Part shown: positions 1 to 64,000 of the stretch, in pieces
Position numbering within the stretch: the stretch's first letter is position 1
Layout of the letters: each line of letters opens with the position of its first letter
DNA from: Paenibacillus sp. sptzw28
GTDB lineage: Bacteria; Bacillota; Bacilli; Paenibacillales; Paenibacillaceae
Assembly (NCBI RefSeq): GCF_019550795.1
Contig: NZ_CP080545.1
Span: 3,754,001 to 3,818,000 of the forward strand
DNA: 64,000 bases
Reading direction: 5' to 3'
Translations under genes and position numbers: made by a program
Notes under the pieces: generated by a model
Told to the model about the DNA's origin: nothing
Databases searched by the model: none
Seen by the model: only the letters and a program-made list of their open reading frames with translations

Positions 1-1003
1 CATATAAGCTTTCGATCCCCTCACCGACTGAACCGGCGAGAACGACGACAGGCACATGATGCTTTCGGGCGATGTTGGCCACACCGGAAGGCGTCTTGCC
101 GCGGGCCGTCTGATAATCAACCTGCCCCTCGCCGGTTATGACAAGGTCTGCGTCCTTCACCTCCGCTTCCAGGCCAAGCAGCCGGCTTATGATAGATATC
201 CCCGCTTCCAGCTGTCCGTTCATAAAGGCAAGAATGCCTCCGGACAAGCCTCCAGCCGCCCCGGTACCCGGATGATCGTGGATTGCTATCCCCTGAGTCC
301 GTTCGATCAGATCGGCAAAATGTTTCAAGTTAAGGTCAAGCTGCTTCACCATGTCCGGTGACGCTCCTTTCTGCGGGCCGAATACGGCAGATACTCCATT
401 CGGCCCTATAAAAGGGTTATCTACATCGCAAGCAACAATAAACCTGCTCTCCATGATACGCGGATCCAGACCGGACGTCCGAATTTCGGCTAAGCTGGTG
501 AGCTCTCCCCCTCCAAGACCGATCGGACAGCCTTCACTATCCAGCAATTGAATGCCTAAAGCCTGCAGCATGCCGGCTCCTCCGTCGTTCGTCGCGCTGC
601 CGCCCAATCCGAGAATGAAATGCCGGCATCCCTGATCCAGCGCCGCCAATATAAGCTGCCCGAACCCGTAGGTTGTCGTGCGAAGCGGATTCCGGTCCTC
701 CGAGGCAATCAGATACAGGCCCGACGACATCGCCATTTCAATCACGCAAGTCGTGCCGTCTCCCAGAATGCCGAACCCGGACCTGATGTCCCGGCCGATC
801 GGGTTTTTCACGGTGACTTCGAAATACCTGCCGGCAGTCGCTTCCACCAGGCATTCCATCGTACCTTCGCCGCCGTCAGCCATAGGAATCACTTTGGTTG
901 CGCTCTCAGGAAATGCCCTCTTTATCCCGCGCTCGATAGCAAGTCCCGCCACTTTAGCCGATAAGCTGCCTTTAAAGGAATCCGGCGCAATCACGATCTT
1001 CAT
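1..1003 (-). CDS. glxK: Glycerate 2-kinase, 3' part cut by the window edge
   Basis: Phosphorylates D-glycerate with ATP in the cytoplasm, feeding glyoxylate- or sugar-acid-derived carbon into glycolysis. My minus-strand translation begins MKIVIAPDSFKGSLSA, the family's N-terminal signature, and continues with MADGGEGT, a glycine-rich LGLGGSATNDGG segment and VITGEGQVD, in the expected order. About 334 of roughly 380 residues are visible and there is no stop before the left edge. The ATG at 1003 has AAGGAGG about 7 nt upstream. It lies downstream of the fructan operon on the same strand, but a terminator separates them, so it is probably its own unit. Confidence 0.9.
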   Translation of the reverse strand, partial: MKIVIAPDSFKGSLSAKVAGLAIERGIKRAFPESATKVIPMADGGEGTMECLVEATAGRYFEVTVKNPIGRDIRSGFGILGDGTTCVIEMAMSSGLYLIASEDRNPLRTTTYGFGQLILAALDQGCRHFILGLGGSATNDGGAGMLQALGIQLLDSEGCPIGLGGGELTSLAEIRTSGLDPRIMESRFIVACDVDNPFIGPNGVSAVFGPQKGASPDMVKQLDLNLKHFADLIERTQGIAIHDHPGTGAAGGLSGGILAFMNGQLEAGISIISRLLGLEAEVKDADLVITGEGQVDYQTARGKTPSGVANIARKHHVPVVVLAGSVGEGIESLY

Positions 1004-1143
1004 GTACGAACCTCCTTTTCGAGTCATCAGCTGCTTTTTCCCCATTATACGGGATTCATATTTAATGCTCCACAGCTGCCGGGTTTTCCATCCCTCTTTG
1101 AGCATATAGTTCGCAAACATCTAAGGGCGTTCTTGAAATAAAA

Positions 1144-1175
1144 GAAAATAATCCCTCCTGCGAGAAGGATTATTC
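1144..1175 (-). terminator. Rho-independent terminator of the fructan operon
   Basis: The arms AATAATCC (1147-1154) and GGATTATT (1167-1174) pair. Read on the minus strand the stem is followed by TTTTCTTTTATTT. It lies just after the GH32 stop codon. Confidence 0.7.
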
Positions 1176-1190
1176 CTAATAGGTTTATAT

Positions 1191-2696
1191 TTACCAAGCG
1201 GAACGCAGCTTCCAGATATCGATAGACTTCATCGTGACCTGGTCCCCTATTGAGAAAACTTCCATTTCGATGCTGCCGGGGTCCGGATAAATGTTGTTGG
1301 TCATCACGGTTCCATAATTATCGGTATAAACTTCAACGACACATGTATCGATGAAAATATGCAGTTTCAAAGCTTCTTCGCCAGACCGTTCCAGGGTAAC
1401 CGCCGGTATGCCCTCGCTCCACCCGTCCGATTGGCTGCGGTCAAGTCGAAGCTCGTTTGTCCGCAAGTTATAGACGAGCAGCGTCTGCTGCCTGCCGTCG
1501 CCCGAGGCCCTGAGCGCGAAACCGATCTCTTCCGCTTGGCAGCCGCTTAGCTGGAATTCCGCTATGATTTCCGCGCAATCGCTGGCTGCATATTTGGGCA
1601 GAACATCTGCTCCTGGAGCCACGATAGTGTTCTCCAGACGGTAATGCTCCCTGCGAAGCACCTTCAATTCTTCCACCGGCTCAAATCTCAATCTGCCGCT
1701 TTGATCAAGCTCCACGGTTCTTGGCGCCGACATTGCGCCGCACCAGTGATTATTGTCCGTGGGAGCGAAGTCTTTGAACCAGGGCATCCAGTCCCATGCG
1801 TTCAACCAGGCGATAATCACTCGTCTCCCTTTGCCGTCGAGCAATGACTGCGGAGCATAATACTCCCGTCCATGGTCGATATCGCCCATCGTGTCCCATG
1901 TGAATTTACCCGTAGCGTAGTCCATATCCCCGATAAGGTAAATCGTTATGTGCTTGCCCATCCCCATAGGCGAGAACATTAGAACATGCCGGCCGCCGAG
2001 CAGGAAGAAATCCGGGCATTCCCACATAGTGCCCATCGTGCCGTCGCTCTCCGCCAAGACACCGACGTAGTCCCACTCGCGGAGGTCGGCCGATTTGTAT
2101 AACAAGGCTTTACCCCGGTTATCTTTACTCGAGCCGACTACCATATACCACAGTTCTCCGTGTCTCCACACCTTGGGGTCGCGGAAATCCGCCGAACCGT
2201 CGGCAGGGGGTCCCGGGATAACCGGATTGCCTTCATATTTCTCGAAGGTGATGCCGTCATCGCTTGATGCCAGGCACTGGGTCTGGATGAGCTGCTCCTC
2301 CTTAAGAATCGTTGCCGTGTACAGCAGCGTCAGGACGCCGTTGTTATCCACGGCGCTCCCGGAGAAGCACCCTCCGCGGTCATGCAGCTCATAGGGCTCG
2401 CTTGGCGCGAGAGCGATCGGCAGATGCTCCCAATGTACCAGATCCTTGCTCTTCGCATGCCCCCAATGCATAGCCCCCCACCTGGGACCATATGGGTTAT
2501 GCTGATAGAAGAGATGATATTCCCCTTTGTAGAAGATAAAGCCGTTCGGATCGTTTAACCAATTGGCAGGTGCCATAAAGTGATATTTCAGCCGGCTTAA
2601 ATCCTTCCTTGCGATATCTTTTGTCTTGGCAATGGAATGTTCCGCTTTCAACAATGCCTCCCTATGGGAGGTCTTCCCTTTCGCTTGCAGTTCCAC
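1191..2696 (-). CDS. GH32 beta-fructosidase (invertase/levanase/inulinase type)
   Basis: Retaining fructoside hydrolase acting on sucrose, its phosphate or fructo-oligosaccharides. The family triad is visible: WLNDPNG (nucleophile Asp about residue 49), FRDP (about 171) and WECPDF (acid/base Glu about 226), followed by the C-terminal beta-sandwich. I place the start at the GTG at 2696, preceded by AGGAGG 7 nt upstream; a longer open frame exists but has no such site. There is no signal peptide, so the enzyme is probably cytoplasmic and works on imported oligosaccharides. It is the last gene of a five-gene unit behind an ABC importer and a GH172 gene. Exact substrate is inferred only from that context. 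Confidence 0.92.
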   Translation of the reverse strand: MELQAKGKTSHREALLKAEHSIAKTKDIARKDLSRLKYHFMAPANWLNDPNGFIFYKGEYHLFYQHNPYGPRWGAMHWGHAKSKDLVHWEHLPIALAPSEPYELHDRGGCFSGSAVDNNGVLTLLYTATILKEEQLIQTQCLASSDDGITFEKYEGNPVIPGPPADGSADFRDPKVWRHGELWYMVVGSSKDNRGKALLYKSADLREWDYVGVLAESDGTMGTMWECPDFFLLGGRHVLMFSPMGMGKHITIYLIGDMDYATGKFTWDTMGDIDHGREYYAPQSLLDGKGRRVIIAWLNAWDWMPWFKDFAPTDNNHWCGAMSAPRTVELDQSGRLRFEPVEELKVLRREHYRLENTIVAPGADVLPKYAASDCAEIIAEFQLSGCQAEEIGFALRASGDGRQQTLLVYNLRTNELRLDRSQSDGWSEGIPAVTLERSGEEALKLHIFIDTCVVEVYTDNYGTVMTNNIYPDPGSIEMEVFSIGDQVTMKSIDIWKLRSAW

Positions 2697-2828
2697 GAAT
2701 ACTCCTCCTGTTTTGTGAAGCTTTTGCATCCGGAATCAGCCTCGCAACAAAACTTTGCTTCAGAAGCATAGGCTACGTTAATCGCTGCACAGCCGTTAGC
2801 GCGCCGCAGCAGTATGAATCGTCTCTTA

Positions 2829-4208
2829 TTAAAACGAGCTGCGGATGTTCCTGCTTTGCTCAATGTTTCCCTGTGAGTGCCCCTGCAGCCTGTCTATTTT
2901 GTTCTGAACCTGAGCATTCCTGCCTTCTGTATAAAGGTTCATCCGCTCTTTGGCGAGCTCATATGACTCCTTCATCTCCTGGTTAAGCTCTACCTTCTTC
3001 AGCTGCCCCGGGCTCGGGAATTCCGGCATCCGCTGGATTCGTTCTTCGACCGGCAGGATGCCGAAAACCTTGGACGGAAGCGTCTGGTACCAATAAGCAG
3101 TCGAAGACCAATCATCGGACAGATGGTTCGCGTGCCCATGCTCGATGGTGACTTTGATACTTTCCGAAAAATGAACCGGATCGGTAATATGGAACCGGTA
3201 CGAAACCTGATAGCCGGGCACGTCGCTCTCGTGCACGATGGATCCGTGGAACGGGAAGGCATTCTTCTGCATGCCCCATGCATGATTGAAGTAATCTTCG
3301 GCGCCTGTGCCGACGATGCTCGGCAGCTTCTCGCCATCGATGAAGAACATATCGTCCCCTTCTCCCCACCAGCTGCCCTGGAAGTGAGTGACGGAGAGAT
3401 TGCAGCCGATATAGTGCCCTTTCCCTTCCGCCTCCAGGATGACGTAGTTGCCTTCCCCCTCAAGATTCGCGACCCGGTTCACCTCCGGCGTATTGACCTG
3501 AAGATCGGGACCCCAGCCGTCACACGGATTCTCACGGCGCCATTGCGCGTGGAAATAGGCCGTGTCATCTCCGAAAGGCTGTTTGTAAAGCTCATAATCG
3601 ATATGGAAATAGAGACCGAACGGCACGTCATTTTCGTTGACGATTTCGATTGTGGCTCTCTTGTTGAAAGGCATAGGCAGATAACAGTTGACCGATGCAA
3701 CTCCGCCGAACTTGAACTGTTCCTCCGGCTTAACTGAAACCGTGAACGGAAGAGAAGCGAAGTTGCCAGGCATGGAGTGGCCGATGCAGAAGAAATCGCC
3801 GTAAGGCACCAGCACGCTTGGGTGGGATTGGTCGTCCCACGTCATCTTGATCAGCACCTTGCGGTACCAAGCGGGGTCCGCCGTCTCCCAAGTCACGCCA
3901 AGTGCGTTATGAATTTCATTCACCGGGGCTATATTGCCGCCGCCTTCCGGATTGATCACGCTTGGGCCAAGGGTTCTGCGGCAGAATGATGTCATCCAGA
4001 TATGTGTAATGCTGCCCGGTCCTTCAATATCGCCGAGAACGACTGATCCGCCTGCCGGGATCATCCAGTAATCCTGATTGCGGCCGTCCTGATCCCAGCT
4101 CGATGCACGGGCAGTGCGGACCTCCTTGATCTGAGTAAGCTTACTGAGCATGTTCAAGGATTGATTATGGACAGATGATTTCTCCAGGTTTAATGATTGG
4201 TTTTGCAT
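2829..4208 (-). CDS. GH172 family (DUF2961) protein, probable difructose anhydride or fructofuranosidase enzyme
   Basis: The 459-residue protein has the DUF2961/GH172 pattern: RASSWDQDGRNQDYW near the N terminus, GPGSITHIWMT, then GTGAEDYFNHAWG and a YRFHITDPVHF segment. The family was founded on a difructose dianhydride I synthase/hydrolase and also holds arabinan-active members. The ATG at 4208 follows AAAAAGGAGAAATCATCT. The N terminus contains a short duplicated NQSLN segment, matched by a local DNA repeat, and about 50 C-terminal residues look disordered and Gln/Asn-rich. Its neighbours are GH32 downstream and two sugar permeases upstream, so a role in fructan or difructose breakdown is likely but inferred. 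Confidence 0.85.
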   Translation of the reverse strand: MQNQSLNLEKSSVHNQSLNMLSKLTQIKEVRTARASSWDQDGRNQDYWMIPAGGSVVLGDIEGPGSITHIWMTSFCRRTLGPSVINPEGGGNIAPVNEIHNALGVTWETADPAWYRKVLIKMTWDDQSHPSVLVPYGDFFCIGHSMPGNFASLPFTVSVKPEEQFKFGGVASVNCYLPMPFNKRATIEIVNENDVPFGLYFHIDYELYKQPFGDDTAYFHAQWRRENPCDGWGPDLQVNTPEVNRVANLEGEGNYVILEAEGKGHYIGCNLSVTHFQGSWWGEGDDMFFIDGEKLPSIVGTGAEDYFNHAWGMQKNAFPFHGSIVHESDVPGYQVSYRFHITDPVHFSESIKVTIEHGHANHLSDDWSSTAYWYQTLPSKVFGILPVEERIQRMPEFPSPGQLKKVELNQEMKESYELAKERMNLYTEGRNAQVQNKIDRLQGHSQGNIEQSRNIRSSF

Positions 4209-4278
4209 AGATGATTTCTCCTTTTTTATATTGTTTTATATGGAAAAATGAGTGTTGCCTCTCTTGATGACGCCCTAT

Positions 4279-5172
4279 TCAGCCTTTAACAGCGCCGGCC
4301 GTCATGCCTTCAATGATGAAGCGTTGAAAGAATGCAAAGAAGATAAGCTGCGGAGTGATGAGCAGTATGCTGGCGGCGATGATGCCGCCGTAGTCGATAT
4401 CGAACCTTCCCTTGAATTGCGATATGCCGAGCGAGATCGTTGTCATACTCTCATCACTGATCAAGGTGACAGCAAAAGGAAACTCGTTCCAAATATACAG
4501 CACATTAAAGATGAAAACGGTAGCCACAACGGGCATGACGATCGGGAATACGATCGTTCTGCACAATGTCCATAAACCGCAGCCGTCGATTACAGCCGCT
4601 TCCTCCACTTCCTTCGGAAATCCCCTCAAGAAGCCGGTAAACAGCAGGGTGTTGAAGGAAATGGATGTGGCGATATAAGGAAGTATCAGGGATGCATACG
4701 TGTTCACGAGCCCAAATAGTATAGTTAGCCGATAAACGGGAAACAGCAGAATAAATGCCGGAATCGCGAGCCCTGTCAGCAAGAGAGCGAGAATGGAACC
4801 CCTCAGCCTCTCCGATCTGAATACCATGCGAGCCAGGGCATAGGAACTCATGAAGGTGATTAAGATTTCGATCACGATCGTCACGAATGCGATAATAAAT
4901 GTGTTTTTATATAACAAAGCCAAATCCAATGTCTGCAAAGCGCGTCTGTAGTTATCGAAGCTAATGGTTGCAGGCAGACTGAATGGATTGTTCAGGATGT
5001 CGCTGTTGGATTTGAACGACAATAACACCATCCAAATAAATGGAAGCACAACGATAAGGGTTATGCCATACGCCAGTAAGCTTGTACCGGTTTTACCGCC
5101 GGAAATCGCCGATTGTTTGCGAATTGCCAATTGGGTGATAGGCTTGGTTCTTGTGCTAGCCGCATTATTCAA
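4279..5172 (-). CDS. Carbohydrate ABC transporter permease (MalG type)
   Basis: Inner-membrane subunit of an importer that feeds the following GH172 and GH32 enzymes. The 297-residue protein has about six hydrophobic segments and the ATPase-contact EAA loop (EVEEAAVIDGCGLWTL, about residue 190), and ends in the FIIEGMTAGAVKG tail usual for this subfamily. The start is a TTG at 5172 with GGGGGAAG upstream. It follows the MalF-type permease by 11 nt. No ATPase is encoded here, so a shared MsmX-type ATPase is probably used. Confidence 0.92.
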   Translation of the reverse strand: MNNAASTRTKPITQLAIRKQSAISGGKTGTSLLAYGITLIVVLPFIWMVLLSFKSNSDILNNPFSLPATISFDNYRRALQTLDLALLYKNTFIIAFVTIVIEILITFMSSYALARMVFRSERLRGSILALLLTGLAIPAFILLFPVYRLTILFGLVNTYASLILPYIATSISFNTLLFTGFLRGFPKEVEEAAVIDGCGLWTLCRTIVFPIVMPVVATVFIFNVLYIWNEFPFAVTLISDESMTTISLGISQFKGRFDIDYGGIIAASILLITPQLIFFAFFQRFIIEGMTAGAVKG

Positions 5173-5183
5173 TGCTCTTCCCC

Positions 5184-6059
5184 CTATTCCTCGATGTTCT
5201 TTTTGCTGAGCCCCATATAAACTATGGAGAATACCATCGTCAGCAGGAACGTGACGGTGGCGATTGCCATGCCGTAACCGTATTCGCCTGAAGTAAAGGT
5301 CACATTATACATGTAAGTCACCATGACATCCGATAGATGATTAGGTCCCCCGTTCGTCAGCAGCAGAACGGTCTCGAATATTTTAAATACGCCCGTAATG
5401 ATCAGAACGACATTGATTTTAACGGTTTCGTTAAGCATCGGAATCGTGATGTGAAGCAATTGCTGCAGTTTGCTTGCTCCGTCGATTGAGCTCGATTCAT
5501 AGACATCGCGGGAAATCATCTTCAGGCCGGCCAGGAAAATGGTAGCCAGGAACCCGATCATCTGCCAGGTGAATACGATCCCGACGGAATATGGCGTCAA
5601 GCTTTTGCCACCGATCCACTGCAGAGAGAGTTGTTCCAGCCCGATATTCTTTAAGAAAGCATTGATGAGCCCCGTCTGCGGGTCCAGAATGAACACCCAG
5701 ATCAATCCCACCAGGATCGGCGCGACGATGCCCGGCGCGAAGTTCATTGCCTTGACCGCATTCCCGCCCCGGATCTTCACGTTCAGCAGCAGGGCCAGCA
5801 GAAACGAGCCCGGCAGAAGCAAAACAACCGCAACAAGCAGGATGATGAACGTGTTTTTGAGCGATATCCAGAATAGGGAATCGTGCATCAAGCTGATATA
5901 GTTCTGCGCACCGACGAATCTCGCTGCGCCGATACCCGAATACTCTGTCAGGCTGTAGTAGAAGGATACGATTACAGGAAGAATGATATAACCAAGATAA
6001 ACGAGCACAGTGGGAAGCAGCATAAACAGGATATATCTTCGTTTGCTAAGCCAGATCAT
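5184..6059 (-). CDS. Carbohydrate ABC transporter permease (MalF type)
   Basis: Partner of the neighbouring MalG-type permease. It has six membrane segments, the first at MLLPTVLVYLGYIILPVIV, and the EAA loop SSIDGASKLQQLLHITIPML at about residues 190-210. The ATG at 6059 follows AGGGAGAGAGC; a GTG directly before it is an alternative start. It lies about 80 nt downstream of the solute-binding protein gene in the same unit. Confidence 0.92.
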   Translation of the reverse strand: MIWLSKRRYILFMLLPTVLVYLGYIILPVIVSFYYSLTEYSGIGAARFVGAQNYISLMHDSLFWISLKNTFIILLVAVVLLLPGSFLLALLLNVKIRGGNAVKAMNFAPGIVAPILVGLIWVFILDPQTGLINAFLKNIGLEQLSLQWIGGKSLTPYSVGIVFTWQMIGFLATIFLAGLKMISRDVYESSSIDGASKLQQLLHITIPMLNETVKINVVLIITGVFKIFETVLLLTNGGPNHLSDVMVTYMYNVTFTSGEYGYGMAIATVTFLLTMVFSIVYMGLSKKNIEE

Positions 6060-6138
6060 CACGCTCTCTCCCTATCGCATTGGATTGCATGCGATTCCGC
6101 CGAACCGGTGCATCCGCAGAATCGCAGCTTTTTGACCG

Positions 6139-7461
6139 TTACTTTGAAACCTTCTCGTCAATGAGCTTCAGCGCTTCTTCCGGTTTGTAGATACCGTTGA
6201 TGACGCCGTAGATACTATCGTTCAGCTGGTTTGCAGCCGCTTCGGACAGGACCAGGTCCGGTTGGGCACTAGGCCGCTCCCATCCCGGTTCATTCAATTT
6301 ATCAATCACTTCCGCATAGACGGGGAACTTCTCCTTATCCACATTGCCGGTATATTTCACAACGGGAGGCGCTTCATTCTCTGCCATTATGGCAGCCCCC
6401 TCCTGGCTGTAGAAGAATCCGAAGAACTTCTTAACGGCATCGTACTTCGCCGCGTCCTCTTTAACTGCCGCGCTCGCGACCAGCGGTGCCGCAGCTACTG
6501 CCATGGCTACCTTCTGATTGCCGACGCCGTCCGGGAAGGCTGGTCCCCATGAAAAGCCGACCGTCTTCGCAATCGGACTGGCTTCGATCTTTTTGGTTTC
6601 CCACACACCGGCATCGAGCATCGCCGCTTTGCCGCTTGTGAACATTTCGACCGCTTGAAAATACGACAGCGTGGAGACATTTTCAGGGAATGCGCCATTC
6701 ACGCGAAGCTCGTCAATCTTGTTGAAAAAGTTCAGGAAATCGGGGTTGTCGAATTTCTCTTTGCCGGCCTGTATGCTGTCGATCTTGTCGAAGAAGCCGT
6801 ACCTTGTCAGCATTCCGAGGAAGGCCCATGTGCTGAACGTGTCCTTCGCACCCTTCGCGATCGTAACGATGTTGTTCTTCTTGAACACCTTTGCCGCTGC
6901 GAGAAGTTCGTCATAGGATTCCGGAACCTTGACTCCGTATTTGTCAAACAATGCTTTGTTATACCATAAGCCGGTGACCAATACCTGATACGGCAAACCA
7001 AATTGTTTGCCCCCATCCTGGTAAGCGTTTAACATCTTGGGATCGATATTGGAGGCGATTTCAGGATTCTCTTTCACAAATTCATTCAGGTCGAGAAGAA
7101 GTCCGGCCTTATTCATTTCCTTCGCCGGCGCCGGAAGCATCCAGAATATATCGGGCAGCTTCCCCGACTGTGCCATCATTTTCATTTTCTTCACATGCTC
7201 CTGTGTTTCGGAGCCCTGAAGATCAATCTTGATATCGGGATATTTCTCTTGAAACTTCTGTATGATTCCATACATGTAAGGCTCTTGGTCCTTTACATTC
7301 GCTACGTGCATCGCAATCGACAGGGTTACCGTTTTCGATGCATTTGCAGCGCCGCCGGCAGCCGTGTCGGCCGGACCGGTTCCGCTTCCGCTCTTGCTGC
7401 ATGCCGCTAAACTAAGAATAATCAAACAGGCGGTAAGGAAAATAGACGATGTCTTCTTCAC
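6139..7461 (-). CDS. Sugar ABC transporter solute-binding lipoprotein
   Basis: Extracellular receptor of the fructan-type importer. The GTG at 7461 is preferred because GAGGGGG lies 8 nt upstream and the product then begins with a clean lipoprotein signal peptide (VKKTSSIFLTACLIILSLAAC, lipobox LAAC). The mature part has the family-1 binding protein layout, including LPDIFWMLPAP and WYNKALFDKYG. About 440 residues is normal. First gene of the locus, divergent from the AraC regulator. The ligand is not evident from sequence; a fructose oligosaccharide is inferred from GH32/GH172. Confidence 0.93.
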   Translation of the reverse strand: MKKTSSIFLTACLIILSLAACSKSGSGTGPADTAAGGAANASKTVTLSIAMHVANVKDQEPYMYGIIQKFQEKYPDIKIDLQGSETQEHVKKMKMMAQSGKLPDIFWMLPAPAKEMNKAGLLLDLNEFVKENPEIASNIDPKMLNAYQDGGKQFGLPYQVLVTGLWYNKALFDKYGVKVPESYDELLAAAKVFKKNNIVTIAKGAKDTFSTWAFLGMLTRYGFFDKIDSIQAGKEKFDNPDFLNFFNKIDELRVNGAFPENVSTLSYFQAVEMFTSGKAAMLDAGVWETKKIEASPIAKTVGFSWGPAFPDGVGNQKVAMAVAAAPLVASAAVKEDAAKYDAVKKFFGFFYSQEGAAIMAENEAPPVVKYTGNVDKEKFPVYAEVIDKLNEPGWERPSAQPDLVLSEAAANQLNDSIYGVINGIYKPEEALKLIDEKVSK

Positions 7462-7636
7462 CTTGCACTCCCCCTCATATACAAGTTTCAAGGTTGCAAA
7501 TATTGCTTTCACCTTGTTGTTTAACCTAATCTTACTGCTGTAATATATGATTGTATTTAGCAAAGCTTATTTTTAATTTATCGTTTCTTGCTTTTGTGAT
7601 ACGCTTACATAAATAGAATTTGAGGAGAGATTAACG

Positions 7637-8509
7637 ATGATCTTGCATCAAATTTCCCCTTATATCCGCGTAGCCATGGATAATATCGTAGATCGCCCCT
7701 GGATCATACAGGAGCGAGTATTGTTCGATTATGAACTTCTTTACATTATGGAAGGGAAGGTTATCGTCACTATTGAGGAGACGGTCTATCAGGGAGAGAG
7801 GGGAGATATTTTTCTGTTTCGACCGAAACAGAGACACAAAATCGTCAAGGTGAAAGGACAGCGGCTGCGGCAGCCGCATATTCATTTCGATTTCTTTTAT
7901 ACCGGGGACAGCGACAAGGTGAAAGTAAACTTTCGTCCTCTGGAAGAGATCGGCGCCGACGAGCATGACTGGTTTAGGCAGGATATTATCGACGAAATGC
8001 CGGTTCCGCTGTCCAGTCATCTTCGGCTCAAAAATCCGATCATGATCGAAAAGATGCTCATGGATATCATTTACGAATATGAGACCAAAATGCCCTTTTA
8101 CGAATTCAAGGTCAAAGGTCTGTTTATACAGTTATGGATTCAGCTGCTGCGGGAAAATTACTGGAGCCTCAATCCTCATCTTGAGACGAATATGCATGCA
8201 TTAATGCACGTTAAACAATTTCTCATGCATAATACAAACCGCAAGGTAAGCTTGGATGAGATCGCCAGGATGTCCGGAATCAGCAAGCATTATCTGGTTC
8301 GTCTCTTCCAGAAAGCGTTTGGTATGAGTCCGATCCAATACCACCAGCTCATGCGCGTTCATGCCGCCCGGCATTTGATCCAGTTCACGACGGATCCGCT
8401 TACCGCCATCGCGGAGAAGATGGGATTTCCGAATATTCATGCCTTCAGCCGTTTCTTTAAGAACGTCGAGGGTACCGCTCCGTCCTTTTACCGCAGCAGC
8501 AAAAATTAA
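7637..8509 (+). CDS. AraC-family regulator of the fructan locus
   Basis: A 290-residue protein with an N-terminal cupin-like sensor (GDIFLFRPKQRHKI, about residues 55-70) and a C-terminal double helix-turn-helix (KVSLDEIARMSGISKHYLVRLF, then FGMSPIQYHQLMRV and MGFPNIHAFSRFFK). GAGGAGAGATT precedes the ATG. It is divergent from the five-gene importer/GH172/GH32 unit, 175 bp from its start, the usual arrangement for a local sugar-responsive activator. The inducer is unknown. Confidence 0.92.
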   Translation: MILHQISPYIRVAMDNIVDRPWIIQERVLFDYELLYIMEGKVIVTIEETVYQGERGDIFLFRPKQRHKIVKVKGQRLRQPHIHFDFFYTGDSDKVKVNFRPLEEIGADEHDWFRQDIIDEMPVPLSSHLRLKNPIMIEKMLMDIIYEYETKMPFYEFKVKGLFIQLWIQLLRENYWSLNPHLETNMHALMHVKQFLMHNTNRKVSLDEIARMSGISKHYLVRLFQKAFGMSPIQYHQLMRVHAARHLIQFTTDPLTAIAEKMGFPNIHAFSRFFKNVEGTAPSFYRSSKN

Positions 8510-8540
8510 TCCGGCGCCGCACAGGCGCCGGATTTTACTA
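8506..8540 (+). terminator. Terminator of the AraC gene
   Basis: Perfect 11-bp stem AATCCGGCGCC / GGCGCCGGATT with a 5-nt loop, followed by TTTTA. Confidence 0.85.
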
Positions 8541-8673
8541 ATTCGGAATAATTGGAACAATTGCCAGTATCGTTCCGCTTGGGAGGCGAGATCTCCCCTT
8601 GTTCAAGAGGTATTGGGCGAATCGCCTACCTACTATATGAATCATTTTTATCGGTAGCAGCGGGCACATGAGA

Positions 8674-8880
8674 TCAGGCCGCATTAGCCGCTTCCCGATT
8701 CAGCCTTCCTATTTCCTCAACCAGCTTGATGACGGTATCAAGAAGCTCCCATTTTTCTTTAGGAACTATGATGGTAACCCCCTGCTCATTTTGTTCGAAA
8801 GGAACCGAGCTGCCGTCCAGCAGTTGGCAATGTGCGATTTTCTGCGGAAGCGCCTTGGCGCACTTTATGCTTGAAAGAGG
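8674..8880 (-). pseudogene. C-terminal remnant resembling alpha-L-fucosidase
   Basis: Minus-strand translation gives a short tail without a start: IAHCQLLDGSSVPFEQNEQG, then VTIIVPKEKWELLDTVIKL. This matches the beta-sandwich end of GH29-type enzymes (LLGxGxxVxFEQxxxGLxIxLP, then DxVIxLE). No catalytic domain is present, so it is a relic. Assignment rests on my recollection of the family C terminus. Confidence 0.4.
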
Positions 8881-9121
8881 TTTTCACGAATCGTCCCTCT
8901 GGTATATGAAAGAGAACGGACCGCTCGAGAAAGCCTGGCTGGCACTGCTTGATGAAGTGGAAACAACCAACTTTTTACGGCCTGCCAACATTTCCGCCCT
9001 GACCTATGCTGTGATCGTTGAATTTATGTGCAATGCCATACCTTTCTCCAATAAAAGGGGGACACACAACGTTGACCGAGTCATTCAACTGCTTCCGAAG
9101 ATGCAGGAGAACGCCCATACA

Positions 9122-9345
9122 GGACGCAGCTCTTTACGTAAGCCTTCCTTAATTGCGCGGACAGCAAATTTTGTACCGCAGTATACAGCGCCGCTTGGCA
9201 AAACCTCGTGACCGGCTATCGAAGAGACGTTAATGATGTGACCATCATTCCGTTCTTCCATGTGCGGATATACGGCTGCAATGTACTAAGAGCAGCTTGC
9301 GCGAGCGATTCCATATCCGCCCTGGAGACCTCTATTTTTCTGGGG
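9122..9345 (-). pseudogene. Remnant of a short-chain dehydrogenase/reductase
   Basis: The minus strand encodes [19 protein letters not shown], then [20 protein letters not shown] and [13 protein letters not shown]: the catalytic Ser and YxxxK of a classical SDR. Upstream, in another frame, lies VSRADMESLAQAAL, which fits the middle of an SDR. The NAG region between them is missing and the frames disagree, so this is an internally deleted, frameshifted gene. Confidence 0.6.
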
Positions 9346-9375
9346 TAATTAGTTAATTGGTCAGTCATTGAAAAA

Positions 9376-9405
9376 AACGAAAAAACCGTCCTTTCGGACG
9401 GTCCT
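9376..9405 (-). terminator. Terminator of the endoglucanase gene
   Basis: Stem ACCGTCC (9385-9391) / GGACGGT (9396-9402). On the minus strand it is followed by TTTTTTCGTTTTTT, about 115 nt after the endoglucanase stop. Confidence 0.8.
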
Positions 9406-9521
9406 TTAACGTAATCGTACAGTTAGTGTATTGGCGCTGTTTCAATCCGTGCCCGAACTTTTTCAGAGGAGGCAGCGCGAGTGTATTGGCCTGCTTTAAT
9501 CACCAGTTGTTTTTATTGCGG

Positions 9522-11132
9522 TTAGGGATTAACAAATTGCCACTGCAGGTTGGTACTGGTGCTGCTGCTCCACATTTTCAAGTCGGAGCCGTTAGTCGTA
9601 CTGCCCCCGCCGTCCAAATAAAGACCGGTAGCAGCATTCTTTATCCTGTAATTACCTCCATATGGTTCCAATACCCATTGCTGATTGCTGCTGGTACTGC
9701 TGCTCCACTGTCCGCAAATGGAGCCGCTTGCGGTACGGCCCATACCGTCAAGATACAAGCCTGTTGCAGCATTCTTTATTTTGTAATAGGCTCCGTAGAA
9801 CTCCATTACCCATTGTTGGTTGTTGCTGGTACTGCCGCTCCATTGGCTTGCATTTGAGCCGTTTGCGGTGCGTCCCATCCCGTCAATATACAAGCCTGTC
9901 GTAACGTTCTTCATTTTAGAAGTGTTCATCACACCCATGATCGCTTCAATAATTCCCGGCTGAGTTACCGCATAGGTCGACCTGTCAAACAGTCCAAAAC
10001 CGTACTGTCCGTTGTGTCCATTATCCCAATAAACAGGGACAGATCCGTATTTCTTGGCAGTTGCGGTTATTGCTTTTGCAAAAGCCGCACGATAGGTATT
10101 ATTCGTTGAATCAAAGGCCGTTTTATCGATGGAACCGAATTCGCCGACGACTACCGGATATCCTTGTGTGACGAATTTATCGTACATGGACTTCAGCTGC
10201 GAATCCAAATAATCTTCCTGTCCCCAGGTCGATTTCTTCGAAGTGTCGGTAGCTGCTGCTCCCCACTGGGTAATTGTGCCGGATTCCTCACCGGCGAAGT
10301 CCCAAGGCGAGTAATAATGAACGGATATCATAATTCTCTTTTCAGAGCTTGGAATTGTGGATGATCTGTAATTGTCTGTAGGAAGCGCAAAGCCATAATT
10401 ACCTACAGTATAATCAATGTTCGTATTCCAACCGGGAATAAGAAGCCATCTTGCAGCATTGTTTCCTCCGGTTTGTCTAACAGTATCGACAAAGATTTGG
10501 TTATAAGCATTGAGGTTTGAATAGTATGTGGTATCAGGGGTGCCGAAAGTACCGTCAAATTCTTCGTTCATGGACTCGAAGATCAAATGCTCATCATAAT
10601 TAACAAACGTATTCGCGATCTGCTGCCAGGCTTTTTGATATTTTGCTCTAATCGTGGTTTGATCGCTTGAATTGACTAAAAGCCAGGAACCGGTAACAGA
10701 ATTGTAACCGTCTGTATGCATGTTGATGATGACATACAAGCCCTCGTTGTAGGCATAGTCGACAACTGTTTTAACTCTGCTCAGCCATGTGGAATTAATC
10801 GTATAATTCGGTGCACTCCCTATGTAATTCAAATACGAAACAGGGATACGAATTGTTTTAAATCCTGCTGCCTTTACCTTTTGAATGAGAGCCTGTGTAA
10901 CAGCAGGGTTGCCCCACGCCGTTTCACTCGGTGTACCGTTAGTGCTTGCTTCAAGCTGGTTTCCCAGATTCCAGCCCGCGCCCATTTCAAAAACAATTTG
11001 TGAAGGATTCAATTGATTGAAATCAGCTGTTTCAGCTGCAGATACAACCGGACTCCAACCGGAAATTACAGCTGTAAATGCCAATACCATGCTTAACAGA
11101 TAGACCCTGAGCGACTTAACTTTTAACAACAT
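9522..11132 (-). CDS. Secreted GH5 endoglucanase with C-terminal ricin-type lectin domain
   Basis: Cleaves beta-1,4-glucan outside the cell. A signal peptide of about 33 residues ends at VVSAAE. The GH5 barrel (about 40-400) shows AGWNLGNQLEA, the acid/base Glu190 in ESMNEEFDG, and the nucleophile Glu331 in VVVGEFGS. From about residue 408 there are three homologous repeats of roughly 43 residues with QxW-type ends (NNQQWVM, NQQWVLE, NLQWQF), a beta-trefoil CBM13-like sugar-binding module. GGAGG precedes the ATG. A 7-bp inverted repeat AGTCTCA/TGAGACT lies in the leader about 100 nt upstream. Monocistronic, with its own terminator. Confidence 0.95.
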   Translation of the reverse strand: MLLKVKSLRVYLLSMVLAFTAVISGWSPVVSAAETADFNQLNPSQIVFEMGAGWNLGNQLEASTNGTPSETAWGNPAVTQALIQKVKAAGFKTIRIPVSYLNYIGSAPNYTINSTWLSRVKTVVDYAYNEGLYVIINMHTDGYNSVTGSWLLVNSSDQTTIRAKYQKAWQQIANTFVNYDEHLIFESMNEEFDGTFGTPDTTYYSNLNAYNQIFVDTVRQTGGNNAARWLLIPGWNTNIDYTVGNYGFALPTDNYRSSTIPSSEKRIMISVHYYSPWDFAGEESGTITQWGAAATDTSKKSTWGQEDYLDSQLKSMYDKFVTQGYPVVVGEFGSIDKTAFDSTNNTYRAAFAKAITATAKKYGSVPVYWDNGHNGQYGFGLFDRSTYAVTQPGIIEAIMGVMNTSKMKNVTTGLYIDGMGRTANGSNASQWSGSTSNNQQWVMEFYGAYYKIKNAATGLYLDGMGRTASGSICGQWSSSTSSNQQWVLEPYGGNYRIKNAATGLYLDGGGSTTNGSDLKMWSSSTSTNLQWQFVNP

Positions 11133-11538
11133 GCCTCAAACCTCCGTCTTTCTTTTTCTTCATTATGAAATGAGTTCAATAATCGACCCGATAGCGTCTC
11201 TATTAAGTCCTCCTCTCAGCTGTATAGTCTCATGAAATTTCTTCCTTGAGACTGATGTATGTGATCAGTTACTATGCAATCTGATTATATAATTATAAAT
11301 GCATTTAAATTACCCCATGAATTATCACAAAAATCATATAAAATATATTGAAAGGGTTTTCATTAAAGGATCATTGGACGAGCGGCGCCCAAGAAATGCG
11401 CAAGACCGCCGTCCGTAAGATAATTACTTCCAATATATACAATAACCTCTATCCCTGTCATTGTATAGGTTTACCAGCTGTTTTCATCTCCGCTTTATGG
11501 GCGGTGACAGCTATGCCGGTACTATCCCGGCCTGATGG
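11133..11538. other. Non-coding interval between endoglucanase and dipeptidase
   Basis: AT-rich leader and promoter region of the endoglucanase (11133-11345), then about 190 bp in which I see no gene or convincing motif. Confidence 0.5.
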
Positions 11539-11572
11539 TCAAAAAAAATCACGAAGCTTGCTGCTTCGCGAT
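11539..11572 (-). terminator. Terminator of the dipeptidase gene
   Basis: CGAAGC / GCTTCG stem (11552-11568 region) with TTTTTTTT following on the minus strand, directly after the M20 stop codon. Confidence 0.8.
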
Positions 11573-11581
11573 GTTCCAAAC

Positions 11582-12937
11582 CTATAACCGCTTCAGCAAC
11601 GATACGATCGTCAGAAGCCCTTTGTCGAAATTGTCCAGATGAAAATGCTCGTTCGGCGCATGCAGATTCTCGTCCGGTAGACCAAAGCCCATCATAACGA
11701 CAGGAGCCGCCAGTTCGCGGGAGAAGGTTGCGACGATGGGAATCGATCCTCCGTCTTTCGTGAACAGTGCGCGCGTGCCGTACACGTCTTCGTAAGCATC
11801 CGCAGCCAACTGCAGCATCCGGTCGGACGGATCGATATTGAAAGCACGGGCCTTCTCGCCGTCTTTGATTTGCAGCTGCGCGCCGGGCTGAACATGCTTC
11901 AGCAAATGGCGTTTGATCTTGTCCAGAATGTCCTGCGGATCCTGGTCCCCGACCAGGCGGCAGGTGATCTTGGCATGCGCTTCCTTCGGAATGACCGTCT
12001 TGGTGCCCTCGCCCTGAAAGCCGCCGTAAACGCCGTTAAGTTCAAGCGTCGGCCTCGCTCCGACACGTTCCACAAAGGAGAAGCCTTCTTCGCCGTACAA
12101 CGCATCAAGACCGAGACTGGCCTTCAATTGATCTTCATCCAGCATTTGCTTGGCGAACTCTTCTCTCATGAGCGGCGAAAGCTCCGGCACACCTTCATAG
12201 AATCCGTCGACGCTTACGCGGCCCCGATCATCGTGCAAACTGGCGAGCAATAAGACGAGGGCATGAAGCGCGTTGGGAACGCCCCCGCCGTATGTTCCGG
12301 AGTGCAAATCGGTATTCGCGGTGTTCACAGTGACCTCAAGCGAACACAATCCCCGAAGTCCCGTACTGATAGCGGGCCTGCCCGGCTCGAGAAGTGATGT
12401 GTCCGAAATGAGGACGACGTCGGCGGCCAGCTTGTCCCGATTCGTCGTCAAGAAAGGCGGGAGGTTCCGGCTGGAAACTTCCTCTTCGCCCTCAATGCAC
12501 AGCTTGATATTGACTGGAAGCCGTTCTTCCTGCTTCAATATGGCTTCGATCGCTTTGATATGCAGAAACACCTGGCCTTTATCATCCGTCGCGCCCCGTG
12601 CGTACAGCTTGCCGTCCCGGATGTCCGGTTCGAAGGGAGGCGTCGTCCACAAATGCAGCGGATCGACCGGCTGTACGTCGTAATGACCGTAAACCAGCAC
12701 GGTAGGTTTGCCGGGAGCATGAAGATGATCCGCATACACGATCGGATGGCCTTCGGTTTGATGCACTTCGACGTTCTGGAGGCCCGCCCGGTTCAGCGCG
12801 TCCGCAAGCCATTCAGCCGCTTTGTTCATATCCGCTTTATGCTCGGACTGGGCGGATATACTCGGGATGGACAACCATTGCTTCAGCTCTTCCAGCTGCT
12901 GCTTCCTTAAGTTTTGAAAATAGGTTTCATAACTCAT
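11582..12937 (-). CDS. M20-family metallodipeptidase
   Basis: Two-zinc exopeptidase of the dipeptidase group, cytoplasmic. Metal-binding motifs are in order: VYGHYDVQPVDP (His/Asp), ARGATDDKGQ (bridging Asp), EGEEEVSS (general base and ligand Glu), then DTSLLEPG and a distal GLPDENLHAPNEHF His. About 451 residues, normal for the family. I choose the ATG at 12937, which has AAAGGGAGG about 12 nt upstream; the longer frame starts inside that ribosome site. Single gene with its own terminator. Confidence 0.93.
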   Translation of the reverse strand: MSYETYFQNLRKQQLEELKQWLSIPSISAQSEHKADMNKAAEWLADALNRAGLQNVEVHQTEGHPIVYADHLHAPGKPTVLVYGHYDVQPVDPLHLWTTPPFEPDIRDGKLYARGATDDKGQVFLHIKAIEAILKQEERLPVNIKLCIEGEEEVSSRNLPPFLTTNRDKLAADVVLISDTSLLEPGRPAISTGLRGLCSLEVTVNTANTDLHSGTYGGGVPNALHALVLLLASLHDDRGRVSVDGFYEGVPELSPLMREEFAKQMLDEDQLKASLGLDALYGEEGFSFVERVGARPTLELNGVYGGFQGEGTKTVIPKEAHAKITCRLVGDQDPQDILDKIKRHLLKHVQPGAQLQIKDGEKARAFNIDPSDRMLQLAADAYEDVYGTRALFTKDGGSIPIVATFSRELAAPVVMMGFGLPDENLHAPNEHFHLDNFDKGLLTIVSLLKRL

Positions 12938-13033
12938 CGTGCATTTCATCCTCCCTTTCAATTTATATCCATATCATATACCTCCTCCAGGCAAAGATGC
13001 CAGAGACTCGGCGTACATTGTCACGCACTTGCG

Positions 13034-13855
13034 TTATTTGTTATTTTCAGGACTGGAGGAGGATTCTTTGATTTTCTCAATAACAAATTGTTTCAATCCT
13101 TCTAAATCAGCAGGTTTATATTGTTTTACTTTTTGTTCAGCGTTGTAAGCATCAGTAGCATTTCGCACTATGTATTGATATTGCGGCGGTACCAAATTCA
13201 TTGCCCATTCTCCAGCTTGCGCTTTCGAATATATTTCCTCGTTCTCTTTATAAGACCATATTCTAATTAAAGATAATATACCTGTTACAAGAAGTTCTCC
13301 TTCCAGATTAATAAAGTAATCGACGCCCCAAACGATCGAATCCCAAAAATCTTCTGGAGGTACCTTAGGGAAGACCTTATTAATTTCTGGTCCAAATATA
13401 CAAATCCCACTTTGATTGGTAAGTGTTACGTGACATGCCAAATCTCCATCAGTATACACCTGCTTATAATCCCAAAAATCCAAATTATGTTCTGCATCGA
13501 TAACTTCAAGCTTTTCACGCCAATATTCACTAAAATGAAATTGATAAGGGGTAGGATGCACCCAAGGTGTGATTTCAGAATGAGTCAATATACTTAGCTC
13601 AATAGGAATCGGCTGCTTGTGTAATGCCAGGAATCCTTGCATCAACTTGAAACGTTGAAAGGCATCCAACTTATTATGGATGACAACCAAAATGTCTAAG
13701 TCACTGTGAGAGGGCTGGAAGCAACCTAAACACATAGATCCATGAATGTAAATGCCAATGAGATTTTCATCCAGGACATTTATTAAATACTCTTTAATAT
13801 TGGCTGCCTGTGTCTTGATTTCAGCAGGACAACTATGCCAGTCGTAACCGCTCAT
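13034..13855 (-). CDS. Aminoglycoside nucleotidyltransferase-like protein (AadA/DUF4111 type)
   Basis: The N-terminal nucleotidyltransferase fold shows YIHGSMCLGCFQPSHSDLD, the GS-x(n)-DxD metal site, followed by the AadA-type helical domain (AGEWAMNLVPPQY). Proteins of this form adenylylate streptomycin or spectinomycin, but many chromosomal relatives are uncharacterised. The ATG at 13855 has GGGGGT upstream. AT-richer than the peptidase next door. Substrate is unproven. Confidence 0.75.
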   Translation of the reverse strand: MSGYDWHSCPAEIKTQAANIKEYLINVLDENLIGIYIHGSMCLGCFQPSHSDLDILVVIHNKLDAFQRFKLMQGFLALHKQPIPIELSILTHSEITPWVHPTPYQFHFSEYWREKLEVIDAEHNLDFWDYKQVYTDGDLACHVTLTNQSGICIFGPEINKVFPKVPPEDFWDSIVWGVDYFINLEGELLVTGILSLIRIWSYKENEEIYSKAQAGEWAMNLVPPQYQYIVRNATDAYNAEQKVKQYKPADLEGLKQFVIEKIKESSSSPENNK

Positions 13856-13879
13856 TGATTGCACCCCCGCAATGCACAA

Positions 13880-14294
13880 TTATTTGTTATAGCTCAATAA
13901 TACATAAGTCGCTTAGCTGTTTTGAGGAATTTTCGTTTATAACTAAATATTACCGGATAAAGCGCGTGCTCAGCGCCTTATGCGGCGGTTACACTGCACT
14001 GACTATTGCCCTATTCCGCCATTCTACCCTTACCACTGTCCACACAGTTCAAATTTGGAATCATACGATATGTGTAGATTTCGTACAAAAAATTCATAAT
14101 CGTGAAGGAGACCGAAAGAAAGATGGCTGTAATCCAAACTGCATTAAACTATACCCGGGCTAATGCAACAAACTTTTCCGATTCAATTAACATCCCGGCT
14201 TCGGCCGTCTCCTACGGATTCGTCTAGTGATAAGATTTTTCAACCGTCTTCGTTTCCGGATTAGCTTAATCGTTTCAATGACGGCACGAACGAC
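13880..14294. other. Mostly non-coding interval
   Basis: No full gene seen. It contains the small ORF at 14123-14227 and AT-rich flanks. Confidence 0.4.
14123..14227 (+). CDS. Small ORF, possibly a truncated gene
   Basis: Thirty-four codons starting MAVIQTALNYTRANA and ending ASAVSYGFV before TAG. GAAGGAGACC lies at a suitable distance before the ATG. I do not recognise it. It could be a real microprotein or the 5' end of a lost gene; no downstream frame continues it. Confidence 0.35.
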   Translation: MAVIQTALNYTRANATNFSDSINIPASAVSYGFV

Positions 14295-14328
14295 AAGAAA
14301 GCCGTCTGCCATAGCAGGCGGCTTTCTC
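14295..14328 (-). terminator. Probable terminator of the lipoprotein gene
   Basis: GAAAGCCGTCTGC / GCAGGCGGCTTTC, a 13-bp stem with one G-U pair and a CATA loop. On the minus strand it is followed by TTGTCGTT. It lies about 65 nt after the lipoprotein stop. Confidence 0.6.
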
Positions 14329-14390
14329 TGGAAAATTGGTCTTAAGTTTATGTGGATTACTGGAAGCAGTGTTCAGCCTTAAGTTCAAGC

Positions 14391-15101
14391 TTATTTCGTT
14401 TCCGTCACTAGCTTTAAGGTGCGAATTGTCTCGAGAAAACGCGGCACAGCCGTTGCAGCGTCGTCCTTTCCGTAACGGAAGCGGATTCCGTACCGGGTCC
14501 CCTCATGCTCGAAGGCAAAAAAATCGGTTAAAATGGCAGGGTTATCGCCGCCTTCCGGCTGCGAGCCAATGTATTCCGCAAACGGTACAAGCGCTTCGTA
14601 CGTTTTCTTCAGACTGGCTTCTTCAACCGCGAATTGGGTGAATGGTCCAATCGTAATCAGATTTCGAGTATCGTACCCGAATTCAACGCCATCCTCCATA
14701 TCGTAACGCTCCAGCACGGACGGTAAGTAGAGACCGAACGGCTCAAAAGGGGCCAAGCTTTCAAACTTGGCGGTGACCTCCTTCCCATCTATCGTCATCT
14801 TAATTTTGCTTGTACCTTCATACACGGGAATATCGGTTAAAGGCAATTCGCTACCCGCCGCGTCGTCAGCGGGTTGTTCAGCCAAAGGGCTTTTGGCGGC
14901 CCCGTCGTTTGTTGCATCCGTTCCGTTATTACCAATTGGTCCATCCTTACTTTGTTGATTGGTATCCTTATTCGTGGTTTGATTTTGTCCAATATTATGA
15001 GTCACTTCTCCGGGGCTGCCCTTCGAGCAGGCGGCGGTGGCGGTAACCACGGCGGCGGCAGCGAGAATAAGCATCAGCCGTTTATGGTTGGATTTCATCA
15101 T
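14391..15101 (-). CDS. Hypothetical lipoprotein
   Basis: The ATG at 15101 (ATGATG) follows GAGAGGAGAGGAT. The signal peptide ends in a lipobox (VVTATAAC, Cys about residue 25), followed by a low-complexity Asn/Gln/Asp linker to about residue 85, then a globular domain (IPVYEGTSKIKMTIDGKEV to the end). Probably tethered to the outer face of the membrane. I do not recognise the domain. Confidence 0.75.
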   Translation of the reverse strand: MMKSNHKRLMLILAAAAVVTATAACSKGSPGEVTHNIGQNQTTNKDTNQQSKDGPIGNNGTDATNDGAAKSPLAEQPADDAAGSELPLTDIPVYEGTSKIKMTIDGKEVTAKFESLAPFEPFGLYLPSVLERYDMEDGVEFGYDTRNLITIGPFTQFAVEEASLKKTYEALVPFAEYIGSQPEGGDNPAILTDFFAFEHEGTRYGIRFRYGKDDAATAVPRFLETIRTLKLVTETK

Positions 15102-15339
15102 ATCCTCTCCTCTCGAGCATACAGACGAAGTACAGGTGGAAAATGTTACATCCCAAGGAAACCCGTACAGCTTCATGCTGTAAATCGATTTCCATCGATT
15201 CCAGTTATACTCCGACACATATTGTTCATAACGGCTGGCGTCGTAAGGCTGCTGCAGGAATCCTCCAGCACGTCGCCGGTGACGTGCCCCGGGAATTGTT
15301 CTTGCTCCACGATCGCGATCGAGTGAATGGCGAATAACG

Positions 15340-16827
15340 TTACTTGATGACCAAAACGTTCACGGAATGGGGTTGAATTTCGACCGTAACATCAGAGAGC
15401 GTATTCCAACGCAAAGGCTGCTCGATGACACGGACCTGCTCTTTGCCGATATCGTTGTAAGCGTCTTTCGAATCGCCGACCAAACTATAAAGGACCGCGT
15501 TCGAATATTGGACTGCACTGCCAAGATGCAGGGAAACGGTTTCCGCCAGATCCGGATGGCGATTGACCAAAGCAATTCCCAAATCTTCGCTTCCCGTCCG
15601 TTTGGTGGCGACTGCATCAACATGCGGGACACTGGTTGTCTTGCCGGCCTTCTCCACATCGAAAGCCGGATTTTCCGACAGCCAAGAGTCAACGACGATA
15701 TCTCCTAAGTGACGAACATAGAGCTCAAACACAAAGTAACTGGATCTCAGGACGATCCCGTCTTGATGCGTAAAGATGGCTCCTCTTGTATTGACGGTCG
15801 GGGCGAAATTCGCCATTCCGACGACATCGCTATGCTTGTGACACTGATTTAAGAAACAGGCTGTAAACACGGCATCCGCCATGGTGTAGCTGGAATTAAT
15901 GTCGTTTTTATCCCTCGGCGTTATATAATCTTTGGTTCCGGAATTAATATCCGGATGATGCCAGCCCCGAAGATTCCATTCGTCATAGGCAATACGGATT
16001 CTGCCCAGATAGCCGAGCGAGCCGAGAATATTTTTCGTCTTTAGAATAGGCTTCTCAATTTCCATGGTATAAGCCATACAAGTTTCATAATTCGATAAAT
16101 CGTTGACTTGGCCCAGATGATCCCAATAGTCGTGAATCGAAATCCAATCCAAATAATTCCCCGCTTCCCGCAGCAAATTCAGATTCCAATCCAAATCCGA
16201 AATGCTCGCTGCCAGCAGCTCGATGTTCGGGTCAACCCGCTTCATCATTTTCGCCGATTCCTTTACGAAACGCCCCCATTCCCTAAGATTCTTGGCCCCC
16301 ATTTCCCAGTCGCCGTAGTTTTCATTGCCGATGCTCCAGTATTTTACTTTATAGGGCTCAGGATGGCCGTTTTCAATACGGAGCTTCGCCCATTTTCCTT
16401 CAGTAGGGAGGTTGCAGTACTCAACCCAATCGCTCATTTCTTCAGGTGACCCCGTCCCGGCATTTGTGCAAATATATGGCTCTGCGCCGATCAACCGGCA
16501 ATATTCAATAAACTCGTCCGTGCCGAACAGATTCGATTCCTCTACCCGCCATGCCTTATCAAAGTAAGGCGTGCGCTGCTTTCCTATTGCATCTTTCCAG
16601 TGGTAGGCAGAAACAAAGCAGCCGCCTGGCCAGCGTACAATCGGAACCTCAATTCGTTTAAGTGCTTCCACTACGTCTTGACGATATCCGCTGCTGCCTG
16701 ACAATGCGGACTCCGGATCAAGGATGCCGCCATAGATTTGACGATGAAAATGCTCCAGAAAGTGACCGAAAATTTTCTTGTCTCTTCTGCCAAGTTCTCT
16801 CCTTGGATTAACCTCCAACCTAGACAT
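15340..16827 (-). CDS. abfA: GH51 alpha-L-arabinofuranosidase
   Basis: Releases arabinose from arabinan or arabinoxylan fragments. KIFGHFLEHFHRQIYGG near the N terminus, VRWPGGCFVSAYHW, acid/base Glu in YWSIGNENYGDWE (about 175) and nucleophile Glu in IAYDEWNLRG (about 293) are all present; about 495 residues is typical. No signal peptide, so cytoplasmic. The ATG at 16827 has GGAGCGTGGGAGA upstream. It is driven by a clear SigmaA-type promoter with a palindromic operator just downstream, and is divergent from a LacI regulator. The symbol follows the family, not a proven orthologue. Confidence 0.92.
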   Translation of the reverse strand: MSRLEVNPRRELGRRDKKIFGHFLEHFHRQIYGGILDPESALSGSSGYRQDVVEALKRIEVPIVRWPGGCFVSAYHWKDAIGKQRTPYFDKAWRVEESNLFGTDEFIEYCRLIGAEPYICTNAGTGSPEEMSDWVEYCNLPTEGKWAKLRIENGHPEPYKVKYWSIGNENYGDWEMGAKNLREWGRFVKESAKMMKRVDPNIELLAASISDLDWNLNLLREAGNYLDWISIHDYWDHLGQVNDLSNYETCMAYTMEIEKPILKTKNILGSLGYLGRIRIAYDEWNLRGWHHPDINSGTKDYITPRDKNDINSSYTMADAVFTACFLNQCHKHSDVVGMANFAPTVNTRGAIFTHQDGIVLRSSYFVFELYVRHLGDIVVDSWLSENPAFDVEKAGKTTSVPHVDAVATKRTGSEDLGIALVNRHPDLAETVSLHLGSAVQYSNAVLYSLVGDSKDAYNDIGKEQVRVIEQPLRWNTLSDVTVEIQPHSVNVLVIK

Positions 16828-16856
16828 TCTCCCACGCTCCATGATCAGATAATTTA

Positions 16857-16870
16857 CGTGTGCGCACACG
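16857..16870. promoter_or_regulatory. Palindromic operator in the GH51 leader
   Basis: CGTGTGCGCACACG, a perfect 14-bp palindrome. It starts about 18 nt downstream of the -10 box of the GH51 promoter, so a bound repressor would block transcription. A near-identical copy lies at 16988-17001. Confidence 0.8.
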
Positions 16871-16887
16871 ACTCGAAATACAATTGC

Positions 16888-16916
16888 ACTATATCTCGAA
16901 TAGTTTGTTATGTCAA
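16888..16916 (-). promoter_or_regulatory. SigmaA-type promoter of the GH51 gene
   Basis: On the minus strand TTGACA (16911-16916), a 17-nt spacer and TATAGT (16888-16893). Confidence 0.8.
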
Positions 16917-16940
16917 TAACAATACTGAAATCCTTCTAAG

Positions 16941-16970
16941 TTCTTGCCTTAAGCAATTTCCTATTATAAA
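16941..16970 (+). promoter_or_regulatory. Probable promoter of the LacI-family gene
   Basis: TTCTTG (16941-16946), 18-nt spacer, TATAAA (16965-16970). The second operator lies immediately downstream, suggesting autoregulation. Confidence 0.5.
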
Positions 16971-16987
16971 ATAAGTAGCAGTTACAT

Positions 16988-17001
16988 CGTGTGCGTACAC
17001 G
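16988..17001. promoter_or_regulatory. Second palindromic operator
   Basis: CGTGTGCGTACACG, identical to the 16857 copy except for one C to T change. The copies are 131 bp apart, one before each divergent gene. Confidence 0.75.
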
Positions 17002-17028
17002 AACATTCGTGTAAAAAAGGAGCCGGAA

Positions 17029-18021
17029 ATGTCAGTCACGATTAAAGATATAGCCCAAATATGCAAGGTTTCCGAAGGTACCGTCGACCGTGCGTTAAAC
17101 GCCAGGCCGGGAATTAGCAAGAAGACGAAAGAATATATTCTAAAAGTCGCGAAAGAGTTAAACTACTCGCCCAATCATTTAGCCCGGGGTCTTGCCAAGG
17201 GCCGGTCGATGACACTCGGCGTCATTTTATTCGATGTCCGAAATCCATATTTTGCGCAGTTAATGAACGCCATTGAGGTCAAAGCCAGGGAACAGGAGTA
17301 TATCGTTTTCCCTATTTTTACGCATCACGATCCTCATAATGAGCGGAAAGCACTCGAGCATTTCAAGACGCGGCAAGTAGACGGGATTATCATGTTCAGC
17401 GTACAGTCCGGACATGAATTTGAAAAAGAATTGCTTGATTTAAAGATACCTATCGTTACAATCGGAAATCGTATTTCCGGCGGGTGGACCTATGTAGGCA
17501 TTAACGAACGTGAATCTATGAAAGACGCTGTGAAACATGTCGTAAGCCAAGGTTACGAAGAAATTATTTATATTTGCCCTCCATTGGCCCGCAGAGGCGA
17601 GGTCAATCTTTATACACTGGAAGAAAGATTGGCCGGATGCCGCGAAGGTTTATCGGAAATGGGAAAGAAGGAACCGCTCGTCATCATGGATGCGGATTAC
17701 ATCAAAGCCGTCAGCCAGATAGATCTGGAATCCGAGCTCAAAAAAGCAATTGTATGCCCTGCGGACATCTACGCACTGGAAGTGCTTAATCATTTTAAGA
17801 AAAACAAAATCAGAGTCCCTGAACAGGTCGGCCTCATGGGCTTCGATGATATCGATATGTTGAAATATATTTCTCCCAGATTATGCTCCGTACGATACCC
17901 TGTAAGCGAGATAGGAATAACAGCAGTGGGTCGCTTGCTTGAAGAAATCGATGGAAACCACAATAAACATTTGAATGTGCTGCTTTTGCAGCATCAAATC
18001 GTAACAGGTGAATCTTTATAA
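17029..18021 (+). CDS. LacI-family regulator of the GH51 gene
   Basis: The N-terminal helix-turn-helix is TIKDIAQICKVSEGTVDRAL and the hinge NYSPNHLARGLA. The effector domain follows (LGVILFDVRNPYFAQLMNAI, then IPEQVGLMGFDDID-type core). 330 residues is standard. GGAGCCGGAA precedes the ATG. Two palindromic operators in the divergent intergenic region are its likely targets; an arabinose-related effector is inferred only from the GH51 neighbour. Confidence 0.92.
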   Translation: MSVTIKDIAQICKVSEGTVDRALNARPGISKKTKEYILKVAKELNYSPNHLARGLAKGRSMTLGVILFDVRNPYFAQLMNAIEVKAREQEYIVFPIFTHHDPHNERKALEHFKTRQVDGIIMFSVQSGHEFEKELLDLKIPIVTIGNRISGGWTYVGINERESMKDAVKHVVSQGYEEIIYICPPLARRGEVNLYTLEERLAGCREGLSEMGKKEPLVIMDADYIKAVSQIDLESELKKAIVCPADIYALEVLNHFKKNKIRVPEQVGLMGFDDIDMLKYISPRLCSVRYPVSEIGITAVGRLLEEIDGNHNKHLNVLLLQHQIVTGESL

Positions 18022-18116
18022 CGATATCTCGGGGCGAATCATCGTCCTGGCGGCAATTTGAAAGTGTATTTAACAACTGGCTTACTTTCTGTTTCTGTTT
18101 GTCGGGTAAAAGTAAA

Positions 18117-18146
18117 GGCCGATAGGATTACTCCTCTCGGCTATAT
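18117..18146 (+). terminator. Possible terminator after the LacI gene
   Basis: GCCGATAGGA / TCCTCTCGGC with one mismatch, followed by TATATTGTAG. It overlaps the end of a gene relic on the other strand. Confidence 0.35.
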
Positions 18147-18375
18147 TGTAGTCCTTCCAGCTCGGCGAGCAGGGCCGCTGCTTCCGCATCGACCTCCGCC
18201 TGGGTTGCACCGGCGTTACCTTCTACCGACACTGCCACTGGCACCGCTTGCTCAAGAGATTGCAGGCTTTCACCGTATAAGTTCCTGCTGCTACAGATTC
18301 GGATGTAACGGTATGGCATCGTATCCGGATTGACGGCGGAATACCATTTGAATTCGCTGCCCCCCTCTTAGATAG
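18128..18375 (-). pseudogene. C-terminal relic of a large surface or glycosidase protein
   Basis: The minus strand reads FKWYSAVNPDTMPYRYIRI, like the end of a sugar-binding jelly-roll, then NAGATQAEVDAEAAALLAEL, a FIVAR-type helical repeat. It is bounded upstream by an in-frame TAA and has no start. Such pieces come from large extracellular proteins of Bacillota; the rest is gone. Confidence 0.45.
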
Positions 18376-18462
18376 TGGAAAGCGTCGAAATGTTGAAGCT
18401 TAAGCTTAATACATTAGCAAGTTAAAGTTTTTATTCAACTAACGTTTCATTGGCCCCTACTT

Positions 18463-19026
18463 TTATTGAAAATAAATAGCCATCCTCGCATCAAGTAACA
18501 TCATTCGGTCCGCTGATACCGCCTCTGAATCCATAATGACAGACAAAATATAGGTACTTACCATCTCTTCTTGAGTCTGATTTTTGCCGGAAGGCAAGTC
18601 AGTTACAAATCTGTTGCTCGCTGAATCATAAAAATAATCTAGGTTTCGCTCGCCGTGTTCAATAGCATTTTCTTCTCCGTATAACCTCTTGATCTCTGCC
18701 TTGGACATCCCAATGACAGCACCGCGTGCAGTTTTATATCTACCTTTCGAGTTTTGGTCCAGAGTTATACCAGCCACAATATCATTACGATACATAATTA
18801 AGACACCGGCAGTATACTCCGTAATCTTAAAGCCGCTTTCCTCCCCGGTGCCCAAGAAGCTCTCAACATCGGAACGGGCCATGCCATAACATATTTTCCC
18901 CTTGTCTGTGTCTAATTGCACTATACACATATCGTCTTTTGAAAAAGAATCAGCTTTAAACTCACCCTCATCGCCACATCCCATGATGAAGAGTAACAGA
19001 AACAATATTGGAATCATTATTTTCAT
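18463..19026 (-). CDS. Hypothetical lipoprotein
   Basis: The product begins MKIMIPILFLLLFIMGCGDE, a short lipoprotein signal with lipobox IMGC. The body contains two related stretches (GMARSDVESFLGTGEE and GMSKAEIKRLYGEE), each like the small helix of SmpA/BamE-type folds, suggesting an internal duplication. 187 residues. Function unknown. Confidence 0.75.
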   Translation of the reverse strand: MKIMIPILFLLLFIMGCGDEGEFKADSFSKDDMCIVQLDTDKGKICYGMARSDVESFLGTGEESGFKITEYTAGVLIMYRNDIVAGITLDQNSKGRYKTARGAVIGMSKAEIKRLYGEENAIEHGERNLDYFYDSASNRFVTDLPSGKNQTQEEMVSTYILSVIMDSEAVSADRMMLLDARMAIYFQ

Positions 19027-19338
19027 TTTTTGTACCCCATCGTTGTTTTTGGCATTCTAGCCATTAATCATTCTGTGTAAAATTCGTTTGGAAAATCAAC
19101 CATTATTGGGTTCATTAACGTACCCCTTTGAGCTATCATACATAATAATTCAAAATTATAACACCATTAACTATTCGGCCGCGACGCAACCTGCCCGTTC
19201 GTATTAATAGCAAAGGCTGCCGGTTCTTCGGCAGCCAGTCGTCAATAGTTCGCCTTCACAGGATTGAATCATTTCTGTAAATTTGATAAAAGTCGGCGCG
19301 AATGCATCTTTGACCCCGCTCTTTATATTGAACCGACA
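19027..19338. other. Non-coding interval with a hairpin
   Basis: GGCTGCCG (19215-19222) / CGGCAGCC (19229-19236) is a perfect 8-bp stem and a weak terminator candidate for the exporter operon. Nothing else is recognised. Confidence 0.4.
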
Positions 19339-20139
19339 TCAGTTTTTAACCCGCCAATTTACCATTTTGTTAATGAGCACAATCGTCACGAGGCTGTAAC
19401 CGAGCAGCACGACGCAGTCCAGCATGACGCCGCCCGACCAGCCGGTCACGAGCACATTCCGCATCGCGTCCGCGGCATAAGTTGTGGGAAATATATAGGA
19501 CAGCCACTGCAGCGGCAGGGGGAGCTGGTGTATCTCAACCATGACGGGCGAGAGGAACGTGACGAGCAACATCAGCGCCTGAACCAGCATGTTGGTCAAC
19601 TGATGGTTCGGTGACCAGAAGCCGATGCACACCCCGATTCCGACCACACTTGCGAGCGAGAGAATAACAACCAGAGGAAGCCCCCATGAATAATGAAACT
19701 GAATCCCGTAGATCAACTGTCCGATCAAGCCAAGGAGAATAAACGAAGGAATCGTATTGAGCAGTCCCCTAAACAGATTGGCAAGCACGAAGTTCATTTT
19801 TGAAATTGGCAGGGAGGCGTAGTACGTAAAATGACCTTCATGCTTCTGCCAGGAAATTTCCTGCCCCATGCTGTTCATCCCCATCACGATGACACCGAAA
19901 ATCAAATTGCCCGCGATAATCCGGATCATCATCTCTTCACTCGGATTTTCGGCGAAAAACTTCATAAACAAGACCGTCGACAGGGGAAACATGGTGCCCA
20001 TCAGGACGACCCAAGCCCAGCTGTCCCTGACGATCGCACATTGAATGCGAAACAGGATGGAGAGTTCGGTCCACAGCCTGCCCGGTCCCTTTAACGGAAC
20101 CGCAAACGCCGTTTGATTCGATTCGGTTGAAATCTTCAT
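19339..20139 (-). CDS. ABC-2 type exporter permease
   Basis: 266-residue integral membrane protein with about six hydrophobic segments (WAWVVLMGTMFPLSTVLFM, LIFGVIVMGMNSMG and others) and the ABC-2 motif PTTYAADAMRNVLV. Translation is coupled to the upstream ATPase by a 4-bp overlap. Together they form a two-gene exporter of unknown substrate. Confidence 0.88.
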   Translation of the reverse strand: MKISTESNQTAFAVPLKGPGRLWTELSILFRIQCAIVRDSWAWVVLMGTMFPLSTVLFMKFFAENPSEEMMIRIIAGNLIFGVIVMGMNSMGQEISWQKHEGHFTYYASLPISKMNFVLANLFRGLLNTIPSFILLGLIGQLIYGIQFHYSWGLPLVVILSLASVVGIGVCIGFWSPNHQLTNMLVQALMLLVTFLSPVMVEIHQLPLPLQWLSYIFPTTYAADAMRNVLVTGWSGGVMLDCVVLLGYSLVTIVLINKMVNWRVKN

Positions 20140-21089
20140 ACCAAGGCCACCTCTTTCCGGACCTGTTCGTCGATATGGAAATAGACGTCCTCGAGGCTCG
20201 GCGGTTTTACCGCGTACTCTTCGATCGGTAGCTCCGGGTGGCGGATGATATAATCCAGCATCCGGCTCGCTTCCTGCTTATCGACGAGGGCCACCAGCCG
20301 GTTTTCCCCGTCGTCCTGCATGCTCCCCCAGTAATTCAGAGCCGCTATTACTTCCTCTTTTCGGCCGAACTCGGTACTCAGCTCGAATTTCAAACGCTGG
20401 TCGACCTTCTGCTTTAGCTTCGAAACCGCGTCGATGACCAGCAGACGGCCGTGATTAATGACGGCAACGCGATGGACAACCTGCTCGGCTTCGAGCACGT
20501 TGTGCGTGACCAGGATAACGGTGGTTCCCCGCCGGTTGCGTTCCTTAATCAGATTCCAGACGAGGCGCCGGTTCTTCGGGTCGAGCTCATTCGTCGGCTC
20601 ATCGAAAATCATCACAGGGGAGTGTCCGATCAGCGTCGTACCGATGCCGATCATTCGCTTCTGTCCACCGGACAAATCCTTAAGCTGCTTATTGCGCATT
20701 TCCGTCATGCCGAACTGCTCAAGCAGCTCCTCCGCTTCATGTTCGGCCGCGGATTTCATCATGCCTCTTAGCCTTCCAGTAAATGTAAGCGCTTCGCAGG
20801 CTTTCAGCGACGAAAGAACATGCGGCTCCTGCGAAAAGTACGCGACCAGGCTGGCTACTTTCTTCGTTTGCTTGGCCACCTCCTCCCCAGCAAACAGAAT
20901 ATGTCCCTCCGTGGGCTTCAGATGTCCGACCATCTGCTTGATCAATGTTGATTTTCCAGCGCCGTTCGGGCCGAGAACCCCAAGAATCTCCCCTTCAGGA
21001 ATATCGAAGGTAATGGCTTCGTTCGCCTTGATCTTGCCTTTCTTATACAACTTGCTGACATCCCGGACCTCATAAACCATCCGTTCCAT
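20136..21089 (-). CDS. ABC exporter ATP-binding protein
   Basis: Walker A GPNGAGKST, Q-loop region AYFSQEPHVL, signature LSGGQKR, Walker B VMIFDEPTNELDP and switch His in VTHNVLEAE are intact, followed by a roughly 100-residue C-terminal extension as in drug and lantibiotic-type exporters. I start at the ATG at 21089, which has GGGAGG 8 nt upstream. Confidence 0.93.
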   Translation of the reverse strand: MERMVYEVRDVSKLYKKGKIKANEAITFDIPEGEILGVLGPNGAGKSTLIKQMVGHLKPTEGHILFAGEEVAKQTKKVASLVAYFSQEPHVLSSLKACEALTFTGRLRGMMKSAAEHEAEELLEQFGMTEMRNKQLKDLSGGQKRMIGIGTTLIGHSPVMIFDEPTNELDPKNRRLVWNLIKERNRRGTTVILVTHNVLEAEQVVHRVAVINHGRLLVIDAVSKLKQKVDQRLKFELSTEFGRKEEVIAALNYWGSMQDDGENRLVALVDKQEASRMLDYIIRHPELPIEEYAVKPPSLEDVYFHIDEQVRKEVALV

Positions 21090-21134
21090 GAACAACGCCT
21101 CCCGTATGTTATCATCTTCGTTCCAACACCGCAT

Positions 21135-21440
21135 ACAGTTAATGTTATATGGAACCGTGAGTCCGCTCTAGCGTCCGCAGACCAAAAACCCTCACCGCCT
21201 CAAGCCGTATTTTCCTCTCTGTCTGGAGACCGATTAATCTCCGTTTCGGTTAAATAGGATAGCGGAACTTTCACACATCACAAACTTCGGTAATACTGAA
21301 ATAAAGTGCTGCCCCGTATCTTTAGATACCTCCGATTCGTTTACATAGTGATAGAGATGAGAAAATATAAATAGGAGGTAAAGAAGAAGAGCACCTCGGG
21401 CGGTGAAAAAACCGAGAGAAACTTAGGCAATCGTCAAGAA
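21135..21440. other. Intergenic region with a stranded ribosome-site-like sequence
   Basis: AGGAGGTAAAG at 21373-21383 would suit a gene start, but no start codon follows in the metallo-hydrolase frame. No other element seen. Confidence 0.4.
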
Positions 21441-22106
21441 TTGAATCCTACCCTGATTTGGGACAGTGAAACTGCTATTTTAATCGATACCGGCACGCCC
21501 GGGCAATTGGAGCAAATACGTGCTGCCATGGACGACTGCGGAGTCTCCATGGATAAGTTGAAAGCAATCATTTTAACTCATCAAGATACTGATCACATAG
21601 GTAGTCTTCCTGAAATTCTGCAGGAATCCGATGGAGGTATTGAAGTATACGCTCATCAGATGGAAAAACCGTATATTGAAGGAAATTTGCCCCTTATCAA
21701 AGTGAATCTCGATAGTATGGCTTGGCAATTAGAATCCCTTTCGGAAGACGAGTGCGGTAAAGTGGTGGCATACTTGTTGGAGAATTCACCGAAAGCAAAA
21801 GTTGACAGAACGTTGGCTGACAGACAAGAGCTTCCGTATTGCGGTGGAATTCAGGTTATCTACACACCTGGACATATTAGTCTTTATTTGAAGCAAAGCA
21901 AAACCCTAGTTGTTGGTGACGCCATGTTCAGTGTGGAAGGCATCTTACGGGGACCCCATCCGCAATCCACGCCGGATATGAACACTGCTTTCCGTTCCCT
22001 GGAAAAGTATTTGGACTACGATATTAAATCGGTTATTTGTTATCACGGAGGTTTAAGCAGGTATAACGTTAAGGAACAGCTCCAAGAGCTTGTCAGGAAA
22101 GTGTAA
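21441..22106 (+). CDS. MBL-fold metallo-hydrolase, possibly N-terminally truncated
   Basis: The metal motif THQDTDHIGS, a later TPGHISLYL, VVGDAMFS and CYHGG fit the beta-lactamase-fold hydrolase family in order. The start is doubtful: TTG at 21441 lacks a good ribosome site, and the first strand that normally precedes LNPTLIWDSE is missing. The frame is open upstream to 21375 without a proper start codon. Either a short protein from TTG or a gene with a 5' deletion. A strong terminator follows. Confidence 0.7.
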   Translation: MNPTLIWDSETAILIDTGTPGQLEQIRAAMDDCGVSMDKLKAIILTHQDTDHIGSLPEILQESDGGIEVYAHQMEKPYIEGNLPLIKVNLDSMAWQLESLSEDECGKVVAYLLENSPKAKVDRTLADRQELPYCGGIQVIYTPGHISLYLKQSKTLVVGDAMFSVEGILRGPHPQSTPDMNTAFRSLEKYLDYDIKSVICYHGGLSRYNVKEQLQELVRKV

Positions 22107-22113
22107 AAGACTT

Positions 22114-22148
22114 AATCCGGCACATTCAATGTGCCGGATTTTTATTTA
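22114..22148 (+). terminator. Terminator of the MBL gene
   Basis: AATCCGGCACAT / GTGCCGGATT stem followed by TTTTTATTT. Confidence 0.88.
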
Positions 22149-22351
22149 AACTAATCTGCTCGTTCGGCACTGCTATTGGGAAATACGTTAACTCACAACA
22201 AAATGATAAATATCACTACAACCGCAAATGCATTTTAGACATACTTTTGAAAAAACAGAAAGAAGTCTTTAAAATGGGGAAAGTTCCTTTTTTACTTGTA
22301 TATATGACCATTGTTGGTTACATTGATAGTTCCGAATTACCTTGATGTCAG

Positions 22352-22909
22352 TTATTTAAAATGCGATTCACACCGTTCAACACGGTTAGGTATCTCATTC
22401 CATTCTATCTTAGATGCCGAACTGCTAAAGGCACCGTGGTAGCCAAAAATATTCCAGATCTCCTTTAATTCCTTAAGCAATGCTAAAATAAACTCTTTTT
22501 TGGGGAGTATAATGGAAATGACTTCTTCATTATTGTGATCCAGATACACATTAAATTTTACTTCACCGTAACCTACCGACTCCATACCCATTGAAAAATA
22601 GTCGATTCCGAAATTAGTTCTTGCTTTTTGTTTTTCAATAAATTGTTCCACACATTGCAAATAATCTAGCCAAAGACCTCCACCAGCTGCGGCTGGTTTA
22701 TTGTAATCAACTATATACGTTCCATAATATCTGATAATTATTTTCATTGGGGAATACCTTGGATCCAGCCCCCCGTGGTCGACAAGAATTCTAATATTTT
22801 CTGTATCGTTTATATCAATGTAGAAATTTTCGTATTCCGGTACGATCAATCCGTATTCTAGTTCAACTAACTTGGGGGGCTTTCTCAAGAACGTTTGTAA
22901 TTTGAACAT
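22352..22909 (-). CDS. Hypothetical protein
   Basis: 185 residues, AT-rich, no signal or membrane segment. It begins MFKLQTFLRKPPKLVELEYG and is rich in aromatic and acidic residues, resembling small immunity-type proteins, but I do not recognise a family. An appropriate AGGTATTATG context precedes the ATG. No attC-like element adjoins it. Confidence 0.6.
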   Translation of the reverse strand: MFKLQTFLRKPPKLVELEYGLIVPEYENFYIDINDTENIRILVDHGGLDPRYSPMKIIIRYYGTYIVDYNKPAAAGGGLWLDYLQCVEQFIEKQKARTNFGIDYFSMGMESVGYGEVKFNVYLDHNNEEVISIILPKKEFILALLKELKEIWNIFGYHGAFSSSASKIEWNEIPNRVERCESHFK

Positions 22910-23081
22910 AATACCTCCAAAGCCATAAATTCATATAATTATCTCCTGTGGCAAAGTGCGTGAGTTGTTCCTATTTTTGTGCTGACTCGCTATATAAATC
23001 TGCGCGTTAGCAGAGCGAAAGAGCTGCCGCGCAACAGCTCCTTTGGATTTAACTATAGTACCCTTTCGTTCAGTGAATGAG

Positions 23082-24002
23082 TCACGCCTTGTCTCCTTCG
23101 TGAATCATTAGAGATTGAAGACCGATTTTATTTAAGTAGATCAACCGTAATTCAATTTCATCCTTAACCTGGTTAGAAACCTTCAACTCATGCACGTCGA
23201 GTGAATGGGGTAAACTTTGAATAAACAGCAGCAATTCCCGTATCGGCAATCTCAGAGTATCTGCAATCGATCGACCTTGTATCGTTATAGCTGATAATTC
23301 AGGTGCCATCTTGCTTCCGTTACATACCTCGCACTGGACTTGCTTGGAGAAGAAACGGATCGCCCTAATGTTCCCCTTGCTCTTCGTTCCCGCATCGCGC
23401 ATATATCGCAAATCAGCAACGCATCCGCGGTAGAAACTTGTTGCTTGTTTCTTCTTGTATACATAGGAAACAGGCTCCTTCTCGTAACCGTAAAGCAAAA
23501 TATCCATGAATCGTCTATCCTGCTCGGCAAGCGGCTTTTCATAGTCAATACCGATCATCTTGGCCAATGCTTTGATTTTGAACACCGGCGCACAAATCGT
23601 ACCCGCCCAAAGAAGCACGGCCCCATGTTTTAAGGATAGTTCGGATGCGATCATTCGGGCGGGATCAATATCAATCACTGTTTCGGTTCCATTACATGAA
23701 GCACAAATCCCGTATGGACTGTTCGCTGAAAAACCCTGAGAAGTCCATGACCTGCTGCTGTCTCTACACTTCCCAATCATTGCATAAAGCAATCTGAGAT
23801 ATTCCGACACAGCTGTTATTGTACCGACTAGGCTGCCTGCTCTTTTTTCGTTAAACTTTTCTAGGGGGAGCAATAGACTTTCCAATTTAATAACCCCTTT
23901 CGTAGTGCATCCAAAAATTGGGTAATAATTCCTTAAAACTTGAAGCAAACCTTTTTGTATCCCCGTTGAGCGCAGGGTTGCGACACGGCAGCCTTGTGGC
24001 AT
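23082..24002 (-). pseudogene. Internal fragment of a UvrA-like ABC protein
   Basis: The open frame covers only the middle of a UvrA-type protein: GSLVGTITAVSEYLRLLYA, FSANSPYGICASCNG (zinc-finger CxxC) and VQCEVCNGSKMAPELSAITI, then the region leading to GLQSL. The N-terminal Walker A part and the whole second ATPase (signature, Walker B) are absent. The first 40 or so codons are encoded by unrelated DNA including part of a decayed attC. The product cannot be a working excinuclease; a relic is most likely. Confidence 0.7.
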
Positions 24003-24056
24003 AGAACTATGGTTTCGTCAGTTCAATGCGCCCGAAGCGTGAATGCGGTGTTATCT
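23971..24056 (-). repeat. attC-like site Z, decayed
   Basis: The right core GTTATCT (24050-24056) and arm CGTGAATGC are intact, and GCAGGGTTG at 23972-23980 fits hairpin I. The remaining left arm and left core are missing. Its core is the exact reverse complement of the AGATAAC of site Y, so the gene between them is a cassette. Confidence 0.65.
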
Positions 24057-24107
24057 GATGCCGGCTCTTCTTTGAGTTACATAAATCAATGTTTTATGTC
24101 CCTCTAT

Positions 24108-24386
24108 TTATTTATTTTCAGAATTCTTCCTATATTGTTTTTCTGTCCAACTCCAAACCCAGAGACCAAAAAATATCCCTCCAAATGGGAATAAGACAAT
24201 TGATAATATAAGCATTTCGAAAAAATCTCTATTAAATCTTAACGAGTAATTCTCCATAAATGACATTAAAAAAGTATACAATATTGCTGTTGGTACACCC
24301 CAACTAATAACGCCATTAAAAATAATAAAATTCTTCTTGCCTTTTGCTCTTAGTTTTTCCCATTTCCTTTTTTGCTTTTCTTTCAT
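24108..24386 (-). CDS. Small membrane protein, satellite cassette gene
   Basis: 92 residues with a basic N terminus (MKEKQKRKWEKLRAKGKK) and two hydrophobic helices (VISWGVPTAILYTFLMSF and MLILSIVLFPFGGIFFGLWV). Function unknown. It lies between decayed site Z and site Y, whose cores match, so it is a mobile cassette far from the main array. Confidence 0.7.
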   Translation of the reverse strand: MKEKQKRKWEKLRAKGKKNFIIFNGVISWGVPTAILYTFLMSFMENYSLRFNRDFFEMLILSIVLFPFGGIFFGLWVWSWTEKQYRKNSENK

Positions 24387-24462
24387 CTCAGTTCATTCTC
24401 CTTTAAAAAGGATCACAGACACAGGTCTCCTTCTCTATGTATTTTCGTTGTTAGCCGGTTTC

Positions 24463-24604
24463 AGATAACGTTTTTGCATTCCCTCACCGCTTAGATAGCT
24501 TCTATCTTAGCCTGTGCAGGGTTGTCCGCTGATTCAGCTTCATCGAACATGCCTCCAGCGGACCAAGGCCGTTAGGCCTGCGATGCGTGAATGCGGTGTT
24601 AGAC
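24463..24604 (-). repeat. attC-like site Y of the satellite cassette pair
   Basis: 142 bp. Left core AGATAAC, right core GTTAGAC. Same hairpin I with the short TTAGATA...TATCTTA stem and the TCCGC/GCGGA hairpin as the main array, but lacking about 7 nt after the left arm. Confidence 0.9.
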
Positions 24605-24617
24605 GAAGCTTCTGAAC

Positions 24618-25175
24618 TCAATGAACTACTTTCACGTGGTTTTTGATTATCAGTTTTATCTGCTCTACTATTTCTTCCTTCTCTTGAGTCCCATCTATTA
24701 CGATATCCGAGTTAGGTTTAACAGTATTCAGCATTGCTAAGTATGCTTTTCTTGCTCCGGACAAATAAGATTGCATTTCAAACATAATCTCTTCAGGTGT
24801 CGAATTACCAAAATCCCTCAAAATCCGTCTAACCATTGCCACATCAAGCGGTGTGTCAATAAATATTGTCAAGTCAATAAATTCGTTCATTCCTTTGTTT
24901 AAATATGAAAATGGATAATCAAGAAATATGTAGTCATATCGGGTAATCGTATTATCTACAGTTGCTTTTAAATCGTTAATTAAAGGGCTAAGTTTCCACT
25001 CATTATGATCTGCTCCACGATGCACCCACTCAACCAAGTCATCTGGACCTTCAAAGTCATAATCATCGAAATACAATGCTACGGAATTCTCAAATTTCTT
25101 ATTAAGAAGGTTGATTATAGTAGTCTTTCCACCGCCAGATACTGCAGCAATAGCTATAATAAGAGGTCTCTTCAA
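24618..25175 (-). CDS. P-loop kinase (uridine-kinase-like), satellite cassette gene
   Basis: Begins with a Walker A loop almost at the N terminus (LKRPLIIAIAAVSGGGKTT), then YFDDYDF, DYIFLDYPFSY and a lid-like RRILRDFG, in the order of nucleoside or uridine kinases. About 186 residues. Start is TTG at 25175, with AAGGAGG 5 nt upstream. It is a cassette: site Y follows it and TTAGAC, matching site Y's core, marks its outer border near 25328. Substrate unknown. Confidence 0.8.
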   Translation of the reverse strand: MKRPLIIAIAAVSGGGKTTIINLLNKKFENSVALYFDDYDFEGPDDLVEWVHRGADHNEWKLSPLINDLKATVDNTITRYDYIFLDYPFSYLNKGMNEFIDLTIFIDTPLDVAMVRRILRDFGNSTPEEIMFEMQSYLSGARKAYLAMLNTVKPNSDIVIDGTQEKEEIVEQIKLIIKNHVKVVH

Positions 25176-25294
25176 AATATCCTCCTTAAAGCGTTGGCGG
25201 ATCCCAGCATGCATGCAATCGTCAATACGGCTGCTATCTTGCTATATATCGGCTTCATCCTTACCTGCTCCTTTGTATTGTGCATCGTATGAAG

Positions 25295-25326
25295 AGCCCT
25301 CTACGGCCATTAACCGTAAGAGGGCT
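25295..25326. terminator. Hairpin downstream of the phosphoesterase gene
   Basis: AGCCCTCT / AGAGGGCT with inner ACGG/CCGT pairing. It may be the phosphoesterase terminator, now just inside the cassette border; no clear T-run on the minus strand. Confidence 0.45.
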
Positions 25327-25327
25327 T

Positions 25328-25334
25328 GTCTAAA
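25328..25334 (-). other. Outer border of the satellite cassettes (secondary insertion site)
   Basis: GTCTAAA matches six of seven bases of GTCTAAC, the complement of site Y's GTTAGAC. On the minus strand the cassette would begin TTAGAC. The missing final C is the base a non-attC target would supply. Confidence 0.5.
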
Positions 25335-25362
25335 ATAGCGAATGCGCGATCCCGGCAAAATA

Positions 25363-27033
25363 TCAGTTAACCGTCATCACCGTCTGGCCTTGATCGTTCG
25401 TACTAACCTCAAGACCCGGCAAATTATGAACAGCTTTTGCAGAAATGTATCCATGTCCGGTCTTACTGAGCCAGACCGCTTTCTCCAAAGTGACCGCCTT
25501 GCCGTCCGCAGTCGCTTTGTCGGAGTTCAGCGTAAGCGCTGCAGTATGATTGCCGTAAGCAAGCGTAACCGTCCTCGTTGCCACGTCGTAAGATTCAGTC
25601 GCGTTCAAGCTGCGGGAAATATCTCTGATTGGAATGAGCATGTCTTTATCGTTGTTGTAGAAAGCATACTCGCCCGGGATGGTTTGCGCCAGCGGAGCGT
25701 TGTTGAGAATCACCGATGCCGCCGTGCCGAAGGCGTTGCTGCGGATGCTGTGCAGCTGATAAATATAAGGCGCAAAGTTCGGATGTTCGAAGTCGAACAT
25801 ATCCGTTATATTGTTGACTGAGCGATCGCGGGAATTAAGCGCGTCAACTCCCCAATTCCATTCGATAAATTTCAGAATGGAGGTCGTGTCATACTGCGTA
25901 TGGCTCACATAGTTTTGCTTAGAATATGGCGAGATGACGATTGCGGGAATACGCGGTCCAGCACCTTGCAAGCCGTCGGGACCGGATTCGATTTGAGGAG
26001 GCGCCACATGATCCCAGTAGCCGCCGGATTCGTCGTAAGTGATTATGATAGCCGTATCTTTCCAATAGTCGCTCTTCATCAGCGCGTTGATCGTCTGTAC
26101 AGAGAAATCTTCGGCGGTCGGCGTGCTCTGATTGCCTAGGCCCGGATGCTCGTCGTCACCGTAAGCGCCTTTTACAAAAGTGACGTCCGGCAGTTGGTGT
26201 TGATCCAAATCCTTTTGCAGATCGTTGTAGTCCTTAATATTGTTCTTATACACACCTTTGTCGAAGTTGACGAAATACTGGAACGGGTTGTGGTGCGAGG
26301 AGTAGGAAGCATCCGCCGAAGCGTACCCGCCCTGGTACCACGTCCAGGAAACGCCTTTCTTGCTCAGCTCGTCACCGATATTGTTATATGTGAGAGGCTC
26401 CCAGCGTTTGCCGTAAATGTCACCGCCCAAAGGACCGAAAGCGGGAGTCGGATCGCCTTTGATCGGGTTCCCAGCATTGCCGGATTGGGCCGAGACAAGA
26501 TACAGCGCCCCCGGAGTAGAAGGCCCGAAGACCGGCTGGAACCAGTGATCGGCCATACTGAAGTGCTGCGCGTATTGCCAGTATGCGGGAATCGCTTGGT
26601 AATCGTAGTAGCCCATGGCGATCCGGCCGGAGCCTTTCGTGTGATTCTCGGAGGAGAGGTAGAAGCCGTCCATCTTGCCGCCGTTGACTGCTTTGGCCAT
26701 GTCGTCGTAGCCGTGGTCTACGTCCAGCGTTTGCAGTTCTTGATTGGAAAACAGGAATGGGGCCACTTTGTTGCCGTTCTCGTCCAGGTTATACGAACCG
26801 TCCGGGATGCCTTCCGCTTTCGGCGTGCCGGGAAGTGCTTTGAAGCCCGGAGCGGTCGGATAGGTCCCAAAATAATTGTCATAGGAACGGTTCTCCTGAT
26901 ATATGACGACCAAATGCTTGATTGGCGAACTCGTACCCGTGCTTGCAGCGACAGAGGCTTGTACACTTGCGAACGGAACGATCAATCCAACGGTCAGCGC
27001 GGTAATTGCGGTGAGACTAACGATTTTTCTCAT
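25363..27033 (-). CDS. Secreted phosphoesterase (phospholipase C / acid phosphatase type) with copper-amine-oxidase-N-like domain
   Basis: Signal peptide to about VQASVAAST. The PF04185-type catalytic domain begins IKHLVVIYQENRSYDNYFGT and shows DHWFQPVFGPSTPG, IITYDESGGYWDHVAPP and GPRIPAIVISPYSK. The C terminus (about 460-556) reads DMLIPIRDISRSLNA and YISAKAVHNLPG, the protease-resistant stalk-like domain common on Paenibacillus exoproteins. The ATG at 27033 follows CAGGAGGGAACC. It probably releases phosphate from phospholipids or phosphate esters. The satellite cassettes sit about 30 nt downstream. Confidence 0.92.
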   Translation of the reverse strand: MRKIVSLTAITALTVGLIVPFASVQASVAASTGTSSPIKHLVVIYQENRSYDNYFGTYPTAPGFKALPGTPKAEGIPDGSYNLDENGNKVAPFLFSNQELQTLDVDHGYDDMAKAVNGGKMDGFYLSSENHTKGSGRIAMGYYDYQAIPAYWQYAQHFSMADHWFQPVFGPSTPGALYLVSAQSGNAGNPIKGDPTPAFGPLGGDIYGKRWEPLTYNNIGDELSKKGVSWTWYQGGYASADASYSSHHNPFQYFVNFDKGVYKNNIKDYNDLQKDLDQHQLPDVTFVKGAYGDDEHPGLGNQSTPTAEDFSVQTINALMKSDYWKDTAIIITYDESGGYWDHVAPPQIESGPDGLQGAGPRIPAIVISPYSKQNYVSHTQYDTTSILKFIEWNWGVDALNSRDRSVNNITDMFDFEHPNFAPYIYQLHSIRSNAFGTAASVILNNAPLAQTIPGEYAFYNNDKDMLIPIRDISRSLNATESYDVATRTVTLAYGNHTAALTLNSDKATADGKAVTLEKAVWLSKTGHGYISAKAVHNLPGLEVSTNDQGQTVMTVN

Positions 27034-27141
27034 GGTTCCCTCCTGAAGTATGATTCGATACTTACTCAGCATAGGGAACAATCATTAACGATGCTTTAAA
27101 AAAATGTATAGTTTGTGTAAATCGCCGGTGTGCGAAATGAA

Positions 27142-27175
27142 AAAACCATTCGTTAACAATTAACCGAATGGTTTT
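27142..27175 (-). terminator. Terminator of a lost glycosidase gene
   Basis: AAAACCATTCG / CGAATGGTTTT, perfect 11-bp stem, followed on the minus strand by TTCATTT. It directly follows the stop of the GH43-like relic. Confidence 0.75.
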
Positions 27176-27178
27176 GGA

Positions 27179-27345
27179 TTAGGACAAAGGTGTGTATTCG
27201 AAATAATCAAAATCCGCATGGTTGTCGCTTGGTTTGCCATTGCCTTGTTAACAGACCAATTCTATGACTCAACGATGCCTTTTCCGGGATTGACTACCGG
27301 CCAGCCTTCCTCCCAAACAAATAAGGCCAAGATGCCGATGGGTTA
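27179..27345 (-). pseudogene. C-terminal relic of a GH43-type or similar glycosidase
   Basis: The minus strand reads WEEGWPVVNPGKGIVES, typical of the end of a GH43 propeller, then after an in-frame stop and a frame change KPSDNHADFDYFEYTPLS before TAA, typical of a concanavalin-like tail. Frameshifted, with no catalytic part. Confidence 0.5.
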
Positions 27346-27456
27346 AAATCGGATTGGACTTGCAGCCTTCGTACGGCCCTGTTTTGGATTTACTTCAAGC
27401 GATCGTGACCAGCACGAATTTTCAACATAGCTGCATCGAGGGGGAAACATCAAAAA

Positions 27457-27508
27457 AAGTGCTTACCTTTGACTTATCAGTAAGCCAATGATAAGCACTA
27501 TTTTTAAC
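27457..27508 (+). terminator. Nested hairpin, possible terminator
   Basis: AGTGCTTA / TAAGCACT enclosing CTTA-TCAG-TAAG, followed by ATTTTTAACC. No intact plus-strand gene precedes it. Confidence 0.4.
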
Positions 27509-27553
27509 CGATATTGAATTCATAGCCTAGATCCATTTCTACTAAGCAAACTA

Positions 27554-27640
27554 TCTTACGACTTCGCCGGTTTTGAAGATGCTAACTATTTCAGTTCCGT
27601 CTTTAGAAAATTTGAACAGATAAGTCCCAACCAATTCTGA
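27554..27640 (+). pseudogene. C-terminal relic of an AraC-family regulator
   Basis: Plus-strand FAGFEDANYFSSVFRKFEQI followed by SPNQF and a stop: the second helix-turn-helix of AraC proteins. Nothing upstream continues the gene. Confidence 0.55.
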
Positions 27641-27772
27641 AAGTTGGCTCTTCGGCTTAGCTTTAAGCCCTTGCAACAGGATTCTGCCGGAAAATGGACA
27701 CAAAACACCCATTCTCTAATAAATTCCGTCACTAGGGCATCATACTCAGCTTTGTGACTAGCCTACTCATCA

Positions 27773-29194
27773 CTACTCAATCCTACGGTAGCGAAATTGC
27801 GAAAATTCAGCCTCTCCGTTACCTGCCGCATAAATGCCTAGACGAAGGCTAATAAATTCGCCAAAGTTATTATGGTTATAACCTGAGACCTCCAGCGCTG
27901 AAGGATGCCGATTCCACTCAATACCATCGGTACTGTAAAACATCGTCACTGTATGGTGGTCGTTCCTAAGCTTCAAATGAAGCCGGGAGCCCAGGCCTTG
28001 TACATGATAGCCTTTGATACCTCGCCGATATCGATAAATAGCTTGCTCCGTAAAGCTGATCCCCGCATAACAGCGGTCGTTATAAAAGAGCACGAGTCCT
28101 GCTTCAGCTTCAGGCCCGACCTTAATCTCAACTTCAGCTTCATAGGCCCGGTCGGGTGGAATGATGACGAGCGGTCCAGAATCCGCTGGCGAATCCCCTT
28201 TGGCCAACAGCTTCAAGACGCCCCCGCCTACTTCATAACGTTCAGGATCCAGTTCCTTGTAAAATCGCCACTGCCAACCGAGTGCAACACCTTGGAAATC
28301 GTCAGATAGCTCCGGAGAATTCCCTTGCACCGTCTTCATCTCTCCGTCCGTATCCTGTGGTACGATCGGCCAGCCGTCTTCTGTCCACTCGATAGGGTCC
28401 AGCAAGGTTTGTCTTCCAAGCGTGTAATAATCCTTTTCATAGGCATGATAGACGAAATACCATTTTCCGTCAGGTGTATCGACCAGTGTACCGTGCCCCT
28501 TGGACCACCAGCGTTCTTCCTTCGACCAAGTATGCACAAGAGGATTATAGGGAGAGTTCTCCCAAGGCCCTAAAGGATGTTTGCTCCTGGCTGCAACCGC
28601 CATATGGGTCGTCGCAGGACCAGCCGTTCCGCCTCGCGCGCAAATCAAATAATAATAATCGCCTCGGAAGAGTAGTTTTGGGGATTCGAGCGCCATCCCT
28701 TCCACAACCCAATCCTCAGGGATTGGCCATCCATCATAAACCGTTTGTAAGTCGCCGGTTGCGGAAAGGCCGTCCGGGGCTAAGGAAATAGCCCTTCCGT
28801 AGTTTACGTACAGGTATCGCTGCCCATCTGGCGCTAGCAGGTGCCCCGGATCAATGCCGTCTACTTTCAGATCAATTGGATCGCACCAAGGACCTTCCGC
28901 TTTCTCTGCATAGATAACATAATTCGTTCCGTTAGCGGGAAAGTAAATGTAAAAGAGTCCGTTCACATAGACCAGATCCGGTGCCCAGACATCTCCGACA
29001 TAAGTCCGGAGAGCATGGCAAAGGGGGACCCAGTCGGTCAGATTGCGGGAATGCCATATGAGAAGCCCTGGAGCATACATGAAAGACGAGTGTGTCATGT
29101 AATAATCTTGACCTACCCGGACGATGGAAGGATCGGGATAATCGCCCCTTAGAATATCGATCGGATAGGTTGCGTTTAATTTCGAATCGGACAT
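27773..29194 (-). CDS. GH43 beta-xylosidase / arabinofuranosidase with C-terminal beta-sandwich
   Basis: The five-blade propeller begins DILRGDYPDPSIVRVGQDYY (catalytic base Asp in DYPDP), transition-state Asp in GDVWAPDLVYV, and the acid Glu in VVEGMALESPKL. From about residue 300 there is a jelly-roll domain (DDFQGVALGWQWRFYKE to the end) seen in xylan-acting subfamilies. No signal peptide; cytoplasmic. AGGTGCATAAGGACC precedes the ATG. Last gene of the hemicellulose/pectin cluster. Confidence 0.9.
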   Translation of the reverse strand: MSDSKLNATYPIDILRGDYPDPSIVRVGQDYYMTHSSFMYAPGLLIWHSRNLTDWVPLCHALRTYVGDVWAPDLVYVNGLFYIYFPANGTNYVIYAEKAEGPWCDPIDLKVDGIDPGHLLAPDGQRYLYVNYGRAISLAPDGLSATGDLQTVYDGWPIPEDWVVEGMALESPKLLFRGDYYYLICARGGTAGPATTHMAVAARSKHPLGPWENSPYNPLVHTWSKEERWWSKGHGTLVDTPDGKWYFVYHAYEKDYYTLGRQTLLDPIEWTEDGWPIVPQDTDGEMKTVQGNSPELSDDFQGVALGWQWRFYKELDPERYEVGGGVLKLLAKGDSPADSGPLVIIPPDRAYEAEVEIKVGPEAEAGLVLFYNDRCYAGISFTEQAIYRYRRGIKGYHVQGLGSRLHLKLRNDHHTVTMFYSTDGIEWNRHPSALEVSGYNHNNFGEFISLRLGIYAAGNGEAEFSQFRYRRIE

Positions 29195-29233
29195 GGTCCT
29201 TATGCACCTCGCAGATATTGGAAATAGCTAGCC

Positions 29234-29911
29234 TTATCCTATTTCCAGGTTCAGCTTGTTGATGGCATCGGCCACCATTCGTGCGACTGCCTCTGCACCT
29301 TGCTCATTCAAATGCGTATTGTCTTCGATCCCTTCGGGGTAATTCGGATGTTCGCCCGGGTGCAGCCAGGTCAGCCATTCTTTTGATTTGGCGTCCCCCA
29401 TTTCCTTGAAAGCGACGGCACTTCGGCCGCACAAATCGACGAAAGGGACTTTTTCCTGAACGGCCAGCGCTTCCATCGACCTGGGATAATCGCCGTGCGT
29501 GTTGATCAAAAGACCGTCAACGTCAAAATGTCTGCGGCAAAGAGGCGAGATGAGTACGGGATGTGCCCCCTTCTCTCTCGCCCCGTCAATATATTGCCGT
29601 AAATACCGATGGTACATGTTCCAAGGACTTGTATGTCTTTCGGCATCTTCCTTACTGTCGTTGTGACCAAATTGTATAAACAAGAAGTCGCCCGTCTTGA
29701 TCATTTGTAAAATTTCTTCGAGTATTCCTTCCTCGATAAAGCTTTTGGAGCTTCTCCCGCACAAGGCTTTATTCACAACCCGAACGGAATCGGGAATAAA
29801 TAAATGGAGCTTATTCCCCCAACCTTGCATGGGGTACGAATGAGGCGGATAATCTGCCATCGTCGAATCGCCAGCCAAGTAAATCGTTTGTATTCCCAAA
29901 GCATCCACCAC
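29234..29911 (-). CDS. SGNH-hydrolase deacetylase (rhamnogalacturonan acetylesterase, CE12 type)
   Basis: Removes acetyl groups from pectic or xylan oligosaccharides. SGNH blocks: IYLAGDSTMADYP (Ser), GRSSKSFIEEG (Gly), FIQFGHNDSKED (Asn) and EDNTHLNEQGA (Asp/His). 225 residues, normal for this group, no signal peptide. The first codon could be either of two consecutive GTG codons (29911 or 29908); the ribosome site is weak. It lies between GH115 and GH43 on the same strand. Confidence 0.88.
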   Translation of the reverse strand: MVDALGIQTIYLAGDSTMADYPPHSYPMQGWGNKLHLFIPDSVRVVNKALCGRSSKSFIEEGILEEILQMIKTGDFLFIQFGHNDSKEDAERHTSPWNMYHRYLRQYIDGAREKGAHPVLISPLCRRHFDVDGLLINTHGDYPRSMEALAVQEKVPFVDLCGRSAVAFKEMGDAKSKEWLTWLHPGEHPNYPEGIEDNTHLNEQGAEAVARMVADAINKLNLEIG

Positions 29912-29922
29912 CGATTATTGAT

Positions 29923-29955
29923 AAGCGCCGGATTGCATACTCCAACCCGGCGCTT
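29923..29955. terminator. Hairpin between GH115 and CE12 genes
   Basis: AAGCGCCGG / CCCGGCGCTT with a T7 run on the plus strand and only TTATC on the minus strand. The T-run faces no plus-strand gene, so it may only attenuate the minus-strand transcript. Confidence 0.5.
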
Positions 29956-29992
29956 TTTTTGCTTGACAATCACATTATTCCGTTATTGATTC

Positions 29993-32056
29993 TCAGACGC
30001 CGAACTTATCCGCCAGCCTCTTGGCCAACTCGTCATCCGAGAGAGGATTGCGGTGCGTGTTCTCCAAATAAATGTATTTCTCCGTTTCCGGCATCAGAAA
30101 CTGCTTGTACCACGCGAAGAAATCGGGGCTGTCGCCGTGCATGCGAAGCCAGCGGCGGAGCGTATCCATGTTTTGCACCGTGCTCTCGACATTCGTCAGC
30201 CAGTCCGCGCGGAAGAAATGAGCCCACTTCCCATGCTCGGCTTCTTGCAGCGCGACCCGGCCCTTCCGATAGTTCCACATCGCTTGCGAAGCATAGACGA
30301 ACGCCAGCGGATAGCTGCCTTCACGGTAAGCGGAGTACGATTTCCCAAGTGCGTCAAAGCCCTCGCAGCCGGACAAATGCAGTTCTACGTGCAGCAGCAA
30401 ATGATCCTTGAGCCGAAGGCGGTCCGGTTCCGCCAGTTCCGGAAGGAGCTTCACGATCCGCTCCTTCAGCTCGCTCAAGCCATGAACGGCCTCGCTGCAC
30501 TTCCGCCGAAACCACTCGACTTGCTCCGGAAAATCGACTTCCCCCGTCGTCCAATATAAGCGGGCATCCGGTTGATCCGCTTTCCCTTGAAGCCAGTGTC
30601 CGACGATTTGGCGGGCCGGATGGTGATAGAACTCGTCTCCCGCCCGGTCGTCTTCGTTCGGACCATAAGAAATCGTCCGCCGCGCATAGTCGCGGAACAT
30701 CTCGGCGATTTCCGGAGAGCCCGAGGGGAACATTCGGCGGACAAACGACCCAAGATGCTCTTCCGTATCCGCCTCCCCCCGCGTCCATAGCTCCCGTATC
30801 AAGTCCAGCGTATAGACGTGCGGCCGGATGTTGCCGCTGTTGACGAGCACATAATCCTTTGCTCCGACCCGAAAAGCCCCCTCAACCTCATCTTTGATCA
30901 ATTCGGCCGGAGCCGGAAACAAAGTTAAATGATTGGAGGCTTGCAGATCGTGAAACGTCACATGGTAGTAAATGCCGTGCTTCCCTTCTTCATGCGGCTC
31001 GGGCAAAGCCGGTACCCGCAGATTCAGGTTTCCGTGGCGCCGGGATACCATCTTGCCGTATCCATTGTCTGCCCAAACCTTGATAACGTCGTCCGGAACA
31101 TTGACATGACCTGCTTTATATAATTCCGAGATCTCCCCATACAATGCCACGCAATACTGCGGATCGGCTACCTTGCTGCTAACAATATCGTATTGTTTGC
31201 GTATGACTCGGCTGATCATTTCACCGCGCTTCTCAGGCGTGTCGAATGCGGGATCTTGAACCCAGAAAGGCTGGTCTCCTTGCCCGCGGAAGGAAAGAAC
31301 CCAAACAATGTTACGGTCCTTTTGCTTCTCAATCGCTTCCTCCCATAGCGTTTCGAACAGCTCCGGGTTCTCTTGATAGCTCGCTTTCTTTCCTTCATAC
31401 GCTCTCAGAAACATCTCGGCGCCTAATGGCTCTGCATGGTGGTGAGTGATCCATAATCCCATCTCAGCGGCCACATCGGCATGCACGCCGTGCCTCGGCA
31501 GGTCAGTGCCTGGAATGACCATATTCCCCCCGCAGCGCAGAAGCGCTTCAAAGACAGGCTGCCATACCTCGCGGGTCGGCGGGTACTCTTCCTTCCAGCC
31601 GATCAGGCATACCTCGTCGTTGACGAACCAGCCGCGGAACCGGACGAACGGTTCCGGCGAATCGTAATCGCCCTCAGGAAGCTCGACTCGGCTTCGACGC
31701 TCGGGCGGAAGATCCGCCCAGAACCAGAACGGATCGACGCCCAGGTACTTTCCGCTGTACTCGAGCATGCCGTAGACCAGGCCGAGATCGTCGCCCGCAG
31801 CAATATGAAGCTCCGTTCTGCCGCCGTCCTTGACGAAGCGGAAGCAATACGCCTCCGGCCGGTCCGGGCAACGGTCTTCGGGTATTGCGTAACGGATGAC
31901 GATATCGGCCGGTTCGTCAGCCCCCGATACAAGTCTCGGAGCGGCGCCCAGCACCTGCGAATGATCCCTCTCCACCATCTTCCAAGCATGGCGGACCGGC
32001 GATGACGGATCCGTTGGAATTCGGTACGACGTATATTTATCGATGATGAATGCCAT
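29993..32056 (-). CDS. GH115-related alpha-glucuronidase, short form
   Basis: Likely removes glucuronic acid side chains from glucuronoxylan oligomers. Family features are ELHIAAGDDLGLVYGMLEYS, LGVDPFWFWADLPPERR, FRGWFVNDEVCLIGWKEEY, and the later VWADNGYGKMVSRR and YYHVTFHDLQASNHLT. 687 residues is shorter than the 800-1000 common in GH115, with a largely helical C terminus. No signal peptide. It directly follows the Lpl-type importer genes and precedes the CE12 gene. The GH115 assignment comes from recalled motifs. Confidence 0.75.
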   Translation of the reverse strand: MAFIIDKYTSYRIPTDPSSPVRHAWKMVERDHSQVLGAAPRLVSGADEPADIVIRYAIPEDRCPDRPEAYCFRFVKDGGRTELHIAAGDDLGLVYGMLEYSGKYLGVDPFWFWADLPPERRSRVELPEGDYDSPEPFVRFRGWFVNDEVCLIGWKEEYPPTREVWQPVFEALLRCGGNMVIPGTDLPRHGVHADVAAEMGLWITHHHAEPLGAEMFLRAYEGKKASYQENPELFETLWEEAIEKQKDRNIVWVLSFRGQGDQPFWVQDPAFDTPEKRGEMISRVIRKQYDIVSSKVADPQYCVALYGEISELYKAGHVNVPDDVIKVWADNGYGKMVSRRHGNLNLRVPALPEPHEEGKHGIYYHVTFHDLQASNHLTLFPAPAELIKDEVEGAFRVGAKDYVLVNSGNIRPHVYTLDLIRELWTRGEADTEEHLGSFVRRMFPSGSPEIAEMFRDYARRTISYGPNEDDRAGDEFYHHPARQIVGHWLQGKADQPDARLYWTTGEVDFPEQVEWFRRKCSEAVHGLSELKERIVKLLPELAEPDRLRLKDHLLLHVELHLSGCEGFDALGKSYSAYREGSYPLAFVYASQAMWNYRKGRVALQEAEHGKWAHFFRADWLTNVESTVQNMDTLRRWLRMHGDSPDFFAWYKQFLMPETEKYIYLENTHRNPLSDDELAKRLADKFGV

Positions 32057-32153
32057 CTACATCCTCCTATGATCTTAACTACAATGATTTTACAGTAAGG
32101 GGTTTATGAAAAAAATCTTAAATTTTTGCCGTCCGATATAACAAAAACGATCC

Positions 32154-33032
32154 TCACCCCTTCAACGAACCTAGCAGCATGCCTTTATTGAAATGCTTCT
32201 GAAGAAACGGATAAATGATCATCATCGGCAGCGCAGAGACAACGATGGCCGCCATTTTCACTCCGGGCGTGTAGACCAGCTCTTCCTGCATCTGGGTGGC
32301 GGTTTCGCCTATGGATTGATTCAGCACAAGCATCTGCCGCAAAAATACTTGCAGCGGCCACATGCCGGAATCGTTCAAATAGATCAGCGCCGAAAAATAC
32401 GTGTTCCAATAGCCGACCATATAAAAGAGCACAAAGGTGGCAATGGACGCCATGGACAGAGGAAGCATAATGGTGAAAAACATTCTCCACTCCCCGCAGC
32501 CGTCCACGCGCGCGGACTCTTCCAGCTCATATGGGATTGATGAGAAGAAGCTTCGCATGACGATCAGATAGAACGGAGCGACAGCTCCTGGAAGCCATAA
32601 TGACCAGAACGTATCAATCATCCCGAACTCCTTGATGACCAGATAAGTCGGGATCAAGCCCCCGGAGAACAGCATCGTGAATACGACCATAAAGCCCAAT
32701 ACAGTCCGTCCTTTTAGCCATTTCTTGGACAAGCCGTATGCCATCAATGTCGTTGCAGTTATGCTGATTGCCGTACCGACCGTCGTAATGATGACGGCGT
32801 TCATGAAGCTGTTCGCAAAGTCGTCGTTCGCTAGCAAATATAAATACGCGTCCCACGTCCACTCCCTCGGAATGATGAAGAAACCGCGGGTCAAATATTC
32901 TTTTTCAGTAGCAAACGACGTCATCAGCACATAAAGAAGCGGGAACAGGATGAAAGCTCCCCATACGATAAGCATTGCGTACACGAGAACATCGAAGGAA
33001 CTTTCATTGCCTGTTAAACGGCGGAGGCTCAT
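32154..33032 (-). CDS. Carbohydrate ABC permease, LplC/YtcP type
   Basis: Six membrane segments and the EAA loop YELEESARVDGCGEWRMFF; ends PFLQKHFNKGMLLGSLKG as in LplC-type permeases. Its ATG overlaps the stop of the LplB-type permease (TGATG), showing translational coupling. Takes up hemicellulose or pectin oligosaccharides for the enzymes downstream. Confidence 0.93.
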   Translation of the reverse strand: MSLRRLTGNESSFDVLVYAMLIVWGAFILFPLLYVLMTSFATEKEYLTRGFFIIPREWTWDAYLYLLANDDFANSFMNAVIITTVGTAISITATTLMAYGLSKKWLKGRTVLGFMVVFTMLFSGGLIPTYLVIKEFGMIDTFWSLWLPGAVAPFYLIVMRSFFSSIPYELEESARVDGCGEWRMFFTIMLPLSMASIATFVLFYMVGYWNTYFSALIYLNDSGMWPLQVFLRQMLVLNQSIGETATQMQEELVYTPGVKMAAIVVSALPMMIIYPFLQKHFNKGMLLGSLKG

Positions 33033-33985
33033 CAGTACACGCCCTCCCTTCCCGACCGTTTCGCAATCGCGTTCGCCGAGAGCACCAGCACCAGCCCGAC
33101 AACCGACTTGAACAGACCGACCGCCGTCGTATAGCTGAATTCGCCCTGCTGTACCCCAACACGATAAATATAAGTGTCAAAAACGTCAGACACCGCAAGA
33201 TTGAGCGGATTTTGCAGCAGGAACACATGCTCGAAGCCGACATCGATAAAGCTTCCGAGACGGAGGATAAATAGGATGAGAATAACTTGAGCGAGAGACG
33301 GCAGCGTGATGTGCCAAATTTGTCTCCACCGGTTCGCACCGTCCACCGTGGCGGCCTCGTACAGCGTCGGGTCGATCGATGCGAGAGCGGCCAAATAAAT
33401 GATTGCGCTCCAGCCCACTTCTTTCCAAATGTTCTGCAGCAGCCATATCCAGCGGAAATGATCCGGATCGTTCAATCCTTGATACCTTGGAAGACCAAGG
33501 GAATCAAGAAGCAGGTTGACCCCGCCGAATTCGCCGGCGAACAGGACGACCGTGATCCCGACAACGACGATCATCGAGATGAAATGGGGCAAGTATACGA
33601 CGGTTTGCAGCGTCGTCTTGAACCATCTTAAACGGATCTCGTTAAGAATCAGCGCGAAGAGAATCGGCGCGGGAAAATAAAAGCATATATCGATCAGGTT
33701 GAGAATCAGCGTATTTTTGAGGAGCGTCACAAACTGCTGCTCGGTAAATAGGCGGACGAAATGATCGAGCCCCGCCCACTCGCTGCCCCAAACCCCTCGG
33801 AACGGACTGTAATTCTGAAACGAGATAACAACACCGAACATGGGCAAATATTTAAACAGAATCATCGTCAAAAAACCCGGCAATATCATCAAATAGATGG
33901 GAAAAGCGCGTTTGATGTAATGGGCGGAGGCTGAAGAAGCCCTTGATTTGCTAACGCCCCTCAATTCGCTTACGGACGACCTCAT
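33032..33985 (-). CDS. Carbohydrate ABC permease, LplB type
   Basis: 317 residues with an N-terminal basic stretch, six membrane segments (FPIYLMILPGFLTMILFKYLP first) and EAA loop LYEAATVDGANRWRQIWHIT. AAGGAAAGGTGAAGGAGC precedes the ATG. A perfect terminator hairpin separates it from the binding-protein gene. Confidence 0.93.
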   Translation of the reverse strand: MRSSVSELRGVSKSRASSASAHYIKRAFPIYLMILPGFLTMILFKYLPMFGVVISFQNYSPFRGVWGSEWAGLDHFVRLFTEQQFVTLLKNTLILNLIDICFYFPAPILFALILNEIRLRWFKTTLQTVVYLPHFISMIVVVGITVVLFAGEFGGVNLLLDSLGLPRYQGLNDPDHFRWIWLLQNIWKEVGWSAIIYLAALASIDPTLYEAATVDGANRWRQIWHITLPSLAQVILILFILRLGSFIDVGFEHVFLLQNPLNLAVSDVFDTYIYRVGVQQGEFSYTTAVGLFKSVVGLVLVLSANAIAKRSGREGVY

Positions 33986-34008
33986 GCTCCTTCACCTTTC
34001 CTTATCGA

Positions 34009-34042
34009 AAAATCTGTCGGCCGCATCAGATGCGGCCGACAG
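34009..34042 (-). terminator. Intra-operon terminator/attenuator after the binding-protein gene
   Basis: CTGTCGGCCGCAT (34014-34026) and ATGCGGCCGACAG (34030-34042), a perfect 13-bp stem with a 3-nt loop, followed on the minus strand by ATTTTTCG. It lies between binding protein and permeases, so it probably sets their expression ratio. Confidence 0.85.
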
Positions 34043-34053
34043 GACTAGTAATA

Positions 34054-35592
34054 CTAGCTCTTATATTTGGCGTACGCGTCGTTCATTTCTTGAATGATCT
34101 TATCGCCGCCGCCCGCTTTCCAATCAGCGATCGCCTTGTCAATGCTGTCGACAGGCTCCTGCCCGACCACGATTTTGAGCTGGGCTTCCTTGAATTTCGT
34201 TTCGAGGTCCTTCCATAGCTTCTGGTAGGTCTCCGAATAGATTTCCAGGCCCGCGGAATCGTTTTTCCAAGGATATTTGGCATTGTTCTCATTATACTTC
34301 CTGTCGAATTCAGCGATTGCCGGTTCGGTCCATTTATGGACAAAGAACTCCGGATCGGCGCGCCAGAAAAACCAGTTGTTCATAATCCGAGGCAGATCGG
34401 TATCGCCAAGCGGCGTTTGCTTATAGGTGCCATTAGCCTCTTTCGTATAGTGAACGCCCTCGATCCCGTTCCTCATAATATCCGTGCCTTCGTCGGTCAT
34501 CCACCAATCGAGCAGTTCCAGGAGGCGCTGCTGCTTCTTGGGGTCGATTTTGCCGTTGATCACGGCTTTATTGGCTCCGACTAAGCCCGTTGGATTGCCG
34601 CGAAGACCGGTAGGGCCGATCGGCGGTGCAAGCTGGACCAATTCAGCGTTCGGGTCGATACTTTTCAGCTTTTCTGTATCCGTCCTCAGTCCAAGAGGGT
34701 GGTGGGTCCAGATGCCCGACTTGCCTCCCTGAAACAGCTCGTAGACGTTGATGCCTTTCTTGCTGAGAAAATCTTTGTCCATAACGCCTTCCTCATACAT
34801 CTTATGAAGATAACCGAGGAAGTCTTTCTGCTCCTTGGACTGCACATTCTGGGGGATCAGCTTGCCGTCCACCAGTTTCCAGCCGTTGGCAAGGCCGAAA
34901 GCGGCCCGCAATTGGGCGGTATTCGCCCCTAATTCCTGGTCTGTGGCGAAGCCGGCCGTATCCTTCTTCCCGTTCTTGTCCGGATCGTTCAGTGCAAACG
35001 CCTTCATGATCTGATAAAATTCATCGACGTTGAACGTCTCTTCATTCGGCATCGTCAGCCCCACGTTGCGGATCCAGTCGGCCCGAATTTGATAGCTGTC
35101 ACGGATCTCGAGTCCCCACGCCGGCATTCCGTACAGCTTCCCCTGCGGGTTCAACATCTTCCACTGATCATCCGGGAACGCCTTAGCCAGATTCGGATAC
35201 TTATCCAGATGAGGGGCCAGATCCATGAAAACACCCTCGTTCTGCCACTTGACGAAATTGTCCGATGTGACTCTATACATGTCCGGCAAGTCTCCCGACG
35301 CTGCAAAAACATTCAATTTGTCCTTGTATGTCGGGCCGTCCGTCCACATGATCTTCATCTCGATGTTAAATTTCTCGTTCAGATACTTTACCGTCGGGTG
35401 GTCTTCCCGCCACTTTCCTCCGCCCCATGATTCCGGCATGAAGGTGATGGTCAGCTTTTCTTTCATGTCATCCGCGACACCGGCCTTGTCCGTCTTTCCT
35501 CCGGCGTCTCCCGCTTGTCCGTTCCCGGAACAGCCGGCTATAACGCCTGCAGCCAGAACCCCTGTGAGAAGAAGTGCTATTTTTTTTCTCAA
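34054..35592 (-). CDS. Solute-binding lipoprotein, LplA type
   Basis: TTG at 35592 is preferred: ACAGGAGGGG lies about 9 nt upstream and gives a compact signal LRKKIALLLTGVLAAGVIAGC with lipobox VIAGC. The roughly 512-residue form is the large LplA-type receptor, with NVDEFYQIMKAF and DPDKNGKKDTAGFA segments. First gene of the importer, directly downstream of the YesMN pair. Confidence 0.93.
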   Translation of the reverse strand: MRKKIALLLTGVLAAGVIAGCSGNGQAGDAGGKTDKAGVADDMKEKLTITFMPESWGGGKWREDHPTVKYLNEKFNIEMKIMWTDGPTYKDKLNVFAASGDLPDMYRVTSDNFVKWQNEGVFMDLAPHLDKYPNLAKAFPDDQWKMLNPQGKLYGMPAWGLEIRDSYQIRADWIRNVGLTMPNEETFNVDEFYQIMKAFALNDPDKNGKKDTAGFATDQELGANTAQLRAAFGLANGWKLVDGKLIPQNVQSKEQKDFLGYLHKMYEEGVMDKDFLSKKGINVYELFQGGKSGIWTHHPLGLRTDTEKLKSIDPNAELVQLAPPIGPTGLRGNPTGLVGANKAVINGKIDPKKQQRLLELLDWWMTDEGTDIMRNGIEGVHYTKEANGTYKQTPLGDTDLPRIMNNWFFWRADPEFFVHKWTEPAIAEFDRKYNENNAKYPWKNDSAGLEIYSETYQKLWKDLETKFKEAQLKIVVGQEPVDSIDKAIADWKAGGGDKIIQEMNDAYAKYKS

Positions 35593-35665
35593 CTTTTGAA
35601 CCCCTCCTGTAAGTGACTTCAAACTCTATTGTAGATCGTAGGGAGCCCTTTGTTTTTACAACATT

Positions 35666-37519
35666 TTACGATTCGTTATCCGATTTCACTTTTTTATTGG
35701 GGAACCGGATGGATACGACCGTCCCTCTCGCCGGGAACGAATCAATACTCACCCCGTAGCGGCCTCCATACTGCAGTACGAGGCGCCCATGTACATTGGC
35801 CAGGCCGAGCGAATCCCGTTCGGCGTATTGGCCAGCGGTATGATGCTCGGTAACCTGGGCGAGGGAGCGCCGAATGTACTCCAGTTTGTCTGCAGTCATT
35901 CCGGGACCGTTATCCGCCACCTCAACAACAAGATCGTCCCCTTCGTCGAAGGCACTGACCAGGATGGAGGCATTTCCGTTCATCGGCTCCACCGCATATT
36001 TCACCGCGTTCTCCACGATAGGCTGCAAGGAAAGCTTGACGAGACGCGCCGCCATGAACTTCTCGTTTACGTAGACCTGGTTTTGAAAGTTTTGCTTGAA
36101 GCGGATATCAATAATCTCCAGATACTTTCGCAGATGGTCGATCTCCTCGCGCAGCGTCACTTCAAGAGGCTCCAGCTTAGCGGTGTATCGGAAGAACGAG
36201 GCCAGATTGACGGCAATCTTCTCGATCCGGGGAACCTCTTCCAGAAAAGCAATGCTTCTGATAATGTCCAGTGTATTATACAGAAAATGCGGGTTGATCT
36301 GCCCTTGAAGCGCTTTGATCATCGCGTCCTTCTGGCGAACCTCGAGCTGCATTTCCCGCAATTGATACCGATATACATCCTCGATCAGGTTATTCAGCCG
36401 GCGAATCATTTGGCCGAAGCTGCGGTTCAAGCTTTGCAGCTCATCTTTGCCGGGATGACATTCGACTTGAACGTTCAGATTGCCTCTCTCTACTTCGTTC
36501 ATGACTTTTTTCAATCGAATAACAGGTTGCATGAGCAGCTTGGTCAGGATCGGCACCACCAGAATGACGAACAGAAACAAGAAGAATAGGACAAGCAGCA
36601 TCGATTCGGTCGCCACGTTCAATCCGGTTGCCATCTCTTGCAGCGGTACGACGGCGACAATTCGCCATTGTGTGAAATCCGATCGGGTGAAAGTAATTAA
36701 ATAATCCAGTTTCCCGGCCTCTTGAAGAGTATCCGGTTCGTTCAAGCGGAGATCATTGAGCGGCGTCATAGAGATCGGTCTCCCAAGAAGGCTGGAGTCC
36801 GGGTGATAGACGACTGTATCAGAGGATGAGATGATAACGAATGTCCCGGTTTTGCCGATCGTTGTCTTTCCCATTATTTCCTTCAGCTCGGCGAGCGATA
36901 GGTTGACGAACAGTCTGCCAACCATACGCGTGTCCTCTGTACTGAAAACTGGAATAACGAGGGAGACGATCGGAACTTTATAAGGATACGACTCGTACGT
37001 CGGGATCACTGCCGTTTTCTCGGTAAACGGCAATTTGAGCCACGGTTCTGTGGGCCGATAGGCAGCCTGTCCGTTCGAAGAAACGAGTTCGCCGTTTTCC
37101 TTCAAGAGGACGAGACTTTCGATCTCAGAGTAGTTGATTGCAATGTACCTCCGAAGTGTATCCTCAATAATCAGCCGGTTTGACAAGGTGAGCGGCACCT
37201 TCCCTGCCAGCCAATCCTGGATGGCTCCGGCCTCCAGATTCGGATTGACGCGGCCGCCGATCGAAGGGAGCGGTCCGGCGATGACGGCGGAGGTGGATCG
37301 GATCAGCTGCTTGAAATAACGATCGATCTGATTATTCAGACTGGCGGAAGAGCTTCTTGCGATGTTATAGAAGTCCTGCGTTGTCGCCCTCGTATAGTAG
37401 TGCTCCGCTGACGCCGCTATCGTGACTACCCCGAGCAGACTCACTGTCAGGAAAGCGACGATCATCTTTTGTTTGATGGAATAGCGGTACATGAAACGGA
37501 TCATGCGATTCATAGCCAC
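35666..37519 (-). CDS. yesM: Sensor histidine kinase, YesM type
   Basis: Membrane sensor: transmembrane helix at about 18-38, an extracellular dCache-like domain to about 290, second helix (MLLVLFFLFLFVILVVPIL), HAMP (VIRLKKVMNEVERGNLN), His-kinase box QINPHFLYNTLDIIRS and ATPase motifs VENAVKY and ADNGPGMT, then GLANVHGRL. It overlaps the response regulator by 10 bp and stands before the importer genes, so it most likely senses the oligosaccharide they transport. Confidence 0.93.
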   Translation of the reverse strand: MAMNRMIRFMYRYSIKQKMIVAFLTVSLLGVVTIAASAEHYYTRATTQDFYNIARSSSASLNNQIDRYFKQLIRSTSAVIAGPLPSIGGRVNPNLEAGAIQDWLAGKVPLTLSNRLIIEDTLRRYIAINYSEIESLVLLKENGELVSSNGQAAYRPTEPWLKLPFTEKTAVIPTYESYPYKVPIVSLVIPVFSTEDTRMVGRLFVNLSLAELKEIMGKTTIGKTGTFVIISSSDTVVYHPDSSLLGRPISMTPLNDLRLNEPDTLQEAGKLDYLITFTRSDFTQWRIVAVVPLQEMATGLNVATESMLLVLFFLFLFVILVVPILTKLLMQPVIRLKKVMNEVERGNLNVQVECHPGKDELQSLNRSFGQMIRRLNNLIEDVYRYQLREMQLEVRQKDAMIKALQGQINPHFLYNTLDIIRSIAFLEEVPRIEKIAVNLASFFRYTAKLEPLEVTLREEIDHLRKYLEIIDIRFKQNFQNQVYVNEKFMAARLVKLSLQPIVENAVKYAVEPMNGNASILVSAFDEGDDLVVEVADNGPGMTADKLEYIRRSLAQVTEHHTAGQYAERDSLGLANVHGRLVLQYGGRYGVSIDSFPARGTVVSIRFPNKKVKSDNES

Positions 37520-38526
37520 ATCCGCTTTCGGTACGCATTGGGGGAAACGCCTACCGAGCTTTTAAATACCCGGATAAAATAAGGCTGTGTGGCGAAGCCT
37601 ACCTGTTCGGCAATCTCATAATTTTTCAGCTGCGTTTCGAGCAGAAGCTGCTTCGCCTTTTCAATCCTGACTTCCTGAATGTACTGAACCAGGGTTCGTC
37701 CGGTGCATCTTTTGAACCACGAGCTGAAGTACGAAATGCTCATGTTGGCCAATTGAGCCATTTCCGTTAACGAGATGTCCTTCTTATAGTAAGTATGGAT
37801 GTAATCGCAAACCCGTTTGATGATATTATTGGTATTCGTTTTGTTCTGCTTCGCATAATGCATGATCATAATATCGGCCAGTTGGTTGAAATGGCGAATG
37901 ATTGCCGTATCCTCAGCATCGGCCGGAATCGACGGAACGGATTGCCCCGGGGACATCTCGTTCATCAAGCCGGTCAGTTTCCACTCGAAAAGGCGAAGCA
38001 GATTCAACCTGGCGGCCGGATTGATATATTTAAGCTTCAAGACGGAATCGATTAGTTCGGACATTTTTCTGCCGGCCGTCTGCGGGGCCGCCTCGCCGAA
38101 GGCGTTCACAAGCTGCTGGAATCTCGACATATATTGGCTGATTTCTTTCAGGTTGTTTACGTTTTGTTCGCATCTGCGCAATGCTTCCCGAAGCTGCTCC
38201 ATGTCCACCGGCTTCAGCAGATATTCGGTAACCCCGTAACGAATCGCTTTTTGCGCATACTGAAAGTTATCGTACCCGCTGATAATGATGTATGTCATCG
38301 GAATGCCAAGCTCATGGATTTTTTGGATCAGCGACAGACCATCAATCTTCGGCATCATGATGTCCGTAATCAGTACGGTCGGCCATGTCTCTTGGATCAA
38401 TGCCCAAGCTTCTTCCCCATTCGTCGCTTCCGATAAAGTGATCGTTCCTTCTCCGATCCGGTTCACCATCTCGACGACGGAGCTTCGGATCCAAGGTTCA
38501 TCTTCGGCCACCAGTATATGATACAT
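37510..38526 (-). CDS. yesN: Response regulator with AraC domain, YesN type
   Basis: Receiver domain MYHILVAEDEPWIRSSVVEM with phospho-acceptor Asp in VLITDIMMPKIDG (about residue 55), a linker, and a C-terminal AraC double helix-turn-helix (ISLTEMAQLANMSISYFSSW and EQVGFATQPYFIRVFKSSVG). I start at the ATG at 38526 with GGAGGGAAATCT upstream; the longer frame is not supported. First gene of the cluster and its likely activator. Confidence 0.93.
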   Translation of the reverse strand: MYHILVAEDEPWIRSSVVEMVNRIGEGTITLSEATNGEEAWALIQETWPTVLITDIMMPKIDGLSLIQKIHELGIPMTYIIISGYDNFQYAQKAIRYGVTEYLLKPVDMEQLREALRRCEQNVNNLKEISQYMSRFQQLVNAFGEAAPQTAGRKMSELIDSVLKLKYINPAARLNLLRLFEWKLTGLMNEMSPGQSVPSIPADAEDTAIIRHFNQLADIMIMHYAKQNKTNTNNIIKRVCDYIHTYYKKDISLTEMAQLANMSISYFSSWFKRCTGRTLVQYIQEVRIEKAKQLLLETQLKNYEIAEQVGFATQPYFIRVFKSSVGVSPNAYRKRMWL

Positions 38527-39094
38527 AGATTTCCCTCCGATACGGTTTCGTGTCTCTATTGTAGCAAAAAAAAGTTGTCTGATTTTCTGGTTTTTTTTAT
38601 CCGATTTTCTCCGTAAGAAGTGACAATACGCGACACGCACTAGGCACCGGATAAGGTCACATGACGAATCCAGGGCCTGTACAGCTTCACGGAGATCCCG
38701 AGTGGAACCGCTTTACGTTTCTCCAGCAGGTGTCCTTTGGCAACGGACTTCTTACAATTTTGAAACAATGAGATTTGCTACGGCTTCATGAATGAATATG
38801 TATCTTCTCATCCATTATAAAAATCCATTCTCACCAATTCTGAACATTTTCTCAATAATTATGACACCACACATGATGTATCATAATTAATTAGACAACT
38901 ATCACCGATAACCCGCGTGGTTTCATATTTGTTATTTCAATATTCGTTATTTGCTTTTTCTCATCATATCGATAGCACGTCAAGGTTCCAGCGACCGACT
39001 ATGAATATTCCATTTATTACATTAAAAACTGTGAAACAATGTACACTAAAGGGACGTTTAGATTATGAACGAATCAAATAATGTAGGTGATGGT
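38527..39094. other. Intergenic region upstream of yesN and the TIMP-like gene
   Basis: AT-rich promoter DNA next to both divergent genes. A 36-codon reading frame at 38661-38771 (MTNPGPVQLHGDPEWN...) may be a fragment of a lost gene. No other structure seen. Confidence 0.4.
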
Positions 39095-39685
39095 ATGAGA
39101 AAATATTCATTTGTATTGCTGTCAGTAATACTTGTGATTAGCAGTTTTGGGGTGATTTTACCAAATAAGGCTTACGCTTGTTCTTGTGCTAACAACCCAG
39201 ACCCTAAAACCGCATTAGAAAAAGCAGAAGCGGTTTTCGTAGGGAAAGTGATAAAGGTTAATCAAGAACGGAAGCAACAAGGTGTTGTCGGGGCAATCGA
39301 GTACAGGGATGCTAACTTGTTTGAAGTTGATAGGGCATGGAAGGGCGTAAAGCAATCGCAAATTATCGTTTATGACTTTGGACATGATATGTCTTGCGGG
39401 TTCGTCTTTGAAGAAGGTAAGTCATATCTTGTTTATGTGTATAAGACTGATAACGGTGAGTTATATACAAGTTATTGCAGTCGTACTGCGGAATTATCAA
39501 ATGCAGGAGAAGATTTGAAGCTGATAGGTGAGGGACAGGAAGTTGATAAGCAGGTAAACCTTGAAGGCGAGATGAAGCAGATTTCAAATAAGGATTATGA
39601 TATGGAAATTTTCGTTGGGGGCATTGCGGTTGTATTAGCTATAGTATTTTTAATCGGTATGAAAATCAGAAGGAAGCATCAATAA
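39095..39685 (+). CDS. Secreted, membrane-anchored TIMP/netrin-like protein
   Basis: Signal peptide ending NKAYA, then mature CSCANNPDPKTALEKAEAVF, the Cys-x-Cys N terminus of tissue-inhibitor-of-metalloproteinase-like netrin domains, VGKVIKV, a further Cys in MSCGF and YCSR. A C-terminal transmembrane helix (IFVGGIAVVLAIVFLIGMKI) and basic tail anchor it outside the cell. The ATG at 39095 with GTAGGTGATGGT is preferred over one ten codons upstream. Role in bacteria unknown. Confidence 0.75.
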   Translation: MRKYSFVLLSVILVISSFGVILPNKAYACSCANNPDPKTALEKAEAVFVGKVIKVNQERKQQGVVGAIEYRDANLFEVDRAWKGVKQSQIIVYDFGHDMSCGFVFEEGKSYLVYVYKTDNGELYTSYCSRTAELSNAGEDLKLIGEGQEVDKQVNLEGEMKQISNKDYDMEIFVGGIAVVLAIVFLIGMKIRRKHQ

Positions 39686-39766
39686 AAGAGAAAGTTCTAT
39701 TAAAGAAACCACCCCATTGTCAGGAGTGGTCGTTAGCTGAATCAAATATCAAAGTCACTTTGCGAT

Positions 39767-40558
39767 TCAAAGCACAAATTTCTCAAGTGCAACAGCAACA
39801 CCATCGTTATCATTTGAATCGGTAATGTGTTTTGCACAATTTTTTAGCTCAATAATCGCGTTTTCCATTGCGATCGGAAATCCGCACGTTTGGAATAGTC
39901 CTAAATCGTTAAAGTCATCCCCGAATACCATTACATTATCTGGTTTAACCCCGATTTCGCTTAACACCCCTTGCACGGCATCTTCCTTTGAGGCTGATTT
40001 GTGCATTATTTGAACTAATACTCCTCCGTCGGTTGCGATTACGTTCACATCACCGAACTGCTCAATGATATCGCTCCATAGACTGAAACCGAGAACCAAT
40101 ATTTTGGTCGGGGACAGTGATCGAATAAAATCAATTTCAACAACCTGGGGCGCAGGATCACTCGAACGGATGCCCAAATGAGCACGTTTCGAGTCGGGAA
40201 CTGGTGTACACGTATACCATGAGTCATTGACCTCATATGAAATTAACGATTGCGGTGCATGTAACTCGATGAAATTGGTAATCTGTTTGCTTATCTCCAT
40301 TGGGATACAAATATGTCGCTGAGCTTTCTTAGACTTGTATGTTATTAGAGCACCATTGTAATAAACCAGATATTCTACAAAAGGTAAATCCTCTACAAAT
40401 TTGTTAGCCGCTCTAGGCGGTCGCGCCGTGGCAACAATAACATGAATTCCAGAATCAAAACATTTTTTAACAGCTTGATAATTCCGAAGAGATATGGATT
40501 TGTCACTGCCGAGTAAGGTTCCGTCCAAGTCCAATACAATGGCCTGTATGTTCGACAT
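39767..40558 (-). CDS. Cof-type HAD phosphatase
   Basis: HAD motifs: I LDLDGTLLGSD, II VATARPP, III/IV MVFGDDFNDLGLF, with the Cof-type alpha/beta cap between. About 263 residues, cytoplasmic. The ATG at 40558 has GGGGTG 6 nt upstream. Usual substrates are sugar phosphates or FMN; not determinable here. Confidence 0.9.
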   Translation of the reverse strand: MSNIQAIVLDLDGTLLGSDKSISLRNYQAVKKCFDSGIHVIVATARPPRAANKFVEDLPFVEYLVYYNGALITYKSKKAQRHICIPMEISKQITNFIELHAPQSLISYEVNDSWYTCTPVPDSKRAHLGIRSSDPAPQVVEIDFIRSLSPTKILVLGFSLWSDIIEQFGDVNVIATDGGVLVQIMHKSASKEDAVQGVLSEIGVKPDNVMVFGDDFNDLGLFQTCGFPIAMENAIIELKNCAKHITDSNDNDGVAVALEKFVL

Positions 40559-40760
40559 CTGCATCACCCCTTGTAATTTCTGAGTCCAATTTTTGCCAAT
40601 TATAGTATTCTGCCAGTTAGTTGAGAAAACGGCAGCCACTAATACCGGCTGCCGTATCTTCGTGTTTATTGAGCTATCGTTTTATCACCTGAGTTGTTTA
40701 ATTAACCTGCACCTTAGTTAGGCAAAGGCTGCTGATCTTGTAGGAAGCCTTTGAAGGTGT

Positions 40761-41462
40761 TTATTGACCTGAAGTTCTGTTAATTAAACTCTTGACAAGT
40801 TCAGGTACCTCTAATAAGTCGCTGATAATTCCGTCTACATCCAGGGGTATCTCCCATTGGGGGTCTTTTTTCCAAACTCCCTTCATTCCAACATTTCGTG
40901 AAGCTTGAACATCATTAATCGGATGGTCACCAATGTATATGCTTTCTTCCGCCTCTACTTCGAGCTTATCTAAAGCCCTGAAAAAAATCTCTGGATTCGG
41001 TTTTTTAATACCTTCCCACTCTGAAATTAAAATAACATCAAAGTATTTATCAATTCCGATTGCTTTAATATTTCTAAACTGAAAATCACCAAGAGCATTA
41101 GTGATTAAACCTAATTTAAAATTTTCTCTATTAAGACGCTCTAACATTTCAATAAGATTTGGATAAGGAATACAACTTTTGTGAAACTCCGATACATAAT
41201 CCTCTAACAGCTGTTCCCAATTGATACCATTGATATTAAATTCATCGATTAATCGTTGGTATACTATATCTTTCCACACATAACCTCTTTCATCCAATTC
41301 TATAAATCTTGAAACGTATGTTTCCTTTGGAATATGGGATAAACAAAAATTAAACCTTTCGTGCTGTGTTTCTACAAATTTTCTAACAGACGCATCTCTA
41401 TCTAATAAGGTTAAATCTAAATCGAACAGAACAGCTTTTATCAACACCATCACTCTTCTCAT
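40761..41462 (-). CDS. HAD-family hydrolase (YjjG/pyrimidine-nucleotidase-like)
   Basis: Motif I VLFDLDLTLLDRD, motif II GLITNALG, Lys in EGIKKPNPEIF and motif III/IV YIGDHPINDVQASRNVG, with a helical cap at 20-90. 233 residues. Start uncertain among closely spaced ATG and TTG codons. Specificity unknown. Confidence 0.87.
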   Translation of the reverse strand: MRRVMVLIKAVLFDLDLTLLDRDASVRKFVETQHERFNFCLSHIPKETYVSRFIELDERGYVWKDIVYQRLIDEFNINGINWEQLLEDYVSEFHKSCIPYPNLIEMLERLNRENFKLGLITNALGDFQFRNIKAIGIDKYFDVILISEWEGIKKPNPEIFFRALDKLEVEAEESIYIGDHPINDVQASRNVGMKGVWKKDPQWEIPLDVDGIISDLLEVPELVKSLINRTSGQ

Positions 41463-41591
41463 TATTCTCTTCTTCGCTTTGACGCTTTCATGCTTTTAAT
41501 CAATAAAGTATAATTTACTTTAACATAGAGAAAATCACCTGTAAATAATTTCGTTTAGTACCTAGCTGTATATAACATAACTCCCGTTTGC

Positions 41592-41630
41592 ACATAAGGC
41601 AGCCGATCATTGCTGATGGCTGCCTTATGT
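41592..41630. terminator. Hairpin between HAD and ParB-like genes
   Basis: ACATAAGGCAGCC / GGCTGCCTTATGT, 13-bp perfect stem. No marked T-run, so it could equally be a protein-binding palindrome. Confidence 0.45.
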
Positions 41631-41753
41631 ATGTCATTGAGCTATCTCGTGCCCGTTTGTTTAATCATTACATTCGCACATTAGGTCTTACTTTGGAGAT
41701 TCAAAAGCTAATTTCAGTTTTTTGGACAGGCAACTTTACAGAACAGGAGTACT

Positions 41754-42128
41754 TTATTGAATCACGTCCGCCGCCGGTAATGTAATATAAACGGCATCAA
41801 TTTCACTTTTTTCATCAATTAATGCTTTTGCAATTCTATGTCCCCCATCGATTAATTGTCCATCGGAACATAATAATATTGGGTACTCCATGTTTGCGTT
41901 GATAATTCGCTGACAATGAAATGCAACATTGCGTATAGTTGGAATTGGTCTACTCCCACTATCTGCAAACCAACAGTCCTGATCAAGTTCCTTTATTGAA
42001 TCAATCTTGATTTTATGAACTGGTAAGTTCTTAGATAACTCCCACAGTTTTTCTACGTCCCAGAAATGTCGCCTTCCATCAATTATCCTTCCGTGTTTAT
42101 GCTTCATTCGTGAAAGTAACTCTCCCAC
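41754..42128 (-). CDS. ParB-like nuclease-fold protein
   Basis: The C-terminal half reads PILLCSDGQLIDGGHRIAKA, the ParB/sulfiredoxin-fold motif (here DGGHR), after VHKIKIDSIKEL. About 124 residues. GTG at 42128 with GAGGTGATT upstream is preferred. A single domain, not a chromosome-partition ParB. Function unknown. Confidence 0.65.
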   Translation of the reverse strand: MGELLSRMKHKHGRIIDGRRHFWDVEKLWELSKNLPVHKIKIDSIKELDQDCWFADSGSRPIPTIRNVAFHCQRIINANMEYPILLCSDGQLIDGGHRIAKALIDEKSEIDAVYITLPAADVIQ

Positions 42129-42271
42129 AATAATCACCTCAGCTTTTCATAATACTCAATGGCATGATAGGGAAATCGTGATCAGACATAAACCCATTCT
42201 CTTTGACAGTTCGGGATTAGGATTCCTTTTTCCTGCTGTTGCGTTAACCTCCCGTTTACTTCGTTAAACAA

Positions 42272-42306
42272 AAGAGGAGCTGTGCAAGCACATACTCCTC
42301 AACTAT
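42272..42306 (-). terminator. Terminator after the 2H-like relic
   Basis: GAGGAGTATGTGC / GCACAGCTCCTC stem followed by TTTTGTTT on the minus strand. Confidence 0.65.
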
Positions 42307-42310
42307 TTTT

Positions 42311-42545
42311 TCAGAACGGTTTGTATATTCTATCTATATCTGTATCAATTACAAAATCAACCTCTACATCATTATCAAGAGGTATTACATCAAAGCTAGG
42401 GAGTCTGCAAAATACAAAAGGTAAATCTCTAATATCAGAATTCAGCCTTTTTGCTTGTAAATACTTTTGTTTTAATTCCTGTTTAGTACACTTGGCAACT
42501 GTAATGTGAATTCAGTGAAAATAGCCATCAATTTCAACTAACATT
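42311..42545 (-). pseudogene. 3' part of a 2H-phosphoesterase-like gene with an in-frame stop
   Basis: The minus frame reads VEIDGYFH, TGA, IHITVAKCTKQELKQKYL and ends TDIDRIYKPF. HITVAK is the second His motif of LigT/2'-5' RNA-ligase-like proteins. The TGA sits where Trp would fit. The 5' half is missing next to the recombinase relic. Confidence 0.45.
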
Positions 42546-42549
42546 ATCA

Positions 42550-42895
42550 TCACGACTGGTTGCTAACCAATCCATATAGCTTAGGGCGAGTGGGGTGGCG
42601 TTCGGGAGGCCACTTCCGGCTATCAAATAAGGCTTCATTATCCAAACATACAATATCTGCACCGATCTCCCGTGTGAGGTACTTCCATTCACTAATGATT
42701 CCGTCATAATCCCGTCCCAGACGGTCCAAGGCGTCCACGTAAACCAGATCGCCTTCACGGATCATTAGACACATAGCCTGATAGCGTGGCCGATAAAGTC
42801 CTTTCCACTCTGCTTATCGACGAATATAAAACGATCCTCGATGCCCAACTCACAAAATTTGACGAGTTTATTACTGACCTTTTAACCGTTCATGA
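42550..42895 (-). pseudogene. Serine-recombinase N-domain relic, frameshifted
   Basis: One frame reads LGIEDRFIFVDKQSGKDF; the next frame continues PRYQAMCLMIREGDLVYVDA then LDRLGRDYDGII and IVCLDNEALFDSRK. This is the catalytic domain of resolvase/invertase proteins, split by a frameshift near 42785 and lacking both ends (catalytic Ser region and HTH). Confidence 0.7.
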
Positions 42896-42898
42896 TAC

Positions 42899-42910
42899 AA
42901 AGCACCGGCT
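42899..42910. repeat. 12-bp direct repeat, left of the decayed IS
   Basis: AAAGCACCGGCT, present again at 44265-44276 on the other side of the IS3-family genes. The right copy overlaps hairpin I of attC-like site A. Confidence 0.6.
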
Positions 42911-42933
42911 CAAACCCTTTGGTTTACGCCTGT

Positions 42934-43830
42934 TTAGACCTTTATCTGCTTCGGCCTAACCAGCCCTTTCTTAATCGCCTCTATGTATTCGTACGGAGAC
43001 AGATCATAGATACTGCCATGGATTCGAATGTGATTGTAATCTTGAATAAACTGGCTGACGACGTCATACGCCTGCGGATACGTCTCAAATTCATGTCGTC
43101 GATAGCACTCCGCTTCCAATATGGAATGAAACGATTCAATGTGAGCATTCTTATTCGGCGTTTTGGGCGGTATGCGCTCGTGAATCATCTCGAACGTAAC
43201 ACAAGCCTCTTCAAATCGGTGGCTAATAAATTGGGGACCATTATCGGATCGAATGACCGGCCTATCCGTTTTATCAAAGCGCTGACGCTTCATTAGCGCT
43301 TCCTGCGTAATCTGAATGAGATGAGCTGCTTCACAGGTTAAACCGATATGATAAGCGATAATGGCACGATCAAACACATCCAGGATGCTCATTAAGAAGA
43401 AAAATCGCTGTTCGCCATGAATCCAACCATACTTAATATCCGTTTCCCAGAGTTGATTGGAGCCTGTAATGACGCGATTGTTCGCCAGACGTTTGGGGTA
43501 TTTGATCTTTAGCTGTCGCTGCGGACGAAGGACATCCATTCGCTTACAAAGACGGTAAACCTTCTTCTTATTAATCCGGCCGATATCGTCTTCTGAGCAG
43601 CACAGTGAGCTTCCGGTAGCCATACGACGCGCCTTCGCCAGCTAAACATTCCATGAGCCATTCGCAAATTTGCTCGTCACTGACCGGATTCCCATCGTGT
43701 GTGTATGAGAGGCCAGTACGGGACGACCGATGTTGTGAAGAGTTGCTGCCATCACTGTTTGCTGTTCCCGGTTTACAAAGGCGTAGTAGGTGGATCGCTC
43801 CACTTCCAGCACACGAAGGACGAAGCTCAC
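42934..43830 (-). pseudogene. IS3-family transposase OrfB, broken
   Basis: DDE residues are visible: LWETDIKYGWI, PVIRSDNGPQF and NAHIESFHS. The gene needs at least two frame changes, near 43710 and 43590, to join VLEVERSTYYAFVN, DEQICEWLMECLAGEG and NKKKVYRLCKRMDVLRPQR. Not functional as a single protein. Confidence 0.85.
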
Positions 43831-43865
43831 GCTGTGTCCACTTGTTATATACTTCTGGGCAATCG

Positions 43866-44192
43866 CTATTTTATCCGCAAGTGCGGGTTCGTTTTTTTTA
43901 GTAGGTCTTTGAAAATATCCCTCTCTAGGGCTTGCTCGGCAAAGAGCTTCTTCAGTTTTTCATTCTCTCTTTCCAGTTGTGCATAATCTTCGGCTGTCGG
44001 AACGAACTTCGATTGTTTCACGCTTGTCTCATCCAGTTGATCGAGGTCTTTGCGATTCAGTTCCCTAGCCCAACGAAGCACCATCTTTAGATCCAGTTCA
44101 TGTTGCCTAGCTACAGCTGTCATGTTGCCAATCTCTTTCCCTTTGGCCACGAACATCTTCTTGAAATTCAGGTCATATTGCTTCTTCTTCAT
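43866..44192 (-). CDS. IS3-family OrfA (DNA-binding subunit)
   Basis: 108 residues: helix-turn-helix GNMTAVARQHELDLKMVLRW followed by a coiled coil (AQLERENEKLKKLFAEQALE) ending in the usual RDIFKDLLKK. Belongs to the decayed element with OrfB. Confidence 0.85.
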   Translation of the reverse strand: MKKKQYDLNFKKMFVAKGKEIGNMTAVARQHELDLKMVLRWARELNRKDLDQLDETSVKQSKFVPTAEDYAQLERENEKLKKLFAEQALERDIFKDLLKKTNPHLRIK

Positions 44193-44265
44193 TTCGTTCC
44201 CCTCCGCCTCAATCTCATTGTATCGGAGTAAGAGGTGTACTGTCCAAATTCATTAGGGGGCTAAA

Positions 44266-44387
44266 AAGCACCGGCTTAGATAACTCCTATCTTAGCCGGT
44301 GCAGGGTTGTCCGCTGAATCCGCTTTCTCGAAAATGCTTCTTGCGGACGAGGGTCGTAAACCCCGATGAGTGAATGCGGTGTTATAA
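44266..44387 (-). repeat. attC-like site A, left end lost
   Basis: Begins inside hairpin I (CACCGGCTTAGATA...) at the IS junction and runs to right core GTTATAA. Left core and left arm are gone. GTTATAA matches the TTATAAC of site B across the 44421 gene. Confidence 0.85.
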
Positions 44388-44420
44388 GATGTCTCGACCC
44401 TTCTGAACTTCCTACAAAAA

Positions 44421-44660
44421 TCATTTCTCTTTTTGGTTTTCCATTTGGTTTATCTTACCTAATCTAAGCGCAATTCCTGATAAGATATTTAATATTAAAG
44501 CAATGCAATAGGACCCAAAAACCCATTTTATTAAACGAGAACCATTTATACTAACATTTCCGTCTATTGATTGACTCCAGGAATCAAAAATTCCTATTAT
44601 TATTCCTAAGATTAAAATCGCTACCGCATTAAATCTTGTAGATGAATACAAGCTTTTCAT
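44421..44660 (-). CDS. Cassette gene: small membrane protein
   Basis: 79 residues with two hydrophobic helices (FNAVAILILGIIIGIFDSW and WVFGSYCIALILNILSGIAL) and a basic C-terminal tail. AAAGAGGGAG precedes the ATG. Unknown function. Most distal cassette of the array; its site A is truncated, so it could no longer be excised. Confidence 0.7.
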   Translation of the reverse strand: MKSLYSSTRFNAVAILILGIIIGIFDSWSQSIDGNVSINGSRLIKWVFGSYCIALILNILSGIALRLGKINQMENQKEK

Positions 44661-44723
44661 TTTTTTCTCCCTCTTTCAATCTGTTCAAAAAAAATGTTTT
44701 GATTGGGTTTATGCCGAGATTTC

Positions 44724-44888
44724 TTATAACGTCTCTTGCATTCACGAACCCTCACTGCCTTAAGCGACCAACGGGAGCGGCCGCGATGCGGTTAGGCAGT
44801 GCAGGGTTGTCCGCTGAATAATCTCCCCCGAAAATGCTCCCCGCGAATCGAGGGCCGGATGGCCCGATGCGTGAATGCTGTGTTAGGT
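44724..44888 (-). repeat. attC-like site B
   Basis: 165 bp, long hairpin-I form. Cores TTATAAC and GTTAGGT; arms GCATTCACG / CGTGAATGC. GTTAGGT matches ACCTAAC of site C. Confidence 0.92.
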
Positions 44889-44914
44889 GAAGTTGACGCT
44901 TCTTTGAAATGACC

Positions 44915-45622
44915 TCAAAGTTGTCCCCCGTGGAATATTTTCAATATAAAATCACTTTCTGGTACACCTAGTTCTCTATAAGATTTTAAAAAAGCTGAAT
45001 TATTATAAGGTACTTCTACGAGCTGAGGTTCAACACGATGATTGTCCAATTTGATAATCCCATAGCGAGCAACTGGTTTGTGAAAACAACCTAATGCCCC
45101 TGGGTTAAAATAAACTGCCTTAGGAGTAATGTACTCGTGCACAACATGGTGATGTCCAAAACAAACCAATCTGTAATCAGCATTCTTGTAAAATTGATCT
45201 AATTTCTCTTCAGTTGGTTCCTGATCTATAGGCGTAAAATTGTTCATCTGGTCTAGATGGTAATGAATAAAGAGCTCCTCTTCCGTCTCTATCTTAATAG
45301 GCATGTTATCCAAAAATCTTACGTATTCTTCTTCCATTCGTTCTGCTAACCACTTATGATGATACCGGACATGCTCATGTCCTTCAGGTGTTTGTCGATC
45401 ATAAAATGCAGCAACTACAGCATTATCATGATTGCCCTTAACATAAGAGATATTGTCTTGATTTAACAACAATTTAATAACTTCGTTACTATTAGGCCCG
45501 ATTCCAACAAGATCACCAAGACAAAAAATGTGGTCGATGTCTTTATTCCGTATATCATTTAATACAGCACTTAAAGCCGGGCTGTTCCCATGGATATCTG
45601 TAATGATTGCATAATTCTTCAT
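44915..45622 (-). CDS. Cassette gene: calcineurin-like metallophosphoesterase
   Basis: Two-metal phosphoesterase of the YfcE/MJ0936-like group. Motifs in order: YAIITDIHGNSPAL, CLGDLVGIGPNS, VKGNHDNAVV, and LVCFGHHHVVHEY. About 236 residues. The ATG at 45622 follows AGGTGTGAGCAT. Flanked by matching cores of sites B and C, so a complete cassette. Substrate unknown; relatives act on phosphodiesters. Confidence 0.9.
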   Translation of the reverse strand: MKNYAIITDIHGNSPALSAVLNDIRNKDIDHIFCLGDLVGIGPNSNEVIKLLLNQDNISYVKGNHDNAVVAAFYDRQTPEGHEHVRYHHKWLAERMEEEYVRFLDNMPIKIETEEELFIHYHLDQMNNFTPIDQEPTEEKLDQFYKNADYRLVCFGHHHVVHEYITPKAVYFNPGALGCFHKPVARYGIIKLDNHRVEPQLVEVPYNNSAFLKSYRELGVPESDFILKIFHGGQL

Positions 45623-45653
45623 ATGCTCACACCTATCATCTTTCGTCAATTTC

Positions 45654-45800
45654 ACCTAACGTTCTTGTCTTCCTGACGTCGATTCCCCTTAGATAGCTCT
45701 TATCTTAGGGGAATCGATGTGTCTGCCTGAATTCGCTTCCTTGAAATCCCTCGGGCAGACCGAGCGGCGACAGCGGCGAAGCTGGAACACGGTGTTATGA
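45654..45800 (-). repeat. attC-like site C
   Basis: 147 bp, short hairpin-I form with the variant arm pair GTTCCTG / CAGGAAC (here TTCCTGAC / CTGGAAC). Cores ACCTAAC and GTTATGA; the latter matches TCATAAC of site D. Confidence 0.92.
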
Positions 45801-46328
45801 GATGTCTCTGCCTTCTTCGAGTTCGCTAAATTCGTGCTTTAGTATTGACATTATGATCAGTGATTCGAACTTGTCCCCGTTCTTAATACATTCTCTTAAT
45901 ATCCCTTCCTGTTTGAACCCTAAAGATAAGTAAATGTGCTTTGCTCTTTCGTTATATTCCTTTACATCGAGCCATAGACGATGTGCGTGAAGGTATTCAA
46001 ATATGTATTTCAAAATTGTGTTCAATGCTTCTTTTCCATACCCTTTAGACTTCTCTGAAATTGTAATTCGAATTAACTCAACATTATCATGGAGGCTGTT
46101 AAGACCTGCCAAAATAATATATCCAACTAATTTTTTATCTTTATCTTCTATGATTATGTGCTTCTTGTCTGGATCATTTAATGTCTTAACATGTTGATCC
46201 TTTGACCAAGGAATGATGTATCTGATGTTTTCACTATCATTCTCGATTGATAATACTGTATCAAGATCACAGGAAACTGTCTGCCTATATGTCAATCTTT
46301 CAGAATGTAAAGATAAATCAGACTTCAC
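45795..46328 (-). CDS. Cassette gene: GNAT acetyltransferase, RimJ/RimL type
   Basis: Begins LHSERLTYRQTVSCDLDTV; acetyl-CoA loop in IRITISEKSKGYGKEALNTI, then HRLWLDVKEYNERAKHIYLS and LGFKQEGILRE. 177 residues. The last codons and TAA stop lie in the core of site C (45795-45800). Substrate unknown; protein N-termini or small amines are usual. Confidence 0.9.
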   Translation of the reverse strand: MKSDLSLHSERLTYRQTVSCDLDTVLSIENDSENIRYIIPWSKDQHVKTLNDPDKKHIIIEDKDKKLVGYIILAGLNSLHDNVELIRITISEKSKGYGKEALNTILKYIFEYLHAHRLWLDVKEYNERAKHIYLSLGFKQEGILRECIKNGDKFESLIIMSILKHEFSELEEGRDIS

Positions 46329-46364
46329 TGTTTCTACTCCTCTCTGATGTTTTGCAGAGATATC

Positions 46365-46459
46365 TCATAACATTCTTGCATTCACGAACCCTCACCGGCT
46401 TAGATAGCTCTTATCTTAGCCGGTGCAGGGTTGTCCGCTGAATCAGCTTCTTCGAAAGA
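46365..46459 (-). repeat. attC-like site D, right half deleted
   Basis: Left core TCATAAC, arm and hairpin I are intact. The site stops in the loop of the second hairpin (CTTCTTCGAAAG), where it joins the next gene directly. No right core. Confidence 0.85.
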
Positions 46460-46464
46460 CCAAA

Positions 46465-46836
46465 TCAACATAGAATAAAAAATATCAACGTAAAGAGACA
46501 TACAATAATTATTCTAAAAGACTTTTTCTTTAATTTAACTATATTCTTGATAACCAAAGATATCGATAGTACCAAAAGAATTAATCCAGTATATAATGAG
46601 AAAGGTTCTGGGTAGTTCCACCCTCTCAACTGTTCTCGATCTAGTTCATAATACAACTCAGCTGAATAATTATCCGGTTCAGCAAAGTAATCAATAATGT
46701 CATCACTATAATCAAATCTTTCTTCCAAAATATACTCTTCATTAGAAAAGCCAAATAGTTCACTGATTGAGAGTGATGATTTTATCTGTGTACCAATAAT
46801 GCCACCACTAATCAGCAGAACTATTATTATTAACAA
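46465..46836 (-). CDS. Cassette gene: membrane protein with extracytoplasmic loop
   Basis: 123 residues: N-terminal helix (LIIIVLLISGGIIGTQI), an acidic region to about residue 75 and two C-terminal helices (YTGLILLVLSISLVIKNIV and FRIIIVCLFTLIFFILC). Unknown. A deletion removed half of site D, so the annotated end abuts the remnant; the natural C terminus may have been altered. Confidence 0.6.
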   Translation of the reverse strand: MLIIIVLLISGGIIGTQIKSSLSISELFGFSNEEYILEERFDYSDDIIDYFAEPDNYSAELYYELDREQLRGWNYPEPFSLYTGLILLVLSISLVIKNIVKLKKKSFRIIIVCLFTLIFFILC

Positions 46837-46918
46837 ATAAGTAAAGAAGTATTAAAGAGTAACTTTGCTCTATTCATAACAAGAATTTCTCCTGATTTTA
46901 TGGTTTTCCAGAGGTTTC

Positions 46919-47178
46919 GAATAACGTTCTGTTTATTGCAAAGTACAAGTGCCTAGTTTTGCAGCCATTGATTATGCAGTAAAAAGTAACTGGTTTGATA
47001 TGGAGAGGTGGGCATGATAGGCTTACTAGCATCTGCGAAGCCTGTGGCTTCGCCCCTTCGCAAGGAATCATGCCCATAGAGGCTCCATGTCAAACCTATG
47101 CATAAACTTCACTTTTTGCTGCATATAGGCAAAATTCATCGCTGCAAAACTCAGCACTTTTGGTTTGCCAAATACAAC
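46919..47178 (-). repeat. Site E: ORF-less cassette made of one long inverted repeat
   Basis: From GAATAAC to ATACAAC, about 260 bp with arms of roughly 110 bp. AAGTGC...GTTTTGCAGC, ATGCAG.AAAAAGT, GGTTTGA.ATGGAG and GGGCATGAT recur inverted on the right side. The tip is GCGAAGCC / GGCTTCGC. Sequence and single-hairpin shape differ from the other sites. No gene inside. Confidence 0.7.
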
Positions 47179-47326
47179 GTTCTTGTGTTCACGACGTCCC
47201 ACTGGCTTAAGTGAGCGACAGCGAGCGGGTCCGACGGACTTAGCCAGTGCGGATGTGTCCGGAGCGCTAAGTCACCGGACCAAGGGGGCAGATTGTAGCT
47301 CCCGCAGCGTGAATACGGTGTTATCG
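47172..47326 (-). repeat. attC-like site F
   Basis: 155 bp, long form, with GTGTTCACG / CGTGAATAC arms. Cores ATACAAC and GTTATCG. GTTATCG does not match the ACCTAAC of site G, the one clear exception in the array. Confidence 0.88.
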
Positions 47327-47353
47327 GATGTCGAGGTCATCATTGAGTAATCT

Positions 47354-47920
47354 TCAAAAGATTCTAAGAGGGTGTTCAACTATAGGTGTTATCTTCATTT
47401 CATTGGGATTACCTAAGACATATTCATTGATAAAATATTTATTTTTATCATACCTGACGGTTATTCTTGAATTTCCAGAAGCAATTTCAAATGTGTCTGC
47501 ATCTTCTTGGTTTACAATTCCACTCATTATAAGATACCCATCTAACATGAGATATTGTAATCCTTTATTGTGTTTACTATTTTTAAATTTAAATGCCAAT
47601 TTTCCTGCTGCATGTACTTTGTATTTATTTTCATGTTCTTCATCATTATATAATCGTTTGATTCACCCATATTTTTATAATCATATGTATACAAAAAAAC
47701 AAGATACTTACCAATTTTCTTGTTTTGCTGAATTTGTATATTTGTAACATTTTTCTTGCCGTCAGCACTTTCATATATCCGACGGATAATATCATCCGGT
47801 AATTCGCCAACTATATAAGTTTTGTTTATGTTGTAATAAAATACTGCAGTGAATATACCTAGAATTATAGATAGTAATCCAACTAAATATTCTTGATTTA
47901 TTAGGCATTCTTAGCTCTCC
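47354..47920 (-). pseudogene. Cassette pseudogene: signal-anchored protein with frameshifts
   Basis: AGGAGAGCTAAG-ATG begins MPNKSRIF; another frame continues LVGLLSIILGIFTAVFYYNI and then DDIIRRIYESADGKKN; a third, from about 47655, continues EEHENKYKVHAAGKLAFKF to the end at 47354. Joining these needs two frame changes (about 47895 and 47655). The original was a roughly 180-residue protein with one N-terminal helix, family unknown. Confidence 0.65.
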
Positions 47921-47952
47921 TTAGGTTTTTATATATGTCATATTACGATTTC

Positions 47953-48116
47953 ACCTAACGTTCAGGCATTCACGAACCCTCACTGGCTTAAGTGACCGAA
48001 GGGAACGGCCGCGACGCGGTTAGACAGTGCAGGGTTGTCCGCTAATTTAGCCGCTTTTGGAAATGCCTCTTGCGGACCGAGGGCGATAGCCCCGATGCGT
48101 GAATGCGGTGTTATAG
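47953..48116 (-). repeat. attC-like site G
   Basis: 164 bp, long form. Cores ACCTAAC and GTTATAG; GTTATAG matches CTATAAC of site H. Confidence 0.92.
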
Positions 48117-48839
48117 GATGTCAGCGCCTTCCTCGATATGCTGAGACTTCTTGTTTTCTTGAATCTTTTGTTTAATTCGAACTGATTTGTTTAAATGTAA
48201 GAAGAGATGCCTCGTTGCCGGCATAAGAATTAATCCAGCTACTGTCTTCCTTCCCCAATATTCAAGCAGCCATGCCGATTCTTTTTTAACAGCAAATTGT
48301 TCTTCAAGTAATTTTAATCTCTCCGGTTCAACCTTTCGTTTAAAATCTCCAGGTTGTAAATTAGAAACAATATCTCGAGTTTTTTGTCCAACATCTACTC
48401 GGTATGACAATAATTCAGAAATATCAATATTGGTACTTAGGTCAGAGACCTCATTCTCCGTCATTTCATTACCTGAATGAACATAATTCACCTTAAGTTT
48501 CTTGTGCCAAGAACCCAAATGAAAAATCTGCTCTGCACCATTTACCAATACATTCATTGTCATATCCTCTATTCGAGTGATATGCCATATATGCCAGGCA
48601 ATGGAATTCCTTGTATCTGGCGCTAAAACAGGGTATTCCCGAACTGTAACTTCCTTTAAATCCTTAAACAATTCATCTTCCAAAGTTGTAGTCGTTGAAT
48701 TACTCATTTTTGATGAATGCAACAAACTATGATTAATTAAAAATAAGTTAACGGCCGTGTTGTGTTCTGAAGGACGTGTAATGATGCTTGTCAGTTTTTT
48801 GTGGTTCGCATTCCACAATCTTTTTTGTAATAAGTCCAA
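48111..48839 (-). CDS. Cassette gene: DinB-like protein
   Basis: Four-helix DinB/YfiT-type protein. SIAWHIWHITRIEDMTMNVL contains the metal-binding His pair, and ATRHLFLHLNKSVRI the late His. About 242 residues. I favour TTG at 48839, with AAAGGGTGG upstream. Stop TAA lies in the core of site G; the ending GADIL is the same as in the 53729 gene because site flanks encode it. Family members act as thiol-dependent or detoxifying enzymes; function unproven. Confidence 0.8.
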   Translation of the reverse strand: MDLLQKRLWNANHKKLTSIITRPSEHNTAVNLFLINHSLLHSSKMSNSTTTTLEDELFKDLKEVTVREYPVLAPDTRNSIAWHIWHITRIEDMTMNVLVNGAEQIFHLGSWHKKLKVNYVHSGNEMTENEVSDLSTNIDISELLSYRVDVGQKTRDIVSNLQPGDFKRKVEPERLKLLEEQFAVKKESAWLLEYWGRKTVAGLILMPATRHLFLHLNKSVRIKQKIQENKKSQHIEEGADIL

Positions 48840-48883
48840 TAATACCACCCTTTAATGTTGCTTTATTTATTTGCGCTGATTTC

Positions 48884-49042
48884 CTATAACGTTCTTGCAT
48901 TCACGAACCCTCACTGGCTTAAGGCGACCAACGGGAGCCAGGTCGGACTTAGCCAGTGCAGGGTTGCCTGCTGATTCCGCTTTCTCGAAAATTCCTCTGC
49001 AGACCAAAGGCGTCAGCCCGCCGCGTGAATGCGGTGTTATCG
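48884..49042 (-). repeat. attC-like site H
   Basis: 159 bp, long form. Cores CTATAAC and GTTATCG; GTTATCG matches CGATAAC of site I. Confidence 0.92.
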
Positions 49043-49062
49043 GATGTTACTGTCATCTTGAA

Positions 49063-49518
49063 TTAACTCTCAAAAAATGGTCTTATAAGTTCTTCATCAA
49101 TTTCAATTATTCTTGCAATGGTATTCATTCCAAGGCCTTCATTTATTGCATTTAAAATAATTTTCACTTTTATTGTTCCTTCTCTTATTGTCTCCTTACT
49201 AAATCTATCGAACTGTAAAACATCATCCTCAACTTCCCCATTCAAATTAAACATCATTCTATATTCTCCTATATTGCTGCCAAGATACAGGACGTTAAGA
49301 TTACAGTTGACCAGATCTAAGTAGCAATTACTATGTGTTAATTGAATGGACCGCAGTTCTGTCTTGATTAATTTAAGATTAGAATTCCCCATAAAGGTAT
49401 CATAAAACTCGGCTCTGTGCTCTTTCTTCCAATTATTCAAGTAATTTCGGAATCCACTTTCAGTCCTTGAGACTACTTGGTTCCTTTCGGACCATTCAAT
49501 TAATTGTACAGTGTCCAT
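49063..49518 (-). CDS. Cassette gene: hypothetical protein
   Basis: 151 residues starting MDTVQLIEWSERNQVVSRTE, soluble. AAAGGAATATACA precedes the ATG. The C-terminal stretch IREGTIKVKIILNAINEGLG, IDEELIRPFFES looks helical. I recognise no family. Confidence 0.65.
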   Translation of the reverse strand: MDTVQLIEWSERNQVVSRTESGFRNYLNNWKKEHRAEFYDTFMGNSNLKLIKTELRSIQLTHSNCYLDLVNCNLNVLYLGSNIGEYRMMFNLNGEVEDDVLQFDRFSKETIREGTIKVKIILNAINEGLGMNTIARIIEIDEELIRPFFES

Positions 49519-49561
49519 TGTATATTCCTTTTTGGTTTTATTTATGTATTACAGTAATTTC

Positions 49562-49710
49562 CGATAACGTTCTTGCATTCACGAACCCTCACCGGCTTAG
49601 ATAGCTCTTATCTTAGCTGGTGCAGGGTTGTCCGCTGAATCCGCTACTTTAGAAGATACTTCTCGCGGACCAATGGGCGTTAGCTCCGATGCGTGAATGC
49701 GGTGTTATAT
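49562..49710 (-). repeat. attC-like site I
   Basis: 149 bp, short form. Cores CGATAAC and GTTATAT. Partner core is lost because site J's left core is damaged. Confidence 0.92.
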
Positions 49711-49731
49711 GAAGTCAGCCACTTCCTCGAA

Positions 49732-50193
49732 TTACTCACAAACAGCTTTTCTATACTGTTCTATTAAGTCTTTAATAAGTATTCCATCAATTTTCATTCC
49801 TTCAATATTAGAGTTTTTAAGCTCAACATTGCTTAAATTGCAAGTATCAAATATTGCTGTACTCAAGTCACTCTTCTTAAATATTACAGGCTCAACATTA
49901 ACCCATCCGTCAGTTCCAGGCTCTTCATTTAAGTGACTAACCTTTGCTTCAGGACGAACTATGTTCTCGAATAAAGTTCCACCCATCTGAATCATATTTA
50001 TATGTACATTAGAAAAGTAAATGTGCTCCCACTTCGAGTTAACAAAATTCGTATGCGCCAGAGAAGTATCCCTCATGTCTATACCATGAAAATCTGAACC
50101 CTTAAAACAAACCATATGAATTTGTTCGTTTCTAATATCCTGAAGTTCTAAACCATTCTTGGAATCCATCATTTTCTTCTCGGTAAGAGCCAT
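49732..50193 (-). CDS. Cassette gene: pentapeptide-repeat-like protein
   Basis: 153 residues with degenerate pentapeptide spacing: FKGSDFHGIDMRDTSLAHTN, then FKKSDLSTAIFDTCNLSNVE and LKNSNIEGMKI. Such proteins form a right-handed beta-helix; some (Qnr, McbG) protect gyrase. The repeat run is short and interrupted, so activity is open. GGGAGGTAGACGTAT precedes the ATG. Confidence 0.75.
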   Translation of the reverse strand: MALTEKKMMDSKNGLELQDIRNEQIHMVCFKGSDFHGIDMRDTSLAHTNFVNSKWEHIYFSNVHINMIQMGGTLFENIVRPEAKVSHLNEEPGTDGWVNVEPVIFKKSDLSTAIFDTCNLSNVELKNSNIEGMKIDGILIKDLIEQYRKAVCE

Positions 50194-50240
50194 ATACGTC
50201 TACCTCCCGTGATATTTAATTTTTTATTCTTTGGCTGATT

Positions 50241-50385
50241 TCATCATTCTTGTGTTCCTGACGACGATTCCCTTTAGATAGCTCTTATCTTAGGGGAATC
50301 GATGTGTCTGCCTGAATTCGCTTCCTTGATATTCCTCTGGCAGACCGAGCGGCGTCAGCCGCGAAGCAGGAACACGCTGTTAGGC
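50241..50385 (-). repeat. attC-like site J, left core damaged
   Basis: 145 bp, short form with GTTCCTG / CAGGAAC arms. The left core has lost about five bases (TTTCATCATTCTTG in place of TTTC-NNN-TAACGTTCTTG). Right core GTTAGGC matches GCCTAAC of site K. Confidence 0.88.
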
Positions 50386-50403
50386 GAAGCCATCCTGAGT
50401 TAC

Positions 50404-50880
50404 TTACAAAATTTCTTTCTTCATCTTAATTCCAGCAATCTCATTACCCCCATAATCATTCATGATCTTTATTTCAAAGGGTTTAAATCCTATCTTATTA
50501 TAAAGTAAAAGGGCTCCTGTATTGGTATTGTGACAAACTAGTCTTAATTCTTGAACTTCTAATTCCTTCCTTGCTCGCTCAATCATTAAATTTACTAGAT
50601 ATTTACCTGCACCTTTACCCCTATATCTTGGATTAATTATTACATTTCCTAACCAGCAATGATCTCCAGTAACCAGGTCATATAGATTGCTATAGCCTAC
50701 TATTTCATCACAATATTCAATTACCGTAGGCAATAGGCGCGTCATGGACACTTCATATAATTGTTCAGGTTTTACAGGAAATAGCCCTCTCGGAAACATA
50801 TAAAACAATTCAACTTTATTCTGTGGAAACGTGGCAATAATATTAAAGTCGTCTTGATTTGTGTTTCTATACTTATACAA
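50404..50880 (-). CDS. Cassette gene: GNAT acetyltransferase
   Basis: 158 residues. Acetyl-CoA motif A is LGNVIINPRYRGKGAGKYLV, motif B VCHNTNTGALLLYNKIGFKP. Start is TTG at 50880 after AAGGAGGTGAACTT. Substrate unknown. Its cassette cannot be released on its own because the left core of its site is damaged. Confidence 0.9.
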   Translation of the reverse strand: MYKYRNTNQDDFNIIATFPQNKVELFYMFPRGLFPVKPEQLYEVSMTRLLPTVIEYCDEIVGYSNLYDLVTGDHCWLGNVIINPRYRGKGAGKYLVNLMIERARKELEVQELRLVCHNTNTGALLLYNKIGFKPFEIKIMNDYGGNEIAGIKMKKEIL

Positions 50881-50951
50881 AAGTTCACCTCCTTGGCGCC
50901 GGACATAAAAAGTTTAATGTATTTATAGGATGTTTACATCTTGATGGTTTC

Positions 50952-51114
50952 GCCTAACGTTCTTGTATTCACGAACCCTCACTGGCTTAAGGGGCGCCAG
51001 CCCCGGGTCCGACGGACTTAGCCAGTGCAGGGTTGTCCGACTGATCCAGCTTCCCCGAATTCCCCCTGCCGGACCGAGGGCCGGATGGCCCGATGCGTGA
51101 ATATGGTGTTAGGC
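50952..51114 (-). repeat. attC-like site K
   Basis: 163 bp, long form. Cores GCCTAAC and GTTAGGC, fitting the classical RYYYAAC/GTTRRRY pattern exactly. GTATTCACG / CGTGAATAT arms. Matches GCCTAAC of site L. Confidence 0.95.
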
Positions 51115-51132
51115 GATGCCGCGTTGAATTGC

Positions 51133-51645
51133 TTACAACCTTTCATTCGTGATTTTCAATTCATATTTCTTTTGAGTTTTACTTTGTCCTTCTATTGTTT
51201 CGATCTTTTCTTCTGATTCTTTAAATCCGCTCTTTTCATAAAATGATCTTCCTATATGATTCTCTTTCGCTACCCAAGCAATCAATTTCTTTATTGGCTT
51301 TAAAACTTGAATAAATTCCTGAATGAAGCCATTTCCTATTCCAATTTTATGATATTCAGGTCGTACATAGATTCTTAGTAATTCATAATCCTCGTCATTC
51401 ACTTGACTTGTCTGAGCAAATCCAACGACTTCATTATTATATTCAGCAATTAGAAATTTTCGTTTAGTACTTTGAAGATCTCTTTCTACAGATCTAATTA
51501 GGTTCTCACGAGAATAAGCTTTACTTAGAAAATTTTGAATGAAATCTTTTGAGTAAATGCCCCCATATGTGAAATTCCATGTTTCATGGGCTATGGATTG
51601 AATGTGTGGGATATCCTCACATGATACAAATCTAATTGTAATCAT
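51133..51645 (-). CDS. Cassette gene: GNAT acetyltransferase
   Basis: 170 residues: ITIRFVSCEDIPHIQSIAHE, motif A LLRIYVRPEYHKIGIGNGFI and motif B KENHIGRSFYEKSGFKESEE. AAAGAAGGATAACCAA precedes the ATG. Second of three to four acetyltransferases in the array; not closely similar to the 50404 gene. Confidence 0.9.
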   Translation of the reverse strand: MITIRFVSCEDIPHIQSIAHETWNFTYGGIYSKDFIQNFLSKAYSRENLIRSVERDLQSTKRKFLIAEYNNEVVGFAQTSQVNDEDYELLRIYVRPEYHKIGIGNGFIQEFIQVLKPIKKLIAWVAKENHIGRSFYEKSGFKESEEKIETIEGQSKTQKKYELKITNERL

Positions 51646-51692
51646 TTGGTTATCCTTCTTTCGTAATATAGTATTTGCTCTTCAGCGGTTTC

Positions 51693-51841
51693 GCCTAACG
51701 TTCTTGTATTCACGATGTCCATTCCCCTTAGATAGCTCTTATCTTAGGGGAATGGATATGTCCGCCTGATTCACTTCTCCGAAATACATCTGGCGGACCG
51801 AGGGGCAGCGAATGCTCCGATGCGTGAATATGGTGTTAGCT
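51693..51841 (-). repeat. attC-like site L
   Basis: 149 bp, short form. Cores GCCTAAC and GTTAGCT; GTTAGCT differs by one base from the complement of site M's GGCTAAC. Confidence 0.92.
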
Positions 51842-51865
51842 GAAGTTATCATCTTCTTCGAATCC

Positions 51866-52696
51866 TCAACGCATCAATTGGTCACATATTTTCCCTATCC
51901 TTGTAAACTCAGCTTCATCGTTTTCCTCAGTTAATGGGAATAATTGAATACTGAATCCATATCCAAGAGACAAATCAATCGGAGTAAAACTAGGTATTCC
52001 AAAAGTTAATATTAATCCCTTAACTCTTTTATTTCTTGATTCGAAAAATTCTGCAGGGAATAATTCTTTAACTAATCCTATAAGCAACTCATATGCTGCA
52101 TTTGTTACTAAATCAGGGTTATTGGTTACAATATAAGGATCCTCAGCTTGTAATAATCTATCTAATGATAAAGCAATGAATCCTTCATGTTCATATTGAA
52201 GTATTTGTTGCTCCGATTCCTTTAATCGTTTTAGAATTTTCTTTCTGCTTGTTATCCTTTTAGCAGCAACTGAATATGTTGACCCATCATATTCAAAAGA
52301 AAAGTCGGGTTCAACACATTTCACATTCATTGCTGAGTTACTAAATCTAGATGCAAGATAAAGTTGATATTGTAGATTCCTTGCTGTTGAATTAGTATCT
52401 TCCGAAGGAAGTCTATTACCGCCTAGCATTAGCTTCAGCTCATTATCCGAGTTTCTCAGTATTTCAGATGAAGAAACAATTGACTTTATCTCAAAAAAGT
52501 CCCTCATTCCTTCAAGCAACTCGGGAAAATGTTTAGCTAAATTGTCTGTTTCAATTAAAAGAAGGTAGTCTCTATAGAATTGAAGGAATCGATTTGATTC
52601 ATGAATTGGTATATTATAGTCTCTTAGAATTTTAAATATTGATTCAATCTCAGTAATAATATTGCTTGCTGGTAAATCCGTTCCTCCTTGACTCAA
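51866..52696 (-). CDS. Cassette gene: hypothetical protein with nuclease-like motif
   Basis: About 277 residues from TTG at 52696 (AGAAGGTGAAGG upstream); the open frame runs on into site M without a better start. The middle holds CVEPDFSFEYDGSTYSVAAK, a PD-x(n)-(V)xAK arrangement as in PD-(D/E)XK nuclease folds, followed by RLKESEQQILQYE. The N-terminal half is helical. This could be a restriction-like nuclease or merely a chance motif. Confidence 0.6.
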   Translation of the reverse strand: MSQGGTDLPASNIITEIESIFKILRDYNIPIHESNRFLQFYRDYLLLIETDNLAKHFPELLEGMRDFFEIKSIVSSSEILRNSDNELKLMLGGNRLPSEDTNSTARNLQYQLYLASRFSNSAMNVKCVEPDFSFEYDGSTYSVAAKRITSRKKILKRLKESEQQILQYEHEGFIALSLDRLLQAEDPYIVTNNPDLVTNAAYELLIGLVKELFPAEFFESRNKRVKGLILTFGIPSFTPIDLSLGYGFSIQLFPLTEENDEAEFTRIGKICDQLMR

Positions 52697-52732
52697 CCCT
52701 TCACCTTCTTTGTAATGTCTTATGATAATTTC

Positions 52733-52881
52733 GGCTAACGCTTGTGCATTCACGAACCCTCACTGGCTTAGATAGCTCTTATCTTAGCCGGTGCAGGGTT
52801 GTCAGCTGAATCCGCTACTTTAGAATCTGCTTCTCGCGGACCGAGGTGCGGCAGCCCCGATGCGTGAATGCGGTGTTAGCT
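52733..52881 (-). repeat. attC-like site M
   Basis: 149 bp, short form. Cores GGCTAAC and GTTAGCT; GTTAGCT matches AGCTAAC of site N. Confidence 0.92.
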
Positions 52882-52908
52882 GATGCCCCGGCTTCATCGA
52901 AATAGCAA

Positions 52909-53550
52909 TCAACTCTTACTTTCACCAAGGTAACTATCCCAATCGTAATCATGAACTTTATAGAACTTATTGTTTTTTATGTTTCTTTCATAAGCACAAA
53001 GCGGCTCATCATCAAGTAAATCTATTATTGAGTCATCCATGTTAAGAACTGCCCCTAGAGAAACAACTTGAAAATTATCAGAGTCCCCATTCGCATCTTC
53101 AGACTCATAGCCGGTGAAGAAAGTCCATCCTGTATCTATATCATCTCTAGGTGTATCCCTCATTATAAAATTGAAAAGTCTTCTTTCTAATACATCAGTT
53201 GTTACCACCACTTTCTTGTCAAAGTAGTAATCCCATTTAGGTACCTCTGGGTCCTCCAATAACGTGTCACAAATATGATCAGCACTAAAATCTATTTCAT
53301 CTCCTAGGTTAAGATCAGAAATATAAATGGGCTGATTGGTCAATATTCCTTTAAATCCCTCATCTGTTATCTGTGTTAGCTCTACCCACATTCGTTCACC
53401 TGAATAGTCATCATGTTCATCATCAGATACAAAAATAAGTTTAACCAGATCACCAATGGCTAAACTTTCAATTACTAATGAGCTAGGAACATAAAAAGTA
53501 TATGGGGTTTCTCTGTTCCTTTCATAAACACTTACAAGTTCCCAAGCCAT
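52909..53550 (-). CDS. Cassette gene: DUF2314/DUF2185-type (immunity-like) protein
   Basis: The N-terminal part (GDLVKLIFVSDDEHDDYSGE, then RMWVELTQIT and GILTNQPIYI) resembles DUF2314, and the C-terminal part (VVTTDVLERRLFNFIMRD, DTGWTFFTGYE, VVSLGAVLNMDDSIIDLLDD) resembles DUF2185, a family counted among polymorphic-toxin immunity proteins. ATG at 53550 after AAAGTGACAAGATT. About 213 residues. No toxin gene neighbours it. Confidence 0.7.
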   Translation of the reverse strand: MAWELVSVYERNRETPYTFYVPSSLVIESLAIGDLVKLIFVSDDEHDDYSGERMWVELTQITDEGFKGILTNQPIYISDLNLGDEIDFSADHICDTLLEDPEVPKWDYYFDKKVVVTTDVLERRLFNFIMRDTPRDDIDTGWTFFTGYESEDANGDSDNFQVVSLGAVLNMDDSIIDLLDDEPLCAYERNIKNNKFYKVHDYDWDSYLGESKS

Positions 53551-53589
53551 AATCTTGTCACTTTCTTTCTTTAGTTTTTCCGGGGTTTC

Positions 53590-53734
53590 AGCTAACGTTG
53601 TTGCATTCACGAACCCTTACCGGCTTAGATAGCTCTTATCTTAGCCGGTGCAGGGTTGTCCGCTGAAACTACTTCCTCAAGATTCCCCTTGCGGACCAAG
53701 GGCGTTAGCCCAATGCGTGAATGCGGTGTTATAG
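53590..53734 (-). repeat. attC-like site N
   Basis: 145 bp, short form. Cores AGCTAAC and GTTATAG; matches CTATAAC of site O. Confidence 0.92.
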
Positions 53735-54598
53735 GATGTCAGCGCCTTCCTTGAATAGTCCCAGACAGTGAATTATTAATGCTTGTTGAACAAATACCAG
53801 ATTCTTCTTAAATGAATAGCCTACAAAATATTTGGAGTTAATGACATCTTCGCTTACTTCCTGATTCCTGAAAAAGGGAGGACATGGGTTTAACAATGCA
53901 TTTGCATTAGTTAATTTCATTCTTTCGAAATTGACTTGAAACTGTGAGAAATATTCATCGGTTTGATATTCAAGAGGCAATGAATCTGTAAGTACAAAAT
54001 CACTTCCAACTAGTTTAGTTTCAAGGTCAGTTGAAAAATGATAGTTCCGATCATCATTGCATATTTCATTGCCAGTAGTGCAAACATGATAAAGTTTAAG
54101 ATCCAGAACCTTTGCAATTTCAACCCAAGAATTAACTATATTGCCGGCTGGACCTACAAATGTATAAGTAAGTTCCTTGAAATCCGGGCGAATCTCGCGT
54201 ATTGAAAATATGTCTGAAAGTACTTCACATGGGTGATTTTCTGATGACATTGCATTTATTATTGGAATTAATGCGTGTTCGGATAATCTAATCATGTTAT
54301 TAAAGTCAGGATGTCTGACAATTACCGCGTCAACCCAATTGTTTAAATATCCAATAACATCTGCAAGTTCTTCTTTCTTCTTGAGTGATTCGGGAGGAAA
54401 AAGAATACATTCCCCGCCGAGATCCTTAATCCCTTTCTCAAATGTTACTCTAGTCCTAATGCTAGATTCAGGAAAGAATAAAACGAAAGTTTTCCCTTCA
54501 AGTATTTTTCCAAACTTATTATTCTTGAGCTTTTCGGCAATATTAAATATTTCCGTCATCTTGTTAACCGATAGATCAGAAAGATTCAAAAAATGCAT
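53729..54598 (-). CDS. Cassette gene: ornithine/aspartate carbamoyltransferase-family protein
   Basis: Carbamoyl-phosphate site FFPESSIRTRVTFEKGI corresponds to the family STRTR motif (here SIRTR), HPCEVLSDIFSIRE to HPxQxLxD, and LLNPCPPFFRNQEV to the HCLP region. 289 residues, slightly shorter than ArgF. Gln to Glu in HPCE and HCLP to NPCP are changes in conserved positions, so substrate or activity may differ from ornithine transcarbamoylase. No arginine genes nearby. TAA stop lies in site N. Confidence 0.8.
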   Translation of the reverse strand: MHFLNLSDLSVNKMTEIFNIAEKLKNNKFGKILEGKTFVLFFPESSIRTRVTFEKGIKDLGGECILFPPESLKKKEELADVIGYLNNWVDAVIVRHPDFNNMIRLSEHALIPIINAMSSENHPCEVLSDIFSIREIRPDFKELTYTFVGPAGNIVNSWVEIAKVLDLKLYHVCTTGNEICNDDRNYHFSTDLETKLVGSDFVLTDSLPLEYQTDEYFSQFQVNFERMKLTNANALLNPCPPFFRNQEVSEDVINSKYFVGYSFKKNLVFVQQALIIHCLGLFKEGADIL

Positions 54599-54642
54599 TA
54601 ATAATCTCCTTTGATTGGCTTTTTAAGTTTCGCGCTGATTTC

Positions 54643-54848
54643 CTATAACGTTTCTGCATTCACGAAGCCGAGAGGCTTAAGTTGCCGGTCGATACAGCGA
54701 AGCGATTGACATGCCGGGTCCGTTAGGACTTAGCCTCGCAGGCTTGTCTGCCTGATAACGCTTCTTCGAAAACTCTTCGAGCAGACCAAGGGCTCACTTC
54801 TCAGATTTACTCCACTGCTAGCCCGCCGCGTTGAATGCGTTGTTATGT
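54643..54848 (-). repeat. attC-like site O
   Basis: 206 bp, the longest standard site, with an enlarged hairpin I and an enlarged hairpin III. Cores CTATAAC and GTTATGT; matches ACATAAC of site P. Confidence 0.9.
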
Positions 54849-55217
54849 AATGCCTCGGTCATCTTCGAACTTACTCTCATCAAAAGCCTTTACAACTCTC
54901 TTCGGAGCAACACTTCTCCATGCTTTATTCAATAATCCTTTTAACTCTTCTGGTGACGCTGTATATAAATTTATGTGCATGTAATTTAGTTTTGAAAATG
55001 TTTCTGGTATTCTATATGTTTCCGGATCCATTGTGGTATAAATTGTTCGATCTTCCCCAACGGTCTTAATTGTTAAAGTTATACCATCCGGTTGTATGGT
55101 AGCAAAGATCTTATTGTTTATCCGGAATGACGGTTTGCCAAAATGATCAATTTCCACTGTCTCCGGTAATGACAAAATAAATTCTCGAGCTTCATTAATA
55201 GAAATCAAATACCCCAC
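54843..55217 (-). CDS. Cassette gene: MmcQ/YjbR-family protein
   Basis: 124 residues with the family pattern AREFILSLPETVEIDHFGKP, KIFATIQPDGITLTIK and the C-terminal YMHINLYTASPEELKGLLNK. These cyclic-AMP-binding-like-fold proteins are loosely linked to DNA binding; role unclear. Start is GTG at 55217 or TTG at 55208 with GGGGTGGGG upstream. The stop is inside the core of site O. Confidence 0.85.
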   Translation of the reverse strand: MGYLISINEAREFILSLPETVEIDHFGKPSFRINNKIFATIQPDGITLTIKTVGEDRTIYTTMDPETYRIPETFSKLNYMHINLYTASPEELKGLLNKAWRSVAPKRVVKAFDESKFEDDRGIT

Positions 55218-55273
55218 CCCACTAACGATTTAGATTAAGGTTTCGTGGTTTCATATGCATTTACCGAGGTTTC

Positions 55274-55420
55274 ACATAACGTTCTTGTGTTCCTGACGTC
55301 GATTCCCCTTAGATAGCTCTTATCTTAGGGGAATCGATGTGTCTGCCTGAATCTGCTACTTTAATATTCTTCTGGCAGACCGAGCGGCGTCAGCCGCGAA
55401 GCAGGAACACGGTGTTATAC
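55274..55420 (-). repeat. attC-like site P
   Basis: 147 bp, short form with GTTCCTG / CAGGAAC arms. Cores ACATAAC and GTTATAC; one base off the complement of site Q's GAATAAC. Confidence 0.92.
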
Positions 55421-55441
55421 GAAGTCGACGACTCCACTGAA

Positions 55442-55942
55442 TTATCCAAGCAAATCATTTAACTTCTCTTTAAAACTATCCCATCCAGATTGGTGATCAA
55501 TATTCAAGCCCCATCCTGCAGACCGTAGCCTTGAAGCAAGCTCTATATATTCTTTGCGCTCTTGTTCAGTCAATTCTGTATTAGGGAAACCTGTGTCTTG
55601 TTTGTACTTTATTAGAAAGTTGTATAATTGCCATAAAGTTACTTGAACCTCATAATTTAATTGTCCCGTTCTTTCGGCCACTTCAAAAGCAAGACCAACT
55701 CCATCCACCACATCGTCCAACTTTTCTGTTACATGAAATTCGTTCTTCCATTCAGTTTCCATTTGATATTTAATTGCACCCTCAAGCTGTATTAGATTAC
55801 TCTGTATTCCCTTAAAAATAACTTGATCTAAAACTTGGGTATTAATGTCTTTTTTATTGATGTAAATAAATATCAATAGAACGTTTACTAAGATTGATGC
55901 CAATAAGCAAGTTACAACTATCTTTCTTTTAATCTTCATCAC
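55442..55942 (-). CDS. Cassette gene: membrane-anchored hypothetical protein
   Basis: 166 residues. One N-terminal anchor (IVVTCLLASILVNVLLIFIY), then an extracytoplasmic, largely helical domain (LIQLEGAIKYQMETEWKNEF and later LTEQERKEYIELASRLRSAG). Family not recognised. Confidence 0.65.
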   Translation of the reverse strand: MMKIKRKIVVTCLLASILVNVLLIFIYINKKDINTQVLDQVIFKGIQSNLIQLEGAIKYQMETEWKNEFHVTEKLDDVVDGVGLAFEVAERTGQLNYEVQVTLWQLYNFLIKYKQDTGFPNTELTEQERKEYIELASRLRSAGWGLNIDHQSGWDSFKEKLNDLLG

Positions 55943-55958
55943 TTCTTTCGTCGATTTC

Positions 55959-56153
55959 GAATAACGTTCTTGTATTCACGAACCCTCACTGCCTTAAACG
56001 ACCGGAGGGAGTGGCCGCGACGCGGTTAGGCAGTGCAGGGTTGTCCGGCTGAATTGGCTTCCCTGCTACTGAATCCACTTCTTCGTAACTGCTTCTTCCA
56101 GCTTCGGCCGGACCAAGGAGCGATAGCGACGCTGCGTGAATACGGTGTTATGA
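55959..56153 (-). repeat. attC-like site Q
   Basis: 195 bp, long form with enlarged second hairpin, closely like site X. Cores GAATAAC and GTTATGA; matches TCATAAC of site R. Confidence 0.9.
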
Positions 56154-56693
56154 GATGTTCTCGCCTTCTCTGAAATAACCCACACCAATTGTCTTTACCT
56201 TATCAAGAAGCCTTCTTACATGCTTCGGTGATTTCAAAACTATAATCTTCTTATCTTGATATTCCATTAGCTTTTCCATAATTCCTGGTATTCTTGTCTT
56301 CTTAAAATTCCAGACCCACTTAATAAATTCAACATCTAAACTCTCAGGACAGTTTTCATTTAGATCTGGTCTTGTCTTACCGTGATACATGATTCTTCTT
56401 TTAATTACCCTATAAACAGTTATCCATCTTGAAAAATCTAAGAGTATAATTACATCCGCCTGTTTCATTCTTATATCATGTGTTCTTTCATAGTTTCCAT
56501 CAATAATCCACGATTCTTCCTGTACAAGCTTTTCTTGAAAATTATCCCACTCATCATTTGGTGTTGGTATCCATCCAGGTCTCCAATAGTAAGCATCTAA
56601 ATGATGTACAGGAAAATGTAGTATTTCTCCAAGTTGCCTTGCAAAAGTGGATTTACCTGCTCCACCAGACCCAATGATCATAATTCGCTTCAT
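56148..56693 (-). CDS. Cassette gene: P-loop kinase, FlaR/topology-modulation-like
   Basis: Walker A IMIIGSGGAGKSTFARQLGE at the N terminus, then HHLDAYYWRPGWIPTPN, WIIDGNYERTHDIRM and VIILLDFSRWITVYRVIKRR, the layout of adenylate-kinase-like 'DNA topology modulation' proteins. 181 residues. The ATG at 56693 follows GGAGAAGTTCG. TAA stop in the core of site Q. Substrate unknown. Confidence 0.85.
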   Translation of the reverse strand: MKRIMIIGSGGAGKSTFARQLGEILHFPVHHLDAYYWRPGWIPTPNDEWDNFQEKLVQEESWIIDGNYERTHDIRMKQADVIILLDFSRWITVYRVIKRRIMYHGKTRPDLNENCPESLDVEFIKWVWNFKKTRIPGIMEKLMEYQDKKIIVLKSPKHVRRLLDKVKTIGVGYFREGENIS

Positions 56694-56730
56694 CGAACTT
56701 CTCCTATGCAATTGGTTTTGCGAGAATTTC

Positions 56731-56894
56731 TCATAACGTTTTTGTATTCACGAACCCTCACTGGCTTAAGCCGCGTTAGCGGCGGGTCGTAAGACTTAGC
56801 CAGTGCAGGGTTGTTCGCCTGACCTTACATCATTGCAATTGCCTCGGGCGAACCAAGGAGCGTTAGCGACGCAGCGTGAAATACGGTGTTATAT
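56731..56894 (-). repeat. attC-like site R
   Basis: 164 bp, long form. Cores TCATAAC and GTTATAT; matches ATATAAC of site S across the IS-split VOC cassette. Confidence 0.92.
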
Positions 56895-56922
56895 GATGCT
56901 CCCGACCTCTTGAGTTACTTTC

Positions 56923-57077
56923 ACTATTCATTAATGTGTTTTTGCGTCCCAATTGACCAGATGTTTCCTGAATAGTCTCTGAATGTCCCTCTTCTATCGG
57001 GATCTCCTTCTCTTTCCTTAGGTTCTTCCATAGGATGACATCCTAAGGCTATTGCTTTATTAAATATCTCATCAACA
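56923..57077 (-). pseudogene. Cassette gene: VOC/glyoxalase-like protein, C-terminal part
   Basis: Encodes DEIFNKAIALGCHPMEEPKE, then RRGTFRDYSGNIWSIGTQKH, the second half of a PhnB/VOC-type domain. Continuous with 58351-58598 once the IS and one ACA copy are removed. Confidence 0.88.
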
Positions 57078-57143
57078 TGTTGCTAGACTAGAAAGTGGAC
57101 ACGAAGAACCGAGAATGCGAGAATAAAATCAAATCCATTCGAG

Positions 57144-57440
57144 GTGTCGAACATGACGAAAAAATACGATAGAGACTTCAAGATACAAACGATCCGAATG
57201 ATCCAAGAGGAAGGGAAGCCGGTGGCGCAGGTAGCCCGCGAGCTCGGCATCAGTGAGAATACCCTGTATCGCTGGATGTCAGAATTTAAACAGGAAGGCA
57301 AACAGGCCTTTCCTGGGAGTGGAAATCTAAAGCCCGATGAGAAAGCAGCGCGTGAACTTCAGAAGCGTATTCGCGACCTGGAAGAGGAAAACGAGATCTT
57401 AAAAAAGGCTATGCACTACTTTGCAAAAGACCGGCGCTGA
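57144..57440 (+). CDS. IS3-family OrfA
   Basis: 98 residues: helix-turn-helix GKPVAQVARELGISENTLYR and leucine-zipper-like LQKRIRDLEEENEILKKAMH. The slippery string AAAAAAG near 57397-57403 allows a -1 shift into orfB to make the full transposase. Confidence 0.92.
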   Translation: MSNMTKKYDRDFKIQTIRMIQEEGKPVAQVARELGISENTLYRWMSEFKQEGKQAFPGSGNLKPDEKAARELQKRIRDLEEENEILKKAMHYFAKDRR

Positions 57441-57487
57441 TCTATTCCTTCATTCATGATCATCGCTTCAAGCTCCGTGTCGCAAAG

Positions 57488-58309
57488 ATGTGTGCTCAAT
57501 TTGACGTTTCTCGAAGCGGCTACTATGCATGGCAGAAAAATAAAGACAAGCAAACCAAGCGGAGTACACGTCGAAAAAAGTTGGAGCAGTGCATCCGCCA
57601 GGTTTTCTTAAACTCCCGCCGTCTGTACGGTAGCCGGAAGATCAAGGAGTCGCTGGAACAGCAAGGTGTTCATGTATCAGGAAAGACGGTTGCGCGGATC
57701 ATGAAGGAACTGGGCTTGAAATCCCGGACCGTTAAGAAATACAAAGCAACGACCAACTCCAAGCACAATCTCCCGGTTCAAGACAATGTGTTGGACCGAC
57801 AGTTTTCTGCAGATGCCCCCAATAGTAAATGGGTGGCCGATATTACCTATGTCCCGACAAGCGAGGGCTGGCTTTATCTGGCCAGTATTATGGATTTATA
57901 CAGCCGAAAGATCGTCGGATTCCACATGGATGATCGCATGACCAAGGACCTTGTCCTAAAAGAGCTTGACCGGGCCTATAGCCTTCAGAGACCTAACGGT
58001 CCCGTCCTGCATCATTCTGATCGCGGCAGCCAGTATGCTTCGCTTGACTATCAAGCGCGACTGGATAAATACCAGATGCAAGGCAGTATGAGCCGCAAGG
58101 GTAACTGCTATGACAATGCGTGCATCGAATCCTTCCACAGTGTGCTAAAGAAAGAACTCATTTACTTGGAGAAATTCAAGACTCGCTCGCAAGCCAAAAA
58201 AGCAATTTTTGAGTATATTACATGCTTCTACAACGGAAAACGAATCCATTCATCCATCGGCTACAAAACACCTAACCAGCACGAACGTCAGTACCGATCT
58301 GCAGCGTAA
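57488..58309 (+). CDS. IS3-family OrfB transposase
   Basis: DDE integrase: WVADITYVPTSEGWLYL (Asp), LHHSDRGSQYAS (Asp), NACIESFHSVLKKEL (Glu). All three acidic residues are present. The frame is open upstream into orfA (LIYSFIHDHRFKLRVAKMC), as expected for an OrfAB fusion made by frameshifting. Confidence 0.95.
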   Translation: MCAQFDVSRSGYYAWQKNKDKQTKRSTRRKKLEQCIRQVFLNSRRLYGSRKIKESLEQQGVHVSGKTVARIMKELGLKSRTVKKYKATTNSKHNLPVQDNVLDRQFSADAPNSKWVADITYVPTSEGWLYLASIMDLYSRKIVGFHMDDRMTKDLVLKELDRAYSLQRPNGPVLHHSDRGSQYASLDYQARLDKYQMQGSMSRKGNCYDNACIESFHSVLKKELIYLEKFKTRSQAKKAIFEYITCFYNGKRIHSSIGYKTPNQHERQYRSAA

Positions 58310-58350
58310 TCCTCTCGATTCTATGTGTCCATTCTATTGACAGCGGTGCA

Positions 58351-58598
58351 ACATCAGGTACATAAACGTGTACTAACAATTGGGTTGGTGAAAATTCATA
58401 CGAGGATTCCCCCAGCATAATAACAGTATCATCAACAATTAGCTCCATATGCATAATGGTTCCGTCTGGCATGTCATATCGTCGCAATTCAGAAGCATTA
58501 AATATTGCTTTAATCAAGTCGACAAATCTCTGAGCATCCTTCACTACAAAATAGGGTGATAAGGAATTGTATCCTTTGGGTTTAAAGTTTTTTTTCAT
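58351..58598 (-). pseudogene. Cassette gene: VOC/glyoxalase-like protein, N-terminal part
   Basis: MKKNFKPKGYNSLSPYFVVK, LRRYDMPDGTIMHMELIVDD and LLVHVYVPDV form the first half of a VOC domain of the PhnB/bleomycin-resistance-like group. AGAAGGGACTAAAAAC precedes the ATG. Interrupted at codon PDV by the IS; the translated tail beyond is IS sequence. Confidence 0.88.
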
Positions 58599-58648
58599 GT
58601 TTTTAGTCCCTTCTTATTTTTATTTAGAATTTGGTATTCGGGAGTTTC

Positions 58649-58811
58649 ATATAACGTTCTTGCATTCACGAACCCTCACCGACTTAAGCGAACGTAGTGA
58701 GCGGCCGCGATGCGGTTAGTCGGTGCAGGGTTGTCCGCTGAATCAGCTTCCTAGAAATGCCTCCCGCGGACCGAGGGCCGAATGGCCCGATGCGTGAATG
58801 CTGTGTTATCT
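58649..58811 (-). repeat. attC-like site S
   Basis: 163 bp, long form. Cores ATATAAC and GTTATCT; matches AGATAAC of site T. Confidence 0.92.
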
Positions 58812-58831
58812 GATGCTGGTGGCTTCCCGAG

Positions 58832-59350
58832 TTACTTACTCAGGGTCCTTAATATATTCTCTCGGTATTCAGTATCCTTCTCTTTAAATTCAAATATATA
58901 ACTCTTAACTGAAACATTCATGTACGCTTCACAATACAATCCCATTTCATCGTTATCATCAAAAAAGACCTTAAATTTTATATCTTCAAATGCAATATTT
59001 CTTGGATCCCCTTCTAATGGAAAACATGTAAATGATATCTCGTCTTCAAACTGTAACTCACCATTAAATCCATAAAGCTCTAACAAGACCTTAAGAAATG
59101 CATCCGATTCCTTTCCTATTGATTTCAAAGTAATACCCTTAAAAGAAAAGGCGTCTCGATTTATATCCCCGTTATCCCATCCGGGTATCAGATCCGAATT
59201 TATCAATACATCAAAACCAACTATTTCATCTTTGTATTGACCATACACACGAAAATAGTTTCTATCATCTCTTCGTTGAAATTCCACGATGTCAAATTCA
59301 AGATCCTGAAAATCTTCCTCAGTGTTCTGATTTATTTGTCTAAATTTCAT
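58832..59350 (-). CDS. Cassette gene: hypothetical acidic protein
   Basis: 172 residues, soluble, acidic, with alternating beta-type segments (YFRVYGQYKDEIVGFDVLIN, IAFEDIKFKVFFDDNDEMGL). Resembles small immunity-type proteins in composition only; no family recognised. Confidence 0.65.
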   Translation of the reverse strand: MKFRQINQNTEEDFQDLEFDIVEFQRRDDRNYFRVYGQYKDEIVGFDVLINSDLIPGWDNGDINRDAFSFKGITLKSIGKESDAFLKVLLELYGFNGELQFEDEISFTCFPLEGDPRNIAFEDIKFKVFFDDNDEMGLYCEAYMNVSVKSYIFEFKEKDTEYRENILRTLSK

Positions 59351-59379
59351 TTAATCTTGTCCGCCCTTCCGCCAGTTTC

Positions 59380-59542
59380 AGATAACGTTCTTGCATTCAC
59401 GAACCCTCACTGGCTTAAGGCGACCAACGGGAGCCGGGTCCAACGGACTTAGCCAGTGCAGGGTTGTCTGCTGATTCCGCTTCCTCGACAATTCCTCTGC
59501 AGACCAAGGGCGTCAGCCCGATGCGTGAATGCGGTGTTATCT
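59380..59542 (-). repeat. attC-like site T
   Basis: 163 bp, long form. Cores AGATAAC and GTTATCT; matches AGATAAC of site U. Confidence 0.92.
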
Positions 59543-60046
59543 GATGGAGTCGACTTCTTTGAAACCACTCTCACCATAGTTCTTTATTGTCTCTCCTAAT
59601 TTCTTCTTACTTTTCTCATCCCATACATAACTCAATTCGAATGTACCTGGCTGAAAAAATAATGGAAATCTCCGTTTAAACCAATCTTGCATAGGTAAGT
59701 TCAATGCATCCTTGATCTCTACCCATAACAATTCCCCTTCTGGTGGATTTTTCAACAATTCTCCTTCAAATTCTGTAGCTAAATAATTAAATACCATGTA
59801 CCTTAGTCCTTGTCTTGGATCACAGAACTCTTGAAGTCCCTTATATGTAATATCAGTAACAATCAAGCCCGTTTCCTCTTTTACTTCTCGAATAGCTCCA
59901 TTTACTATACTTTCTGGAAAATCCACCTTACCTCCCGGTGCTATATATCCTGGAAAACCTAATTTATCCGGTCTATTCATTAGAAGAACTTTTGATCCTT
60001 CTTGCACCATACACATTGTATATATCTTATGATTTACATCAGTCAT
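59537..60046 (-). CDS. Cassette gene: Nudix hydrolase, MutT type
   Basis: Nudix box GGKVDFPESIVNGAIREVKE followed by ETGLIV, matching Gx5Ex7REUxEExGU. N-terminal YTMCMVQEGSKVLLMNRPDK is typical of 8-oxo-dGTP-type hydrolases. 169 residues. GGAGTGGGCTTTGT precedes the ATG. Stop TAA is in the core of site T. Confidence 0.92.
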   Translation of the reverse strand: MTDVNHKIYTMCMVQEGSKVLLMNRPDKLGFPGYIAPGGKVDFPESIVNGAIREVKEETGLIVTDITYKGLQEFCDPRQGLRYMVFNYLATEFEGELLKNPPEGELLWVEIKDALNLPMQDWFKRRFPLFFQPGTFELSYVWDEKSKKKLGETIKNYGESGFKEVDSIR

Positions 60047-60136
60047 ACAAAGCCCACTCCATTTCTTTTGAGTTCAATATCGCCTTTTGCTTCGTGGGAT
60101 CACTTTCTGTTTTTAATAATGTCTTTCGACTCTTTC

Positions 60137-60282
60137 AGATAACGTTCTTGTGTTCCTGACGTCGATTACCCTTAGATAGCTCTTATCTTAGGGTAATCGA
60201 TGTGTCTGCCTGAATCTGCTTCTCGAAACTCCTCGGGCAGACCGAGCGGCGATAGCCGCGAAGCTGGAACACAGTGTTATGT
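60137..60282 (-). repeat. attC-like site U
   Basis: 146 bp, short form with GTTCCTG / CTGGAAC arms. Cores AGATAAC and GTTATGT; matches ACATAAC of site V. Confidence 0.92.
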
Positions 60283-60318
60283 GATGTTCGGCGCTTCTTT
60301 GAAATACTTGCATAACGA

Positions 60319-60771
60319 TTACTTATATGGTTCTTCGTGTCTCCAAGGGATAAAGGTTTCAAAATGTAATTGAATAATTGGTTCTGGAAAACCTCTTGGT
60401 ACACTTGCGATATCCTCACTGCTAAAACCAAATTCAAAATTATCGATCTTGATTAACTCTGCTTTATTCCATTCTTCAGTTATTTTTCTCGGTCCTTCAA
60501 GGATTCTGCCCTTTATATGATAAAATCCTGCATAATGGATATCCCCTTTCTCATTCGGACCAAATTCCATAAACTCCCCTTCTTTACTAGGTTCAATTCC
60601 CAGTTCACGAAAAAAATCCATAAGTTGGTTACTCATAAATGCGCTGTGTAATCTATAGTTCTGACAGTAAGTACACTTGCAATCATCGGGTATATCGTGG
60701 TTAAAGTATTCACTTGTCTTTTTATGATCAATCTCAATAGTCCAACTACCAAACTTGAGTGTTATATCCAT
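60319..60771 (-). CDS. Cassette gene: hypothetical protein
   Basis: 150 residues from ATG at 60771 (GGGAGATTCAAG upstream). It contains DDCKCTYCQNYRLHSAFMSN, a CxxC pair that could bind zinc, and ends LHFETFIPWRHEEPYK. A longer open frame upstream reads through site V and is not a plausible start. Family not recognised. Confidence 0.7.
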   Translation of the reverse strand: MDITLKFGSWTIEIDHKKTSEYFNHDIPDDCKCTYCQNYRLHSAFMSNQLMDFFRELGIEPSKEGEFMEFGPNEKGDIHYAGFYHIKGRILEGPRKITEEWNKAELIKIDNFEFGFSSEDIASVPRGFPEPIIQLHFETFIPWRHEEPYK

Positions 60772-60816
60772 CTTGAATCTCCCAAACTTAATGTTTTTAA
60801 GGGTTTGCCAAATTTC

Positions 60817-61000
60817 ACATAACGTTCTTGCATTCCCGACGCCCCACCACCTTAAAGGAGCACGGAGCCAGAGGCGAAGCCGGTTCCCGACTGGCTGCGA
60901 TGCAGTTAGGTGGTGCGGGTGTGTCGCCTGAATAATCTGACAGTTATAGCTTCTGGCGACCAAGGGCCGCAAGGCCCGCTGCGGGAATGCGGTGTTAGAT
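60817..61000 (-). repeat. attC-like site V
   Basis: 184 bp, enlarged first hairpin. Arms GCATTCCCG / CGGGAATGC show a compensated A to C / T to G change. Cores ACATAAC and GTTAGAT; matches ATCTAAC of site W. Confidence 0.92.
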
Positions 61001-61025
61001 GATGCCACGCACATCTTCGAGATAC

Positions 61026-61598
61026 TTACAAATATTCCTTTAATTCATCAATTAAGTTCTGTTTGTTTGCTTCAATATAGTCAATCAAATTATTAAAAAT
61101 ATTCTCTTCCTGATTGTTAATATATAAGTTTTCAGCTTCTTGTTGGATTCTATCAAGCAACTCACTATCGGTAATTCCATGGGTTTGTATAAAGTTATTG
61201 ATTTGATATTCCTTCAAATTATGTAGATTAGTGTTTAAATCGTGCGTCTTCAATCCGAAGTTAGATAGGCTCTTCTTAATTTTATTTAGAGCTTTTGCGT
61301 CTCTTACAGCACCTATTCTCTCTAGAACCTCAATTGTCTCATCAATGAACTTACCAGTTGAGTTTTCTAAATATCCAAAAATACCGTTCATATTTAACTC
61401 GGTATCAAAATCAATTAGTAATACACAGTCTCTAATTAATATAGGAATCTTGGAAAGAACCTCTTTATCCCTGACTAAATAAAAATCTTCTTGGTAAATA
61501 CCCTCACATATATGCTCTACTATCTCACTGGCTGGAACATTTAATAGATTCGATTTATTCGGTAACAATTTCCCCACGATTAGTTGAAGATTATTCAT
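61026..61598 (-). CDS. Cassette gene: DUF4375 (DMP19-like) protein
   Basis: 190 residues from ATG at 61598 with GGGAGGATAGTA upstream. The region LIDFDTELNMNGIFGYLENS, then FIDETIEVLERIGAVRDAKA matches DUF4375/DMP19-like proteins, though the usual GGF is NGI here. Function unknown in bacteria. Confidence 0.7.
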   Translation of the reverse strand: MNNLQLIVGKLLPNKSNLLNVPASEIVEHICEGIYQEDFYLVRDKEVLSKIPILIRDCVLLIDFDTELNMNGIFGYLENSTGKFIDETIEVLERIGAVRDAKALNKIKKSLSNFGLKTHDLNTNLHNLKEYQINNFIQTHGITDSELLDRIQQEAENLYINNQEENIFNNLIDYIEANKQNLIDELKEYL

Positions 61599-61646
61599 TA
61601 CTATCCTCCCTGAATTACGATCAATAATACTCTTTAGCGTGGTTTC

Positions 61647-61808
61647 ATCTAACGTTCTTGCATTCACGAACCCTCACTGGCTTAAGTGACCGTAGGGAAC
61701 GGGTCGTCAGACTTAGCCAGTGCAGGGTTGTCTGCCTGAATTCGCTTCCTCGAAATCGCCTCGGGCAGACCAAGGGCGTCAGCCCGCCGCGTGAATGCGG
61801 TGTTATGT
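61647..61808 (-). repeat. attC-like site W
   Basis: 162 bp, long form. Cores ATCTAAC and GTTATGT; matches ACATAAC of site X. Confidence 0.92.
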
Positions 61809-61839
61809 GATGCCAGTGCCCTCTTCGAGTTACCACCAA

Positions 61840-62304
61840 CTATCTTCTAAGCAATTCGGTTTTACTCTTCTTTAAATCTATAAATACAGGTTTCTGCACC
61901 TTATTTATTGTTTCTATATTAATATCTTCAATTCTCATAAATTCTAGTCTCAATGATTCACTATTACTATCCTTATAAATTAGCGTCTTTCCGTCCTCAG
62001 ATAGTTTACCATCCAATTCCGCCTCGACATTAAATAAAAACATTACAAAAACTACTTCATTGCCATCAGGGTATGTATATTGCATTCTTGCACCAGTATA
62101 AATTGAATACAACTGATAACTCTTTACATCTAGTCCTGTTTCTTCTCTCACCTCTCTAATCATGGTCTCCTCAATAGCTTCACCAGCGTTCATTCCTCCA
62201 CCTGGCAAACCCCAATCACCATAATCAGATCTTTTCTGTAATAAGATTCGGTCAAATTTATCTTTGATAATTGCTCCACCAGTAACAATGATATGTCTAC
62301 TCAT
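61840..62304 (-). CDS. Cassette gene: Nudix hydrolase
   Basis: Nudix box GGGMNAGEAIEETMIREVRE followed by ETGLDV. 154 residues from ATG at 62304 (AAAAGGACTGAAATC upstream). N-terminal IIVTGGAIIKDKFDRILLQK fits the ADP-ribose/NTP pyrophosphohydrolase branch. Not closely similar to the 59537 Nudix gene, so independently acquired. Confidence 0.92.
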   Translation of the reverse strand: MSRHIIVTGGAIIKDKFDRILLQKRSDYGDWGLPGGGMNAGEAIEETMIREVREETGLDVKSYQLYSIYTGARMQYTYPDGNEVVFVMFLFNVEAELDGKLSEDGKTLIYKDSNSESLRLEFMRIEDINIETINKVQKPVFIDLKKSKTELLRR

Positions 62305-62349
62305 GATTTCAGTCCTTTTATGGTTTAAAATATGACTTGCACTGGTTTC

Positions 62350-62545
62350 ACATAACGTTCTTGTATTCACGAACCCTCACTGCCTTAAACGACCGAAGGG
62401 AGTGGCCGCGACGCGGTTAGGCAGTGCAGGGTTGTCCGGCTGAATTGGCTTCTCTGCTACTGAATCATCTTCTTCGAAACCGCTTCCTCCAGCTTCGGCC
62501 GGACCAAGGAGCCGGAGGCGACGCAGCGTGAATACGGTGTTATAG
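62350..62545 (-). repeat. attC-like site X, first site after attI
   Basis: 196 bp, long form with enlarged second hairpin, close to site Q. Cores ACATAAC and GTTATAG; GTTATAG matches CTATAAC at the attI border (63200-63206). Confidence 0.92.
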
Positions 62546-62590
62546 GATGTCAACGCCTTCTCCGAACTACATTCAAGTAACTAGTTTTTT

Positions 62591-63151
62591 TCACCTTGTC
62601 TTTGCAAAAATCGTTGTATCTCTTAAACTGCTTTCATCTGTAGATAAACTATTATTCTTTAATATTCCTTCTAATCTGTACCCCAAACGTTCTGGAATTG
62701 CTTTACTTCTATAGTTTAAAGAATCACATCGAATTTCTATTCGTCTTGCATTTAATTCTCTAAAAGCAAAATCAGTTATCCCTTGAACACCTTCGGTCAT
62801 TAGCCCTTTACCACTAACCCGTGAATCAATCCAATATCCAATTTCAAACTTAGGAATTGCCCAATTAATTCTATGTAATCCAGATGAACCTACAAATTCA
62901 TTCGTTTCTTTATTAAAAATTAATAGCCTTAGGTCTTCTCTCTTCAAGAACTGTATATGAGATTCCCTTATGTTTTCTTCAACTTTTTGCTCATTTTGTT
63001 CATAACGAGCAAATGGTAACCAATCTTTCAGTTCATTAATTGATGCTTGTATGCTTTCAAAAACGACTTTGCCATCACCGGGAAGTGGCATTCTAATGAG
63101 TAATCTATCTGTTGTAAATTGATGTGGAAAATCCAACAATATCGGATTCAC
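62591..63151 (-). CDS. Cassette gene: GNAT acetyltransferase, RimJ/RimL type (first cassette)
   Basis: About 186 residues from GTG at 63151 with GGAGTGATTTAT upstream. LLDFPHQFTTDRLLIRMPLP, IGYWIDSRVSGKGLMTEGVQ (acetyl-CoA loop) and NARRIEIRCDSLNYRSKAIP, then RLGYRLEGIL. Nearest to the recombinase, so probably the most recent insertion. Substrate unknown. Confidence 0.9.
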   Translation of the reverse strand: MNPILLDFPHQFTTDRLLIRMPLPGDGKVVFESIQASINELKDWLPFARYEQNEQKVEENIRESHIQFLKREDLRLLIFNKETNEFVGSSGLHRINWAIPKFEIGYWIDSRVSGKGLMTEGVQGITDFAFRELNARRIEIRCDSLNYRSKAIPERLGYRLEGILKNNSLSTDESSLRDTTIFAKTR

Positions 63152-63199
63152 ATAAATCACTCCAATCACTTAAATGTTCTTATGACTTGCGTTGATTTC

Positions 63200-63300
63200 C
63201 TATAACGTCTTATTTGCGAAATTCGTAAAATAATCTTATTTTATTAGTATTTGTGAACTTCGGGAATATCTCGATTTATGATGTTTTTGTGTAGGAATAG
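63200..63300 (-). other. Putative attI region
   Basis: Between recombinase stop and first cassette. It holds the junction core CTATAAC (minus GTTATAG) with the same TTTC flank as cassette borders, but no attC fold. Adjacent is an imperfect inverted repeat, TTATTTGCGAA / TTCGTAAAATAA (63210-63233), a possible recombinase binding site. AT-rich, no gene. Confidence 0.65.
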
Positions 63301-63307
63301 GACTAAA

Positions 63308-64000
63308 TCAATCATCAATTTGATCAAGAGGACTTTTAATACGTCTGACATCTTTTATACTTACATGAGTATATCGTTCGGTGGTACGAGTACTTTGATG
63401 ACCCAGCAGTTCTTGGATGTACCGAATATCAATGCCTCCTTCTAATAGATGAGTGGCAAATGAATGTCGCAACGAATGTATACTAACCTTCTTTGGTACT
63501 CCGGACGCAACTAAAGCTTGTTCAAAGATTTTTTGAACCGAACGTTCCGTCAGATGCCTCCCCTCGTTTTGTCCTGGAAACATCCATATTTCTGGTTTTT
63601 CTTGATGATAGTAGCGCAGAAATATTTCTAAAGCAGTATCGGATAGAAGGGTAAGCCGATCTTTTCTTCCTTTACCTTGACGAATTCGCAGCGTTTTACG
63701 TTCTTTGTCAAAATCCTGTAATCGTAGACGTACTACCTCACTCACTCGTAATCCTGAAGAATATGTTAAGTATAAAATGGCTTTGTGTTTCAAGTTTCGG
63801 ACTGCTTTTAAGATGAGTATAACTTCATTGAGGGATAAAACATTTGGAAGTTTATGTTCCTTTTTGGGTCTAATATATGGTGCAGATTCATTTTGTTTAA
63901 GAACCTTCTGGAAATAGAACTTTATCGCACTGATTGCTTGATTTACATAGGCATGAGAGCAATTTTTATGTAGCAAATATAGTGAATAGTTGTGAATCGT
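63308..64000 (-). CDS. Tyrosine recombinase, probable cassette integrase (5' end outside window)
   Basis: The C-terminal catalytic domain is complete: Arg in SSGLRVSEVVRLR, Lys in RIRQGKGRKDRLT, HxxR in VSIHSLRHSFATHLLEGG, His in ELLGHQSTRTT and nucleophile Tyr in TERYTHV (codon at 63371-63373). The visible N-terminal part (SHAYVNQAISAIKFYFQKVL) is the core-binding SAM-like domain and stays open to the edge. The stretch between Lys and HxxR is short, without the extra helix usual in IntI, so it looks nearer to XerC/D-type enzymes. Co-directional with the cassettes, immediately upstream of attI. Confidence 0.88.
   Translation of the reverse strand, partial: TIHNYSLYLLHKNCSHAYVNQAISAIKFYFQKVLKQNESAPYIRPKKEHKLPNVLSLNEVILILKAVRNLKHKAILYLTYSSGLRVSEVVRLRLQDFDKERKTLRIRQGKGRKDRLTLLSDTALEIFLRYYHQEKPEIWMFPGQNEGRHLTERSVQKIFEQALVASGVPKKVSIHSLRHSFATHLLEGGIDIRYIQELLGHQSTRTTERYTHVSIKDVRRIKSPLDQIDD

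Follow-up and report, generated by a model that had tools for sequence, protein, structure and literature searches.

The window, a 64,000-nucleotide stretch of the Paenibacillus sp. sptzw28 chromosome, harbored an array of gene cassettes that very probably represents a chromosomal gene-capture system of integron type, belonging to a lineage without IntI. Comparison of sequences established its anatomy, the complementarity of its cassette ends, the break points of shared cassettes and its spread among genomes.

Anatomy of the array and its recombinase

A covariance model built from the array's own sites detected 23 attC-like elements between 44239 and 62551 (E ≤ 0.01; top window score 165 bits), all in one orientation, and 38 in the whole genome. 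Site matches in the window exceeded chance by far; across the phylum, 272 of the 299 genomes scanned had no site match at E ≤ 1e-4. No Rfam family matched at gathering thresholds. Repeats, single small genes in a common orientation and a tyrosine recombinase at the head were all as originally predicted. Where 24 sites had then been counted, the covariance model placed 23 in the array and a 24th alone at 24457-24610. A half-site at about 46925 displayed the core without a recognisable attC. The region was interrupted by two IS3-like insertions (57144-58309 and 42934-44192), labelled by ORF appearance by eye and not by family search. The features are as follows (window coordinates, strand; all attC-like sites are covariance-model matches).

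63308..64000, −, tyrosine recombinase, C-terminal 230 aa (PF00589, E 1e-39)
63195..63306, −, attI-like region, core G of GTTATAGG at 63206 (P. periandrae / P. rigui alignment, likeness ending just past GTTA)
62591..63169, −, cassette 1, GNAT acetyltransferase (own-end match 63206/62541)
62344..62551, −, attC-like site 1 (model R1)
61840..62370, −, cassette 2, NUDIX hydrolase; listed ORF start within the preceding site
61641..61814, −, attC-like site 2
61026..61667, −, cassette 3, DMP19-like (ORF, family match, own-end analysis)
60811..61006, −, attC-like site 3
60319..61014, −, cassette 4, uncharacterised protein; listed ORF runs through site 3, true start probably further in
60131..60288, −, attC-like site 4
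59537..60046, −, cassette 5, NUDIX (both-end changes against the relative in locus L083)
59374..59548, −, attC-like site 5
58832..59350, −, cassette 6, no Pfam or NCBIfam match
58643..58817, −, attC-like site 6
58272..58598, −, ORF, probably the interrupted cassette 7 gene
57144..58309, +, IS3-like transposase ORFs within cassette 7 (label by eye)
56725..56900, −, attC-like site 7
56148..56711, −, cassette 8, 'DNA topology modulation protein' family (NF005994, 247 bits, cut-off 215)
55953..56159, −, attC-like site 8
55442..55942, −, cassette 9, no Pfam match; single weak NCBIfam match far below cut-off
55268..55426, −, attC-like site 9
54843..55217, −, cassette 10, YjbR family (both-end change against locus L116)
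54637..54854, −, attC-like site 10
53729..54598, −, cassette 11, carbamoyltransferase-like (99.6% identical copy in the 5.82 Mb array)
53584..53740, −, attC-like site 11
52909..53610, −, cassette 12, Imm33/DUF2314 (family match, own-end analysis)
52727..52887, −, attC-like site 12
51866..52753, −, cassette 13, no Pfam or NCBIfam match
51687..51847, −, attC-like site 13
51133..51645, −, cassette 14, GNAT (family match)
50946..51120, −, attC-like site 14
50404..50880, −, cassette 15, GNAT (family match)
50237..50391, −, attC-like site 15, core GTT altered
49732..50193, −, cassette 16, pentapeptide repeat (family match)
49556..49716, −, attC-like site 16
49063..49518, −, cassette 17, no Pfam or NCBIfam match
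48878..49048, −, attC-like site 17
48111..48848, −, cassette 18, DinB_2-like (family match)
47947..48122, −, attC-like site 18
47164..47332, −, attC-like site 19, worn; its cassette's ends mismatched
46465..46836, −, gene with second copy in the 5.82 Mb array, there beside a different attC
46359..46502, −, attC-like site 20
45795..46328, −, cassette, GNAT (family match)
45648..45806, −, attC-like site 21
44915..45655, −, cassette, metallophosphoesterase (family match)
44718..44894, −, attC-like site 22
44421..44660, −, cassette, small protein, hydrophobic by eye
44239..44393, −, attC-like site 23, distal end of array
24457..24610, −, lone attC-like site after kinase-like gene 24618-25214 (label by eye)

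The recombinase ORF was intact (381 aa), extended beyond the window end to genome position C1:3818453 and was co-oriented with the cassettes. Across 60 aligned family members, window protein included, the residues that we take to be catalytic showed little or no variation. The protein was extended at its N-terminus by about 105 residues; PF07443 (HARP) matched somewhere in the protein in 12 of the 60 members (E ≤ 0.1, best 1.5e-5), with no match in the window recombinase. No convincing LexA-like box was found upstream of the gene. A second recombinase, at 2.577 Mb, was split into two frames.

The attI-like region adjoined the recombinase gene, and its core would serve as the insertion point: across three platforms (window, P. 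periandrae and P. rigui), similarity stopped just past the GTTA core. Identical arrays in relatives had been named as evidence against an acquisition system, and the P. periandrae platform, with a recombinase 87% identical, carried different cassettes from the attI point onward. At the P. rigui platform (L078, recombinase 73% identical), no site match appeared in the 11 kb examined. The window integron had no flanking direct repeats beyond chance; such repeats flank that of P. periandrae.

Site structure and complementarity of cassette ends

The sites spanned about 145-220 nt, with three hairpins, the R''/L''/L'/R' boxes of an attC and a G^TT cut position suggested by the break points of shared cassettes. 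Covariation was seen at 16 of the 35 pairs of the site model, each with one or more sequences in which both partners differed. The two ends of each cassette were complementary over 18 nt, across the gene, which is what a folded circle would need. Among the 20 complete window cassettes (four further rows, each lacking one end, were left out), R-box positions 3-8 matched in 114 of 120 cases (permutation mean 83.6, maximum 99, 20,000 runs) and outer positions 11-18 in 127 of 160 (mean 55.2, maximum 86), while positions 19-29 matched at chance level (61/220, p 0.20). Mismatched ends were found in one of the 20 (47959-47322). A repeat of the analysis with 91 automatically derived pairs of related loci, some of them joined across sites that the first site finder had missed, gave the same complementarity.

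At position 10, 80 of the 81 cassettes kept out of 96 had A opposite C on the top strand, a mismatch that becomes a G-T wobble on the bottom one, and folding energy favoured the bottom strand in 77 of these 81 (mean 3.65 kcal/mol). Alignments of two orthologous cassette pairs, read by hand, revealed four positions where both ends had changed together, one of them in the outer arm, along with one one-end change. An automatic ortholog count gave no both-end and 13 one-end changes, a result attributed to mis-assigned starts in two ortholog pairs. A third pair, of the kinase-like gene at 24 kb, had lost its 5' end and was uninformative.

Long own-end complementarity was dropped as a novelty per se. 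Only the outer arm and the fixed mismatch are special, since class 1 cassettes were also complementary to about position 8 (two of the first four to 12-13). Both features were absent from the nine class 1 cassettes of this control, in which three repeated cassettes were overwritten by later same-name copies, seven gene junctions had no site, and arr-3 and the kept aacA4 copy were possibly wrong picks.

In the proposed mechanism, the recombinase, to whose function the added N-terminal region (possibly HARP-like in some relatives) may contribute, would insert circular single-gene cassettes at attI and swap cassettes from one attC site to another, with the cut falling in the core, ...AC^GTTA. It would recognise the folded bottom strand of attC, predicted to form a stem made up of outer arm, R box and L box with three hairpins on top, and in the circular form the cassette's own two ends would build the R box and outer arm. 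The top-strand A-C, being T-G on the bottom, would together with the spacer wobbles make the bottom strand the better folder and could thereby choose the strand.

Cassette movement and distribution

The prediction that the array is or was an acquisition system was borne out for past acquisition and movement of cassettes as single-gene units. Cassette 11 occurred in two arrays of the genome, 2 Mb apart, at 99.6% identity and with breaks at the core GTT. A nucleotidyltransferase cassette with a near-identical gene was present in many species, with attI-like or differing attC ends broken at GTT. Shared units ran core to core, not repeat to repeat. The nucleotidyltransferase gene shared about 96% DNA identity between Paenibacillus periandrae and Cohnella silvisoli (where the cassette start is lost), and genes therefore seem to pass between genera. 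Of 26 copies readable at both ends, six had a paired position changed on one side, none on both, and a seventh differed at free position 9. Eighteen of 28 intact copies followed attI-like sequence, with no recombinase within the 1.5 kb examined, and may be one inherited locus.

The array had been considered atypical for Paenibacillus-like genomes; it is no oddity, as sites were found in 229 of 295 sampled family genomes and the recombinase in 91 (E ≤ 1e-60). Forty-five recombinase loci gave 125 site matches; 123 lay in Paenibacillus and Cohnella, 122 of these sharing the recombinase orientation, and the remaining two were weak. The end pattern was also present in other Bacillota families and in two Bacteroidota loci. 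Wocania (L109) had too few sites to judge it, and a Chryseobacterium plasmid (L149) carried repeats. A crude repeat count returned nothing in 21 of 31 recombinase loci; it was insensitive, since L116, with real sites, was also blank. No paper describing this system was found in the open-access library searched.

Relation to known systems

Vibrio-type superintegrons are sedentary chromosomal integrons with IntI, whose substrate is the folded bottom strand of attC. The array shares with IntI integrons a recombinase at its head, an attI, cassettes of one gene each that all point one way, the G^TT core, an R'' complementary to the cassette's own start and, putatively, the folded substrate. An ordinary IntI integron merely missed in Bacillota would explain these likenesses and a TIGR02249 match of 191.5 bits, but that score fell below the 265-bit cut-off, with the profile middle skipped, and the IntI-specific domain of about 41 residues was absent. 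Between two conserved motifs, the window recombinase had 59 residues against 100 in IntI1, and the 58 family members, out of 60, in which the spacing was measurable had 58-62 against 100 in six IntI rows. Bacillota recombinases formed their own branch (support 96/93) in a tree of low IntI diversity, with six long-branched rows close to IntI1, so that IntI may lie inside or beside the group. Site length, three hairpins, 18-nt own-end pairing, outer arm, fixed A-C/T-G position and a recombinase directed as the cassettes also differ from IntI integrons, the outer arm and fixed mismatch being those absent from class 1. This explanation is very unlikely, and was refuted for the window recombinase. 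The predicted superintegron layout stands as an array with acquired and moved cassettes, not as an ordinary superintegron, because its recombinase is without the IntI-specific domain and occupies a separate branch.

Spread of a transposing or REP-like element between genes would fit sites without a nearby recombinase, such as the lone site at 24457-24610 and those of the 5.82 Mb array. It is highly improbable, since the sites share one orientation, each comes with a single gene, the cassette ends are complementary across that gene, and shared units are bounded by cores rather than by repeats. Equally remote are Xer/pdif-type modules moved by host XerC/XerD, whose dif sites are short: the recombinase resembles archaeal XerA and Xer models, but the sites are long folded elements with GTT cores, adjoined by a dedicated recombinase in the same orientation. 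The best NCBIfam match was NF040815 ('site-specific tyrosine recombinase/integron integrase', 211 bits, just below the 220 cut-off), which with archaeal XerA is among the nearest known systems, and from which the extra N-terminal region and adjoining array set the window recombinase apart. A Hydrogenophaga plasmid tyrosine recombinase was 36% identical over query residues 78-379, but is shorter at the N-terminus (291 aa) and adjoins an IS91-family transposase, not an array. A former system, now merely inherited and decaying, is unlikely though less so than the others: worn sites 15 and 19, the half-site, the IS-like insertion in cassette 7 and the split 2.577 Mb recombinase agree with it, against which stand the full-length window recombinase, the 99.6% identical cassette 2 Mb away and a near-identical cassette gene across many species. 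The preferred reading remains an integron-type gene-capture system without IntI, which may still be active.

We tentatively consider, without favouring it, that this is a second old integron lineage in Bacillota and Bacteroidota, with folded sites, a recombinase without the domain regarded as essential to IntI and the strand marked by a fixed A-C/T-G position instead of extrahelical bases; IntI may then be a later, domain-gaining branch of the same stock. For Firmicutes, an IntegronFinder 2.0 survey reports a few CALIN in several genera and a single complete integron, in Limnochorda pilosa (PMC9024848), and an IntI call by IntegronFinder requires the IntI-specific profile (PMC9668308). A lineage such as this would be missed because integrons are searched for via IntI, which may partly explain their apparent lack in Bacillota. 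The system offers a way to test what is required of IntI and attC (IntI domain, extrahelical bases, R box alone), and indicates a family-wide cassette store of acetyltransferases, NUDIX, nucleotidyltransferase and many uncharacterised genes.

Array of cassettes and genome layout

The window spans bases 3754001-3818000 of a single 6.10 Mb contig, and its ORF and repeat listings displayed small minus-strand genes in a row, with a related element after each. The consensus fold obtained from 25 aligned elements, all from this genome, comprised 35 pairs, 16 of which showed a two-sided change in one or more sequences. The covariance model built from this fold detected 38 sites genome-wide at E≤0.01, and no Rfam family matched the sites at the gathering threshold.

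attC-like sites detected by the covariance model (E≤0.01)
window 44239-62551, array on the minus strand: 23 sites
window 24457-24610: 1 lone site
near 5.82 Mb: 10 sites
near 2.58 Mb: 3 sites
near 1.42 Mb: 1 site

By eye, a TTCGAGGAAG-like motif recurred at each site, both ahead of R'' and within the site's second hairpin. The GTG starts of listed ORFs at window positions 61667, 62370, 53610 and 52753 (MNARTL, MNTRTL, MNATTL and MNAQAL, respectively) fell inside the preceding site, so that translation could start within it.

With dnaA at 0.27 Mb, plus-strand arrays at 1.42 and 2.58 Mb and minus-strand arrays at 3.80 and 5.82 Mb, all four would be co-directional with replication if the terminus lies opposite. 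The sign of the GC skew in the four array stretches agreed with this direction, and recombinase and cassettes ran the same way. A second family recombinase (63% identical in part), split into two frames and with three sites behind it, was observed at 2576693-2581051 of the contig.

Pairing of cassette ends across the gene

The R'' box of an integron cassette is complementary to the start of that same cassette, because both meet in the circle. We compared each cassette start with the stretch ending in R'' of its own site. In the 20 array cassettes with both ends readable (four further rows had one end absent and were outside the test), the ends matched at positions 0-8 and 11-17, where the pairing came to an end. 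R-box positions 3-8 matched in 114 of 120 cases (mean 83.6 and maximum 99 in 20,000 permutations) and positions 11-18 in 127 of 160 (mean 55.2, maximum 86), while positions 19-29 gave 61 of 220 against a mean of 56.8 (p 0.20). The match failed in a single cassette of the 20.

The pattern was repeated in 91 automatic pairs drawn from 18 loci, two of which yielded none (463/546 with a within-locus mean of 362, and 477/637 with one of 257). With a stricter finder, 96 pairs were obtained, 81 of them retained at ≥12/16 matches with positions 9 and 10 left out of the filter. At position 10, the top strand had A facing C in 80 of the 81, and the bottom strand accordingly T facing G. The bottom strand of the predicted circular site was the better folder in 77/81 (mean 3.65 kcal/mol) and, in the window alone, in 14 of 16 folded sites, a difference that could set which strand is used.

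As a control, nine class 1 cassettes were used, whose boundaries had been chosen without the own-end match. Positions 0-8 were matched in 9, 9, 9, 8, 7, 7, 8, 7 and 6 of the nine, positions 11-17 in only 3, 1, 2, 4, 3, 2 and 0, and position 10 in four. The own-end principle is thus common to class 1 integrons and the array, whereas the array's outer arm and its fixed mismatch were not seen in this small control.

Cassette movement and distribution across genomes

A carbamoyltransferase-like cassette was common to the window's array and the one at 5.82 Mb (99.6% over 1060 bases), with similarity extending from the core before it to the GTTA after it. This ten-site array (5816917-5825679 of the contig), which has the 99.6% identical cassette in common with the window's, showed no recombinase nearby. 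Similarity to the Paenibacillus periandrae platform (recombinase 87% identical) was 89% over 1399 bases. It began roughly 136 bases upstream of the gene for the recombinase and ended shortly after the attI core, beyond which stood cassettes other than the window's. The entire P. periandrae integron lay between 199-base direct repeats (95%; 9512-9710 and 16736-16934 of the locus), derived from a gene labelled by eye as glycosidase-like, at its 3' end, as though the platform itself had been inserted. A lone kinase-like cassette at window 24037-25214, with one good and one worn site and no recombinase near it, was a relative of a Cohnella lupini cassette (78% over 635 bases).

The nucleotidyltransferase gene occurred in 117 of 295 family genomes (E≤1e-40). 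Among 32 copies examined (30 loci among the matches listed, plus the P. periandrae locus and L115), the intact start GTTAG(C/T)CGAAAGAAG was present in 28 and not in four. Ten intact copies followed attC ends, mostly unlike each other, and 18 followed attI-like sequence; these 18 had no recombinase within the 1.5 kb flank and so may represent one inherited place. Both ends had changed together in two orthologous cassettes (YjbR, position 4; NUDIX, positions 5, 6 and 14), which also showed one change at one end only. Among 26 nucleotidyltransferase copies readable at both ends, a paired position had changed at one end in six, position 9 differed in one, and no both-end change was found. The array system is probably active at present.

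The recombinase was detected in 91/295 Paenibacillaceae genomes (E≤1e-60; 13/19 genera). The covariance model, run on related genomes as put forward in the original prediction, detected sites in 229/295 (E≤1e-3; 17/19 genera; at most nine candidates scored per genome). In a phylum sample of 299 genomes, 26 had the recombinase (E≤1e-50), 27 had sites (E≤1e-4), and 11 had both, against about 2.3 expected by chance. Nine of these 11 were outside Paenibacillaceae; seven of the nine had a co-oriented site no more than 15 kb from the recombinase, downstream in six. In seven site loci from seven other families (five among these non-family genomes, plus G441 and G565, genomes with no recombinase match at 1e-50), the model matched 31 sites, which formed 22 neighbouring pairs. 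At least 13/16 positions matched in 16 pairs, all with A/C at position 10, while the other six matched at 4 to 11 positions, one reaching 13 with an alternative start.

In Bacteroidota, the end pattern was found in 4/4 pairs of Christiangramia lutea and 4/6 of Algibacter miyuki (the remaining two span sites missed by the script), with A/C at position 10 in all eight matching pairs. No repeats were found by crude count at most other Bacteroidota recombinase loci. Plasmid pHH1107 carried, at 6004-8060, a truncated family recombinase (48% identity across 221 residues) with tet(X3) immediately downstream; the flanks showed the end pattern in partial form, a lead only. On a Chryseobacterium plasmid, a related recombinase preceded four near-identical GTTGGGAAAAATCG elements between genes (9128, 11223, 13604 and 16673). 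Two IMG/VR contigs, L160 and L161, encoded a 50% identical recombinase with attC-like sites behind it, and the end pattern in 1/2 and 1/1 pairs, respectively. The mobilizable P. crassostreae plasmid pPC03, a possible vehicle, harbored a single partly similar site (73% over 149 bases).

Recombinase and relation to integrons

The head recombinase ORF (381 aa, complete past the window edge) matched PF00589 and a SAM-like domain, and scored 211 bits against NCBIfam NF040815 (cut-off 220). Against the TIGR02249 integron integrase it reached 191.5 bits (cut-off 265) in two stretches, skipping the middle of the profile; when it was aligned with 2a3v, a solved chain named IntI4, 27 of its residues faced 69 in that chain. 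Two conserved motifs were 58-62 residues apart in 58/60 family members (two not measurable) and 58-60 in those tree-set rows from Bacillota and Bacteroidota in which the motifs were found, against 100 in all six rows of IntI, the integrase of ordinary integrons. Among 120 proteins from an IntI1 query, the spacing was 100 in 93, nine were not measurable, and the rest differed, including seven with 73. In the tree, the Bacillota recombinases, the window's included, formed their own branch (support 96/93) with the Xer rows outside it, and IntI was a long branch beside or among these groups, its position unsure. Residues 1 to about 105 constitute an added N-terminal region, for which we infer a role; HARP (PF07443) matched somewhere in 12/60 members at E≤0.1 (best 1.5e-5), with no match in the window's own protein.

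A 2008 survey noted that integrons were absent from 103 complete Firmicutes genomes (PMC2426708), IntegronFinder 2.0 reported for Firmicutes just one complete integron, that of Limnochorda pilosa, plus a few CALIN (PMC9024848), and Firmicutes and Bacteroidota are named among integron-bearing phyla (PMC8618304). IntI is recognized, according to PMC9668308, by PF00589 plus an IntI-specific domain profile, this domain being called necessary for integron recombination (Messier and Roy 2001, cited there). No description of such integrons in Paenibacillus or Cohnella was found by title and abstract start in the open-access literature.

The original prediction of a chromosomal (super)integron in Bacillota stands in part: the system works like an integron, yet is not one under the accepted IntI-based definition. 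What the evidence supports best is a second lineage of integrons that has a recombinase and a site architecture of its own.
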